This document shows positions 1 to 64,000 of a stretch of 64,000 nt of DNA, piece after piece. The position numbers and the translations under genes were made by a program. The stretch lies in the NCBI GenBank assembly GCA_019055375.1, contig JAHQIW010005076.1, positions 62,001 through 126,000 of the forward strand, given 5' to 3'. Each line of letters opens with the position of its first letter. Position 1 is the stretch's first letter. Source of the DNA: Parelaphostrongylus tenuis (Eukaryota; Nematoda; Chromadorea; Rhabditida; Metastrongylidae). The notes below the pieces were generated by a model. That model was not told where the DNA came from. It made no database searches and saw only the letters and a list, made by a program, of their open reading frames with translations.

Positions 1-1036
1 ATAAACTCAGAAAGTATCTTACCGTGTTCATTCCATTTAAATCCGCAGGTCCCAATGTGGCGTTCCCTGACGTTTCTTTAGGTCCAATAGTCGCGTTAAA
101 ATTTCCAACAATGACCTTGAAGATTGTATGTCTTTTCTGAAAATTTTTCGAGGTCCATGGAAAACGCTTCGATTTCGTCTTCGTCATAGCTTGATGCTGG
201 TGCGTAAGCAACGAAGATTGTTAAAGCCGCCATTGATCCACGTTGTTTCGATCGCAGTCGTCCGATAAGGGTTGTTAGTTGTTCAAACAAATCTATATTC
301 TCGGTCAAAGTCGATTTGACGAGGACGCCAACGCCACCGAAACCTTTGCGATTGCATGCTCCGAGGAACACTTCTTCTCCGATGTCATAAACAGCGTCAA
401 AAGGATGGCGTCTTTAGTCTCAACCAAGCTAATAACGTTGTTTCTTATCCTTCTTGCTTCAGGCAAAAGATTTTCTACAGGCCATTTGTAAGTAAAGGTT
501 CTTGCAATGTAGATACAAGCCGACATTTTAGTCCTTTTCGATCTTGGCAGCCTAGTTTGGCTCCGAGATTTTAACACCTCCGTACTCGTCCCTACGTGGC
601 GCTGCCTTACCAGGGGCTCTTTTGGGGTCAGGGGAATGGGGCCTATATTTATTGCTGTTTCTAGCATTTTGATACCCAACGTATAGCTTGCCATGCTCGT
701 AAACGTGGGGGTTGGGTACTCACGAGCAGCTTGCCAGTCTCTCTCGGAGGAGCGGGAGGAGCTTATTTGTTGGAGGCGACTCCTAACCGCCTCCCGTGTA
801 GTTCCCAGCAGCTTGACTGCAGGCTTTTGGCCGGCTTGACTCGTAGAAATAGAGTTTTTGTCAAGTCGTCGCTGCAGAAGCAAGGAGCTCACCCTGAATC
901 CACCTGCGTCTCTGGGAAGCACACGGTCGCTTTTGGTTCGCGTTTTATTCCCCTATCCACCACCTGGGAACGCGGCACATGTCCTTGTGACTAGCCAGGT
1001 GGGATCCCTTGAAGAGGGAGGTCAGTGGGGTCGTAC
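1..1036 (-). mobile_element. RTE-type LINE, 5' part, decayed
   Basis: This is the 5' end of a non-LTR retrotransposon on the minus strand; it runs off the left edge of the window. Its 5' leader (about 560-1036) matches the leader of the LINE at 60757, and the reading frame to the left matches that element's endonuclease domain, for example [15 protein letters not shown] and VAYAPASSYDEDE. Such LINEs encode an AP-like endonuclease followed by reverse transcriptase. Here the frame is broken into two or more pieces, so the copy is dead. The right boundary is placed where identity to the leader stops, just past the GGGATCCCTTGAAGAGGGAG segment. Assignment to the RTE clade rests on motif recall, not a search. 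Confidence 0.9.
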
Positions 1037-2931
1037 TATAATAGAGTAAAATCATGTAATAGATGAGGACTAGCTTAATTAAAAAGACTGTTCTCAACCG
1101 CTTCTCATTTACTTTCTAATCACTTTATTACAGCCAAAGAAGTCAATTCCTAATGTGACTTAACGAGATTGAAGCAGCGCAAGTAGTCCAACCCTGGATT
1201 CTGTAGCTTCTCAAAAAAATAAAAAGTTGCCTTCTGATTTATGTTATCGTCCCTCTGTCCTCCAGAACATCTCTTTCCTGCTAAACGACCACCTTTGTGA
1301 ATACGTAGAAATTTTCTGAATGGGTTTGCTCTGAATTTACTGACCACTATGGTTTATATGATGCTTGAGTTTTAGTTCAACAGTTGCGATACCAGTTCGC
1401 TGTCACTGGAAAAAGAAGGCAACGTTGATGTAAGGTAGAAACAGGGCAGTGAAAAGGCGTGAAGAGGGTTCATTGAACCATACTGGTTTTAAAAGGGCTC
1501 GCATTTGCTTAACAGAACTATATCTACGATGTTAAGATATTTCGCCAATTTTCGAAGACAGGATGTCCTAAGTTCGAGGTCGATTTATTCGAGAAAATAG
1601 GATTGGAATGTATTCTTGTCAGTGTGATCATATAGACCTCAATCCGTATTGATCTGCGCCGGTGCTGACAGTTGCCTAACACGTTAGGACATGAGTGATA
1701 TTCTGATAAGAATGACGTGGCATGCGTGACTCCTGACGCGGAGGTAATTTACAAGAGCTCTTCATTCGCTTGTGGATAGTGCTGTCGAGTGGAAGATGGA
1801 GACCTATGTGACGTTAATCACTAGTGTGTCATTCGTCGACAACATCAACCAAAAGAGCAACAGGTCAGTCACATAATCGATTTCTGACACTGAGATGGAT
1901 CAGCGACTCAGTATTCGTCAAAATAGGTTGAACATTACGAAGGTTGGAAATTTTTGCCCTACAAAAAGACTCGTCTTCATGCCCTTTGCGCGCAGTCGAG
2001 CACTTCTTTCAAAAATTCGCATCATAGAAATGTGCCACTCAAAAGTAACTAACTTTGCACTTGAATGTTCTAGAGAGTTTTATAATCTTTCTACTTTAAA
2101 TCGCATGTAAGGAGAAAAGCCATCTGTTTAAGGACGACTACGGCTTTACTGATTGGTATAGCCAGCATACCGACCCACTTCAAATGCAAAGCACCCATCA
2201 GCAGACCAATAACACTGCCGTAAGGATGGAGAAACAAACGTCTGAAAAGGTAAGTAAAGATGTTTCATGTGTTCGCATTTGTGAGGTAAAGCGACATCTT
2301 TAGTGTTTGGAAGCGCTGACTATGTAAGGTGTTAATGTAGATGACTTATTACCTATATCACCTGCCACTCTACTGTCCAGATGCATTCTTTTCCAAGCAC
2401 GGTACTAATCCACACTTCTTCGACCGTAAGCGTCCCAATCCGGGTATTAGTTGTTTTGAGCAAGTAGATGTTCATGTCTAGACTCGTTTTGACGATAATT
2501 CTAAAGCCGCTTCCTCTTCTATCTTATGTTCTGATAGATGGTCCTTTTCGGATCTCACACACGTACTTAAAAAGGCTTTCTCTTCTCAACCAGCCCAATA
2601 TCGTCTACTTTATCTTTCTTGCCTGCATGATCAGGTCCTCTATAGAGGATTCGAATGCAATTAAGAGTACAGTAAAGGCAGCAATGGTCACCTTAATCTT
2701 GTAGGGTTCATGCGCATAAAGGATTATAAGATTTTGGCAGTCTCTTTGTACATCCTTCTTTTCATAGTCGTATCGGAGACCCTTTCACGATCAGGGAATG
2801 AAGGTCAGTCTTATTTCTGGACAGTGCTAGAAAAAGCGTATGTGTTTGATCATAGCGCTAAAGAATCCTTTGAAATCGTAATCGTAGAAACAGCTCACTT
2901 TGCTTTAAAACCTTTATCCACTGATTATGCA
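1037..2931. other. Non-coding stretch, nothing recognised
   Basis: No open frame here has codon structure or splice signals I would defend. Short ORFs (1895-2110, 2468-2704, 2710-2988 on plus) resemble no family I know, and the last runs into a LINE remnant. No tRNA-like, hammerhead or transposase motif was seen. Confidence 0.5.
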
Positions 2932-3055
2932 TCCCCTGAATCCACCTGCGTTTGTGGGAAGCACACGGTCGCTTTTGGTTCGCGATGAGTTCCCCTATGG
3001 GGGCGCACCACGTGCCCTCTCGACTAACCGTGGAGATCCCTCAAATCTACGGTAA
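2932..3055 (-). repeat. Short RTE LINE leader remnant
   Basis: About 120 bases match the 5' leader of the LINE copies at 900-1030 and 60757-60900 (GAATCCACCTGCGT, GAAGCACACGGTCGC, ACCACGTGCCCTC, GGAGATCCCTCAAA). No coding part follows. It is an isolated 5' scrap, which is unusual because LINEs normally lose the 5' end and not the 3' end. Confidence 0.85.
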
Positions 3056-5400
3056 TGAGTACATATTAACATTAATTCCATTTGAGCTGACAGCTACTGG
3101 ACACATATAATCCGCACCCGGGAGGAATGGGAGACAAGTTCAACTTTCAGGAGAAGCTCAAAGTTTTGTATATCACGCATCTTGCTTGAATATGTAGTTT
3201 GCACATTCATAATCACTATAAAAGCGGTCAAATAAAAAATCCATACAGATTATTGATGCCTGTCATTAGTACAGCCCACAAATCAGTTAGTATCGAAGGT
3301 CTTCTATGAGGTAATTACATCAAAATAGCTCAGTTGTCTGACATTTCACTACTTTTGACCCGGAACTTAGGTCCTTGCAATAGCAACGCATATCTAACGA
3401 TTTTCGTTTTGATAGACATATGGTAGTTTCTGATGTAATAATCCAGAATGCGAAATCAAATGTGTGTGGTGTAGATTTGCGTTCAGTTCAATATGCTCTT
3501 CAAGAAAGTCCCTCGTACTGCTGAAATAAGCAGTGGTAAATAAACTATATAGATTGTTGGCTTGTATTACTTTTTTACTATAGGAGATCTGGTGTGATGT
3601 GATGTGTCTATTATTTGAGCATATCGCGCTGAAAATAAAAGATGACACAATAAAACCTACGATGATTGGTCGTCGTAGGTATTTGAATCAGCAACCGATG
3701 AACGGCAGCACGACTTTGTACCGGAGAGCATATTTATTTGGAGAGGGGTATATTCGAGTCGTAATGCTGTGTGTCGCAGTTAGAGTTAGGTCCTCGGAAG
3801 CCAAGGGTTTAAAACTGGCTTGGTATATAACTGCTATTTGCGCCGCTAACGCGTCGTTTCTGTAATTAGGAACTTCTTGAAACTGTGAAGCTATCTGTTA
3901 TGGAAAAAAGGTTTCATACTTTTTTCACTGAAGAGTTTTTTATTCCTTCTTTACTCTGAATTTACGTGCGTAACACATACTACCACTTGGAGTTGTACTA
4001 TCAAAAAGATAAAGTAAGGAATGGCAGAAGTCAACGATCAAGCTGGATTCCAATTTGTTCAGGCACTAAATGCTTATACAACTTTCAAAAAAACAATTAC
4101 TACTCAAGGGAAAGTAATGCTGGACAATTTCAACGGCAATTATGGAAAAATTGATTTCAGTATGGACTCAATCAGGATTATCATTGAAAACAAATTTAGC
4201 GGTGTTTAGTTGCTAAGTAGAATAAAATTGAAATGCTAGTACCTACAGGACAACAAAACAAGGCCTTATCAAGGTCTGCAAGCATTTTGGCATACAAATT
4301 GTTTATACTGACTCTAAAATAGAACTATATTGAGAACAAAGTTGCCTGCTATTCACGCATAATTGGCGTGTAAGGAAAAATGCTAGTGAAGCGGGTGAGC
4401 AAGCTTGATAGAACCTGAGTGATGATACGGTTGCAGAAAGAACGGCTAAGGAATAAGTTGCGAAGATCAAAGCTGGCGAGATTAGTTCGAAGGGTTAGTT
4501 GCGCTCACGATGTCCATGGGGCCTTTGAAGGCCAAGCTGTCCTTGAGGTGGTCGAAGGGGAATCCCCCAATAACATGCCAAATTCCAAACCGGTCGAGTT
4601 TTACAGTCTAGGCGTTGATCTCTTATCCAAAAAGTAGTAGGAAGTTACTGAAGTCAACGGAAAATATCGTGATGATCAATTTTGGCTTTTTTTGCGACAA
4701 AGTATTGGAAAAACCATACTATGAAATCAAAGCTTCATGAACTTGTCACAAAACCTCTTCTTCACTATATAAAATTCTGAGAGTGGAACGCAATTTTCTT
4801 TTTTGCTTCTACAACACTCAATAAAAAAGCCTATACAGCGAGGAGTATGTTTCAAAAATAACAAGATGTATGCTACCAAATGGTTTACTGTACTTTGAAG
4901 TAAAGCTATCCACACAACTCAGCCTCACAAAAAAGGAAGACCGATTTCAAAACATAATTTCCAATCGGCTCCAAACTGCATTACAAGCGACGATTTTGCT
5001 GTGATCCCGAAATGATCAATTGAGCTGCAGTGACTTCGAACTATAGTTTGTCTTTACATCTATTATGGGAATCCTACTATTTACTGCATTCGAATGGTCT
5101 TAGCTCATTCTCCATTTGCTACGGTCGTTGAACATTTTTGCATGCGGATGCGGGTATTGTTTGAGGATTTCCGTCGTCGCTAAAAATATCCTTGGATACC
5201 CGTTAAGTCATTTCTTCCCCGAAACTTGCAATAGCCTTGGTGAGTGACTCACGTGGATTAGAAGAAGGTAGCTGACTTCAGCATTCTAGTATCGACTTCT
5301 CCGTGTCCTGTTTTTGAAATTCCCGTTGAAATCTGAGCTCTGCATAATTAATATGAAAGGCCACCCAGGTCTGACGAGCACACAATAGGGAACACTAATC
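3056..5400. other. Non-coding stretch, one unrecognised 62-codon ORF
   Basis: Mostly blank AT-rich sequence. A plus-strand ORF at 4021-4209 begins MAEVNDQAGF and ends ENKFSGV. It has no motif I recognise and no clear acceptor or donor. A minus ORF at 3394-3648 and a plus ORF at 4419-4637 (basic N-terminus) are equally anonymous. I do not call genes here. Confidence 0.4.
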
Positions 5401-5403
5401 GGG

Positions 5404-5740
5404 ATGTTTTTTGTTCACCACTCAATTCTCTTAGTTATATAAGAACATAATAACACTGCGAAAAAAAGCAGTGAAAATACTGTAATTTCGAAGTATTAGT
5501 AAATAGAATAGCTATCAGCTCAACTGGGTTTATAAAGCGAAATCGCATACCCGACCAAACCTGTCAAGGTTGGTGGCTGATAGCTAACATTGAGATGTAG
5601 AAGAATGAGTGGTCGGGCAAATGTGCCTCAGTGGTGTAGTGGTAGAGCACGCGTCCCCGGATAGGATGAAACGTGGGTTCGATTCCCGCCTGAGGCCGTG
5701 TTTTTGTTCACTACTCAATTCTCTTGGTTATATAAGAACT
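5404..5740 (+). repeat. tRNA-like SINE, family SA
   Basis: The element has a body (about 5515-5624) with AGCGAAATCGCATACC, ACCAAACCTGTCAAGG and GAAGAATGAGTGGTC. A tRNA-like segment (5625-5696) follows, then a tail with TTCACTACTCAATTC and GGTTATATAAGAAC. An extra tail copy precedes it at about 5404-5500. The same body and tRNA part recur at 17540-17900 (minus) and as an inverted pair at 41540-42125. Body, tRNA and tail recurring together make this a mobile repeat, not a single tRNA gene. Confidence 0.85.
5625..5696 (+). tRNA. tRNA-like sequence with full cloverleaf (SINE-borne, probably pseudo)
   Basis: All four stems can be drawn. The acceptor GCCTCAG pairs with CTGAGGC. The D stem GTGT pairs with GCAC around AGTGGTAGA. 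The anticodon stem CGTCC pairs with GGATG around a seven-base loop CCGGATA. The T stem GTGGG pairs with CCCGC around TTCGATT. Internal promoter boxes are present (TGGTGTAGTGG and GGTTCGATTCC). The loop has C instead of the near-universal U at position 33, and the formal anticodon would be GGA. It lies inside a dispersed repeat, so I read it as a SINE head with a pol III promoter, not a translating tRNA. Confidence 0.6.
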
Positions 5741-7720
5741 AATCGGAGTATTTGCATCACCTAAGTGCAGTGGAATAGGGGAAGTCCTGATCCAAGCGAA
5801 GATCAAAAATTAAGATCAAAAATTAGAGACGATGGCATGTCAACTTTACTGAGATAGAAAATTGAAGCATTTCAACGAGAATCGCTGAGAAGGACGCGCC
5901 AGAAACTAAGTTTCACTGGATCGTGATTGCACAAAAGGAAATTTCATTGACCGGTTAATTAGACTTCCTTACGAGGAGCATATGAGGGAAGTGAGATGCT
6001 CATCATGCCCATTGTCTGGAGAAAACCTAAGTTTTGACCCTTTCAAGATCGATGAGATAAAGAGGATTTGAGCATCTCATGAGGAAGCGAGCCTGTTGCA
6101 CATTAAAATAATCATTAACAGTGCCAATATCACTCGCTCAACACTTTCGAAGGCGAGACAGGATCATTTAAATTTGCAGCATGAGAGCAACCAATTCACG
6201 AATGTGAGTAGTAGAAAGGTTCTTTTGTGAGCGAATATTCTGCCATCTGTTTCTTCACCACTATAATAATCCTATCTTGTTCTTCAATCATATCATCTTT
6301 TGTCAAATGACATGCCCCGTTCGCATTTTCATGCTGCATCGGGCATATATTCTGATACGTTGAAATTCTCCCTCAAAGCGAACCAATTTGAATTTGACAT
6401 TATTTACCCTCCAGATTCAAGTAAATTTTGTCGTAACATAGTAAATGCAAGTCACGCCCAAACTCTTGTCATAAATAATGGAAATAGAGAACGGAGTATA
6501 AAAAGGCATTCATACGAGCGCTTAAGCCCAAATGCACAGATGGAGTTGATCGAGCAGTTCCTTGAATAATTTAGAAGCTCGCGGTTTGCAGCTTGAATTG
6601 AATGATAATCAATTGGACTGGTACTTTTTCGTTAGACGGGAGGAAATGAAGGAGCGATCTTTGCACTTCACAAGAATTTATCATAGGAGTATCAGTGATC
6701 ATTCAAAAGCTTAAATCTCGGGCTACTGCTCTACATAACCCTTTCGAAAAAGACTTTTTCTAGCGTTTTAGTAATCAGAATTATATTATGTTTTACATCT
6801 GCTGCACGCTTTAATTTTTTATCACGCTTAAAACTCGCTGGAAGCAGGAAACTCAAAGAATATGAGAGTGTGGAGGTGTAACAGATCTGTGGTACTACGG
6901 TTATACATTGAATCTAAAGTTTTTTTAAGGCGGTGAAAAATCCTAAATTCAATAACAAAAGTCGAACTCCATATGTGAAGCGCACCTGACCAGTTTATTG
7001 ATCGCGTTATCGATCCACGCCAAACACACACACTAATTGATAAGCAAATGCGCAACGGATGTAAAGTTTGAGCTCATCTTCTTTGACAAACTGTAGTAAG
7101 ACGACTTTATAGAAAATGAGCACAGCGTTGAAATTTTCGAAAATTATGCAATCGAATGGATACCTATAACTCGAGGAAACATTTCCGTTTTTGCAAGGTA
7201 TACGTGTGTGTGAAACACAGAACTTTTATTCTTGTTACAGGGAGGTGAACACACTCTCAAAAAGTAAACATAATCTTGAATTCTCCAAGATTTAAGTCAT
7301 CGAACGTTTATAGTAGGTGATGGAAAGAGTTTTATCCAGCGAAGTATAACAGTATTAGTGGCATGGCAGTAAGGGGATCGTGTTAGAAATAAAATTTCAT
7401 TTTGGATGCTACAGTGCTAAAAAAGGCCTTTCCCATAGAAGAGAAGGTACAATACTACTGTGAAATTCAAGTTTTCGAATGACTGCCAACATTCTTGTGA
7501 AAATGTCTAGCAAAAGGAATTGTTCCTTCATTTCCTTCTTCTAACAGAAGTTACCATTAAACTTCATTGTACATGGACGGTTTTAGATTTAATGTGGTAT
7601 TACATCTCCCTATTCCTGCGTTTCAAAGTTGAAACCACTTTTTTTCCCTATCGCAGAATATATGATTTTTTGTAGAATGATCTAAGTTTATGAAATCGAA
7701 ACTCAGCAATCGATATTTAC
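5741..7720. other. Non-coding stretch with one unrecognised 89-codon ORF
   Basis: A plus ORF at 6300-6569 starts MSNDMPRSHFH and ends MELIEQFLE. Its composition is not absurd for a protein (polar, few low-complexity runs), and it lies upstream of the zinc-finger exons at 8049, so it could be an exon of that gene. No splice site or family supports this. The rest shows no feature I can name. Confidence 0.35.
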
Positions 7721-7721
7721 C

Positions 7722-7773
7722 CATAAGATCGACTGTTATTAAAACCTTAAAGGTTATAAAAACAGTCGATCTT
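7722..7773. repeat. Perfect 14-bp inverted repeat (hairpin)
   Basis: TAAGATCGACTGTT is followed about 24 bases later by its exact complement AACAGTCGATCTTA. The spacer itself contains ACCTT/AAGGT. It lies just upstream of the family B hammerhead element and may be what remains of that element's lost left arm. Confidence 0.7.
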
Positions 7774-7817
7774 AAGGGCCAGTTTTGATCCAACAGCCGA
7801 TATCCGTCGATTGAAAA

Positions 7818-7995
7818 GTGGTGATGGAGCAGTGTCATTGTACACTATGCCATCACCACATACGCCTCCCTCCTTGCTACAATGCAGGGTTTAATGTGGG
7901 GCGGGGGTCACTGACGAGGAGGCCGAAACCTTCGAAACACCGGTGTATGGCCCTGGCGTACCAGCCTCGTTTAGGTTTAAGACATTCTTTTTTTT
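7818..7995 (+). mobile_element. Hammerhead-bearing element, family B, copy 1
   Basis: It opens with a hairpin (GTGGTGATGG ... CCATCACCAC, 7818-7859) enclosing GTGTCATTGTACAC, then a C-rich spacer, a hammerhead ribozyme (7905-7953) and a tail ending near GGTTTAAGACATTC. The same order of hairpin, spacer, ribozyme and tail is seen at 15590-15890 and, on the minus strand, at 15340-15555, which defines a family. There is no coding capacity. Confidence 0.75.
7905..7953 (+). ncRNA. Type I hammerhead ribozyme, family B (best copy)
   Basis: Core CTGACGA at 7911-7917. Helix II GGAGG/CCTTC encloses CCGAAA. Then GAAA at 7934-7937. Helix I pairs GGGTCA (7905-7910) with TGGCCC (7948-7953), six pairs with one G-U. 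Helix III is the ten-base palindrome ACACCGGTGT with essentially no loop, so efficient folding would probably need two molecules side by side. The predicted cut follows GTA, at 7947/7948; NUH sites including GUA are accepted by hammerheads. All conserved core bases are intact. Activity is untested. Confidence 0.85.
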
Positions 7996-8048
7996 TGAAT
8001 CGACTTTTAGTTTTTCGATAATTTTAGGTCTATGTGAAAATTTTTCAG

Positions 8049-8413
8049 GCGTTTGGTGCTCATACCACTTCAGATCAAACGTTCGATCGACCATTTTCAT
8101 GCTTGTTCTGCGAGAGAGCTTTTGTTTGCAAAAATGACCTAATAGTTCATGAACTGGCGCACTCTCCCACCATGTGAACTCTCTTGTTTCAACTGCAAAA
8201 TGCGTAAGTTTACTTTCTCTATCAACTTTCTCCCACTTATTCCTTTCATTCCGACTGAAATGTATCCATCTGCTTTTCTAAATGCTCTTCGCCATTATTT
8301 GCTACTTTCACTTACGAATAATGATGGCCATAATTGTTCACTATGACATTTTTTTCAAATATCAGCATTCCACCGATTGGACCATCTATGGAAACATCAG
8401 GAGAGATGCATTG
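8049..8413 (+). CDS. Zinc-finger protein, two exons (partial, one frame break)
   Basis: Exon 1 (8049-8203) follows TTTTTCAG and ends at GC|GTAAGT. It encodes a C2H2 finger: RPFSCLFCERAF, then VCKNDLIVHELAH, with spacing C-x2-C-x12-H-x3-H. The end of the same exon encodes the start of a second finger (ELSCFNCKM), which exon 2 (8366-8413, between ATATCAG and G|GTGAGC) completes as PFHRLDHLWKHQERC, spacing C-x2-C-x12-H-x3-C. The phases of the two exons match (1 + 2 bases), which argues for a real gene. Between the two fingers (about 8160-8185) the frame shifts by one base and a TGA appears, so the locus is a recent pseudogene or holds a sequence error. Such proteins usually bind DNA or RNA in the nucleus. 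The start and further exons were not found. Confidence 0.6.
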
Positions 8414-8566
8414 GTGAGCCAGAGTCGCCAAGATATGGAAAGGTTGGTTGATGACCATATTATCTCGCTTTCGGAAAAATTCAGAGTAAACTATAATTCT
8501 GGAATTGTGTTTTATTGTCCCCATCTAGGAACAGTGGTGTTATGTGTGCGACACGTTCCCAAATAA

Positions 8567-10199
8567 TGAACCCTTGTTAGCGATGAGAGTATGACAAGGG
8601 CAACGGGCGACAAACAGTCATTGCCAAGAAAATTTTCTTGTGTTAATGAAGATGAATCATAGGAAACGATGCACCGGCATACTCTCAGTGGGGTAGATCT
8701 ACGAATCTGTTCCTCAAGATATATTGGCAAATTTTGTTCCTGGTTCATGAAGATAAGACTAAACACATGGCATTATGTGTGCAGGTACGGAAGAATTGAA
8801 CAGACGTTTATCAACACTCATCAGCGGGGATTTCGATAACGCATAGCGCCCGGTATGGACGCACTACTATCCTCGTGCTCTTGACCGATTACGCAACATG
8901 AGAGCTATGGTGTCCTTTTTAAGTTCACTGTGTTCTGAAATCTTCTTCTATCACATAATGAATATTCAAATGATACTATTTGAAAGCAAGTCAAGATGGA
9001 ACAGGTAAGGCTGGAAAGCCCGTTTACCACTTCCAATAACTAAAAAGAAGCCTTTTTCCGTAAAGACATTGATTAGTAATTTAAAAAACAATTATATGTT
9101 GTTTGGATCCAACCCCTTGAGGACGGCCTTGATAAGTCGCACAGCGCAAGTTACAAGCGGAGAGTAATTTCCGTTATTGAATTCGAGATTTTTATCCGTT
9201 TTAGCAAGCCATCCCAGTTTTCTTTATCTCTCTGTGATAACTCCATGATGTTCTTTAGATGCTCATGTGCTTTTGGTGCATACACATGCCGTATTTCGAA
9301 GAAGTTTTAAGGTTGAAACAAAATCTCCTTCCGCTTTTACAACATCATAATAGAGGCCTTTTTAAGATAGAACATTGTTTTGAAATCAAAAATATTTGAT
9401 CTATCGAATGACCCACGAATGTCCGCTACAAGCACGTCCGCAGACCCCAATCGAACAACACAAAGCAAACCTAGTGTGAAACATAATATCATTATCATTG
9501 CTACGCTATAACAGCGCCTTTCTAAGGACCACATTTTTGAAATCGCCGCAATGTCGTGTTTTGAATAGTTACTAAAATTCTAGGAAGGATTTTTTCCCAG
9601 AAAGCAAGGTCCCAGAGAGAAAGGCGTCCAGAAATTTGTGCATCTTTTGGGTACTCGACGTTTCATGAGTATTGATCGCTATAATTGTTGCATGGGATGT
9701 GCACATAAAGCATCGAAGTAGAATTAGCACAAGGTGCAAAGTACTCCTTTTGCATAAAGAACCATATCTGCAACTGAGGAAAACATCATAAACATCTGCC
9801 ACATACCTCCTCAGTGGTCGTAGATTTTAGGTTACTCACTTTCCACAAAAGCAGTAGTCTCTCGTCGAAATTGTAAAATCAACTGAGCAGTTACCATTAA
9901 GACAATCAAGGGCGACACCAGCTACAGCACCTGCACTGGATGAAGTGCCCATTAACTATGCGAAGTCTATGAAAAACACCTGTACACCAGAACAAACCAC
10001 TTAGGAGAAAATGACACCCTTGGCTCTCATAGCAGCCAGTTCGGCAACTTCTTTATGAAATCTATAAATGTCACTCCTTAAGAGAATGGTAAATAAACTC
10101 TTTTTGGCTCATACGTGGCTTAAAAATGATTATTTAGCATACTGAACTTGGGCGCCGTCTTAATAAAACACTAGAAACGAAAGATATGATATAATATAT
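8567..10199. other. Non-coding stretch between zinc-finger exons and hammerhead element
   Basis: If the exon at 11409 belongs to the zinc-finger gene, this is intronic and should contain at least one linking exon, because the phases do not connect directly. I could not identify it. No repeat family from elsewhere in the window was recognised. Confidence 0.35.
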
Positions 10200-10495
10200 T
10201 AGCGATACCAGCCAAGAGTGATCTAGTGTACAACCCTGTTTGTTCAGTGATAATCTCACTTAACTTACGATGTAAAATGTTCGTCGTCACCTACTCCTAG
10301 TATAGGGGACTGAGCGCCCCAGAAGGATTGGCTAAACACGGAAGGATACCGCCCGACTGATGAGACCGTCAAGGTTGAAACACGTGTATCGGGCTCTATA
10401 AGTCAGTCCAGTATAACAGACCACATGCATGACTTCAAAAATGATTCTTCGACATATTGAAATTTGAGCATGATGTTAAGAAAACAAAAAAAAAC
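10200..10495 (+). mobile_element. Hammerhead-bearing element, family A, copy 1
   Basis: A unit of roughly 290 bases. It begins near AGCCAAGAG and ATCTAGTGTACAACCCTG, continues through GTTCAGTGATAAT and GGATTGGCTAA, has the ribozyme at 10351-10394, and ends with AACAGACCACATGC and a tail finishing about TGATGTTAAGAAA. The same internal sequence recurs at 14850-15070 and 27330-27620. Unit size and a terminal ribozyme fit an animal retrozyme monomer; that name is inference. Confidence 0.75.
10351..10394 (+). ncRNA. Type I hammerhead ribozyme, family A
   Basis: CTGATGA at 10357-10363. Helix II GACC/GGTT encloses GTCAA, with a G-U closing pair. GAAA at 10377-10380. Helix I pairs GCCCGA (10351-10356) perfectly with TCGGGC (10389-10394). 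Helix III is the palindrome ACACGTGT. The predicted cut follows GTA at 10388. All core positions are intact. Helix I sequence differs from the other family A copies yet still pairs, which is compensatory change. Confidence 0.85.
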
Positions 10496-10600
10496 GAAAG
10501 GTTATTTAACCTGATAGACTGTTTCTGTCTCATGAATCAAGAAAATGTTGACCAAACTTTTTCACTTATATCACTATATTTCGCGCAAAATTTCGATCTA

Positions 10601-11178
10601 ACAGGTCTTCTCATAAGTCTTGGCACTACAGCAGTAATAACCAATTTACTAACAAGAGGTAATCTAAATTGCTCAACAACACTATTCGAAGTATACGCCA
10701 TAAGTCTGAACACCATTTATGCCTACTCTAAAGCAACAAATCATTACCTCTTTATGCAAATTTTTTTGACCCTTCTTTTGATGCCAAGTTTGTGCCATAG
10801 TCGATGCATCATGGTCCTTTGCTTAATGGAAAGATTCAGCTAAGAACTGAAACGCTGTTCGCCTAAGCACAAATCATTGAACCTTCGCACGGTTGATGTT
10901 CACGAAGGAGGTCTGTGAATCGCGTTCCAGCTCGTTTTCGTGAAACTGCAAACGAGATGAATGCTTTGTTGAGCGGCCGTATTGGAGAGAATACAGGCAA
11001 ATTTGGTCCCATAAACTCTGATATTCTGCATAGAGCGATCTTGGACTGTTGTTAGAGAATTGACAGAAATGTGTTCAGGCCGATGGATTTGAATAGTAAA
11101 GTCAAGCATTTTTGATTAATCCTGGTTAATAAATTTGGTGTTCATTGTTTAGTGCCGAAACTAATGAGAACACCTAAT
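10601..11178 (-). mobile_element. Internally deleted mariner-like element
   Basis: The ends form an inverted repeat of about 27 bases: left AGGTCTTCTCATAAGTC and TTGGCACTA, right its near-complement TAGTGCCGAAACTAATGAGA read inward. The left third resembles the 3' end of the mariner at 32737. No intact transposase remains; ORFs here (plus 10457-10843, minus 10900-11109) are not transposase-like and probably incidental. It is best described as a mariner-derived MITE. Confidence 0.65.
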
Positions 11179-11408
11179 AAAGAAAGCTGGAGCTTTCAGT
11201 AATGTTGTGTAGATCTTGAGATGTTACATTTATGGATATGACCTGTTCCATGATACACGAGTCGCTACTGAATTGCGAATACAACTTATTTGCTCAAACA
11301 ATACTTAGAAAAGGACAAATGAAACCCTTTCGAGGGCATAAATAGTCTTTTACGTGTTGATCGCATCACTCCGAAGGGAATGTTCAGTATTTAAGTAAAT
11401 ATTTTCAG

Positions 11409-11546
11409 CTATCAGTAGAGTCAGCTCATGAAGGCAGGAAAGATCATGCAGGAGATTCATTGACAAACACTAATTCACAAGTAAATTCAGAGGAAAACGC
11501 AAATGACAGTGACTCTTTAGAAGAAGGAGAGATCCGAGAGCCTATA
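11409..11546 (+). CDS. Candidate terminal exon, acidic/polar C-terminus
   Basis: A strong acceptor ATATTTTCAG ends at 11408. The only open frame after it runs 45 codons to a TAA at 11544-11546. The peptide starts LSVESAHEGRKDHAG and is rich in Asn, Ser, Glu and Asp (NSEENANDSDSLEKE). Such disordered acidic tails are common in nuclear proteins, so it could be the last exon of the zinc-finger gene at 8049, but phase does not connect directly and at least one exon would be missing. It could also be a chance open stretch. Confidence 0.35.
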
Positions 11547-11649
11547 ATGGACGATGGATGTTCGTAAAGTCGATGAATAAGTCAAATTTTTCTTGGTATT
11601 TTTTCGCATATTTACTCTTTGTATGCCTCTTTATCTTTCATTTTGGGGT

Positions 11650-12111
11650 GAAACTTGCCTAAACTTGATATAAGATGGAGGTCTTGCTGGAACAAATTTG
11701 CTTGTTACTCATCACTAATCGCTTGTAAGGATGGTAGTGAAATGGCACGCACGATTAACATAGTTGTTTGTGGGCAGCCCGAACGGAACTGATTCTCCGT
11801 ACTGCACCTTTGAACTTCGCAAACCACTTCGCAGCCGTTCCAGTTGCAGCCGTATCAAAGCCTCAATCTCCATTAATCTTGTGCTCCGCCTCGCTAGATT
11901 TTTCCACTACTCGTCATTTGTGAACGAGTAGCAAGCAAACTTGTTCCCACTGCAGCTTTTCCCAAAGCAAGTACAGGCATGTTTTATACCAAATACCTAC
12001 ATGAATTTTCATGCGCACATAAACGATACGAATATCATGCAATTTCGATTACTCCTTATTAACAAAATTGGTGTTCATTGGTCTAGGAACAAAATTTATG
12101 GAACGACAAAA
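11650..12111. mobile_element. Mariner 5' ends in inverted arrangement
   Basis: The minus-strand part (about 11750-12111) has the terminal sequence GTCGTTCCATAAATTTT at its right end and, further in, decayed transposase including AAKWFAKFK, a typical mariner N-terminal stretch. The plus-strand part (about 11650-11750) repeats the transposase start (ATGGAGGTCTTGCTGG, then AACAAATTTGCTTG), so two 5' pieces face each other. Both match the copy at 29329-29601. All are dead. Confidence 0.7.
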
Positions 12112-12143
12112 TACGGCGTAACATAATGTTTAAAACTTATTCG

Positions 12144-12186
12144 TATATATATATATATATATCTACATATATATATATATATCTAC

Positions 12187-12236
<50 letters not shown>
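12144..12236. repeat. (TA)n microsatellite with short interruptions
   Basis: Alternating TA, interrupted by CTACATA units, directly right of the mariner remnants. It shows as Tyr/Ile-rich frames on both strands, which are artefacts. Confidence 0.95.
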
Positions 12237-12239
<3 letters not shown>

Positions 12240-12240
<1 letters not shown>

Positions 12241-13160
12241 ACGGACAAGCGCTTGTGTATATGTAAAGATGTACAAGCTCACGTATGCATGTATGTAAAC
12301 ATATATATGCTGTATATACATACATTTTCAACATTACATAGCTTTATAAAATAAACATTGATGTTAAGTAGTGACGATTTTATAGTTGTTGATTGCTGAA
12401 TAAATATTTCATGGAGGAAATTTACTGTTTCAGTGTATTTCTAAAGAAACATGGGTAGAGAACGCAATTTGAAGAATATGTATAAGGCAAAAAAAGCTCC
12501 ATATCTATCTCTTTTCGAAGATGTGCTTTGTATAAAATGCGTTCTTGAACAATGTTTCAGCATCCTGAAAGAAGTTCTGTAATAAACTTGAAACTGCACT
12601 GTCGTCTTTATTGCAAGCTATCGTACTTAATAGTGTACATAGAAGACTGTCTAGTAATATTCTACTTTTTTATGGCAACGAACTCTTCTCAAAATTAAAA
12701 TTTTACCGTGCAAGTACCAAAAACTCTGCGGGCATGTTCTAAATACGAGGTAACTACTCCGAAAGCAAAATTCAAATATCATTTGCTAGTGCAACAAAGA
12801 AAAGACTTTCCCAGAAACCAATATGAGTATCAAAAACTGTATTTTTCAAGCTGTCCAATGATTTTAAAAACACTTATCCCTCAAAGCCTGATTTATCAAA
12901 TCATTGCTAGAGTTCCAATGGAGAGCTGCTGGAGGTTATGCAAAATAGGCGACACTCTGCCCGAGCAACATATGTGTTCTGTAAATCAACTACAAATATG
13001 CACTTTGCAAAATACTCCATAAATAAATCATTGCTAACACTTTCTACAATTACTCCTGCTACGTACTAAAAGTATCCCTTCTGGAACCAAGCATTGTAAA
13101 GTGAATACTTTCAGTTGCAATTTCACTATATCGGCTTTAAAAGAGATAAAAAGTGTAGTA
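12240..13160. other. Non-coding stretch, one anonymous 104-codon ORF
   Basis: A plus ORF at 12708-13022 (MQVPKTLRACSKYEV...) is the longest frame. It resembles nothing I know, is Lys/Gln-rich and has no splice context. Otherwise AT-rich sequence without a recognised repeat. Confidence 0.35.
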
Positions 13161-13164
13161 ACGT

Positions 13165-13700
13165 ACACATTGATGTGAAGTGTTGTGCAAAACTTTCGCG
13201 ACAAACGGGACGAGAACCCGCCCCTCACTCTTTCCAGGAGAGCGTGCTCTGTCCGTTACACTACTGACGCCCATTTTGCACAACACTCTTTCTACGCTAC
13301 GGCGCATCTCTCTGCCAGCTGCCATCAATCAACGGCCTGTTCCGGGTAGTCGGTTTCATCATTGAACCCATTCACGTTGACAAAATTGGGTATTAAAGAT
13401 CAAACGAAATTCTTTTCATTTAACCGCTTCTAGCGGTAGTACTATGTTTCAATTATACCACTGATGTGGAGTGACGCGCAAAACTTTCGCGTCAGGCGGG
13501 ACTAGAACTCGTCTCTCAATCTTTCCGGGAGCGCGTATCGTATCCGTAACATTATTGGCGTCCATTTTGCACAACACTCTTTCCACACTATCTGTCAGTA
13601 TATATCCAAACCCAATATCTTTCAGTGTGACGGCTTTGATGTCGAAACCGACTACGTGGGCCAAGCCGTTGACGGCTGGCAGATAGATGCGCCGTAGTGT
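13165..13700 (-). repeat. tRNA-like SINE family SD, two antisense copies in tandem
   Basis: Two antisense copies (about 13180-13290 and 13460-13580) share GTGCAAAACTTTCGCG-like ends, a B-box-like GAGTTCTAGTCCC (reverse strand), GGGAGCGCG and an A-box region, and finish with TTTTGCACAACACTCTTTC. Spacer sequence includes ACCGCTTCTAGCGGT. Copies of the same family occur at 21820-22045, 48296-48626, 48755-48850 and weakly at 57870-57965. Confidence 0.75.
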
Positions 13701-13844
13701 AATAACAATTAGAAACGTATTCTTCTCTCAGGAGTACAGCGTTCGCTTTCGAGCATTTGGAAATGGGGAATCATCGGCGTTATGCAAACTAATAACAGCT
13801 CAATGAAAGTTTATTTGGCGATATGTCATTTTTTGTGAAAACAC

Positions 13845-14035
13845 GGTGGTTTGACTGATTGGATTGCGGACAATTTGACCTTTCCAGGCTCTCAAAAAGG
13901 CGAACTGCCGAAACGTGAGCTGTGAAATAAAGTTTGATGTAACACCTCGTGTTTTGCTCAAAGAAGAAAATCAGGAATCATACTGAAGCATGCCGAGGTC
14001 AATAGACAGTCGGTCTTAGGAATTGAAAGATTAGA
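13845..14035 (+). repeat. Solo 3' end of a Penelope-like element
   Basis: It contains TTTGACCTTTCCAGGCTCT, CTGCCGAAACGTG, AACACCTCGTGTTTTGC and the terminal GAAGCATGCCGAGGTCAATA followed by GACAGTCGGTCTT. This is the same series that follows the GIY-YIG coding region of the PLE at 24510-24705. No coding part is attached, as expected for a 5'-truncated insertion. Confidence 0.8.
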
Positions 14036-14559
14036 ATAATGAACAATTTCTTATGTACTTAGTAAATCTACACTACATTATTTATTAAATTCTAGAGAGG
14101 GTACCCTGTAGAGGCACCCAGCTAGTAGAGAAGCTTTATCTCCTAAATTTAGTGTTTTTACTACTACACGGCCACATCAGAATGTGCTCCCAGTAATCAT
14201 ATGTCTTCATAAAGTACCGCTTTGCTTGACGATAGAAACAAAAGCTTTTGCGCGACCACCTGAAGGAGCTCATACAAAACTGGATATCGCAGAAATAAAA
14301 AAAAATCATTAACTCAACTAATACAGTGCACGTCAGACACATAAAAAAATGAGCAACCAAACGACTTGTTGTGTGTGACCCAGCACTATTTTCATGGAAA
14401 TTCGTTGACTTGCGATAACTATGTATACAATCTGTTACATTGGAAGTGGTTTTGAAGCAGTGAGTACACCTGGCTCAATTATGCAGCGATTAACACCTCG
14501 GTATATCTTTGAAGTATTCCTTGAAATGTCATACCTCTCGTTTCGAGTGTTTTTGAGAC
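14036..14559. other. Non-coding stretch
   Basis: Nothing recognised beyond short ORFs on both strands (14136-14360 minus, 14421-14690 plus); the second runs into the hammerhead element. Confidence 0.4.
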
Positions 14560-14618
14560 ACGCTCAAATTTCAACATGCCTGACAACTATTTTCGAGCCC
14601 TATATGTGGTCTGTCGTG

Positions 14619-14679
14619 GGCACTTATACAGTGCAATGCACGTGTTTCGGCCTTGCAGCTTCGTCAGTTGCACGGTGCC
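14619..14679 (-). ncRNA. Hammerhead ribozyme, family A, left arm
   Basis: On the minus strand: outer helix GGCAC (14675-14679) with GTGCC (14619-14623). Inner helix I GTGCAA (14668-14673) with TTGCAC (14631-14636), perfect. CTGACGA at 14661-14667. Helix II region AGCTGCAAGGCC is partly degraded. GAAA is intact. Helix III is palindromic. The base that should be U just before the cleavage nucleotide is C (14638), so this copy is probably inactive. Confidence 0.75.
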
Positions 14680-14982
14680 TTGTCGTTTAAGCAATTCCCC
14701 GGAGTTTACTCCTTAGAGCAAATGACGGCGATGTACTGTACAAGCATGCATAACAGACCACATCTACAGCTCAGGATTGATTATCACGTATATAGAAATG
14801 TGCGCAAGGTCTTAAGAAATTCCCGATATGAAATATAAGATATTCACGTTTATCAGCCAGGAGCAATCGAGTGTACAACCCTGCTCGTTCAGTACTTTTA
14901 CCACTTATACCACGGAGCGTGTAAAACGTTTCTCCTATTTGATGTGTTGATTCACGAGCAAGTGACTGAGTAGAAAGATACG

Positions 14983-15025
14983 GTGCAATTGACAAGGCTT
15001 CAAGGCCAAAACACGTGCTTTGCAG
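14983..15025 (+). ncRNA. Hammerhead ribozyme, family A, right arm (decayed)
   Basis: GTGCAA (14983-14988) pairs with TTGCA (15020-15024). The core has changed to TTGACAA. Helix II GGCTTCAAGGCC can still fold. GAAA has become AAAA. The C-for-U change at 15018 matches the left arm. The copy is recognisable but inactive. Confidence 0.65.
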
Positions 15026-15339
15026 TTTACAAGTGCTCATAATAAACTACATGCATGGCTCAAAAATCTTTCCTTTTTACAGCACATCTCTACTGTACAC
15101 TTATGTTCGTTAAAGTCGTCCATTTCAAAATTGTGTACGGACAGGTTGCGTATCATTAGCACAGGATTTTTACAAGTAAAAATTGATTGTGCTTACTACT
15201 CTCATTTAAAAAAAACGACTGGAATATTTAGGCGAAGTGATAATTTCATAACTTGAACCTAATATAAATTTTTTACATAAACTGCCAGCACAATGGTTAG
15301 GAAATCGGCTTTCATCTCTTATGCTAAATCCTTCATTTG

Positions 15340-15555
15340 ATCGACTGCTTTTTTAAACCTCGTTATAAACATTCAATATGGTCTGTGAGAATGACTAAAG
15401 CCCTACGAAGGTTTTTAGATCAGGGCCATACGTGTTGCAGAGGTATCGCCCCCTCATCAGTGGCCCACGCCCCAGACTTGGCTCTACTTCATAGGAGGGA
15501 TGCAGAGATGTATGTGGTTATAGCACAAAATACAATGACACATTTCCAGTCTATG
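15340..15555 (-). mobile_element. Hammerhead-bearing element, family B, copy 2
   Basis: Minus-strand copy with the family B hairpin/spacer region at about 15500-15550 (reverse strand GTGTCATTGTATTTTG, CATCTCTGCATCCC), the ribozyme at 15423-15466 and a tail leftwards containing CATTCAATATGG and AACCTCGTTATAAA. The same tail begins the next copy at 15590. Confidence 0.7.
15423..15466 (-). ncRNA. Hammerhead ribozyme, family B, copy 2
   Basis: On the minus strand: helix I GGGCCA (15461-15466) pairs perfectly with TGGCCC (15423-15428). CTGATGA at 15454-15460. Helix II GGGGG/CCTCT pairs with wobbles around CGATA. GAAA has become GCAA, so activity is doubtful. Compared with the copy at 7905, the helix I change GGGTCA to GGGCCA keeps the pairing. 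Confidence 0.7.
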
Positions 15556-15589
15556 GATTGTGGTTGGTAGATACAAACTAACCCATTTC

Positions 15590-15890
15590 ATCTACTCTTT
15601 TCAAACCTCGCTATTAACATTCAATATTGTTTCTAAGAATGCTTAAAGTTTAACCGACGTAGTTACGTCAGAGCCATAGGCGTTTCGGAGGTATCGCCAA
15701 AAAATTATCGATAAAAAGTGGTGAAAGCTCAATGTCATTGTACGAAATGCTATCACCACAAACATCTCCCAAATCCTGCTACAAAGTATGGTTTAGTGTA
15801 GAGCGTGAGCCACTGAGAAAGGAGGCGACGCATACGGCTTTGACGAAAGAATTTCGGTAAGGCTTTAAGCATTCTTACAGGCTATATCGA
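15590..15890. mobile_element. Family B element, head-to-head inverted pair, decayed ribozymes
   Basis: Perfect terminal inverted repeat AAGAATGCTTAAAG (about 15636) and CTTTAAGCATTCTT (about 15863). The left arm keeps minus-strand GGCGATACCTCC, GAAAC and TATGGCTCTGACG but lacks CTGATGA. The right arm keeps GAGCCA followed by CTGAGAA and GGAGGCGAC. The central hairpin AGTGGTGAAAGC / GCTATCACCAC is retained. The outward orientation of both ribozyme remnants matches the family A pairs. Confidence 0.65.
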
Positions 15891-16670
15891 ACTATTGCAG
15901 CTTCGTCTATCAATCTGAATGACAAAACGATATAATACTATGGAATCACCGCCCCATTTGAAATAATGCTAAGACTCCTTCCCAAAAACTCAACTGAAGG
16001 CAAATGTGTCAAAAGAATTTTACTTCTCCTCAAAAAAGATGCTACTATTGGCAGATACCTACAGCAGGTTAAAATTCTAGCAGTTCTCTCAAAAGAGTAG
16101 AATCGAGCTAGCCGAAAAACTTACCGACTGCTAAGTTCCTATTAGTTTTCCTAATTCCTAAATTGTGTGGAGGTGGAGGAGGCTATGACTGAATGGCTGG
16201 TGATGTGCGGCGTGCCTTGACTTAGAATAGATCCCACAGCTTAGAGAGCCGGCAATCAATAACGAACGTCATACGTCAATACTGTTCATCTCGGTATTGT
16301 AAGGCGATGTATTCGACCAGTAATCCACAAAATACATGATAAAGACAAATCAATACGAATAAAGAATTTTTGAATTATAACATTTTTACCTATCAAGCAT
16401 TAAATTTCTTTATCCAAATATAGCATCATTACAGCTTTTGCCACTGGTCATGTGCACTAATTGAAGCTTAATACTTATTTGTTAGAGAACTTATTACGGA
16501 GGTTTTTTCAGAAACCGTTGAATGTAGTCTAGCAATCTATTAAAAAAATCCTTTTCTGCAAAAGACAAGAGAATCATGAGATTATTCTACGGAATGCCAC
16601 TACATTTCACGAAAACTGTACAGATAGGTTTTGAGACAGCTGAGCATTCATTCTTCTAAAAATCTCTCTC
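15891..16670. other. Non-coding stretch
   Basis: AT-rich sequence without an ORF above 60 codons that I can support and without the window's repeat families. It ends in a short (CT)n run at about 16663-16679 next to a SINE. Confidence 0.45.
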
Positions 16671-16675
16671 TCTCT

Positions 16676-16965
16676 CTTGGCGTTGATCAATCCCTGAGGG
16701 ATGCGCCATGCACTCGACTTCAATTTTCTAACTTCGTTTGAGGTGATTGAATGCATATCTGGCCTTTACAATGACTCGCGGTGGCCTCCCGCTGAACCGT
16801 GTCAGTGCTGCTTATCCTCCCAGACAAGTCTGAGACCTATCTGGTACCAATTTACCGGCCCCGGAGGGATGGATGGCTTGGTGAGCCATGAGCGCGAGAT
16901 CGAACCATTGACCTCGTGTGCGACGCAGAGTACCTCTAACCACTGCGCCACATGTGCTCTTCTTC
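16676..16965 (-). repeat. tRNA-like SINE family SC
   Basis: Reading the minus strand, a tRNA-like head (GTGGCGCAGTGGTTAGAGG, then GGTTCGATCTCGCGCTCA) is followed by a body with CATCCATCCCTCCGGGG, GGTACCAGATAGGTCTCAGA, AGGCCACCGCGAGTC and GACCAGATATGCATTCAATC, ending in ATCAACGCCAAGAG. Related copies: 18826-19083, 46140-46400, 54960-55192, 58078-58380, 60436-60727. Confidence 0.85.
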
Positions 16966-17539
16966 TATAAATAATCGCAAAACGTTATCTTTTCCATTAG
17001 TAGGTTGTACTATAGAGGTTTTACAAAGCGCAGCATTCGAATCAAATTTTTTTGTTATCGATTACTGCAGGAACATGAATAAAATGACAAACGATGTTCA
17101 AGAACAACTAGAAATTTGTACTTTTCGTAACGATATGGTTTTCTCGTAGGAATATGCTGACTTTTGAGAAACACTGACGGCAATCTTACTTGAGGTCATC
17201 CATACAGAACTCACCTCAGTGACATATCTTCATTTAGTGAGGACAGTGCCTCTCGGAGACCTTCAAGTAACCAGATTTCTATTGCGGGAGCGCACCAATC
17301 TTCGTAGGCGCCCGAACGGGGAGAGCAACATGAGGGGCTTGAAGACTCTCTACCGTCAGCAAAAGATTAATGCTCTCTCATTCTTACACCGTAGATGGAC
17401 TGCCTGCAGAAAGCTTCCACCATCTTTTACAAATAAACGAGCAAAGAAACAGTAGCTAAGTAAATGATTGTTTCTGAATGAATATGGATAAGGAAAACGG
17501 GGAGCCTTCCAATTTGATGGTAATCTTTTTTCTTATGTA
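16966..17539. other. Stretch with two anonymous ORFs
   Basis: A plus ORF at 17219-17455 (MTYLHLVRTVPLGD..., Arg-rich) and one at 16952-17149 lack any motif I recognise, and no strong acceptor precedes them. I do not call a gene. Confidence 0.3.
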
Positions 17540-17900
17540 CCTAAGAGAATCGAGTGGTGAGCAAAAATACGGCCTCAGACGAGAGTCAAACATGTGTTTC
17601 ATCCATACCGAGGACGCGTGCTACTAGTACACCACCGAGGAACATTGGCGCCACCACTTACATTTCAACATCTCTATGTTAGCTGTCAGCCACCAACCTC
17701 TAACAGGTTTGGTCGGGTATGCGGTTTCGCTTTATAAGCCCAGTCGAGCTGTAAACCATTGTAAAAGGTAATACTAGGAATTTCTAGTGCATTTTTAGCA
17801 ATGTCATGGTGTTCCATATATGACTAAGAAAATTGTGTGGTGAGCAAAAATACGACCTATAACGGGAGTCGAACTCGCGTTGCAACTATACACTTTTTTC
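17540..17900 (-). repeat. tRNA-like SINE family SA, one full and one partial antisense copy
   Basis: 17540-17755 is antisense to the 5404-5740 element: tail, tRNA-like part (reverse B box in GAGAGTCAAACATGTG), body with CCACCAACCTC and CAGGTTTGGTCGGGTATGCG. 17770-17900 repeats the tail and the B-box end only. Both are diverged. Confidence 0.8.
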
Positions 17901-18825
17901 TAATATTCCACTAGTATCTGGAAATATTTTTTTATAATAGTTGCCTGAAGTCATGCAAGCGGCACCAAGTCAGCGGTAAGCTTAAACGTTAGACCTTGTT
18001 TAGCGATCAATGTCACTAACATTTTTATCTTAAATCTCACACTTACCTACTCTTCCACTTCAACACCTTGCTTGACATAGGGCACAGTTTTTTTTTCCAT
18101 GAAGCGCGTCCTAGTACGTCTAACATTCGATTCGCATCAATCTATATTTTTCATGAACATCGTGGAGTAATGGTTGAGCACGTCATCCTACAATTGGAAG
18201 GATAGCCTGGCCTTGGCGTTCCATAAGGCATTCGATGTTGACTGTCGAAGAAAGATTAAGTTAAAAATCGGCCCGGATCGTGCAGCAACAGTCACCACAA
18301 CCACTCGGCCGTAGCTATCCCCTTCTCAGAGTAAGCCAGGCAGCCGCAATCTACAATTGATGGGTAAGTACAAAGATTTGCGTTACGAATGAGATCGGTT
18401 CTGTACGAAAAACTGTTGCTGGTAAGGAGCGTGTGTGCCGTAAAGCATTTTGCTCCTGAGTAAGGTGCGAGACGTCCTTGTTGCATTTGAACACTGAATT
18501 CGACACGGGCCCATACGTCTCTGGTATCACATGTTGGCAAATCATTGGGAGTTGTGGTATGGGTTGATTCATACTGCTTGAGAGTCCAATTTTTGCACAC
18601 AGCTCAGCAATCTTTGTAGTTGTATTCTGCTCCGTGAAATGCCACAATTCATAGAAATAGGCAGTAAACAAACGTTAAAATTTTGTATTTTGCGTCGCGA
18701 AATCATATGAATTAATCAAAAATATTTTGATACTAGATCATTTAATACAACTTCTTCCTGAAAATGATAGCTCAATTCCTTTTTCGCCATTAAAGATGGC
18801 AAAATGAATAAGCTTTGCAGCGTTG
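17901..18825. other. Stretch with overlapping anonymous minus ORFs
   Basis: Two overlapping minus-strand frames at 18292-18671 (102 and 106 codons) are the only long ORFs. Neither resembles a family I know. An isolated A-box-like GGAGTAATGGTTGAGCACG lies near 18165 without a matching B box. Confidence 0.3.
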
Positions 18826-19083
18826 ATCAATTCTTAAGAAATACATTATTTGTTCATCTCCACTAAACATCGTTAGAGATGACTGAAATGGATAGCTAGC
18901 CTTCACAGTGACTTGTGGTGGCCTACCGATGTGTCACTTCAGCACTACTGTTCTCGTAGACAAGTATTGTAATAATTTCCTAATCCCGGTGGGATGGAAA
19001 GCTTGCCAAGCCTGCAACGTGAGATTGAAACAACGACAACGTGCATGCTTTGGGACACCTTCGACCACTGTGACTCACCCATC
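18826..19083 (-). repeat. Degenerate SINE family SC copy
   Basis: It shares with the SC family ATAGCTAGCCTTCACAGTGA, TTGTGGTGGCCTACCG, CGGTGGGATGGAAAGCTTG and an antisense tRNA head around GACCACTGTGACTCACCC. It is much more diverged than the copies at 16676 or 58078. Confidence 0.6.
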
Positions 19084-20394
19084 CCTTATCATCAGTATCA
19101 TTTCACTTTCAATCCCACTAATAACAGATAACATTTTGTATCAAAACGTGATGTTTCTCAAGGCTCGTTATCACCCACTGTTTTACCCGATGGTTAGCTT
19201 CGCCATGCAATGAAAAGATTCTTGAAATCAGAAATACAGTGGTAAGCTATGATGAATACGCATGAATGCCTCTACTCAGATGTCTGGGAAACGAAAAAGC
19301 GTGTATTACGCAAGGATACAGCATTGAGAGCCGTTATCACAGTGTCAGATTAGGAAATTTATTCAAATAAAGGTAAGAGCAACAAAAAGTGCTAAAGGCT
19401 TTGCTGGTTGCAGAATGGTTTATTTTGCGGTTTGTGCCTGCAGTATAGTCTATCTTGGGACGGTATCTGCTAGCCTCAGAGATATTCAGTTATTCAAAGC
19501 TTTTTTTTCTTGAGGGGACATAGGATCGTTAGGAACAAGATCTTTTCGACACCGGCAGACGTTTCTTGAATTCCTTTTCCAATAATCTGGAAAGCTCAAA
19601 TTGGTACACAGTCTCTCTGACATCTTCATGATTGACGCAAAAAATCCAATTCATGAGTTCAATCAAAATGCAATCTCCTTAAAGTAGCTGACATTTCAGC
19701 GAGTTTCACTGTTTTTAGAGCTTGCTATGATCAGCTTCTTAGCAGCTGGTTAGCAAATAACCGAAACAATATTATAATTTCAACAGACAAGCTACTAAAC
19801 TTAGATTTCAGTTGTATTAGAAGCAAAGCAACTTTCAGACATGCTCTGCTCTTTATGGGTAATCCAATGGATTACCCACGTGGGGACCAATTGTCCAGAG
19901 TACACATAAAATGTCAATGTACCTCTCACATCTTGAGTATTCTGCCAAATCACGCGTGACAGGAAGAAAAGTGTTTTGTTCTGTAAATGTGGTTAAAATG
20001 TAAGCTCGATGTCTTTTTCTCTGCTAGGGTTACGAAGTTATTCGGCTGACTTTGTTGCAAACGATCTAATCTCTCCACACACTGAGAAAAGCGAAATCAA
20101 CTGAAACGTCAAACTGCATAAATAAATTACATTATAAGAATATCGTGTTTAGTTTACTAACGAAAAAATAGCAAGTTTCAGAGATACCCTATCGTGGCTT
20201 ATATTTTTAGCAAAAATACTCCTTGAAAATGCGAAATTTCTTATAAATTTCCCTTTTCCTCTAATGAAAACTTGGACAAGGCTTCTACGTCTTCTTTCTC
20301 ACAAGATTATGGCTTAACGTTTCGCCGACCCGCCTCGTCAGAGCCTTCTCAATACTTATTGAGGAGAGATCACTGATCTTATGGGACACACTAT
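19084..20394. other. Non-coding stretch with one hammerhead-like core
   Basis: No gene. At 20311-20345 on the minus strand there is GGCT, CTGACGA, a G/C-rich arm GGCGGGTCGGC, then GAAACGTTAAGCC. This resembles the PLE 3'-end motif (lookalike family C), but helix I needs a one-base bulge. Around 19540-19640, ACCGGCAGACGTTTC and ATCTGGAAAGCTCAAATT look like an older PLE 3' end. Confidence 0.4.
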
Positions 20395-21060
20395 TTGAAA
20401 AAAAAAACCACACCGTGTTCTTGTTTGTTTGTACGACCATTTATAAAATATCTTCAAGCTTCAAGTCATCTGAGAAAGTGTTCTCTCACAGTTAAAACGT
20501 TACTAGATCCAGGAATAAACCTTTTATATTCTTATTCCTCATTTTACACTTGGGTCGTCCTCACATCAAGAATTCTGGTTCAAATGGATTTGGTTTACCT
20601 AATTTTCTGCTTTTGGCTCGCATCTCAGAATTTTTTGTACCACTATTGCACACCGTACCCTGTACAAATTATGCTCAGTAAACAATAGCTAAAATAATGT
20701 GCTTGACGTTGTGCAGTCACGCCACAAATTAAAAAATATTTTGATATAAATTCACAAAGTACACCTTATTCCTACAACTGATAGCTCAAGTTCCTTACCG
20801 GCACTTTCATTACATATATTTCATCTCAGAAGGTGTCCATTTTCACGATTTGTCAGCCATATTTTTCATCATTTCTTTCGCTGTTCAGTTTACTGAATCG
20901 ACCCATGCATTTTCTTTAGTAAAAGAAGAGAGATGCAGATAGCAAACGCAAAATTTCTCAAAAGCGTGAAAACTAACAATTTTTATCGTTGTGTTGCAGC
21001 CGCTTCTGGACTTTCACGTTCAGCAGTTTACATCAAGTAGCCTCAGTGAACCTACTCTCT
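20395..21060. repeat. Segmental duplication block, copy A upstream part
   Basis: Matches 37080-37950: for example TTGTGCAGTCACGCCAC, AAATATTTTGATATAAATTC, ATCTGAGAA..., and the run ending CAGCCGCTTCTGGACTT (copy B ACTGCTTCTGAACTT). It is the left part of a tandemly duplicated segment whose main gene is srx. The ORF at 20395-20688 is hydrophobic in places, but its partner in copy B is not open in the same frame, so coding is unlikely. Confidence 0.65.
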
Positions 21061-21439
21061 AACCTTGTACTGTTGTGAGTCACCAAAAAATGACTTTTTT
21101 CAAGAAAGTGTGCAACTGTTGTCAATTAGTGTGAATGCCATTAAATAAGCAGTAATGGTGAAGCGGTGCAATAACCAATTATGACAAAGTTCATCATTCA
21201 TCGCTTGTTAGAAGAAGAGAAGAAATTCACTGAGACGAACTTCTTAGTTGGTATTTGAATAATGGACGGTATAAAAGCATTGATGAAGTCCCGAGTAAGA
21301 CGTAAAGTGATGTTGCGGATTGTTTATAGCAAAATGTTCACTTTCACCCGATAGGTATAACAAACCAGGTGCATCTGTCTATTGCCTTTCGCATAATGCC
21401 ATGGTGTGCCTTTAAAAAATATTCAGAACTGCTACATTC

Positions 21440-21520
21440 AACAATTCCTAATTTTATGAAATATTGAAGCATGCCGAGTTTAATAGATAGTCGGTCTTGG
21501 GAACTGCCACATTCAACCTC
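21440..21520 (+). repeat. PLE 3' terminal fragment
   Basis: GAAGCATGCCGAGTTTAATA followed by GATAGTCGGTCTTGGGAAC is the terminal motif of the resident PLE family, here without the rest. Confidence 0.7.
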
Positions 21521-21819
21521 AGGAGGTTCGCGGCCCACTCAATAGCGGTAGCTTGTGTAACCACTACACACATGATAACACCGCTCTACTACCACTCTTT
21601 CTTTGTTGTAAATTATCATAGCTGTCAGCAATCAACCTCTACTGGGTTTCGTTTGCTAGCACTTATCGACATTAAGTGCGATCGCGTTGAAAGCTAATGA
21701 ATACGCATAATCTGAAGGATTACTTATTTTTATTTTAGCACTTTTGGTAGTGATAAGATGTTAGATGTTTACATTTAAGAATGTCTAGTGATTTACAGTC
21801 AATTTCCACAAATCCAAAA

Positions 21820-22045
21820 TGTGGAGTGCTGTGCGAAAACATTTGCGTCAGCCGGTATTCAAATCCACATCTCACTCTTGACGGGAGCGTGTGCTAAACC
21901 GTTGCACCACCGACTATTTCAGTCTACAATCGTTCAAATCAGCACCGATGCGCCACCGACGGCATAGCACACGTCTCCGGAAAGAGTGAGATCTGGGTTC
22001 GAATCCCGTCTGAGTGCAATGTTTTTGCCCGGTACTCCACAGTAC
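21820..22045. repeat. tRNA-like SINE family SD, inverted pair
   Basis: The left half is antisense (TGTGCGAAAACATTTGCGTC, then CACATCTCACTC). The right half is sense (GAAAGAGTGAGATCTGGG, TTCGAATCCCGTCTGAG, then TTTTTGCCCGGTACTCC). The halves are reverse complements apart from divergence, with tRNA-like parts reading outward. Confidence 0.75.
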
Positions 22046-22749
22046 TGAGTCTACTTAAGATAATACCTCCGCAAGAGGCAGATCAAATAAACGAAGTCCA
22101 ATCCACAAGTCGTTCAAAATAGACGAGAGCTGATACCATTGCTAAGAAGTATTAAAAACGTGAGGAAAAATCTCTACAGGTTATGAGACACAAAGTAGAG
22201 TTTGACCTTTAACTTTTCAAGACCTGAGTGAAGAGATAATGAAGCTTATTGTCGATAGGTGCGTTTGTGTTGCAACTAATCAGTTAGTTCCCATAAGAGA
22301 ATAAAAATTTAGATGATTGACTAATAGTTATGTAAGTAATTAGGTGGAGCGACAGAAGGTAAGAAGCAAAGAAGAGCAGGTAAGATTTCTTGTGTCCAAT
22401 GCAATTTTATTTGTCTCATTTATAGTTCTCTTTACGTCATGCTTTCATAACAAAGATTATTATTATTTATCACCACCAGAGTAAACTTGAAAAATGGCTT
22501 TGTCTTTTATTTTTTCTTCCTTCTTGAGCGAGGCACGAAGAGTTAAATTCAAACTTTATTCTTACAATTGATCAGCTAACATTTCGGCAGGTCGCTTTCG
22601 TCACAGCCTGGAAAGGTCAAAATTGTTTACAATCCAATTAGTCAAACGCTTCCATCACTTCTTTAAAGAAAATTGTCAGACCTAGATATCAATCCCATCA
22701 AGCACAAAGTCAACCTTCAAAATACTAACCGCTTTTTATTATATGTCTT

Positions 22750-23110
22750 CCACTGAAAGAACGGTAATCACATAGGCCAGTAATGCACTATACTCATCAA
22801 AACACAGTTTTATGTACTGACCTTAGTGATTACGAGGCATTCTTCCCTGCGGTTCATAGCTGGATTGGTCGTGTCTATCCAGAACGCCTCAAGTGTTTTC
22901 GCGCTGATGTTGTCTGCTCCTGCTCAAGGACGGTGACCTCTATATCAAACACTCCGGCGTGCTTTTGGGCTCTATGTATACCTAGCGGGGTGCTTTTTCT
23001 AGTGTAGCGCATGTCAGCTAGGTTCTTCTATGCGAGCATAGAGCGCTCTACCCTTTCCAAATATATTTATCGTCGCACGCTTTGCAAGAGATTAGGTACA
23101 TGTGCCTACG
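22750..23110 (-). pseudogene. PLE GIY-YIG endonuclease, inverted partner copy
   Basis: Minus-strand frame with CKACDDKYI, then a small deletion and stop, and downstream pieces equivalent to EVTVLEQEQTTSARK and the conserved end NPAMNRREEC in another frame. It mirrors the plus copy at 24033-24300 but lacks the RT part. Confidence 0.75.
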
Positions 23111-23379
23111 CTCATGCAATCACGTCTTCTGCCGTTAGGGACACATTCGGCAGTTTTTTGTTGTGCAGAGGTGGTCATATAAACGATTACGAACTAATTG
23201 GCGCCAAGAGCATTTGGTGGTATTTCTGTTACCGATATCAAATGCTCTAAGCCTGCTCTTTTCAAACAACGTTTTATAGCCGCACTTATCTCATGTGGCA
23301 GGACCGGCGCCTAACCTAGCTATTGCCTTGATGTTTAAGTGGAAGCTCCAATGACTGATCTCCGGCCATCCAACCTTGT

Positions 23380-24300
23380 AGGTATATAGATGATTGCTTG
23401 GTCATCTGTTCGACTCAACGAGAGCTAGGCAGATGTTTTAGATTGCTAGATGAACAGTCACAGTATATAAAATTCACCTGAGACATCAAAAGATAATTGG
23501 CTTCCTTTCTGAACGTACATTTAAACATAAGCGATAAAGGCTGTATTAAAAAGTGGTACCGAAAGCCGAATCATAAAAATTTCCTGGTTCACTTTCCTCC
23601 CTCTCATCCCTCGCACAAAAAAGGCGTTAGTAAAACATGTTTCGAACAGCCGCCGGTGTGTGCACCGGAGAGTAGCACAGAAGAGAATCCGACAAGCTAG
23701 CTCGTGAAATAGCATTTCTAATGGCTACAGCTTTGTAAGCCACCGGCTTACGTTTAGATGAAACAACACGTCCTTGCACGAAAGTTCTAGAGAAAGTAAG
23801 ATTCCGTTTATCCCTCCGTTCTTTTACTTTCAAATGAAATAAGTACGGCTATAAAACGTTGTTTGAAATGAGAAGGTTTAGAACATCTGGTATCAGTAAC
23901 AGAAATACCACCAAATACTCTTAGGCGCCAACCAATTAGTTCGTAATAGTTTATATGACCGCCTGTGCACAACAAAAAACTGAAGAATGTGGCCCATACG
24001 GCAGAGACGGTGATTCCATGAGCGTAGGCTCAATGTACCTAATCTGTTGCCAAGCGTGCGACGATAAATGTATTGGGGAGACGGGTAGGGCGCTCTATGC
24101 TCGCATACGAAAAGTTAGCTGACATGCGCCACATTAGGAAAAAAACCTGGCTAGGTATACATTGAGCCCAAAAGCATGCCTGAGTATTTGATATAGAGGT
24201 CACCGTCCTTGAGCAGGAGCAAACAACATAAGCGCAGAAGTTACTTGAGGCGTTCTGGACAGACACGATCAATCCAGCTATGAACAGCAGGAAGATTCCT
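23380..24300 (+). pseudogene. PLE reverse transcriptase C-terminus plus GIY-YIG endonuclease
   Basis: It starts with the RT active-site box RYIDDC (YIDD at 23383-23394), followed by ELGRCFRLLDEQSQYIKFT, FLNVHLNISDKG and KKWYRKPNHKNFLVHF, all typical of PLE RT. A linker continues with CTGE-like sequence. The GIY-YIG module follows: MYLICCQACDDKCIGETG with RALYARIR (24033-24113). Its C-terminal half continues in shifted frames. In-frame stops and shifts make it non-functional. PLEs use the nuclease to nick target DNA and the RT to copy RNA there. Confidence 0.8.
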
Positions 24301-24779
24301 CGTAATCACCCGTGATATGAGTCAGTATATGAAACTCCTGTTTTGGTGGGTATAGTGCATTACTGGCCTATGTGAATAAGCGTTCCGTTGTTCTTCACCT
24401 GTTCATTCAGTGGAAGAATATAATAAGAAGCGGTGAATGTGTTGAAGGTTGACTTCGTGCCTGATGCAATCGAGATCTAGGTCTGACGATTCTCTCTAAA
24501 GAAGTGATGGAAGTGTTTGACTGATTGGATTGTAAACAATTTTGACCTTTCCAGGCTCTGACGAAGGCGACCTGCCGTAACGTTAGCTGTTCAGTTGTGT
24601 GAATGAGGTTTGGATTCAACACCTCGTGCGCCGCTTAGAAGAAAGAAAAAATAAGAAATGCTGAAGCATGCCGAGGTCAATAGACAGTCGGTCTTGGGAT
24701 TTATTTTTTGTTAACCAGCCTCCTTCACCACCTTCGTCGTGTGCTTGCTATGTTTCGTATTATACTTATTGAACTTATC

Positions 24780-25700
24780 TTTTGAGGATCAGAAGCCCTG
24801 AAATTTTTTTGGCATTGTCAGTTGAATGTAAGTATTCAAAGCAGTTAATCACAACGTATGAGTACACAAGATATTTCTGCTAAAAGTTCTATTTCTTGTA
24901 TTAGCTTAATATTTTGGAGGAATTATTCAAGATATCTGTATTGAGTTTATAGGGACTCATCTCTGATTCTTCTTTGAAAAGTTGTGGCTCTCTCGACGAT
25001 GTTCATAGAACACGTTTCCTGTGATTCAATGACGCGTATATACATCAAATATTCTCGAGCCATTTTGTATTGCTCAGTTAGCTGACTCTCTTCCAAGATG
25101 CTTTAGCAGGATAGCTCTTCATTATTACACGAACATTTCAAACATTTGAACCACATGCATCGGAATTTTTTTCCACAGATGCAGGAGCCATCTCTTTTTT
25201 TGGATCTGAAGCCGATTAAAAATAGTAGAAAGACGTTGAGTCGCTGGATGAGCGTCTACGATTTTCTACTAATTATCGGTCAATCCACGATTGAAATCGT
25301 GGGATGAAGCTATTTGGTAGACTCTCCTTGCATATAAGACAGTTAAGCCATGACGTCCTTTACTTTCATCCCATCAATTTTGCATGCTTCTTGCCAAAAC
25401 AGCTATGGGTAGCTTACAGCGCACAGGGACATCAAAGATTCACTCATTACTTGACAAATGTTTGCAACTTGAATCTGATGTGCACTATCAGTGATCAGGC
25501 AAACAAGCGTCGGCCATGGGTAGGCTTTGAAATCATAGAGACCATCATGTAAATTAAAATTTCTGCCAGGAAAACTTTATGCTTCAGCATACAGACCGCT
25601 GAAACTGTAGGTTGCTCAGAAACGGATAAGAGACCATCGTCGAGACGACCTGATAGGATCAACACGGTGTTTTCATTTAAGTGATTCCAATCAAAGGGTT
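24780..25700. repeat. Segmental duplication block, upstream of srx copy A
   Basis: Matches 38450-39440 and 56180-56930 in order (for example GAGTCGCTGGATGAGCGTCT against AAGTCGCTGGATGCGCGTCT). It may include a decayed exon: LWVAYSAQGHQ here against LWIVHYALGLQ in copy C, with a stop in copy B. No family recognised. Confidence 0.6.
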
Positions 25701-27299
25701 ATAAGCATAAAGATGGCGTTTTTCTCTCTCTCTGACACTTCTGCCCAGCTCATCTTTGAGTTACGAATCGATTTTCATCAACAGTTTTTCAGATGGCAAG
25801 CTTTTCGTCTACTCCGTTGCATGTTTCACACAGAGAACATTGCGGTATCGGTGATCATAGCCGTGGTGAGCCTTAGGTTTTTTTGAAACCTATAAAAGTC
25901 GCAGTTCCTTTAGAGATTTTGCTTGTATAGGTAATATTTAGGATAAGTTTACGCATGCTTTACTATGAGCCTCTAGTGTAAGGTCATTTGATCAGAAATG
26001 GTACATTTATTTTTATTGGTATGACTCCAGCGCACTCCATTGCTTTTGAATCTGAAATAAAATGATTCGTATTTTGACAGTTCCAGCGGATGAAGATTCC
26101 AGGTTGAAAAAGGGTTACTGATTTCTATATTCTCAAAAAAAATGAGACTCGGTTATGATATAGTACAGGTGACAGCGCTACTAAATGCACACGTAGTGTT
26201 AGTTTCAGAAAAATGCCGCATATTTGAATGATCCTACATCAACATGACTCGTAACAAGGCGCTACTTTGCCGACAATGAATAAGTTGGAGAAACGATGTT
26301 TTGAATCTCGATTACTCAACCGTAATAATAAGATCTGACATTCCAGCAGCACTTTTTCAAGTTTCTCGACAGCTTCTGTGGGAAGAAATGCTTTAGGAAC
26401 CAAGCCTAGGAAGAAATCTCCCCCAAAGAGTTTTTACCTGTCAATGCAGTTTTAAGCTTCCGTAATACATAGACTTTTCAACTAATTGAAAAAGTGCTTA
26501 ACTTCTGAAAGATCTCATTTTGGATAATGAATTTTATTATTCTAAGCTGTCGTGCAATCCTAAGATGTAGGTTGAAATTACTTACTGACTTACGAACAAC
26601 CTGAATGTTGGGTCGCATTGCTTGCTAATTTTGAATTTCAGGTTGGAATATTTGGTTTGGTCTCGAACGGCGCTGCTATTTTAGCCGTGCGATATAATCC
26701 GCTCTTAAGGAACTCATTTGTCCTATTGTGTTTCTCACACAGCGTCGCCAATATGGGTGCCTTGTGCTTCTATGTCTTCTGGATCGCCCCAATTACATTA
26801 CTGTAAATATTCACGGTTTTTGGTTGTCAGAATTTTGAGCTACGTAGATATAATATGGGGAACCAAGACGCTTAGTCACTAGATTTCTGTCAGGGTAACA
26901 GTGAAACTAATTATCAATAGTTAGTAACTGGAATAACTTGCAAAGTATTTGATTGCAGAAGAGGCCTAATAATAGGCTTGATATGCTATCGAGTGTTATA
27001 ATTGTATGTTTCAGCCCCATTCACTTAATTACTTTTCCCCAGAAGCTTTGATAATTTAAAAAGGCCTTGAAACTTTCGTAGTTTCAAGAAAGTATAATAT
27101 CTTGTTTAAATAACGTTACCTATAAACAAACTCAAGATAAATTTTCGTCCCGTTGCTGCGATAATGAAAAACTAAAATGTCGAGCTAGATTTCGTCGTGA
27201 AACCGACTACTGTAGTAACGTGTCGGAAGTTGTATTATACAATATAACATCTCTCGTAATATTAATTGAGCCATCGTGCCATGTGGTGTGTTAATGGGC

Positions 27300-27620
27300 T
27301 GACTAATGGAACGCGATACATGTGTTTCGACTTTGACGGTCTACCATCCAAGAGCAATCGAATGTACAACACTGTGTGTTCAGCGATAATTTCACTTGAC
27401 ATACAGTTTGAAATGTTCGTCATCGCCTTCGTAGTATAGGGAACTGAGCCCCCCGAGAGGATTGGCTAAGGACGAAAAGTACTACTGGAGTGATGAGACA
27501 GTCAAGGTCGAAACACGTGAATCGCGTTATAAAAATCAGCCCATTTAACAGGCCACATGACATGTTGGTTCAAATAATAATTGCAAGATATGTTAAAATT
27601 TGAACGTGATCTTAAGAAAG
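27300..27620. mobile_element. Family A hammerhead element in srx copy A intron 2
   Basis: The right half has a plus-strand ribozyme remnant (27480-27540): TGATGA with the first core C changed to G, helix II GAC/GTC, GAAACACGTG intact. The left half has an antisense remnant with GAAACACATGTATCGCG but no CTGATGA. Between them are GAGCAATCGAATGTACAACA and GAGAGGATTGGCTAAG, typical of the family. An inverted pair with decayed ribozymes. Confidence 0.7.
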
Positions 27621-29328
27621 CACTCGAAACAATAGGTACAATATTGCATCATCAATTCTTCAGAAGTACTAAGGACTTGCTTGAAAGCAAATCTCGGAGC
27701 TCTTTGCAAATAAAGAGGAACCTATAAAAGTATGGTGAAAAATATTAAGGAATAATCGACCTTATCTGGCTGGAATCATTTTTTTACAGAATTTTTCCGT
27801 TGAATAGCTATTTCATAACTTTTCAAAGGAGGAATACGGATTGTACGCTGCGTGGAGGAAAGATGCGACTTAGTTCTCACAAATAAACAAAAACTATAGA
27901 GATTTCGATTGTTAGAATAGGAAATTTATTTTTCAGCGAAAGCGAATTATCGACCGAATTGATAGGAAAAATATCCAGCATGGTACTAAACATGTTCTAC
28001 ATTGTGTGCATTTACTCTCACCTCGTTATTACCATGAATAGACTCATCGCCATCACGCTTCCTCTACGAATTCCTAGCTTACTGAGCGTAAGAAACACCT
28101 CGCTCGTAGTTTTGATCTGCTGGATATTGGGATTCCTCCATACGATACCGTATTATTGGAGTGAGTCCTGTTATTTGTAACCAATAAGTTGATGATGTTT
28201 GTAAGTACGAGGATCAGCAGCAATAGCAGTCAAAAGCACACGTATTGGACTTTATTCGGATTTCCTTGTAGAATAAAAGAAAAATGTCGAAAAGACTCTT
28301 CTTTATCAGCCAGTTTAAAATGGATTTGATTGCGACCCAGATTAACTGTAAAAATTCACTTAAAATCTACTTTTCTAGACCAGTCAATATTAGCCCTCTT
28401 TACCACTGCGGGAAAGTTTGACGGCACTGCAATCTCAAAAGAAAAGAATAAGTTAGTTAATTCTTAGTGCAACTAAAAGCCATCTGAGTCATTTGAGAGG
28501 CTTTCGAAAACTGCACTGAACAAGCTCTTTCCTTTGTCTCTGACGTGAGAAATTTCACTTTAGCATCTACTAGTGAAATTTTCACGAAAATCAAATTGAT
28601 TGCATGCAACCACGGTGTACCACAATCAAATTTATCGAGCATAAATCTTCAGTGATTCAATTTTAATTATGGCGTGATATACCTTCTCTACTATTTTTGA
28701 TAAATTTCTTTTCACATTATTTATCTGCTTTTTTTTCAGCGGAGAGTTGTTTTGTAGTCTTTGATACGATAAGATGGGGGTGGACGTTCTCCTATACCAC
28801 TTGCGATCATATCATTGCTATCTCCATTAACTTCTATATCGCCGTAGTCGGAATGATCTCCATTTTTCTACTCGACTGCACAACGTTGATCTGTTTAAGA
28901 TTTAAGCGCAAGGTTAGTCCCATTTAATTCGACCATGACTTCCTGTATTATTTGTGCCCAGCCACTGGTCGAGTGATTCAAGCGAGGCAGTCGAAGTGAT
29001 GATCTTCACTTGGCCTGATCATGTGCATGGATGGCCCATTGAGTTTCAATTGGTCAAATCATATACTAGTCATCATGTCCCCTTTCCAAATTCATCGTGA
29101 AACGCTGTAAGTATCAAGTAGGTATTGAATCTACGCTGCTCTTGGCATTATGATATTCGAGACGACGTATATTCAAAAAGATGAGTGAATTCTAGAGGCC
29201 TATATCGCTGAGAAAAACTCTTTGCTCGGACTCTCACCAATTTTTCGAAAGCTTGAATCTCAGTGAAATCAAAAATGTATTCAATTCTTGAGAAGCTTTT
29301 TTATTGCGTTGTAGCAGTAAGAATAATA

Positions 29329-29601
29329 TTAGGTCGTTCCATAAGTCCTAGCACTAGAGCAAAGAACACCAAATTTATCGAGAAGAATTAATTAAAATTG
29401 CATGATTTTGGTGCCTGTGGTTGCACATTTTCTTGTAAGCATTTTGGCAAACAACTCGCCTATACTTGCTTTGAGATGGAGCTGTCGTTGGAACAAATTC
29501 GCTTGCTACCGATGCACGAAAGGCGCATAGGGGAAGTCTTACTGCACCGGCAAATGCTTGTATACAATTTCCCTGCCACTTATCAGCCAATTTATTTATA
29601 G
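29329..29601 (+). mobile_element. Mariner 5' end
   Basis: Begins after TA with TTAGGTCGTTCCATAAGTCC, a mariner-type terminal repeat. Further in is a transposase start MELSLEQIRLLPMHERRIGE, comparable to mariner N-termini. The rest is lost. It lies within intron 4 of srx copy A. Confidence 0.7.
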
Positions 29602-31398
29602 ACCACTACTGTGCCGAAGCTATATGTAGGCATTGCTAGTTCATCTTGGTTATCCGAGGGTAAATGAATATTCGACCGCATTAGCTGTATAGAAATTTTT
29701 TATAGGAATGTTAGTAATAAGTCGAAAGTTGAGAATTGTAACTACAGTTCCACGTAGCCAGTTTTCGAAGACCTTTTTTTTGAAGCTGCTACTGAATGAA
29801 ATTCCTTGTGTTTCAGACACACATGTTTCTCGCCCGACAGAGCTACTTCTTTAAACTAATAGTGATCATTCGATAGTGCAATGTTTCCGAATCCCAGCGC
29901 CGTGCTTAAACTCTGAGAAAACCCAAACTGTGCAAAGCAGCAGGTAAAATAATTTGGATTCGCATATGCGGGCGTGGTGGTCTTTGGTCAATTCACTTAC
30001 CGTTGGGTAAGGTGGTACATGCGCTGATGTGTTGATCGATCCATTTTCAAACGGTCTTGCAATAGTACGATCTTTTCAATTACGAATTACTTCTCCGCTA
30101 CGGAGAAAAACTCCAGATAAAGCGTATGACCTGCTACAAAAAGACCTCAATTCTTCTTTGCCATAATACGGATAAATCAATCATCATCATAATCTCTTTG
30201 GAAGCAAGCCAGAACGTCCTAAATGCTTCGAACAGTGACTCGAAGACATTCAGATACTACGACATTTTCTCTACACGTTCGTATGTTCGAACATTGATCG
30301 ATCATCACGTCAGCGCATGGAATTGGCCAAAGATCACCTTGCTCGCACGCGCAACTTCAACTTATCAACTGCGTTTTACAGAAGCGGTCTTCTCAAGATA
30401 TAGGTACAGCTTTGGATCACGCAAACATTACGCTATTGAATGACTACTAATATCCAAAGAAAGAGCTATGTCGACGCGGAATATGCACGTTTGAAAGATA
30501 GTATTATTTTGTATTTTGTAGCATTATAAAAGATCTTTTCGAAAGCCGACTGCGTCAGGCTCTAGCCAGGAATCCAGGCTTTCGGACAATTATTAATACT
30601 CCTATAAAAAGTTTTCCTTCAGCGAATGAGGTCGGCTTTTTATCTATCCCCTTATAGCCGTAAAGTGCGGGCTGTGTTACGAATATTAATACGACTAAGA
30701 ATTCAAGGTTCTCGTCTTCCTCAGATTCGGATTGAATTCAGTCGTTCGTGTGCAGGTGGCTGTTACTGCAATGTTATTGCTCGTTTTTCCATGGAATCAA
30801 ACACAGTGATGTGAAATAACACCTGCTTAGTATCTTAATGGATGGTATCATTCTATAGAGGACAAGCTTTGGTCTATCGCTGACCAATATGCAGTGGTAT
30901 TCTGGTAACCATGCATCCTGAACTAGTCGATAATTTAAATGTGACTTTTCTTCAACGTCGACGTGACTAGTAAGCGTTTACTTGAGCTGAGTCTTTAGCT
31001 AAAACATATCAGTGTATCACTATCAATAAATCATACCATCAGAATTTTAGTAGAGTTCTCTTCTTCTTAATTCACAGCACATTATGGTAATTCGTGACTT
31101 AGAAGCTTTTTACTAACTCATCGTGAGTTCGACAAATCCACTTTTCATTTTAGATTGAGGTATCTGTGAACATTTAGTAAGTACCGCTGCTGTATCAAGG
31201 AAATATTGATTTCCGTGTAAGGAAAATTTTCCTCATAAAAATTAGAGTATTAAATGAACCTACGAAAATTTTGCCAAGTTTCATTCAGAATCATAAGTTT
31301 TTCATAAACTTTGATGGAATAAAAACTTACCGTGTGCGAAAAATCTGTTTTTTAAAGAAATTAGTGTGCAAAGATTTTAATGTTCTAATTTGGTGAAT
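29602..31398. other. Remainder of srx copy A intron 4
   Basis: A plus ORF at 30126-30443 (105 codons) is anonymous. TGTTTCAG at 29810-29817 is followed by a short frame ending THMFLARQSYFFKLIVIIR; FF-K there slightly recalls the exon 5 end of srx, but I would not call it. No other feature. Confidence 0.35.
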
Positions 31399-32736
31399 TT
31401 TCATAATTCCAATGACATTTACTCGAATACCGCTCAACGAAAAAGGGAAGCGCGCTTCTTCAAACAGGTAAAACGCTGCCGCCTAACAGCCGGGTGGTTC
31501 AGAATGTTCTAAACTTCCTGTTTATTGCAGACAGTCTACCAAAATTTAGCAATTATATACTTGCAACTTAGTACTCACTATATTTGTCGGCAAGTCGAAA
31601 ACAAATGGGCCGTGTTTTTGAGTGAAACATTTGCATCGGAAATGTATTTTACCCTAGATGGGTAAGTACAATAAGAGTTCATAATAGAATACTACTTTTG
31701 AGCTATTTCATGGGCAAGTTTTGTTGAAGATTTGCATTACTAATTAATAGGGATTCTTATTGGAAGAAAAGATCAAGAGTATCCAATAAAAACATCGAAA
31801 ATGCGCATATAAAATTTCTCGTGCCGTAATTCGTAAAAATCGTAATTCAATAGCAATTTTCAGCTGTTGAACAAGCTGATGTGGCTTTTGATTACGTAGC
31901 CATTTTCATCCGTTCCGAAGAAGATTTTTTGATGCGCGACTTTTCGCACTAATGGCAGTTGAATGAAAAAGTGGTCCAACAGTGAAACTAAAATCACAGT
32001 ACTATTTGTATTGAAAAGTAGAAATACATTAGAAGGTTTTATCTCAAGAAGCACATCATTGAAAAGAATTGCTCTTGCTTGATTTTTTCTCGGTATCGGA
32101 CTTGATATAGTAGAAAGAAGCATATTTAGGAACTCTGGGGAAATCGATTTTTTTACATCACAGTATTTGTTTTGGTGAATGATTCAAACTAATCATCAGG
32201 CTATATGTACATAATGTCTAATTTTTAGGCTCATCATTGTCCTGTTTCACTTTCGACCCTCCCAAATCGGAGCTAATACGACACCTAAAATACAGCTGAC
32301 GGTAGGTAGCTGTATTATTCCTTGCAAGAACTAAGCTCATTTATTCCACACCAATCTGCCTTATTCAAATAGGCACCGTAGCTTTTGCAGGTGATTACTG
32401 TGCCCAAACGGACTCAGAAGCAAGCATGGACTCAATGATTGTGTTGAATGCGGATTTTGATGGAGAGAATCAAGAATCTGTCATTTTAATGATATCATTT
32501 TTTTCTGATATTCTGGTTTTGTTCAAAATGATTTTCATTTGATTTTGTTGGCGAGAGTTTTGGTCGAAGAAGTTTTGGTACGAATTTATACACTACATAG
32601 CGTTTATCACGATTGTGTTCTGATCAGGTGACTATAGGAAAGCAGTAATGAACGATATTTTTATTGTTCTGTTTATACTATCACTAAAGATACGATAGAC
32701 CAACTTTTGATCACCCTTACTAGCAAAGCATAATTT

Positions 32737-33185
32737 AATAGTTTCTCTCATAAGTTTTGACAGTAGAGCATTAAACAACAGATAATTAACCAGAATTAAT
32801 TAACTTGCTTAACAACACTAATCAGAGTATCAGCCATGAGACTGAATACATCCTACCATTTCTCAGGAGAAAAATCAGTACCGCATTCATAGAACTTGTC
32901 ATCCTTGAATTCAAAGGAAATTTTCAATCCTCGACGGAACTGATTGGAGTCTCAGAACTTCTTCTTGTTTAAGAAGTGCTCCAACTACCGGAAGTGGTGA
33001 TAGTCGGACAGCGGCACGTTGATACTGTTCAAAGAATGATCCAGCTCAGTTTGGTTAGCTTCATCTTGGTTTGGCGACATGCAGCATTGCGTTGTCTTGA
33101 AGCAGAGTGAGATTGTGGCATCGATTTGACAATGACCCACTGCAGCGGTCCAGGTGCTCTCAGTAGCGCTTGGAGTTGATCCCCT
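32737..33185 (-). mobile_element. Mariner 3' half
   Basis: Minus-strand transposase remains: LLQDNAMLHVAKPR (the HDNARPH-like site), then LSDYHHFR, LEHFLNKKKF and FKDDKFYECGTDF, the usual mariner C-terminal order, broken by stops. The left end carries the terminal repeat TTTCTCTCATAAGTTTTGAC. Related to 10601-11178. Confidence 0.8.
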
Positions 33186-33239
33186 CGCCGGCTGGCAGCA
33201 AGTTTTAGTGAAAATTTTGAGTAATATACAGTCTGATAA

Positions 33240-33640
33240 TATATTTCGAGCCTTTCATGGGGTCTGTCATAGCACTTATGCATTGCTAACAAGCGTTTTC
33301 GGTATTTCAGCCTCATCAGTGGCACAGTGCCTTTCGGTTCAGTCAATTCCATGCAGGGGTATAGACCTGCTATATATAAAAGAATGAACGCTCAAAAACA
33401 TATCACCGGATGACAGTTGATTCGTTTTACCACCCATGAGAGATAGAATGTTGTATGCTACAATGTTGGAAGATCTTATCATTTCATGCGGTGGATTGTT
33501 ATCCGGTGTCGGTTCCTTTACATTTAGGGTATATCCCCTTATTAAAGAACTGTCTGAACCGTAAGGCACCGCGCTACTGATGAGATTTATGACAATGCCA
33601 AAACACGTGTCTAGCGCTTCATTAGTGCCATAGTAAGCCT
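33240..33640. mobile_element. Hammerhead element, family A, head-to-head inverted pair
   Basis: The left arm has a minus-strand ribozyme remnant (33268-33330: GTGCCA, CTGATGA, GGCTGAAATACC, GAAAAC). The right arm has a plus-strand ribozyme (33565-33629). Each ribozyme is preceded by GAACTG / TGAACCG and GGCAC. Sequence between the arms differs from other pairs. Confidence 0.7.
33565..33629 (+). ncRNA. Type I hammerhead ribozyme, family A, GTC site
   Basis: Outer helix GGCAC (33565-33569) pairs with GTGCC (33625-33629). Inner helix I GCGCTA (33571-33576) pairs perfectly with TAGCGC (33612-33617). CTGATGA at 33577-33583. Helix III is palindromic ACACGTGT and is followed by C, giving the classic GTC cleavage site at 33611. 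Helix II has decayed and GAAA reads AAAA, so the copy is probably inactive, but helix I shows clear compensatory change against the copies at 10351 and 14668. Confidence 0.8.
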
Positions 33641-33804
33641 AAATGAAGCCATTGAAAGAGGTCAATATAAACAGTCCTCCAACCTCGCAGCATGGCCACC
33701 CAAGCCGCAAAGGTGTTCGACGTTTCAACCCGGAAAACCCAGATAAGATTAAACCGCATCAGAAAATACCGACGTCCTGGTTGCTACTAATAACAAGGTG
33801 GTAA

Positions 33805-34853
33805 TCTTTTTTCTATCGCTTTCGTGAAGAAATCGGACCAACGGGTCAGTGGTCTTCCTTTGGAGCGCTTGACGTCCCGAGAAATCCAGACGATAACGGC
33901 TCTCGTCCATCGGTTGTCATTGTAACGCATCATGTGTCCGGCCCACCTTATTTTCGATATCCTGGGTGTAGAACGGCGTTTCTGATTTTCTATCGTTTAC
34001 GTAGGTCTTAACTTCGGATCTCTTCTCTCATTTGCAAGATACGTGATACTCCTAGCATAGACCTTTCGACTGCGCGTTAGACAATGGCAAATTATTTTTT
34101 ATCCTGCTTACGTAGCGACCAGGTTTCTGCTGCATACGTTTCTCGAGTCGAAAAGGTGGGCACGGAATCGAATGTTCTTAGCCTCTTCACTACTTCTTCG
34201 ATGCTCATAAGTGTTCCCGAAGCTGCTCGTTTCTTCCTGCTTAACTCTGGAGCTAGGTCGTTCATCATGTTGATTTCACGACCTAGATAGATGTAACTGG
34301 AGCATTCGGAGATTGTCGTTCGGTTGAGCGTGAATGGGGCATTCAGAACCCATCTGTTCCTCATGGACATCGTTTTCCTTAGATTTGGTTGAAGACCAAT
34401 CTTTTCACAAGAGTTATCACAATCGGTCAACATTTGTTCCGCTTGGCTGATGTTTGGTGTCATGAGAACGATATCGTCAGCAAAGCGAAGATGGTTCAAT
34501 TGTCTGCCGTCAATTTTAACTCCCATATCGTCCCATTCTAATGTTCGCATGACGTTTTGTAAGGTTGCAGTGAATAGTTCTGGCGAAATTGTATCGCCTT
34601 GTTAAAATCCTCTTCTTACGTCAATGGTGATATTGTTGTAAAATGGAGATATCTTGGTCGTGAAATCTTCGTAAAGCTCACGAAAGATCATTATGTACCG
34701 AGTAGGGACGCCCTGGTTATCCAGAGCCTTCATTACCGCTTCTGTTTCCACTGAATCAAAGGCTTTTTTCAGATCGATGTAAGTGAGAAAAAAGTGATTG
34801 TTTGTACTCTAGTGAAACTTCAATGAGTTTTGTAACCGTGTGGATGTGGTCCT
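33805..34853 (-). mobile_element. RTE LINE internal fragment (reverse transcriptase)
   Basis: Minus-strand RT: LNHLRFADDIVLMTPNISQA (active-site FADD at about 34475-34495), then SSYIYLGREINMM and RTLEWDDMGV in the 34092-34550 frame, with the FIDLKKAF region to about 34760 in other frames. Both element ends are missing. It lies between the srx copy A 3' end and the 34860 block, as the fuller copy at 48944 does in unit B, so one insertion probably predates the duplication. Confidence 0.85.
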
Positions 34854-34859
34854 TTAATC

Positions 34860-35300
34860 AGAGAGAACTAAATAGGCGACTACAATGATATTGAGATTTG
34901 ACAAGAGACTTTGTAACAATGGCGTTTTTCGCAAGTTTTGAATTCTGATAACATAATAAATTTCCGATTTGTTGGCTTGCATACAAAGTATGTGAACCGC
35001 ACATAAGCAGTGCAACAAATGTTATGACCAGTGTAGTGAACAGCCACTGAAAACACTAAGACTACTGCAACGAAGATGGTTATTAATTGAGCAAAATTGC
35101 ATGAGGATGAGAAAAGCAGAATACCATGAGTGTTCATCAGATCTCAATGCAAACACTATATATTTGACCTTGAAGAACAACGAAGAGGTGGCTGATTGAA
35201 TTTGGCACCCATGCAATGGCCTGTAGTGTAGTACCGACGTGACTGGTTGATCATGTTGTCAGCGTAACCTATATGCTTCTTCATTTCGTTCTTTAAGCGA
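34860..35300. repeat. Duplicated block, right end of unit A
   Basis: Matches 52140-52560 (GACTACAATGAT, ACAGCCACTGAAAACACTAA, CATGCAATGGCCTGT, TGTTGTCAGCGTAACCTA). The minus strand in both starts MH..., SATS, and shares SVF-GC (35022-35216 and 52213-52476), so it may be an exon of a minus-strand gene, now diverged. No family recognised. Confidence 0.55.
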
Positions 35301-35505
35301 AACACGAGATGTTACATTAATCTTTATTAAACAGCTGACGCTTCGGCAGTTCATCTCCTTCAGAGCCTGGAAAGATCAAGTTTGCCGTAACCTCGGCTGT
35401 TGAATAAAGATCAATGTAACACCTCGTGTTTCCTCGAAGAAGAAAATAAGAAATTATTGAAGCATGCCGAGGTATAGACAGTCGGTTTGGGAATTAAAAC
35501 AATTC
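35290..35505. repeat. PLE 3' ends, back-to-back
   Basis: The left part is antisense PLE 3' sequence (CACGAGATGTTACATTAATC, CTTCGGCAGTTCATCTCC, TCAGAGCCTGGAAAGATCAA). The right part is sense (CGGCTGTTGAATAAAGATC, CACCTCGTGTTTCC, GAAGCATGCCGAGGTATAGA). It is a miniature of the inverted arrangement at 22540-24705 with no coding part. Confidence 0.7.
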
Positions 35506-37079
35506 TTCTATTTTAGTGTTTTTTAACGATAATACAATGTAGTCATATATATATATATTTGGATATATAAAATAGATGAATTTTAGTGCGTTAATTGATG
35601 AGTGCAAAACATTCAGTCCCAGGTCGTTCCACTCATACCAATGTCTGCTGCAGTTTGAAAAAGTGAATGTATGATGATTAAATATTGTGTTTCACCTTTC
35701 TGCTACATGTTTGAATTTCAACACATTTCAGTCAAATTATCGCTGCTCGTAAACCTATCTTGCCGATGCTTGTGATAAAGATAGTGAGCTTCCTATTTGA
35801 GCTTCTTACTAGAGGATAACAAATAAACGCCTAGTTTTATATTACTGCTTGGTTTTCTAAGGCAAAAATGTGAATACTTGACTGTACGACATTAAACAGT
35901 ATCTTTTCTGCCAAAACAAAATAAACAGCGATGAGCTAAATTTCCCTCAAGTTGATAGACGAATTACCAGTGGAATAGCGTTATGAGCTGGTGCATATTC
36001 AGCTTGCACCAACTAAATCGGCAGCTTAGGATAAGCACTGGCTTTTTTCCTGAGTAAAAAAATAATGGCCGACTACGTTGCTAGCATTTTCGCTGTGCTG
36101 ATGAATGACCAAATACAGTACTGAAGTCAGCATTCTTCCTAAGATGCACAAGTGGTTTCTGTTGTTACTGAGATTTAAACGGATAATACATTTGCAACAT
36201 ACATCATGATATAGTGAGCCCAGAAGAGGAGGTCGTAATATATCTTAAGCAGAAATAATTGCAATATGTCAAAAATATTCTGCCTTTCAACAATCATTAA
36301 AACCGAGTTCACTTCAGTAGATTTGCTGTGTCGTTCTGAATGCAAACGAATTTATGCCGATATTTCCATTTACAGCTGCAATTTGACCCAAATTTTCAGT
36401 TACAGGGAGCTTATTCTACCATGCATTTTTTGGCGCTATTTGGCGCTGAATTAGAAAGATAGGAAAACAATGCATTCAACTTTTTGACACATTCACCGCT
36501 TTCTATGAATCTTACATTAGAATTCTGCGTGGAGACCAACGGTTCACACTTTACATAGCTTGTCAGTCACATCGCAATATGAATCATATTTGATGTGCCA
36601 AATCACGCATGAGAAGTTGAGAAATTGCCTTTATTTAAATTCAATCAAAATGTTCATTTGGTGATTTTGCTATTGGAGTTATGAAGCTCTTTGGCTGACT
36701 AACTTGCAGATAGCCTGATCCTTTCAAGCTCTGAGACGAACGAAATCTGCCGAAAGTCGTGATATCAAATGTATTATAAAAATTCCGGGTTTGGTTTGTC
36801 AAAAAAATCTGTAGACTGCAGAATAATGGTATCAGTCATATTCAACAACTTCAAAGCTTTCAAAAATGTCAGTCGTAATTTCTTTCTTCATCAAAGAGTA
36901 TTGTTTAAAAAACCCGTTGGCTCGTTAAAGCAGTGAATCAATCGCTACATACTTTCACTCTTTATAATTTCCTAGATACCAACAATCGCCAAGTTTTGAT
37001 AGGAAGAAAACACCATAAATGAAAAACTACTTTTTCATGACACTGACAGTGCTACGCAGCCCACACCTAGCTTTTCTGC
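35506..37079. other. Non-coding stretch
   Basis: Contains a short (TA)n run at about 35545-35562 and a decayed PLE 3' motif near 36710-36770 (CTGATCCTTTCAAGCTCTGA, ATCTGCCGAAAGTCG). No gene. Confidence 0.45.
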
Positions 37080-37950
37080 CTTGTACGTCTACTAGTAAAA
37101 TATGTTCGGGATTCGAAACAATCTGAGAACGCTTTTTGGCAGTGTGAGGAGGGCTAGATTTAGGATTAAAACTTCTAATACGTTTTATTCTAAACTTCAT
37201 ATTTGGTTCGTCTTCACATCTTCACACTTAGAAACGAGAAATTATTGGGCTAGTTTTCTTCTTTATGAAAACCTCTCAATAGATTACGGTCAAAATTTCG
37301 TTTATGGTTAAAGTGTGACGTATTTGCCATGTATAAACACCAAAATTTGGCGCTGAATGGTACCTTTCTAACATAACAAAATGGCAAGTTATGAGAAATT
37401 TTAATATAGATGGATTTAGACCGCTTGATTTTCCGAGGAATCTCAGAACTTATTTTAGCACTAATTTGTGTCGTACCCTTTCACAAAAAATGAATAGTAA
37501 GCAGAAGTTGAAATATTGTATTTATATTGTGCAGTCACGCCACTTCTTCAAAAATATTTTGATATAAATTCACTAGGTACAACTTATTCCTAAAACTTAT
37601 AGCTAAACTTGTTTATCAGTTTTTTCATTGCGTAATGTTTTACTTTGAAAGAAGTTCGTTATCACGATTTGTCAATCACATTTTTCCTCATTCCTTCTCT
37701 TGCTCAGCTTGATGATTCCACCTACGCAATTTCTTTAGTAACAGAAGAACAGAGGTGCAGGTAGCAAATGCGAAATTTTGTGAAGAACATCACGTGAAAA
37801 CTAGCGATTTTATTCGTCGTATTCCAACTGCTTCTGAACTTCTACGCTCAACAATTCAAATTAAGTCAGCTAATCTCAGTAAACTAACTTTGTATCGCTG
37901 CACCATTGTGAGTGCCCATAAAGTCACCTGGTCTTTGAAGAGACCATAAC
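37080..37950. repeat. Segmental duplication block, copy B upstream part
   Basis: Counterpart of 20395-21060. The ORF at 37755-37949 (MQVANAKFCEEHHVKTSDF...) is open here but interrupted in copy A, so it is unlikely to be an old conserved exon. No family recognised. Confidence 0.6.
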
Positions 37951-38449
37951 AGTTGATAATGAGTGTGAATGCCATTAGGTAAGTAGTGATGGCGAAGAAG
38001 TGTAATGACCAATAATGACAACGTCTATCCTCTACCGTTTCCTAGAAGAAAAGGACGATTTAACTGTTGTGAATTTTTATTCGGTAGGCGAACTCATGTA
38101 ATAACGGAAAGCACGAAAGCATTGGTGATGCTCAGAGTAAGCAGTAATGTGTGACGTTGTGCAGTGCTCGTGGAGAAATGTTCACCTTCTGCGTTTCACA
38201 GAATTCACTAACGAGAAACTCCTGTCCATTTTCTTTTGCAAAGCGTTATGATGTGTCATCGAAAATGCTTGATCTGGTCGATCTACAACTGTATAAAGTG
38301 GAATATACACAAAGAGTGTCGTTTAGTATGTGAAAATATTTAACATCAGACGAGAGTCGTTACCACTGCTAAAAAGCAGTTCAAATAGGAGTAAAGAATT
38401 CTCAAGACTATACGGTGCAAAGTTTGACACTATAACTTCCTCGGTGCGC

Positions 38450-39440
38450 TCGTTGAATTTCGTACACTTATGAAAGATCTTATCATTTGAGGATTAGACG
38501 CCATAATATTTTTTGCATTGCGTCACATGAAGAAGTTTTCACTTTTTCTATTACTCATATAACTCGGACGAAACACTCAAGAGATTTGTGACAGAACATA
38601 TGAGTTATCTTCGTCTTTCTTTTAAAATAGTATGACCTCTTGCCGAAAATCGTAGAAAACGCTTCTTGTAATTCAAGGACACTTATCGTCATCAAATGTC
38701 ATCGAACCACCTTTAAACTATTAAATCGGTTGCCGCTTCATTTCCTCATTTACTTTTATCAAGGATGTCTTCGCATTATTGCACAAACAATTTCGAACGC
38801 TTGAAGCACAAGTTTCAGGATTGCTTCTCACATTTGAGATTAGGTTTATATTTTTTTCAAATGTGGAATTAAGTGTAAAATGGTGGAGAAATGTTAAGTC
38901 GCTGGATGCGCGTCTACCATTAACCGCTAATCTTGCGACCAAGTCACAACTGAAATCGTGTGTTTAAGCAACTCGGTAAACTTTTCTCGCATGAAGGACA
39001 TTGTAAGCATAGCACTCTTCATATATGTCCACCATATTCTGCTTATTGCTATAAGTTATGTGGATAATTCACTGCGCTCTGTGGCATTAAAGATTAAATC
39101 ATTCCGTGTCTAATGCCTGCAAAAAATTTGACGTTCCCGAGTCAGTGCTCAGGAGAACAATTTCTGTCTATGAGAAGACATTGAAACGAATGAAAATCAT
39201 CGTATGAATTAGAACTTAATGCTCAAAAAAACAGTGCGTTCCAGACTATAAACAGCAAAACCGCAGATTTTTCAAAAACGGATATACCAGGCAACTAAAA
39301 TCAAAACGAGCTGATAGCTGAGAAAATAAGTTTTTTAATCTATAATTCACAAAAGGGCTATAATACAGCGTTTTCTGTCTAATTCTTTTGTTCAGGCGCA
39401 TTTTTTAGTTACGCTGCTTTTTCAACATTGAGAATCGGGC
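38450..39440. repeat. Segmental duplication block, upstream of srx copy B
   Basis: Counterpart of 24780-25700 and 56180-56930. Conserved pieces include AAGTCGCTGGATGCGCGTCT and GAAGGACATTG. It is interrupted by stops in every frame compared. It could contain the srx promoter, but no motif stands out. Confidence 0.55.
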
Positions 39441-39451
39441 ATTTTTTTCAG

Positions 39452-42400
39452 ATGTCAAACTTTTCGTCCTCTCCGTTGTATGTTCACTCAGAGAATATTG
39501 CGGTATCGTTGATCATGGCCGTGGTAAGCCCCAACCTGTTCTTTCTACACTTTATGATAGTACAGCTCTCTTGTAGTTTTTCTGTGTGACTAATTTCTAA
39601 TGTTAACTTTACAAAATGCTCAATTCAAACCACTATCACACTATTACGTAAACCACCACAAGCCCATTTGATTGAAAATATTACGTAAACCTCTTTTATT
39701 GATATGCCCAAACGCACACCTTTGCTCTGCGCGGTTGGAATGGAATGAAAATGTATCTTGACAAATTTGATTCATTGAAAACTGCAGAATGAAGAAGGAA
39801 GCTTAATGTGCTTGATTTCACAAATTCGGACTAGGTTATGATGTAGTACATGATCTCTTTTACGATGATCCCTTTTCTATAATGGGGTATCTTTTATGAT
39901 CGGTAAGGTCACCAAAATGTGACTGAATGCATATTGTGATATTGATTCCAAAAATTTCTTTGTGAGAGATTCGCTCTTAATAATCAAAGAAGCGGGCATC
40001 ATGCGAATCCAAAGGGCTGGAATGAAATCAGTGAAAAGAAGTATGAGCTCATCTATGTAAAAAGCTACAGGAGCACTCGGAGCATCCATATGCTTCAAAG
40101 GTAAAGCTTTAAAATAGGTAGGCATTTAGGTAAGCTCTTTACCACGATGATTGAATGCCGCATAACTTGAATGATCTCATTCACCGACAACACGTACAAA
40201 GGTTTGTTCTACCGACACTGCAAAGCTTGGAAAAACTGGGCTACTAATCTCAATCTCATCAAGCGTATTACTATGATCTATCTCCTATCAGCTGCACATT
40301 TTCAGGCCTCTCGAAAGCTTCTGTATGAGGAATGTTTCAAAAACCGAGCAGTGGCGTAAAGGCCTCTGACAAATTTTTCACTCATAAACACAGCATTAAG
40401 CAAACGAATACATAAATTTGTTTACCCAGTGCAAAAAACGTGGGCTATAGAGGATCGCGTTCTAAAAATAAGATACAGTCTCTTCAATTGAGGTGCTTTT
40501 GGGTACACTCTTGAAGGTTATGTTGAAATTACTCATTAGCACTTTGTACGACAGGCCCACTGCACTAGCCTCATACTGCCACCGCGCGAGATGTCGAGCA
40601 GCCCGTAGTGCCGATTGCTTAGTGATGCCGACCAACAGAAGGAAGGTTGCTCGTTTGATCTCTCCCAATGACGTTTCACAGGGTATCTTTGGTATTAACC
40701 AGTTTTTCACGCTCTTTATAGACGTGATCAGAGCAAAAAGGCTCAGTTGTCTTACAGTTTACTATCGAATCATGCAATCATTGATCTATGGGATAACAAC
40801 GGAATCAACCCACACGTTTCGCAAAACTATCCGCATCCACTTCTATGAGCTCTTCTCAAAAGTTACGCGAAGTAAAAAATATGATTTTGGATCTCACTTT
40901 TACAAAATCGTCGAAAACAAAGCGAAAAAATATTGGTTGTGCGTTGTTACCTCGTGTATCTATGTCTCCTAACAAAAAGTTGAAAAAATGTTAGACTGAA
41001 AGTTTTCTTTCTTTGCTATAATAGTCACGTTATACGAGACCTTCAATACTAATCGGCAGCGTAAAATAACACCAAAAAGTCAACTGTAAAACGTCGAGTT
41101 GGAGAACGAATCAGTAACTTTCTTCCTGATGGCCTGCAATTTGCTCTACGGACTGCTCGTCGCGCTCGGCGAAGGACAACTAACACCGTATGCATCGTAC
41201 TTAGAGTGCTGATTCCCGAACATCCTGATATGCTGAACCGCATTGCTTGCTATGACTGCAGATTCAATTTAGCTGTGTTATTAGATTGCTACAGTAAAGT
41301 CAATATTACTGAATTTCAGATTGGATTGTTTGGTCTGGTCTCGAACGGAGCTGCTATTCTAGCCGTTCGATACAATCCGTTGTTACGGAACTCATTTGGT
41401 CTAATGTGCCTCTCACAAAGCGTCGCCAATATGAGTGTTCTCCTTATCTTCGTCTTCTGGCTCACTCCAGCTACATTGCTGTGAATATTAATAGTCTCTG
41501 GTTGCAAATATTTTAAAAAGTAGTCATACCCAAGGGGATTGAGTAATGAGCAAAAATGCGACTTCAAGCGGGAGTCGAACTCGCGTTTCTCTATACCGCG
41601 GATGCGTGTTACCACTACACCTCAAAGGTACATTCGCTCCACCACTCATTCTTCAATATCTTCATGATAGCTGTCAGCCACCAAACTTTAACAGGTTTGG
41701 TCGGATATGCGATTTAGCTTTGTGAACACAGTTGAGCTGACGGCCACTGTGATAAGTAACACTCCAAATTTCTAGTGTTTTTATTGCATTTTGCGCAGTA
41801 TTATGATGTTTCATATTAAACCGAGAGAATTTAGTGGTGAGTAAAAATGCTACAGATGTCAGCTCAACTGTGTTTATGAAGCGATATCGCATACACGACC
41901 AAGCCTGTTAAAAGTTGATGGCAGGCAGCTATCATAGAGATATTGAAGAATGAGTAGTGGTACGCAAGTGCCTCGGCGGTGTAGTGGTAACACGCGTTCA
42001 CGGTATGGATGAAACGCGTGTTCGACTCCCTTCTGAGGTCATATTTCTTCTCACCACGCAATTTTCTGTTATATACGAAACATCATAACACTTCGAAAAA
42101 TGCAGTAAAAATACTAGATTTGAAGTTAGTTATGATATATGAAAGTCTGGGCACCCAGTCACTGTATAAGTTTCGAGGTCGCAAAGTATTCGAAGTTTCG
42201 AGTTGTTAATAACAGTATTTATTCAGTGATACATTACAATAAGACAGTGTAGTAATGCAGCACAAACAACACAAGAATAGTACATTGGTTAAGGATTTAG
42301 CGAAGCTTGCCTTCTTCACAGCCTGGAAAGGTCAAATCAGTCCGAAATCCATTCAGCTAAAAACCGCCATAACCTGGGCAGAAAACGTAAGAAACAATTT

Positions 42401-45400
42401 TTTGGTCGCACAGCAAAAAGTTCAGTTTTGAAACACTCACCATTTAGATATTTCAGGTTTTCCAATTATTACTGGAGACCAGCCTCCTAGACTCAGTACA
42501 TAGGTGAGGTTGTGGCTGACTTAGGTTGGGAAGATTAGCTTGAGGTATGGTCCAAGGTCACGCGTTATTACGAAGCGCTCCTTTTTGCGGTTCATTTTTG
42601 TGCCTTTACAATGCGTCGAAAAGACCTCCAAAGTTTTAGGCGCTAATGTTTTTAATTCCTGTGCGAAGACCGTGAAATCAACGTCGATATCTGCTTTCTT
42701 ATGGTTTTGTTCCCTTACCTGATTAGTGAAGTTTTTGGGTCGGCGCTATGCTTCCCGGCTACGTGCTCTCTTACACGGATACAGAGTGGTCTATATAATT
42801 CGCCAATACATTCATTCATCTGCGCATGCCTCGCATTCGCAAGAGATTAGGTGACTTGTGCCAAATCTCATGCAGTCGACGTCTCTAGCGTTTGGGCAAA
42901 TTTGGCAGTTTTTCACTTCGCAGAAATGGTTATACAGTCGATTGCGGAGTATTTGTGCTTTAGTGTATTTGGTGGTACCTCAACTGCTGCTACCGAATTA
43001 TCTAAACCTGCTCTTTTTTGGGAACGTTCAATAGCTGAACTAGCTTCTTTGAAAAAAAAGCAGGATGAATGGAACCTTGCTCTAGCCAGACTTTCTGTTT
43101 AGAGGAGGGGGGGGGGGGGCGATTTTTCTTCAAATCTAACCTGAGTAGCTCCTACAGTATCATAGGCATTAGAGATAACAATTTTTCTCATCAAGCTCAG
43201 GGATTCCACCTTATTTCCATTTCCTGTGCACACATTTATAGCAGTTCGAGACATGTTTTTCACAAGTTCGCGTTTATGCGTGACGTAACAGAAGATGTGT
43301 AATGAATCAAGATGTTTTTGTTGCTTGGTTTGCTATACCATTTTGTGATATAGGAGTTCTCGGATAGGTTGACGAACGTTTATAAAAAAAACCAATTTGC
43401 TTTCTGTTTCTCACGGCTAATTTTATGTACTCTGACTGACTATTTATCAATTCAAAACATTTATTCGTACACTCCCGCCTTGATCAAACGACAAAGTTTT
43501 TGTTGCTAAGTTTGAATTCTTTGGTGTCAATCATCATTGGCTTACCATAAAGTAAAGGCCGGATATCGATTCCTGGGGCCTCCAGTCTAAAGGCCATAGC
43601 AGTCATAAAGGCCATAGCAAGGTTTCGCGCTAGTCGTTGTCCCATTGTCACCCCTCTGATCTGTACGAAATAATTCCCAGATCATCTGAAGAATGAGCAG
43701 CTTAGGCACTCTTCTAAGAGAGCCATAACCTGCCGAATGGAGAAGCCATACATGTTCGTGGTTCTTTCGTGCTCCGTTAGAAGCTCGCAGATGGTTTGCA
43801 TTGCGGACCCAATCGATACGTTTCTATAAAGAGTGATCACGTCGAAAGCTCCATTACATACGCATTGTTGGGAAACGCGTTACGCCGACGCTTTAGGAAC
43901 ATTTAGGTATTTGTGAGATGGATTGGAATGTGTTTCAGTAGTCGGACTTGTAATAAGTTTTCGAATCACGTTAAGCTGTCTGTTGATCCGTCTACACAGC
44001 TGATGATGAGCCTAACTTTGGACTTTGATGGATTAGTAGACGCAAGATTATTAGTTATACCAACTTATGAGTTCTGATAAGTAAGTGCAAGACGGGATAT
44101 GATGAAGGACCAAGCTTTAATCGAGAAATAACGGAAGGCATTGAATCGGCTGAGTTTGCTATTTTACCCATTCTTCTCTCAAGTTTCGATTTTGTTTGGA
44201 ATTCCGTGTCAGATGACGAACGACAGAGTGTGGTGCTCTCAAGATGTTTCTCGTTATCCAACTGAGAAGGAATTACTACGAACTCTTCTCCCTTATCACT
44301 ATCTCATAGTCTAATGGTTTTGAATTTCAGTAGCTCTCGTATCTGTCACACGCCGTTTTTCTGCGCTAATGTTAGGTTGGAAGTAGACTTTTTGCGCGAT
44401 AGTGGTTAAGGATTCTAAGAGTTTTGTTCGAAAATATGCGAAATTTAGCACATACCTTGGTAATAGGATTTTGTTGCCTGAAGAACGCTCGAGAAGAAGG
44501 CGGTGTTGGTATTACCCTGTATTTTGCTGTTCATGCCGTTGGATGATCCTAGTCCGAATTTATAGCGGAGGCGATCTTCAAGTTCCTGCAAATTGCGTGC
44601 GATTCTACCCAGGGTTTCCTTAGAAATGGGCTGCGCTGATGAAAAACGTGAGCCTATATTCCAAGAGCGAACGCGCATTATCGGGGAGAGTCATGCATCC
44701 TGAGACGGTGATTCTTGATTTATTTGACACATTATTAATATTAGGGTAACTCTTAGAGCTTTCAGACTTAATAAGGGTGGCATGCTATGTTATGAAGTGG
44801 TAGAATTCTATTTTACAGCGCCATTGCAACTAATTGCTCTTCTATAAAAGCTTTAATCCACTGAGAGAGCTCTGGAACGTTCTAGTATGGGAAACTGTGA
44901 AATTTTGCTACAATTGAATTATGTTATGGACAAAGTCTGGATGAATATTTGTTTCGATCCCGAGGTAGTGAAAATTTAAAAATTTCGATCCTTGTCGTGC
45001 TAGTGAAACCAACTTCTATAGCAACGTGAAGTTGTAAATTATACAGTAATACATTATTGTTTCTTCAAAGTCACTCACGACTCAACTGGAAACTCAAAGC
45101 AACTCTCGAGACTCTTTGCAAATCTAGAGAATCTTCAAGGCAGGGTGATCAGCAATAGGAAATAATTAGCTTCATTTGGGTGAAATTATTTTGAGAGATT
45201 TTTTTCACTGTGTTAAAATGTCAAACTTTACTGCTTTCAGTGGAGGCGATTTAACGACCAAATTGATAGGAAAATTATTCAGCATGACGAATATCATGCT
45301 CTATAACGTGTGCATCTATTCTCATCTCGCTATAGCCTTGAACAGACTCGTCGCCATCACACTTCCTCTACGAGTTCCCAGCATACTGACCTTGAGAAAC

Positions 45401-47412
45401 ACCTCCTTCGTTGTTTTGATCTGCTGGATAATTGGGTACTTCCATACAGTACCGTATTATTGGAGTGAGCTTTGTTATCTCGTAGTTGATGAGATTGGTG
45501 ATGTTCGAAAGTATGAAGATCAGCAAAGATAACGGTCAAAAGCATACAAAATGAGCTTCACTGAGAATTTCTTGAAAGATTGAAGTGGAGAAATATTGCG
45601 ACGTCTGTTCATTAGTCATCAGAAAATAGATTCAATTTTGACTTAGATAAGCATGTACGAATATTTTTTTGAATCGACTTTTGAAGCTCTCACCACATTA
45701 GAGCTCTTTTTCTTACATAAAAGTTTAACGGCAGTTGTTATCTCAGGAGAGAAACAGTTAAATTGCTCTTAGCTCAGGCAAAACCCAGTTAAGTCAGTTA
45801 GAAAGTTTCCAAAAGCTTTGCTAGACTTATTTATCGACTTCCTTTCAGCAGACAGTTGCTATGTATTCTTTGATACGATAAAGTGGGCATGGACGGTCTC
45901 TTGCAAGACGTGCGGTTACGGTCATATTATTGCTATCTCCATCGACTTCTACATAACTCTTGTCGTAATGATCTCGATTTTTCTACTCGACTGCGCAACG
46001 TTGATTTGTTTGAGAGTTAAACGCAAGGTTAGTCACAAATAAGTTGACCATGATTCTCTGCACCATCTGGAGCTCTTTCTTCAAGTCAGGCATGAGTTAA
46101 CGCTCCAAATTTTTCTCATCTGGCGCATCTGGCACCGTAATTAGAGCTGCTCTGCGTCGCGCGCAAGGTCGATGCCTTGACCTCTCACTCATGATTCACC
46201 AAGCTTTCCATCCCTCTGAGGTCGGTAGAACTGGTGCCAGACGTATCTGAGAGGATGCGGAGCACTGATTTGAGAAACCTGTAGGAAAGAAATTGTAAAG
46301 ACCAGATATGAATTTAATCACCTTAAACGAAACTTAAAATTCAAGACGAATGCATGGCGAATCCCTCAGAAATCGATCAACGCCGAGAACTTTATTCTTT
46401 CACCCTTCTCAGAATCAGATTTTTCTTGAAATTTTGATGGAATAAGAATTTTTCGTGTGCGGAAAAGCAGATTCTGTCTGAAGAGAAGGTTGGTGAAAAA
46501 AAGCTAGTGTTTCAATCTGATAAAGTTTCATGATTCCAATGATATGTCCACAAATACCGCTCAGCGAAAAAGGCAACAGATGGAAGTACGTTTCTTCAAG
46601 CAGGTAGGCTCCTAAGTAACAGTCGAGTGGCTCAAGAATTTTCTAAGTTTTCTTATGTTTATTGCAGACGGTGTACCAGAATGCAATACTTATTTATTTA
46701 CAAATTAGTGTTTACTATATTGCTCGGCAAGTCTCGAACAAATGGGCAGTTTTCTTGAATGAAACATTTGCATCGGAAATGTATTATGGTCTAGATGGGT
46801 AAGTGCATAAAGAGCTCAAATCAAAAGACCGCTTTAGACCTTTTTCATGGGTAATTTTGATAAAAGACTTGTTTCATAATCTTATAGGGATTTCTATTAT
46901 TAGAAAAAATTGGGAACATTCAGGTAGAAACAGTTGAAAAGACGAATGCAAAATTTCTCGTATTTAAGCAGTTATTTCCAACTGTTAAACGAGCTGATGA
47001 AGTTTTTGATTTCCTAGCCATTTTCATCCACTCCGAGAAAGTTTGATGCGCGACTTTTCACATTAGTGGTGGTTACATGAAGAAAAGAACGTGATCCATC
47101 AATAAAGCTGATATCACAGCACTATTTGTTTCAAAAGGTAGGAATTAGCTCAAAGATTTTGTCTCAAATAGCGCGTCGCCGCAAAGAGAAGGATGAGATA
47201 TTTAAAGATTCCATGAGAATAAATCCTTTGTACCACTTCATTGATTGTTTCGGTGAATGACGAAAATGTTCTGTGGTCTAGATATACAAAACTCTTTAAT
47301 TTTTAGCCTCATTATTGTTCTGTTTCACTTTCTACCCTCTCAAATCGGTGCCAAAACGACACCTACAACACAGCAGACGGTGGGTAGCCGCATCGTTTCT
47401 TCCAAGGACTAA
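39452..47412 (+). CDS. srx-type seven-transmembrane chemoreceptor, copy B (apparently intact)
   Basis: Seven exons join without a stop into 316 codons: 39452-39523, 41320-41480, 45241-45464, 45849-46027, 46526-46603, 46668-46798, 47307-47412. All introns are GT-AG. TTTTTTCAG touches the ATG, which suits spliced-leader trans-splicing. Members of this family are odour or taste receptors in ciliated neurons. Visible membrane segments in order: AVSLIMAV-IGLFGLVSNG; FGLMCLSQSVANMSV; MTNIMLYNVCIYSHLAIAL, then NRLVAITLPLR; FVVLICWIIGYFHTVPYYW; IIAISIDFYITLVVMISIF; the FFKQ motif followed by AILIYLQISVYYI; and DGLIIVLFHF, a typical srx ending of the last helix. Cys in TDSCYVFF could serve the extracellular disulphide. 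Intron 2 (3.8 kb) holds an SA SINE pair and a Penelope element; intron 4 holds an SC SINE. Exon lengths equal copy A except exons 4 and 5. Confidence 0.85.
40493..40972 (+). other. Unrecognised 159-codon ORF in srx copy B intron 1
   Basis: A long open frame (MLLGTLLKVMLKLLI...) lies inside about 1 kb of sequence that copy A's intron 1 lacks, so it arrived or was kept only here. An 82-codon frame on the opposite strand (40462-40710, with GEIKRATFLLLVGITKQSA) overlaps it and looks at least as protein-like. I recognise neither. It may be part of an unlisted mobile element. Confidence 0.25.
41540..42125. repeat. SINE family SA, head-to-head inverted pair in srx intron 2
   Basis: The left copy is antisense: tRNA-like part at about 41565-41632, body with ACAGGTTTGGTCGGATATGC. 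The right copy is sense: body AGCGATATCGCATACACGAC, tRNA-like part at about 41968-42040 with GGTGTAGTGGTAACACGCG and GTGTTCGACTCCC. They meet near 41765-41855, both tRNA-like heads pointing outward. Its tail TAACACTTCGAAAAATGCAG equals that at 5450. Confidence 0.8.
42285..44800 (-). mobile_element. Penelope-like element, nearly complete but broken
   Basis: Minus strand. N-terminal region at 44445-44678 (GSRFSSAQPISKETLGRIA). RT pieces: PVLHLLIRTHK region (about 44070), FDVITLYRNVS (about 43840), QIRGVTMGQRLA (about 43640), a degenerate active-site region near 43560, then CFELINSQSEYIKLA (about 43460) and AINVCTG. GIY-YIG region: CIGELYRPLCIRVREHVAGK (about 42800), ending with KTLEVFSTHCKG and KMNRKKERFVITRDLGPY in pieces. 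Frames shift repeatedly and the YxDD box appears lost (reads like YGKPMMID), so it is dead. It sits in intron 2 of srx copy B, opposite to the gene's direction. Confidence 0.8.
43107..43119. repeat. Run of 13 G
   Basis: An uninterrupted homopolymer GGGGGGGGGGGGG in otherwise AT-rich sequence, within the PLE. Long G tracts can form quadruplexes and are mutation-prone in nematodes. Confidence 0.95.
46140..46400 (+). repeat. SINE family SC, diverged, in srx copy B intron 4
   Basis: A tRNA-like head (GCTCTGCGTCGCGCGCAAGG, TCGATGCCTTGACC) followed by CCATCCCTCTGAGGTCGG, GTGCCAGACGTATCTGAGAG, GTAAAGACCAGATATGAA and GATCAACGCCGAGAAC. The A box is degraded. Confidence 0.75.
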
Positions 47413-48290
47413 GCGCATTATCCCATACCAAACAGTCTCATTCACATAGCTATCGTGATTTCTTTGCAGGCGGTTACCATGTCTAAGCGAACCAAGATGC
47501 AAGCATGGACTCACTGAATGTGTTGACCGCGGAAATGAATGGAAAGTGTGAAGGATGTGTCATTTTGATGAAATTACTTTTCTCTGATATTTTCAATTTA
47601 TTCCAATAAAAGCTTCATTATATTTTACTGTAGAAAGTTTTGGTCGAAAAATTTTCAAAAACGAACACATAGAGCGCTCATGACGATTTTGCCATGATTG
47701 AGAAGTATTGACTGAGAATTCAATAATGAAGAATATATTTATCGTTGTCTCAAGACTATAGCTAGGATTACGATAGATTGGTCGTCATCTATCATTGACG
47801 CCAATAGGTAATTTATTTCGCTCTCAAAATCTCGTCTTGATGAGGAGATGTTGTTGGTAAGACGGTTTGTAGCTTTGAGTGATTAACGAATCGGTAACTT
47901 TTCCGTTTTTTCATGGGACCGTATCATTTAGCAAACATTCCATGAACTTGACCAAGTCGGTTCATTCACTCAAGTACATGAAATGCAGCAAATCTAAGCT
48001 TAAAAATGGAGACTTGTCGAATTAAAAACTACCGAGCATCTTAGGAGAATGTCTCGCTTAGTGAGATAGTTGGAACAGATAGCTTTCTTGTCTGCTGAAT
48101 ACAAAAGCAGATGAACAAGCACTTTAAAATGGTTCTAAGGTCACGGCTATGTGTTGTTAAAAGCAGATTTTATTACGCTTAAAATTCTCTTTATATGTAA
48201 CTCTTTGTGCTTTTGATTTTCCATATTCTCAACACGTGTATGCAATGAAAAAACTTTCCCATAACGTCTCCATATCAGACGGTTAAGTAT
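47413..48290. other. 3' flank of srx copy B, no gene seen
   Basis: Duplicate of the sequence after srx copy A (32335-32735), with decreasing similarity. An AATAAA at about 47605 is a possible polyadenylation signal. No other feature. Confidence 0.4.
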
Positions 48291-48295
48291 ATGGT

Positions 48296-48626
48296 AATCA
48301 GAAATGATTTTTATTTGACCGCCATTCGCGGTGTTATGATGTTGCATTATACCCAATATTTAAAGTGCTGTGCAAAAGCGTTGCCGTCAGCCGGAAATCG
48401 AACACAGATCCTACTCTTTCCGGGAGCATGTGCTAAACCGTTGCACTACCGACGCTCGTTTCGCACTCGGCTCTTTCTACGCTACAACGCGTTATCTGTC
48501 AACTTCCGAGTAGGATCTGGGTTCGAATTCCGGCTGACACGAACGTTTTTGCACAGCGCTCTACATATTGTATGTTGTAACATCATAACACCGCAAGTGC
48601 GGTTAAACAAAAATCATTTCTGATTG
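48296..48626. repeat. SINE family SD, near-perfect palindrome
   Basis: Starts AATCAGAAATGATTTTTAT and ends with its complement ACAAAAATCATTTCTGATT; arms of about 120 bases stay complementary through CGGTGTTATGATGTT, GCTGTGCAAAAGCGTT, TCAGCCGGAAATCGAAC and ATCCTACTC. The tRNA-like heads read outward. The unpaired centre (48430-48510) contains GAGCATGTGCTAAACCG and GACGCTCG. Confidence 0.85.
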
Positions 48627-48754
48627 ACTATTTCTACCCAATATTTGTCAACATAAGTGGGATCAATGTCGATAGTGACGGCCTCATCCGACCTTAGACG
48701 GTTGGCTGCTGACAGATAACGCACTGTAGCGAAAAAAGAATGCTGTACAAAACG

Positions 48755-48850
48755 AGTGTCGTTGGTGCAACGGTCAGCATACGCTCCCGGAAAGAGTGAG
48801 ATCTGGATTCGAATTCCGCTTGACGGGAACGCTTTTGCACAGCTCTCTAC
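48755..48850 (+). repeat. SINE family SD, single sense copy
   Basis: GTTGGTGCAACGGTCAGCAT (A box), GGAAAGAGTGAGATCTGG, ATTCGAATTCC (B box), then GGGAACGCTTTTGCACAGC. Followed directly by a (TA)n tract at 48861-48890. Confidence 0.75.
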
Positions 48851-48943
48851 ATCTTGGGTATATAGTATATATATATATATATATATATAATGTGCATATA
48901 TACATATATAAGTACATATAAATAAATAAATAAATAAATATCA

Positions 48944-51900
48944 CCTGTATCACCTGCCGTCCCGTTGGTCGTCGAGTGACTCGAGCGGGTACCAGCAACT
49001 CTTCCATTTTTCCCTATCGCGTGCAAGAGTAGCCCAGTGGGTCCTCCTTGCTCTAGGAATTCGCTGAGCATCAAATTTTTCTTCTATTGCTTTCGTGTAG
49101 AAATCGGACCAACGGGTCAGTGGTCTTCCTTTAGAGTGCCTGACGTCCCAAGGAATCTTGTCGGTAACGGCTCTCGCCCATCAGTTGTCGTTGAAGCGCA
49201 TCACGTTTCCGGCCCACCTTATTTTCGATATTCCGACGTGTAGAATGGTGTCTCTGATTTTCGATCGTTGACGTAGGTCGGAACTTCGCATCCTTTCTCT
49301 CATTTGCGAGATACGGGATACTCCAAGCATCAAACTTTCGACTGCGCGTTTAATGATGCCAAGTAAACTTTAATCCTGCTTACGTAGCGACCAGGTTTCT
49401 GCTGCATACGTTAGGGCAGGGATAATTGCCGAGTCGAAGAGGTGGGCACGGAGTCACATGTTCTTTGTCCTCTTCACTACATCTTCGATGCTCCAAAACG
49501 TTTTCCAAGTCGCTCGTTTCCTAATGCTTAATTCTGGAGCTAGGTCACTTATCATGTTGATTTCAGAACCTAGGTAGACGTAGCTGGAGCATTCGGAGAT
49601 TGTCGCTCCGTTGAGCGTGAAAGGGGCATTAGAAACCTATCCGTTCCTCATGAACATTGTTTTTGTTATAGTCAGTTGTAGACCAATCTTTCCATAGGCG
49701 TTATCGAAATCGGTCAACATTCGTTCCGCTTGGCTGATGTTTGGTGTTATGAGAACGATATCGTCAGCGAAGAGAAGATGGTTTAATTGTCGACTGTCAA
49801 TTTCCACTCCCATTTCGTCCCATTCTAATGTTCGCATGACGCTTTGTAGGGTGGCAGTGAATAGTTTTGGCGAATTGTATCGCCTTGTCGAACCCCTCTT
49901 CTTACGTCAGTGGTGAAATTGTTGTAGAATGGGGATATTTTGGCCGTAAAATCTTTATAAAACTCACGAAGTATTATTATGTACTGGTTAGGGACGCCCT
50001 GATTATCCAGAACATCTATAACCGCTTCTGTTTCCTCTGAATCAAAGGCTTTCTTCAGATCGATGAAAGTGAGACAGAGCGGTTGTTTGTACTCTCGTGA
50101 AACTTCAGTGAGTCTTGTATTCATGTGAATGTGGTCTATGATACTGAATCCTTTTCGCAACCCTGCTTGTTCGCATGGCTGTCCTTCGTCCAGTGTTCTG
50201 TCAATCTTGTTTAGGATGACTCGAGTAAAGAGTTCATAGACAACGGACAGCAAGCAGATTGGGCGATAATCTCCTATGTCGTAAAGGTCTCCCTTTTTGA
50301 ACAACAATACAGTCTTGCTGGCTTTCCATTAAATAGAGGCCTTGCGTTCTGACAGGTAGCGAGTGAAGAGCCGAGCCAGGGTGTTGATGAGAATTGGCGC
50401 CAGATTCTACAGGTGTTATGGTCTAATCCTGTCTGGACCGGGTGTTGTACTGTTTTTACCGACGATATAGCATGTCGGATTTCGGGAGGGAGGACCGGTG
50501 GAGCGACATATTCGTCCCCTTCCAATTTATATGACGGTAAGAGGACATGGCTAGCGAAGAGATCCAATTAGTATTGGTGGATGGTTATCTCCATAGCCCT
50601 TTTCGAAGCTGTAAGTGTCCCGTCAGGGTATCGGAGTGCAATCATCTATGTCTTATAGTTGGAGAAGCCTCACTGGGCTTTCGAATGCTCTTCCCAGCTT
50701 CTGCAGCTTCTGTCATAACTGCTGCTCTTTTCTCTTTGAGGTCTTCTTTTATCGCTTCTCTGCATCGTTTCGCAAGTTCGGACGTAAGGTTTCGGTTGCC
50801 TGCAGTTCGTGCAATTCCACGTTGACGTATCAGCTCGAGTGTCTGCGGAGACATGCGTCTCTTTGTGACCTTAGGACTCTCGGCTTTTATAGCGCTAACG
50901 TTAAGATATTCAACGAGTCGATCGTATTTTTCGTCGATGTTGTCGACAACGGTATCTTCCCAAGAGCCGACTAATGATTTGAATACATCCCAATTTATGG
51001 TAGTTGCGGGACTTCGGTGTTTGAATTTAGCGGCTTTCTCTCCTCTCCTCGAAAATCGGAACGTTGGGCGAAGGAGGCGGTGGTCTGATCCCGTGTAAAA
51101 CTTGGGAACAACAGCGACGTCGGTCAAGCAAAACCCTCGATTTACTATGTTGTGATCTGCTTCGTTATGGTACTCACCATTGGGAGACTCCCACGTTCAT
51201 CGCTGAGAAAGAGGTTTTGGGAATCACGATTTACCATGGATGGTTTGGGTCGTCATGATAAACTCACATAGCCTCTCACCCTGTTCATTCCATTCTAGTC
51301 CGTGGGTCCCTATGTGACGCTCTTCAGACGTTCTTCTAGGTCCAATTTTTGCGTTAAAATTTCCGACAATGACCTTGAAGAATGTATGATCTTCTCTGAA
51401 GAATTTTTCGAGTTCCATATAGAGCGCTTCGACTTCGTCTTCGTCATAGCTTGATGTTGGTGCGTAAGCAACGAAGATGGTCAAAGCCGGCATAGAACCA
51501 CATCGCTTCAACCGTAATCGTCCAATACGGGTTGTTAGTCGTTCAAACGAATCAATGCTCACAGTCAACTTCGATTTGACGAGGACGCCAACGCCACCGA
51601 CACCTCTGCGATCGCATGTTCCAAGGAACAGTTCTTCTCCGGTGTCATAGACAGCGTGAAAAGGATGGCGCCTTCTCGTCTCAGCCAGGCCAATGACGTC
51701 GTACCTTATTCTTCTTGCTTGAATAAATAGATCTTCTACAGCGGATTCGTGAGCAAGGGTTCTTGCGTTGTAGGTACAGATCGTCATTTTAGTCCGTTTC
51801 GATCTTGGCAGCCTAGTTCGGCCCTGAGATTTTAGCAGCTGATTGCAGGTTTTTGGCCGACTTGACTCGTAAAAATAGAGTTTTTGTCAAGTCGGCGCTG

Positions 51901-52050
51901 CAGAAGCAGGAGGCTCATTCGAATCCACCTGCGTCTTTGAGAAGCACACGGTCACTTTTGGTTAGCGTTTTGTTCCCCTATCCACCACCTGGGGACGCGC
52001 CAAGTGCCCTCGCGACTACCGGGCGGGATCCCTCAAAGAGGGAGGTCCGT
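48944..52050 (-). mobile_element. RTE LINE, near full length, frame-broken
   Basis: Minus strand, 3.1 kb, leader at the right end (about 51840-52050). Endonuclease at 51224-51787: [60 protein letters not shown]; then [13 protein letters not shown] at 50642-51127. RT at 49825-50307 (YRPICLLSVVYELFTRVIL, LTFIDLKKAFDSEE, RRGVRQGDT) and 49637-49837 (LLFADDIVLITPNIS). 3' region to 48944. Frames are broken in several places. It is flanked on both sides by AAATAAATAAATAAAT runs (48918-48940 and 52052-52068), which may be a target-site duplication or the microsatellite it entered. Confidence 0.9.
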
Positions 52051-52139
52051 GGAAATAAATAAATAAATATATATGTATATACGCATATGGATATATCTTC
52101 TTCGTGTGCCTCTCATTAAAGGCTCTGTATAATCATGTA

Positions 52140-52560
52140 GAGCTAGGCGGACCACTACAATGATTATGGTCAACATGGGATCTTTGAACACTGTTACATG
52201 GATTGAATTGTTTTAACATAACGAGGCTTGAGTTTTGGTTCGCATACGCAGCAGGTGAATCATAGATGAAGACAGCGCAGCTGTCATTATGGTTAGTTCA
52301 GCACAGCCACCAAAAACACTAAAATTGCTCCGACTGAGGCAATGCTGACTGAACAGGAAACTTGTAAGACTGAAAAGACAATTCATCTTAGCCGTTGACC
52401 AGTCCTCAAGAGAACTGCCATACTTCGACTGTGAAGAGCAGCGGGAAGTGGCTGAATGCATTCGTCCTTCATGCAATGGCCTGTCGTGTTATTCTGACGT
52501 AAATGTCGTTGGATATGTTGACAGTATAACCTAATTCTTTATTTTACTGTTTTTTAGCTG
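52140..52560. repeat. Duplicated block, right end of unit B
   Basis: Counterpart of 34860-35300. The minus frame 52213-52476 starts MHEGRMHSATSRCSSQ. The shared start MH-SATS and SVFGGC against SVFSGC suggest past coding, unproven. Confidence 0.5.
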
Positions 52561-53500
52561 TGGCGTGATGCTACAAATATGCATCTATGAATTTTGAGTA
52601 GTAGGCAAAACATTCTACCATAGGCAGAAATTGAACCTGCTTGTACGCCGAGTGCTTCCTTTGTATTGCCTAAGAGATAAAAGAATCATCCACAAAAACA
52701 ACTCATCCTCGTCCTCTGCGTTCAGCTACCAGTCCCCTGCCTTACGAGAGAAGCGAGTGATCACCCACTTCCAACAGGTAGATCTTTCATTACAATGAAA
52801 CTATGTTTCTTCTTAGACCATAATTCAGCAATCGTTTAGGCTTTTGTAAGTCATCTAGCAGCAAATAAAGATACAATCCCTTTTTTGAACAAAAGCTTTA
52901 CGTAAAAGTGTTAGTGAGCATTAGAAAGCCCAAATTTCTAGCTGCTGCGCTCGCGGGTATTTGTTTTTTGACCGATTCCCCGACTTCGCGGTGGGAGGCA
53001 GGAGGTAAGGAGACCATCAATCAATGGCGCCTAGGTTCAGTGTAATTATTGTTAGTCAACTGGGAATTGTCCGCTTTGAAAGGAACTCCAAATTAAGCGT
53101 CTAATTCTGATACTAAGAAATTTTCTCTATAGGTTCATTAGCTTTTCGGGCGCTTAGCGAAGTGATAGTTTACTTGCTAGACCCATGTGACACATTCTTT
53201 ATTTTGAATCTTACAGCGTTATAAGAGGGTGTTTTCAACAGCAGCTGCGAAGCGCGGTAGCAAGATATTGAAGCTTCCGAATAATTACCAAGACTATTAT
53301 GAAAAGTTCTTGCTTAGCGGATGGAATCGTTTTGTCATTTATCGGATAACAGAATAACTTGCAATCAGTATCCTCTAGATTTTCCAGTTTGACGAATTTG
53401 CTGCAGAACGTTTATTTAAATGATGTTAAAATGTTTTTGCCCTCTTCAAAGCCACAAAGGATCGGGTCGTTTCTCTAGAAGCATCCAGTTTGTAAGTGGA
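52561..53500. other. Non-coding stretch
   Basis: No ORF or repeat I can name. A plus ORF at 53514-53798 just beyond (MELIKTAAKWVYLNEVAVEK...) is anonymous and has no splice context. Confidence 0.35.
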
Positions 53501-53841
53501 CCATCATGGCTGAATGGAGCTCATTAAGACTGCTGCAAAGTGGGTTTACCTAAATGAAGTCGCAGTAGAAAAATGGCTAACTATCTTTTTGTATGAAAAG
53601 AAACAGCTCAAAGATGTCACATTCTTACAGCGGCACACCAGCGTCATTCTATCCTTTTTATGCAAGGAGAGACTGAGATACCCCTCAAAAACTTCTGGTA
53701 TGATTCGAACCCACTTATCGCCAGTTCAGAGCCCATACGAATTCCGCCGTTTATTTGTATTCCAAAAGTCTTGCATATTCATTTTACATTGTCAGTGATG
53801 TCACACTGTTTACCCTCCGAGCGATACGAAATGCTGCCATG

Positions 53842-53932
53842 CTACGTAATGTACCCAAGTACAAAGACGTGCTACGTAATGTACCCCAACTACAAAAACG
53901 TGCTACGTAATGTTCCCAACTACAAAAAATAG
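53842..53932. repeat. Three tandem copies of a 30-base unit
   Basis: GCTACGTAATGTACCC followed by AAGTACAAAGACGT-, AACTACAAAAACGT- and AACTACAAAAAAT-type ends, repeated three times with small changes. Each unit holds the palindrome TACGTA. Confidence 0.85.
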
Positions 53933-54767
53933 GACAGGCTAATTAAACTCAAAATATGCACTTCATGTTGTGCAGTCGACTGATGCTAAGAAATCACCAA
54001 TTACGATTTATTGCCTCAACTGAGAACGTAGCTCGTTTAATGCCGCTATCATTAAATAATATATAGTCGTAGAAACTGTTCTTACTTCTAACTGCCAATA
54101 ATAAACTCCTCTTTCTTCTTCCTACTTAATACTTAAAACACACAGTCATCTTGTTTGATAGCAGATGAATGCAAGGAATGGATACTGAATCGTAACCTCT
54201 GAAAATTAAGAGACTTGACTAAAAAGCTAAGAGATTCTTGAATTGTTTTGATGTAGTCGCTTCAGTGAGATGACTTTAAGTCTTTAAGGTCAATTACCTT
54301 AGGAGAGCCAACTTTATAGTTGTGTGAGCTTCCTAGAAAAACCTAATAATTCATAGATTCGCGAAAGATTTGATGGAAAGTGTAAATGTCATAAAACATT
54401 TGATTATCGCAAAATTGTGCAGTGGACAGTTTTGACAGCGTTCAGCTTCTGTCGATAGCCAGAAAACAAAGAAAGATCACTTGATAAGTTTTCAGCGAGT
54501 TGGCAGGTTTTTATTGAAATCAACGATGAAATCAATTAGATTTAATGATCGATTCTGAGATTTTGTGCAGTATTCATGGTGAAATGGTGATCTTCTCCCA
54601 TCAATGATTATAATACAAATGAGCTGCTGTCCATTGGATCCTGTATAATGCCACAGCGTGCCATTTGAAACAATTGTTTGAGCCTTACAAGAACGGTGAA
54701 AGGTAAAACGTGGTTCCGTCATACTCGACTGTTTTTTGCGAGTTCGCATAGAGTAATGTGATCTGAT
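53933..54767. other. Non-coding stretch
   Basis: Nothing recognised; the minus ORF at 54492-54749 is anonymous. Confidence 0.4.
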
Positions 54768-54890
54768 GACATATTGAGCCTTTCTCAGTCTGCCTGTTAT
54801 GGCACTTATAAGATGTTAGAAACGTGTTCGGCCTTCAGCGTCATAAATAGCACGATACCTTCAATTTGAGCTTTTTACTCGTAAGAGGAT
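54768..54890 (-). mobile_element. Family A hammerhead remnant
   Basis: Minus strand: GGTATCGTGCTA, TTTATGA (from CTGATGA), CGCTGAAGGCCGAACACG, then TTTCTAACATCTTATAAGTG and GCC. The outer-helix partner and the CTTATAAGTGCC tail are conserved; the core is decayed. Confidence 0.6.
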
Positions 54891-54959
54891 ATATAGGATG
54901 AGAGATAAAACTCTCGGCGTTCGTGCATTCGCGCATTCATGCATTTGTGTTCAATTTTT

Positions 54960-55192
54960 GACTCCGTTTTAGGTGATTGAATGCATATCTGGCCTTTACA
55001 ATAACTCGCGGTGAGCCTCCCGCTGTACCGAATCAGTGCTGTTTACCTCCCAGACAAGTGTGAGACCAGTTTGAAACCAGTTTACTTACCACGGAGAGAT
55101 GGATGACTTGGCTAGCCATAGGTGCGAGACCGAATTAATGACTTTGTGTGCAACGCAGAGCACTTCTAACCACTGCGCTACATGCGCTCTTA
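54960..55192 (-). repeat. SINE family SC
   Basis: Antisense copy with AGGTGATTGAATGCATATCT, GGCCTTTACAATAACTCG, CCCAGACAAGTGTGAGACC and a tRNA-like head ending CCACTGCGCTACATGCGCTC. Confidence 0.85.
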
Positions 55193-55194
55193 GA

Positions 55195-55330
55195 GGACCG
55201 CAGTGGTGTAGTGGTAGCGCGCGTACCTGGTAAGAGATATACCATCTATGAATAGAGGAATTGACGGCGATGTTACATTGCGCACACAAAGTGGAAATTC
55301 AATTCACACTGCAGAGATAACTCATCACTG
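55195..55330 (+). repeat. tRNA-like fragment, SA type
   Basis: ACCGCAGTGGTGTAGTGGTA followed by GCGCGCGTACC is an A-box region like that at 5632. The B box is too diverged to call (TTCAATTCACACTGCAG near 55300). It abuts the SC SINE. Confidence 0.5.
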
Positions 55331-55459
55331 CTTGTCTACTGATAGGATCACCCGATAGTGTAGCGACCAACAGTCATTGGTAATGGGTGGTAAATTGAAT
55401 AACACCTTTATATTCTACTGCTTTTCAAGATCCAGCTGAAAACAATATAACCTGGTCAT

Positions 55460-55565
55460 GTAATTTGACCCTTCCATGAAGTGTGTTGTGATACTTGCTA
55501 GACACATATTTTTTTGGCTTTTCGGCCTTATCAACAGTACGGTGCCTTTCGTTATAAACTGTGTT
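55460..55565 (-). mobile_element. Family A hammerhead remnant
   Basis: Minus strand: GGCACCGTACTG, TTGATAA, GGCCGAAAAGCC, then ATGTGTCTAGCAAG. The GTC site and helix starts are readable but the GAAA box is displaced. Inactive. Confidence 0.55.
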
Positions 55566-56179
55566 ATCAGATTATATAATTTTAAATGAGGTCTTGACAA
55601 ACAGTTGGATATAACACTATTCAATTTACCACACGTTAGCAATCAATCGTTAATTACTGCAGTGTCGCTTGATCTTATCACTGGACATGTAATGATTTGT
55701 TATCTCTGCAGCGTTAAGTGATTTATCTCACTTTATGCACGTAGCGTAACATACTAGTCGTCGATTCCTTCATTTGAAGGGCGGAGGGGGAGGTCTCTTG
55801 AAATTAGTCGATGTAATTTTGTTTGCTACGGTGTTGTGCATTTTTCTCATCTCACACAGGAAAAACATTGGGATTACATCATTACTACTGCTAACGAAGG
55901 AATATGGATATAGTGCATTGTCGTCTACTGAGATGTGATTAAAGCTTTTTATGTGTGATTACTGAGCTTACAAGTATATTCAAAGATTTATAGTTGAGGA
56001 CTAAATGCTTGTGCAACTGCAAAGTCTATTCAAAGGTGAATTATTAGTATGGTGTCGCGGCTACGCAAAAATTTTGGTTTTTTTCTGCATCCTAGTATTT
56101 TCATAGGAAGTCATTGGCGACATTTGTGTAAAACTCGCAACGAGCAACTCTGAACATTTCTTGTGAAATAATGTAACCT
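55566..56179. other. Non-coding stretch
   Basis: Nothing recognised. Confidence 0.4.
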
Positions 56180-56930
56180 GTCGTCGCAGAGAGTAGAAAA
56201 TGTTTCCTGTTACGCATGAACACATATCCACCTTGAATCTCCTTGAACCGTCTCTAATTCGCTCGAAAGGCTGCGTTTCTTTTCTTCAGGTTCTTTCAAC
56301 TATGGAGGCTATTCTCATCAATACAATTTTGGACACCTAAAGCACAAAAGTTCATTTATTTTTCGAATTGAGACCAGTGGTTTCTATCGAATGTAGACTC
56401 GCGTAAAAATTACAGAAAAGTGTCACCATGTCGCACTTGCGTCCACCATTTTTCGACCTATTGTCAAGCGATTCGAGAGATTACGGGTGAAATCGCATGT
56501 TCTAGACTTTGCTCTCATAAGGGACATTGAGAACTTCACAATCTTCTATTTAGACCTACTAATTATACAGCTTGCTGCCACGTGCAAGCTGTGGATAGTT
56601 CACTACGCGCTAGGGCTACAATTAGTGACTGATTCCTTGGAAAATCATGTGGAACGCATACATGACATTTTAGAATCAACACCCAGGTACGCAAACCTCG
56701 GTCAGGTAAAGGTGTTGATTGAAGCTCACAAGAGCTTGTATTTCAGTCTAAGAGACAGCTGAAGCCATGGATTCTTCAAAATAGATATACCAGGCGATTG
56801 ATGTGAGACGATATAATAAGCGGTAGTGTTGCTTTAATTTTCGTTTTGAAGTGTATAAATAAAGGAATATCACTTTCCATTTCACTCTTTTGTTTGGCAA
56901 CTGTTCGCAATTGTATATTGATTTTCACCA
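56180..56930. repeat. Segmental duplication block, upstream of srx copy C
   Basis: Counterpart of 24780-25700 and 38450-39440 (GCGTCCACCATTTTTCGACC, AAGGGACATTGAGAACTTC, AGATATACCAGGCGA). It holds a 91-codon plus ORF (56487-56762, MKSHVLDFALIRDIENF...). A short piece (KLWIVHYALGLQ) has a diverged partner in unit A (QLWVAYSAQGHQ), so a lost exon is possible. No family recognised. Confidence 0.5.
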
Positions 56931-56954
56931 ATAGTAAATTGGTACGCAACCCAA

Positions 56955-57500
56955 AAGGTTAGCTTCTTACTCACTCCAATATACGTTCACGCGGAAAACA
57001 TTGCAGTATCGGTTATCGTGGCCGTAGTGAGTTACAAGATTTTGTCATTAGAACTAATAAAATCATAACTTTTCATGGAAATTTTGATGTGCCACTATCT
57101 TTTGGTGTTGTATATACATAACCCCTTATTCCAAATGACTACATAATATTTGTTCGTTGGAGACGACTTAAGTCGTTTTTTTCAATTTTAACAAAGAAAG
57201 CAAGAATATGAGTACTTTTGCGTTTGATAGCACTATTTTACGCCAGGGCCATACATCGGTGTTTCGGAAGTTTCGGCCTCTACTTTCCTATTGGATTGAT
57301 GAGCAAACTGTTCGGTATGCTTGACAGCACGATGTGGAGTGTGTGTATCTACTTTCACTTTCCTGTTTCCCTGAACAGAGTCATCTCTACCACAATTCCG
57401 CTGCGAACTGCCAGTTTTTCGATCGTGAAATATACTTTTTTCATGGTTTTGATTTGCTGGATGCTGGAAATCTTTCGAACAGCATCGATTTCTCGATATA
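56955..57500 (+). pseudogene. srx-type chemoreceptor, copy C (ruin)
   Basis: Only exons 1 and 3 remain. Exon 1 (56955-57026) has exactly the 72-base length of copy B and encodes VSFLLTPIYVHAENIAVSV, but the start codon position reads AAG. Exon 2 is absent. Exon 3 (57277-57500) has the same 224-base length (GLMSKLFGMLDSTMW, SLNRVISTTIPLR, FMVLICWMLEIF), but its acceptor TTTCAG has become TTTCGG. Exons 4-7 are not found downstream. It is therefore a pseudogene that arose from the same tandem duplication. Confidence 0.8.
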
Positions 57501-57869
57501 GTGAGTTTTCTTATTTGATGATTAATGAGATTGGTGATGTTTCGAAAGTATAATGCGAAAATCCAATTTGCAATTAATCTTGCACATTAGACCACATTTC
57601 GACATTTTCTCTCGAGATAAAGAAGGAAAGATTAAAGTACTCCTGTTGATAAAAAAAAGAAACTAGGTCTTAACTCTGCCCGCACTGGACATACACAGAC
57701 TTCGACATAATATTACAGCTCAATAACATAACCTTTATCCAACTAATGTTGGGTGATGTGCAAAAAACACCGAAATGTACGGTAATCGCAAGAAGAAACG
57801 AGAAAATTGTGCTGGGGTCCGTACAATTCATGAGGACGGATCGTCCATGTACACAAGTATTCAAGTGAG

Positions 57870-57965
57870 ATCTACAAAATTGGATGTCGAAAGAGATCAA
57901 AACCCGTATTTCACCTTTTCTAGGAACACGTGCTAACCATATTGCATCACCGACGCTCCGTTCTG
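57870..57965 (-). repeat. SINE family SD, degenerate
   Basis: GAGATCAAAACCCGTATTTC, CTAGGAACACGTGCTAACC and GCATCACCGACGCTCCG follow the antisense SD pattern of 48400-48460. Confidence 0.6.
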
Positions 57966-58038
57966 TTACCAATTTTTTTTTTGAAAATTGTATGCAACAA
58001 ACCGTCAACTTTGCCTTTTTGACCGATATCGACATCAT

Positions 58039-58039
<1 letters not shown>

Positions 58040-58077
<38 letters not shown>
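58040..58077. repeat. (TA)n tract left of SINE
   Basis: Pure TA alternation directly abutting the tRNA-like head of the SC SINE. Confidence 0.95.
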
Positions 58078-58079
<2 letters not shown>

Positions 58080-58379
58080 AGCGCATGTGGTGCAGTGGTT
58101 AGAGATGCCCTGCGTCGCACACGAGGTCAATGGTTCGATCTCGCGCTCATGGCCCACCAAGCCATCCATCCCTCCGGGGCCGGTAAATTGGTACCAGACA
58201 GGTCTCAGACTTGTCTGGGAGGATAAGCAGCACTGACTCGGTTCAGCGGGAGGCCACCGCGGGTCATTGTAAAGACCAGATATGCATTCAATCACCTCAA
58301 ACGAAGTTAAAAATTGAAGTCGAATGCATGGCGCATCCCTCAGGGATTGATCAACGCCGAGAGCTTTATCCTTTATCCT

Positions 58380-58380
<1 letters not shown>
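58078..58380 (+). repeat. SINE family SC, best copy
   Basis: tRNA-like head: GAGCGCATGTGGTGCAGTGG, TTAGAGATGCCC (A box region), GGTTCGATCTC (B box), GCGCTC closing the acceptor. Body: CATCCATCCCTCCGGGG, CCAGACAGGTCTCAGAC, CAGCACTGACTCGGTTCAGC, GGCCACCGCGGGTCATTG, AGACCAGATATGCATTCAAT, ATCCCTCAGGGATTGATCAA. It ends CTTTATCCTTTATCC followed by (TA)n. About 300 bases with pol III-type promoter boxes. Confidence 0.9.

Positions 58381-58381
<1 letters not shown>

Positions 58382-58423
<42 letters not shown>
58382..58423. repeat. (TA)n tract right of SINE
   Basis: TA alternation at the 3' end of the SC SINE, with one TTTATATAT interruption. Confidence 0.95.
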
Positions 58424-58480
58424 CGCTAGAAAAGCGTTAAAAAGGTCTAGAAATCTAACTGATCATGCATAAATCTATTA

Positions 58481-58960
58481 GGTTGGAAAGAAAGTTCATT
58501 TGATAAAACATTCAAAATCTATACATATATTCAGACAACAAGCAACAACAACCATTCTTCAAAACACAGACCATCATCATCCAGCACTTTTTGTCATCGA
58601 TCCACCAGGTTTCGGATCTCATTCAAGTACACTCCTTTGGCTTTAATCAAAGAACTGTTGACATGATTCTTCAACTTCATCGAAAGATTCAAATCGGCGA
58701 CTTCCCAAAAAGGTGTTGCATTGATCGGAAAAGGCCGTGATCAGATGGAGCAAAGTGCGGACTATAGGGTGGATGCGGTAGAATCTCAGCTTCGCCCAAA
58801 TCCTCAAACTTTGCCTTGGTATTTTCGGCTGTGTGTGATTTTGTATTGTTTTGCTGAAACAAAGCTCGTTTTCGACGAAATCTGTACTCGTAAAGCATCA
58901 ACAAACATTTTGATCCCTGGACACTTCCATTGTGCAGCAGATATAGGCAGATTGTATATC
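58481..58960 (-). mobile_element. Mariner 3' end, transposase fragment
   Basis: The left end TTAGGTTGGAAAGAAAGTTC follows TA, the classic mariner terminal repeat and target. The minus frame 58689-58904 reads FRRKRALFQQNNTKSHTAEN (site equivalent to QDNARPH), LGEAEILPHPPYSPHFAPSD (where the catalytic Asp of the final D motif is present) and LFRSMQHLFGKS. Further pieces (FESFDEVEESCQQFF) follow with shifts. The 5' half is missing. It is a different subfamily from the copies at 10601-33185. Confidence 0.85.
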
Positions 58961-59169
58961 AATAGATGTGCAAGAAATAGATTTTGCAAATGATGTGAAA
59001 ATCACACACGATTCATGCGAAAAAACGACATTCGCCTCCAGACGATAGAAATTTTCTTCACAACCCAATACCACCGTGACTGAGCTCAATACCGATATCG
59101 GCTTGGCAGGCCAAACCATTAATGGTTATTTGCTGACAGATCGATACAATTCTTTCAAAGAAGAGCGGG

Positions 59170-59262
59170 AAAAAATGGAGCGCCGGTGGCGTAATGGTTA
59201 AGCACGAGTCCTCGGGAAGGGTCAAGTGGTGGTTTGAATCCCAAGCGACGTTCGAAATTCTG
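59170..59262 (+). repeat. tRNA-like repeat, isolated
   Basis: GCCGGTGGCGTAATGGTTAA (A box), then GGTTTGAATCC (B box), followed by GACGTTCGAAATTCTGCACA similar to the SD tail. Probably an SD relative. Confidence 0.6.
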
Positions 59263-59994
59263 CACATCATTTAACGGGATTGTGGATAAATCCTATCAGT
59301 AATCGTTCGTAGTCTTTCCAATTACTTCTCTGAAAATGTTCGCTATATACTGTAAGTGTTTCATTCAAGAGACGTGATGTAATTTTGGTTTTGTCATTGA
59401 GAAAAGATACATATCACGAATCTTTTCCCATCTTCCGCAACGTTTTCCACAGCCGTCGCCTTTTCACCCTCTAGAACTTCCATTTATTGCTGTTCTGCAG
59501 CGTTTATTTTTGGCTCATGTGATTTCTCATTAGTCTGATAGCTCAAGCATTTTTAAATATAGACGCCTCCTGGTGACAATCAAACTTTCAGCTTTCATAA
59601 CGAGTCTGACGGTTTTGAAAAATCGTTCTCTGACTGGCAGTTGATCTTCTTTTCTCGAAAAAATAATTCATGCGCTGGAAACAAAAACCTTCGATTTACC
59701 TTTATGTGGTCTAAATTATTATAGTACTCAACAATGGGAAACTTCCAAGTTTGGAATTGCAAGTGGGCATAAAGAATTTTTTAGCTACCAGGAGTGATCG
59801 TTGTCGACGTGATAAATTCAAACAACAGCTAACTCTGTAAGGCCCATTCCACTTAGTAAGCCCGTTATGATATGCTTCAAAAATTCCTTCGAGTGCAATT
59901 CTCACCAAAAGTTTGTGCTAATGTTTCAACACCTTCAATCGACTATTTTGGGACCTCGCTTGATATTAATACATCCTGACAGCATATTTTAACC
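59263..59994. other. Non-coding stretch
   Basis: Nothing recognised; the minus ORF at 59711-59908 is anonymous. Confidence 0.4.
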
Positions 59995-60140
59995 CCTTCA
60001 TGATACCTGTAAAGGCATTTATAAGTCGCTGGACACGTGTTTCGGCCTTGCGGCCTCATCAGTGGTACGATGCTTTTGTTTCAGTCAGTTCCTGGTGAGG
60101 GAATACACCCCCTACATACGAAGGAGTCGACATCGAGTTA
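59995..60140 (-). mobile_element. Family A hammerhead element, half copy
   Basis: The minus strand carries the ribozyme at 60013-60073, preceded by GAACTGACTGAAACAAAAGC as in the copy at 33330, and followed by AAATGCCTTTACAGG. The opposite arm was not found. Confidence 0.7.
60013..60073 (-). ncRNA. Hammerhead ribozyme, family A, textbook core
   Basis: On the minus strand CTGATGA (60056-60062), helix II GGCC GCAA GGCC with a GNRA tetraloop (60044-60055), GAAA (60040-60043), palindromic helix III ACACGTGT and C, giving a GTC site. This is the consensus hammerhead core base for base. Inner helix I is poor (CGTACCA against CAGCGAC), while the outer GCAT/ATGC pairs, so cleavage may be weak despite the perfect core. 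Confidence 0.8.
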
Positions 60141-60250
60141 TTAATTACCGTTAATTATTTACATTCTCTGTAAGGCAGAAGTATTACCCTGCCATTATTT
60201 CAGAGCGACTAATTGTCGACTGTCAAATATTTGGATTGTGCTCTATTGCG

Positions 60251-60366
60251 CCTATATATATATATATATATAGATATATATATATATATATATATATATG
60301 TAAATATGTATGTATGTATATACCCATTACGCCTATATATACATATACACCTAAATATACATATTA

Positions 60367-60428
<62 letters not shown>
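60251..60428. repeat. (TA)n tracts with related TATG/TACA interruptions
   Basis: Two TA-rich blocks (60251-60300 and 60356-60428) separated by GTATGTATGTATATACCC-like sequence, with another block at 60727-60756. They flank the SC SINE on both sides. Confidence 0.95.
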
Positions 60429-60431
<3 letters not shown>

Positions 60432-60435
60432 CTCT

Positions 60436-60727
60436 GAAAGCTCTCGGCGTTGATCAATCCCTGAGGGATACGCCATGCATTCGACTTCGATTTTTAACTT
60501 CGTTTGAGGTGATTGAATGCATATCTGGCCTTTACAATGACTCGCGGAGGCCTCCCGCTGAACCGAGTCAGTGCTGCTTTTCTTCCCAGACAAGTCTGAG
60601 ACCTGTCTGGTACCAATTTACCGACCCCGGAGGGATGGATGGCTTGGTGAGCCATGAGCGCTAGATCGAACCATTGACCCCGTGTGCGACGCAGGGCACC
60701 TCTAACCACTGCGCCATATGCGCTCTC
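60436..60727 (-). repeat. SINE family SC inside (TA)n
   Basis: Antisense copy, GAAAGCTCTCGGCGTTGATC on the left to CACTGCGCCATATGCGCTC on the right, nearly the same as 58078-58380. TA repeats abut both ends, as with that copy. Confidence 0.9.
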
Positions 60728-60756
60728 ATATATATATATATATATACATATATATC

Positions 60757-63700
60757 CACGGACCTCCCTCTTTGAGGGATCCCGCCCGGTTAGTCGCGAG
60801 GGCACGCGGCGCGTCCCCAGGTGGTGGATAGGGGAATAAAACGCGAACCAAAAGCGACCGTGTGCTTCCCAGAGACGCAGCTGGATTCAGGGGACGAGCT
60901 CCCTGCTTCTGCAGTGCCGACTTGACAAAACTCTATTTCTACGAGTCAAGTCGGCCAAAAGCCTGCAATCAAGCGGCTGGGAAGTACATGGGAGGCGGTT
61001 AGGAGTCGCCTCCAACAAATAAGCTCCTCCCGCTCCTCCGAGAGAGACTGGCAAGCTACTCGTGAGTACCCAGCCCCCACGTTTAGAGCCTGGCAAGCTA
61101 CACGTTGGGTATCAAAAATGCCAAAAAAAGTAACAAATATGGGCCTCATTCCCCTGACCCCGAAAGAGCCCCTGGTACGGCAGCGCCAGGTAGGACGAGT
61201 ACGGAGAGGCTGCTAAAATCTCAGGGCCGAACTAGGCTGCCAAGATCGAAACGGACTAAAATGACGATCTGTACCTACAATGCAAGAACCCTTGCTCAAC
61301 AATCCGCTGTAGAAGATCTGTTGATTCAAGCAAGAAGAATAAGGTACGACGTCATTGGCCTGGCTGAGACGAGAAGGCGCCATCCTTTTCACGCTGTCTA
61401 TGACACCGGAGAAGAACTGTTCCTTGGAACATGCGATCGCAGAGGTGTCGGTGGCGTTGGCGTCCTCGTCAAATCGAATTTGAACGTGAACATTGATTCG
61501 TTCGAACAACTAACAACCCGCATCGGACGATTACGGTTGAAACGATGTGGTTCTATGCCGGCTTTGACCATCTTCGTTGCTTACGCACCAACATCAAGCT
61601 ATGACGAAGACGAAGTCGAAGCGTTCTATATGGACCTCGAAAAATTCTTCAGAGAAGATCATACATTCTTCAAGGTCATTGTCGGAGATTTTAACGCAAA
61701 AATTGGACCTAGAAGAACGTCTGAAGAACGTCACATAGGGACCCACGGACTAGAATGGAATGAACAGGGTGAGAGGCTATCCGAGTTTATCACGACGACC
61801 CAAACCATCCATGGTAAATCGCAATTCCAAAAGCCTCTTTCTCAGCGATGGACGTGGGAGTCTCCCAATGGAGAGTACCATAACGAAGCAGATCAAAACA
61901 TAATAAATCGAGGGTTTTGCTTGATCGACGTCGCTGTTGTTCCCAAGTTCTACACGGGATCAGACCATCGCCTCCTTCGCGCAACGTTCCGATTTTCGAG
62001 GAGAGGAGAGAAAGCCGCTAAATACAAACAACGAAGTCCCAGAACTACCATAAACTGGGATGTATTCAAATCATTAGTCGGCTCTTGGGAAGATACCGTT
62101 GTCGACAACATCGACGAAGAATACAATCGACTCGTTGAATATCTTCACGTTGGCGCTAAAAAAGCCGAAAGTCCTGAGGTCACGAAGAGACGCTTGTCGC
62201 CGCAGACACTCGAGCTGATACGTCAACGTGGAATCGCACGAGCCGCAGGCAACCGAAACCTTACGTCCGAACTTGCGAAACGCTGCAGAGAAGCGATAAA
62301 AGAAGACCTCAAAGAGAGAAGAGCAACAGTTATGGCAGAAGCTGCAGAAGCTGGGAAGTGCATTCGCAAAGCCCAGCGAGGCTTCGCCAACTATAAGACC
62401 AAGATGATTGCACTCCGATACCCTGACGGGACACTTACAGCTTCCAAAGGGCTATGGAGAAAATCTTCCACCAGTACTACTCGGATCTCTTCGCTAGCCA
62501 TGTTCTCTTACCGTCATATAAATTGAAAGAGGACGAATATGTCGTTCCACCGGTCCTTCCTTCCGAAATCCGACATGCTATATCGTCGGTGAAAAACAGA
62601 ACAACACCCGGTCCAGACAGGATTAGACCAGAACACCTGAAGAACCTGCCGCCAGTTCTCATCAACACCCTGGCTCGGCTCTTCACTCGCTACCTGTCAG
62701 AACGCAAGGCCTCTATTTAATGGAAAGCCAGCAAGACCGTATTCTTGTTCAAAAAGGGAGACCTTCACGACATAGGAAATTATCGCCCAATCTGCTTGCT
62801 GTCCGTTGTCTATAAACTCTTTACTCGAGTCATCCTGAACAGGATTGACAGAACACTGGACGAAGGACAGCCATGCGAACAAGCAGGGTTCAGAAAAGGA
62901 TTTAGTACCATGGACCACATCCACACCATCACAAGACTCATTGAAGTTTCGCGAGAGTACAAACAACCACTCTGTCTCACTTTTATCGATCTGAAAAAAG
63001 CCTTTGATTCAGTGGAAACAGAAGCGGTTATAGAGGCTCTGGATAACCAGGGCGTCCCTACTCGGTACATAATGATCCTTCGTGAGCTTTATAAAGATTT
63101 CACGACCAGAATATCTCCATTCTACAACAATATCACCATTGACGTAAGAAGAGGGGTTCGACAAGGCGATACAATATCGCCAAAACTATTCACTGCCACC
63201 CTACAAAACGTCATGCGAACATTAGAATGGGACGAAATGGGAGTGAAAATTGACGGTCGACAATTAAACCATCTTCGCTTTGCTGACGATATCGTTCTCA
63301 TAACACCAAACATCAGCCAAGCGGAACGAATGTTGACTGATTTCGATAACGCCTGTGGAAAGATCGGTCTTCAACTGAATCTAACGAAAACAATGTTCAT
63401 GAGGAACGGATGGGTTTCTAATGCCCCATTCACGCTCAACGGAACGACAATTTCCGAATGCTCCAGTTACATCTATCTAGGTCGTGAAATCAACATGATG
63501 AACGACCTAGCCCCAGAGTTGAGCAGGAGGAAACGAGCGGCTTGGGGAACGTTTAAGAGCATCGAAGATGTAGTGAAGAGGACAAAGAACATCCGACTCC
63601 GTGCCCACCTTTTCGACTCGACAATTATCCCTGCCCTAACGTATGCAGCAGAAACCTGGTCGCTACGTAAGCAGGATGAAAGATCACTTGCCGTTATCGA

Positions 63701-63888
63701 ACGCGCAGTCGAAAGGTCGATGCTAGGAGTATCTCGTATTTCGCAAATGAGACAAAGGATCCGAACTTCCGACCTACGTCAACGATCGAAAATCAGAGAC
63801 GCCGTTTTACACGCCAGGACATCGAAAATAAGGTGGGCCGGACACGTGATGCGCTTCAACGACAACCGATGGACGAGAGCCGTTACCG
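60757..63888 (+). mobile_element. RTE LINE, best-preserved copy, 3' end missing
   Basis: Leader from 60757 (CACGGACCTCCCTCTTTGAG), coding from about 61105, RT to 63888. Beyond that the sequence ceases to match the element at 48944 (there the frame goes on through PLTRWSDFYTKAIEE). So this copy lost its 3' end, about 250 bases, not its 5' end. The leader directly follows a (TA)n tract. Confidence 0.9.
61105..62526 (+). CDS. RTE LINE ORF, AP-like endonuclease region
   Basis: 473 codons open. After a basic leader the endonuclease domain begins at [16 protein letters not shown] (61261) with [13 protein letters not shown] (Glu of the active site), [31 protein letters not shown] (Asp/Asn pair) and [13 protein letters not shown] (closing SDH motif). 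All expected catalytic residues of an AP-type nuclease are visible. It nicks target DNA to prime reverse transcription. Near 62440-62455 a one-base shift moves the continuing protein ([19 protein letters not shown]) into another frame (62454-62720), so the last 25 residues here are spurious. Confidence 0.85.
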
Positions 63889-63923
63889 TTACGAGAGCTT
63901 ATGATATCCACGCATGGTTTTGA
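62454..63923 (+). pseudogene. RTE LINE ORF, reverse transcriptase region
   Basis: Linker and RT N-terminus at 62454-62717 (PGPDRIRPEHLKNLPP), then a TAA at 62718-62720 in ASI*WKASKTV. The rest is open at 62745-63923: NYRPICLLSVVYKLFTRVIL, FIDLKKAFDSVE (first catalytic Asp), RRGVRQGDTISPKLF, LNHLRFADDIVLITPNIS (FADD at about 63280), QLNLTKTMFM and YLGREINMM. The catalytic Asp residues are intact. The TAA also occurs in the copy at 48944 (minus, about 50330), so it is shared rather than private. Confidence 0.85.
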
Positions 63924-64000
63924 AGTTTTGTGTTGTGAATAGGTGACCTCATTAGTAGCTAAGCCGTTTTTCCTACTATGATAGGCCTATCCACGTTAGG

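Follow-up and report, generated by a model that had tools for sequence, protein, structure and literature searches.

Family A is a dispersed repeat with a hammerhead-like motif whose helix I is spelled differently, and fully paired, in separate copies within one window, the 64,000-nucleotide stretch of strongylid nematode DNA analysed here. This raises the question of whether the helices were held by selection on RNA or by some other process as the repeat multiplied. We find that selection on the RNA fold during the spread of family A is supported, as the initial annotation had proposed, by covariation given the structure, by genome-wide counts at base pair (bp) 1.2 and by a conserved core. 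Together these observations indicate that the ribozyme was probably working while the family was spreading. Thus, we consider family A likely to be a non-autonomous, retrozyme-like element with a type I hammerhead, spread under ribozyme selection.

The motif and its copies

Exact hammerhead cores number 12,752 in the 481.5 Mb assembly, against 2 for the reversed pattern. All features of a type I hammerhead, including the helices (CUGANGA and GAA, A15.1-U16.1, H17, open helix I), are present in 11 of 38 copies from the sampled tile and the window. Across these 38 copies the catalytic core is 5.8% non-consensus compared with 28.7% elsewhere, figures to be read with a finding profile built partly from exact-core copies and a contig (C2) chosen for its many matches. 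Among six loci scanned with Rfam, Hammerhead_1 (RF00163) scored 34.9 bits, above the gathering threshold of 34, in one match at L038 and two at L039; L082 (31.6), L041 (31.2) and L070 (27.7) fell below it, and L020 gave only a weak type III match. An Rfam scan of the whole window returned no hammerhead at E<=1, although a local search of 151 bp did match the copy at 10351 (25.8 bits, E 1.3e-4, below gathering). On these sequence features and Rfam scores, the motif is demonstrably a hammerhead. It has a short palindromic helix III (ACAC/GUGU) and, between inner and outer helix I, an internal loop whose 3' side has six letters and whose 5' side has none, seen in all 65 rows of our curated alignment.

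Thermodynamic folding counted against this reading. At minimum energy neither the 10351 nor the 14668 copy adopted a hammerhead, and of five copies folded none clearly exceeded its shuffles (z -0.30 to -1.60). Folded as a circle, the window unit was no better than shuffles (z -0.4); two other units reached z -5.0. The appearance of a ribozyme overlapping an opposite-strand ribozyme nearly everywhere was rejected as an artefact of a pattern allowing two mismatches per half acting on a palindrome. As a separate observation, a pattern scan of IMG/VR matched 19 stretches of viral contigs.

Table 1. Family A features in the window (positions from its first letter).
Feature	Position	Strand	Remarks
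3' tail segment before ribozyme	10110..10192	+	permuted 1.3-unit copy with 10424-10500, period 314
Type I hammerhead, helix I GCCCGA/TCGGGC	10351..10394	+	intact by sequence criteria
3' tail segment past ribozyme	10413..10500	+	
Head-to-head inverted pair	14589..15067	.	self-inverse alignment
Hammerhead copy, helix I GTGCAA/TTGCAC, outer GGCAC/GTGCC	14618..14679	-	A-C at 15.1/16.1 and helix II base
Decayed partner arm, helix I GTGCAA/TTGCAG	14976..15036	+	three core changes
Partial partner arm of 27477	27237..27342	-	
Decayed hammerhead copy	27477..27538	+	
Head-to-head inverted pair	33240..33669	.	self-inverse alignment
Hammerhead copy, helix I GTGCCA/TAGCAA	33272..33332	-	4/6 paired; altered helix III
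Hammerhead copy, helix I GCGCTA/TAGCGC, outer GGCAC/GTGCC	33565..33629	+	G12->A, helix II 2/4 paired
Decayed hammerhead copy	54802..54860	-	three core changes
Decayed hammerhead copy	55423..55554	-	within palindrome 55251-55774
Hammerhead copy, intact core, perfect GGCC/GGCC helix II	60015..60075	-	helix I 2/6 paired only

The three helix I duplexes on which the initial annotation based its claim are where it had placed them: 10351-10356 pairs with 10389-10394 and 33571-33576 with 33612-33617 on the plus strand, and 14668-14673 with 14631-14636 on the minus strand. Each flanks the same core (CTGANGA...AAACACGTG), and the outer GGCAC/GTGCC pairing is present in two of the three, as described. 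Two of these copies look catalytically dead: that at 14668 carries A-C at 15.1/16.1, and in that at 33571 G12 is gone, as is half of helix II. Additionally, the GCGCT/AGCGC duplex of the latter occurs with an exact core only once in the whole genome, and is the weak point of the original argument, as it could represent chance transitions in a dead copy, for which a simulation with assumed rates gave a probability of about 1.3%.

Pairing and covariation of the helices

From 106 profile matches we retained 78 distinct copies, each covering 52 or more of the 59 ribozyme columns. The C2 tile supplied 27 of these and the window 8; the other 43 came from loci retrieved by exact-core pattern, which tilts the sample toward intact cores. 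The curated alignment holds 65 of the 78, one having dropped out at the edge of a tile and 12 having been removed by eye as near duplicates or for a gapped helix I (including 54802 of the window). An earlier parsimony null let changes land on any branch and was thus generous to the claim, so we place weight on tree-keeping tests, using a null of our own that is R-scape-like.

Given the structure, this test on the 78 genome-wide copies detected covariation in both helices, and the claim of compensatory change withstood it. Two of 11 helix I pairs covary, -2/32 in the inner helix (E=0.027) and -9/45 in the outer (E=0.005), as does one of four helix II pairs, with 17 pairs tested. Six of the 17 structure pairs reached p<0.01, compared with none or one once the pairing was slid. 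Three further helix I pairs had p of 0.0056-0.0095 with E>0.05; in the same test covariation was absent at 1.1, 1.3 and 1.6 in the inner helix and at -7/43 and -8/44 in the outer one, and weak at -10/46. When every pair was tested against every other, with 58 copies, significance was reached by pair 8/17 of helix II alone and by no helix I pair.

Pairing within copies points in the same direction. Allowing G-U, 38 of the 73 gap-free copies have 5' and 3' helix I strands that pair fully with each other; matching 5' strands to other copies' 3' strands gives full pairing in 29%, falling to 224 of 2,797 (8%) where the 5' strands differ at no fewer than two of five places. Against the claim, copies whose core is intact pair helix I no better (4.83 of 6, n=24) than copies whose core is broken (5.00, n=14).

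At bp 1.2, matched pairs predominate across the genome (254 A-T and 88 T-A, against 12 A-A and 15 T-T), with a Fisher p of about 4e-55 for a table whose cells are copies rather than independent events. Where the background is GCCC, changes to A at bp 1.2 are mostly uncompensated, as shown by the partner, which was C in 76, T in 15, A in 4 and G in 2 of the 97 copies with letters among 100 listed of 264 matches. At bp 1.5 in the GNGCT background, the counts (T-A 88, C-A 5, T-G 5, C-G 1) are too small to lend support.

Arrangement and insertion of the copies

The family A unit is about 315 bp long. Among 100 places listed, all five direct neighbours within 600 bp are spaced at 314-337 bp; among further matches listed, runs of three copies occur at a spacing of about 320, and one direct pair at 508 bp is an exception. 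Head-to-head is the commonest neighbour arrangement (11 of 16 in one set, 12 of 19 among the 100 places listed); in the latter, inverted -+ pairs (n=12) have variable spacings of 88-502, and +- pairs number two. Locus L020 holds 1.3 units in permuted order, flanked by a repeat of 13 letters; L039 holds a palindrome of 94.6% identity, and the repeat flanking it has 11 letters. In the window, 10110-10183 matches 10424-10500 at 71%; a minus-strand reading of the tail at 10110-10192 was rejected, as the strand is plus. Flank repeats of at least 8 bp border 11 of 36 clusters compared with 4.3% of mismatched flanks, part of the 11 being simple sequence, and the other 25 have no such repeat of 8 bp. 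Penelope-like elements encode an RT plus GIY-YIG reading frame and carry a hammerhead in the pLTR; a domain scan of four of the 21 listed open reading frames in the window found RVT_1, Exo_endo_phos and Srx/7tm only.

These arrangements suggest a route of propagation. Transcripts longer than one unit would self-cleave, alone or as dimers through the helix III palindrome, and the unit would then be circularised. A reverse transcriptase supplied in trans may copy and insert it, and fold-back of the cDNA could yield the head-to-head pairs. Individual copies would lose pairing once inserted. We propose that only self-cutting RNAs were copied again, and that helix mutations in spreading lineages were therefore kept mostly if compensated.

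Alternative explanations

Shared descent could produce paired helices without selection, if a few old subfamilies differed in helix I and the covariation mirrored their tree. Double changes do mostly appear to divide subfamilies, one parsimony reconstruction of the six inner helix I pairs placed eight double canonical and four double non-canonical changes on single branches, and the tree-keeping all-pairs test did not single out helix I. However, every subfamily founder would also have needed matched double changes, the given-structure pairs exceed the same kind of tree null where slid pairs do not, and three matched pair types each are found at bp 1.2, at -9/45 and at helix II pair 8/17. We regard shared descent as unlikely. 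Template switching in hairpin DNA or cDNA, copying one arm to the other and re-pairing it in one step, is less probable still. Fold-back copies exist, the cDNA of family A may form hairpins, and the GCCCG and GTGCA lineages differ at 1.2 and also at the neighbouring pairs 1.4 and 1.5; other restored pairs are single, however (for example GTGCAA versus GTGCTA), and the asymmetric loop in all 65 aligned rows and the conservation of the core also argue against arm-to-arm copying.

The prevalence of head-to-head neighbours would fit a foldback or MITE DNA transposon with a hammerhead sequence in its long inverted repeats by chance, a reading we judge the most improbable of all. Such an element should have fixed ends and length. 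Among family A copies neither constant ends nor constant terminal inverted repeats were seen, clusters range from 177 to 1068 bp, single and permuted direct copies have variable ends, and direct spacing is near constant where inverted spacing varies. A further possibility, to which we give very little credence, is that fold-back copies are themselves the propagating form, an inverted-repeat element with a hammerhead on each strand, rather than dead by-products. If this were true, transcripts of both polarities would self-cut and circularise, and a viroid-like life style would have arisen in an animal genome.

Relation to known elements

As a retrozyme-like element, family A can be compared with several hammerhead-bearing repeats. 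Schistosoma W-elements, or Sm-alpha, are type I hammerheads in the repeats of a parasitic worm; their host is a flatworm rather than a nematode, and the likeness is one of description only. Cervera and de la Pena reportedly described the minimal hammerheads of Penelope-like elements in 2014. Compared with those elements, the family A unit is much shorter and apparently non-coding, and an outer helix I with an internal loop is present. As far as the available text goes, Penelope-like hammerheads share with family A a short palindromic helix III with possible dimer cleavage, and are tied to reverse transcription as we propose here (PMC11167929).

Family A most resembles known type I retrozymes of animals. 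Those non-LTR elements are described, in the available text, as repeats of about 170-400 bp with type I hammerheads and demonstrated circular RNA (Cervera and de la Pena 2020, PMC7229834), which for family A would be expected from the proposed route. The family A unit lies in this range with tandem or permuted copies, and its flank repeats, like the target duplications of retrozymes, exceed 4 bp. Both kinds of element occur as single and as tandem copies and, by our reading of family A, lack an LTR; some retrozymes have a weak helix III (PMC7229834, available portions). Newt and axolotl satellite hammerheads, for which a dimer requirement has been proposed, also have a palindromic tetraloop at helix III (same portions); unlike them, family A is dispersed, shows target duplications at some of its copies and includes inverted pairs. 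What is unusual is the frequency of head-to-head fold-back copies and the nematode host: the words "nematode" and "inverted" are absent from the main text of PMC7229834, and a literature search, mostly of titles and abstract openings with subscription papers largely outside it, found no nematode report.

With these findings, a strongylid nematode joins the hosts of hammerhead retrozyme-like elements, and it carries them in very many copies. Direct copies at unit spacing and fold-back copies at variable spacing may constitute a readable record of cDNA synthesis. Additionally, selection on ribozyme activity during retrotransposition would be measurable from thousands of copies in one genome.

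Results

A profile search found ten copies or part-copies of family A in the window, and three carry the exact core CTGANGA...GAAACACGTG (10357, 14667 and 60062). The RTE reverse transcriptase ORF and the Srx-type gene pieces in the table point to a strongylid nematode host, most likely P. tenuis. Across the P. tenuis assembly (481.5 Mb, 5105 contigs), a pattern search returned 6399 + 6353 exact cores, and 1 + 1 for the reversed pattern. As only 3 of 10 window copies are exact, the family probably numbers tens of thousands of copies.

The Rfam type I hammerhead gathering score was reached by some intact copies (34.9 bits; one at family A locus L038, two at L039). Matches at L082, L041 and L070 fall under it, L020 matches only weakly as a type III hammerhead, and the window copy at 10351 is hit over exactly 10351-10394 with 25.8 bits. 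Across a 200 kb tile plus the window, 38 copies average 5.8% non-consensus letters at nine core positions versus 28.7% at 133 other columns, and 11 of them look intact by sequence criteria. The 10351 copy qualifies as intact; those at 14668 and 33571 are probably dead, because the former has A-C at 15.1/16.1 and the latter has lost G12, which we take to be the hammerhead general base. Folded to minimum energy, neither the 10351 nor the 14668 copy gives a hammerhead, whereas the 33571 copy forms inner and outer helix I and the L038 copy helices I and II (z-scores of five folded copies, -0.30 to -1.60).

Features in the window and at family A locus L038
Feature	Position	Observation
RTE-type retrotransposon copies	49162-51839, 60900-63888, 142-1028, 34092-34788	Inverted repeats of one another; reverse transcriptase and endonuclease ORFs
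RTE reverse transcriptase ORF	62721-63923	99% identity to three P. tenuis proteins over 68-82% of ORF; 88% to a fourth
Srx-type chemoreceptor gene pieces	41065-41484, 45170-45532	Pfam PF10328
tRNA-Ser-like gene	L038:1313-1384	~110 bp upstream of ribozyme copy; related pieces at L028
Second hammerhead family (B), palindrome ACACCGGTGT	7897-7960 (+), 15372-15891	
Family B copy	7911	Intact-looking by reading; helix I GGGTCA/TGGCCC
Family B relative	15457 (-)	Helix I GGGCCA/TGGCCC; within inverted-repeat element, like family A
Family B relative	about 15835 (+)	Helix I about GAGCCA/CGGCTT; within inverted-repeat element, like family A
Hammerhead-like core CTGACGA...GAAAC	20341 (-)	Helix I GGCT/AGCC; surroundings without BLAST match to family A or B places

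The initial annotation took three fully paired helix I variants, at 10351, 14668 and 33571, as a sign of selection on RNA structure. All three duplexes are present, one on the minus strand, and the outer GGCAC/GTGCC pairing is seen in two. In 78 copies, against a null preserving tree and column rates, the 17 structure pairs include significant covariation at helix II pair 8/17 (E 0), outer helix I pair -9/45 (E 0.005) and helix I pair -2/32, which is bp 1.2 (E 0.027). Six of the 17 reach p<0.01; after sliding by -3, -2, -1, +1, +2 and +3, the counts are 0, 0, 0, 1, 0 and 0. Helix I covariation is supported given the structure, but not in an all-pairs test of 58 copies, where 8/17 alone is significant. 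By pair counting in 65 copies, paired cells (87.6% versus 75.0% shuffled) and cells changed on both sides (126 versus 45) were each reached in 0 of 500 shuffles; the number of pairs with both-side change, 12, was reached in 52 of 500. Among the 78 copies, pair types include G-C 45, A-T 13 and T-A 3 at bp 1.2, C-G 45 and G-C 10 at bp 1.4, and C-G 53 and T-A 13 at bp 1.5.

Counted genome-wide in exact-core copies, GCCCG/CGGGC occurs 5116 times. Matched GTGCA/TGCAC (254) and GTGCT/AGCAC (88) stand beside mismatched GTGCA/AGCAC (12) and GTGCT/TGCAC (15), a bp 1.2 odds ratio of 124. The third quoted duplex, GCGCT/AGCGC, occurs once and its one-step neighbours GCGCT/AGCAC and GTGCT/AGCGC five times each; it therefore represents no established exact-core lineage. 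In a simulation with assumed rates, close to the divergence between that element's two arms, the chance of a helix with every position paired and one or more pairs compensated came to 1.3%. Single copies more often decay without compensation, since among 97 GCCC-background copies with 5' A at bp 1.2 (among matches listed), 76 still have C as partner, 15 the matching T, 4 A and 2 G.

Discussion

Type I retrozymes are known in animals from papers whose main texts do not contain the word nematode (PMC7229834, PMC7761336, PMC6155905, PMC3088659, PMC11167929). For family A, we infer self-cleavage.

Within 600 bp, among 100 places listed, direct neighbours are spaced 314-337 bp in five of five cases, 12 head-to-head pairs vary from 88 to 502 bp, and two pairs are tail-to-tail; a separate genome listing includes one direct pair at 508 bp, among matches listed. 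Tile and window neighbours at ≤450 bp comprise 11 head-to-head, four direct (three ++, one --) and one tail-to-tail. Three-ribozyme runs at ~320 bp spacing on assembly contigs C54, C57 and C1767 (among matches listed) are as expected from multi-unit RNA copied whole. The L020 copy starts within the ribozyme core, spans 1.3 units and has TATCTACACTCCT repeated at both ends; L034 contains a unit beginning at the tail; the 10357 copy also spans 1.3 units, and its tails lie at 10110-10192 and 10413-10500. The L039 copy, a 94.6% palindrome, carries the repeat AATCTATTTTA at each end. The element copy at 27251-27636 sits in a repeat whose relative at 44796-45229 is apparently without it, and an imperfect duplication of 13 bp may be present; the empty-site comparison with 44990-45110 is suggestive only.

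Reverse transcription of unit or multi-unit RNA, probably circular, would generate direct and permuted copies, and cDNA fold-back would generate head-to-head inverted ones. We infer the circles, the supply of reverse transcriptase and the fold-back mechanism; RTE-type retrotransposons are a possible helper source of the enzyme. The architecture of family A copies fits reverse transcription of unit or multi-unit RNA together with cDNA fold-back.
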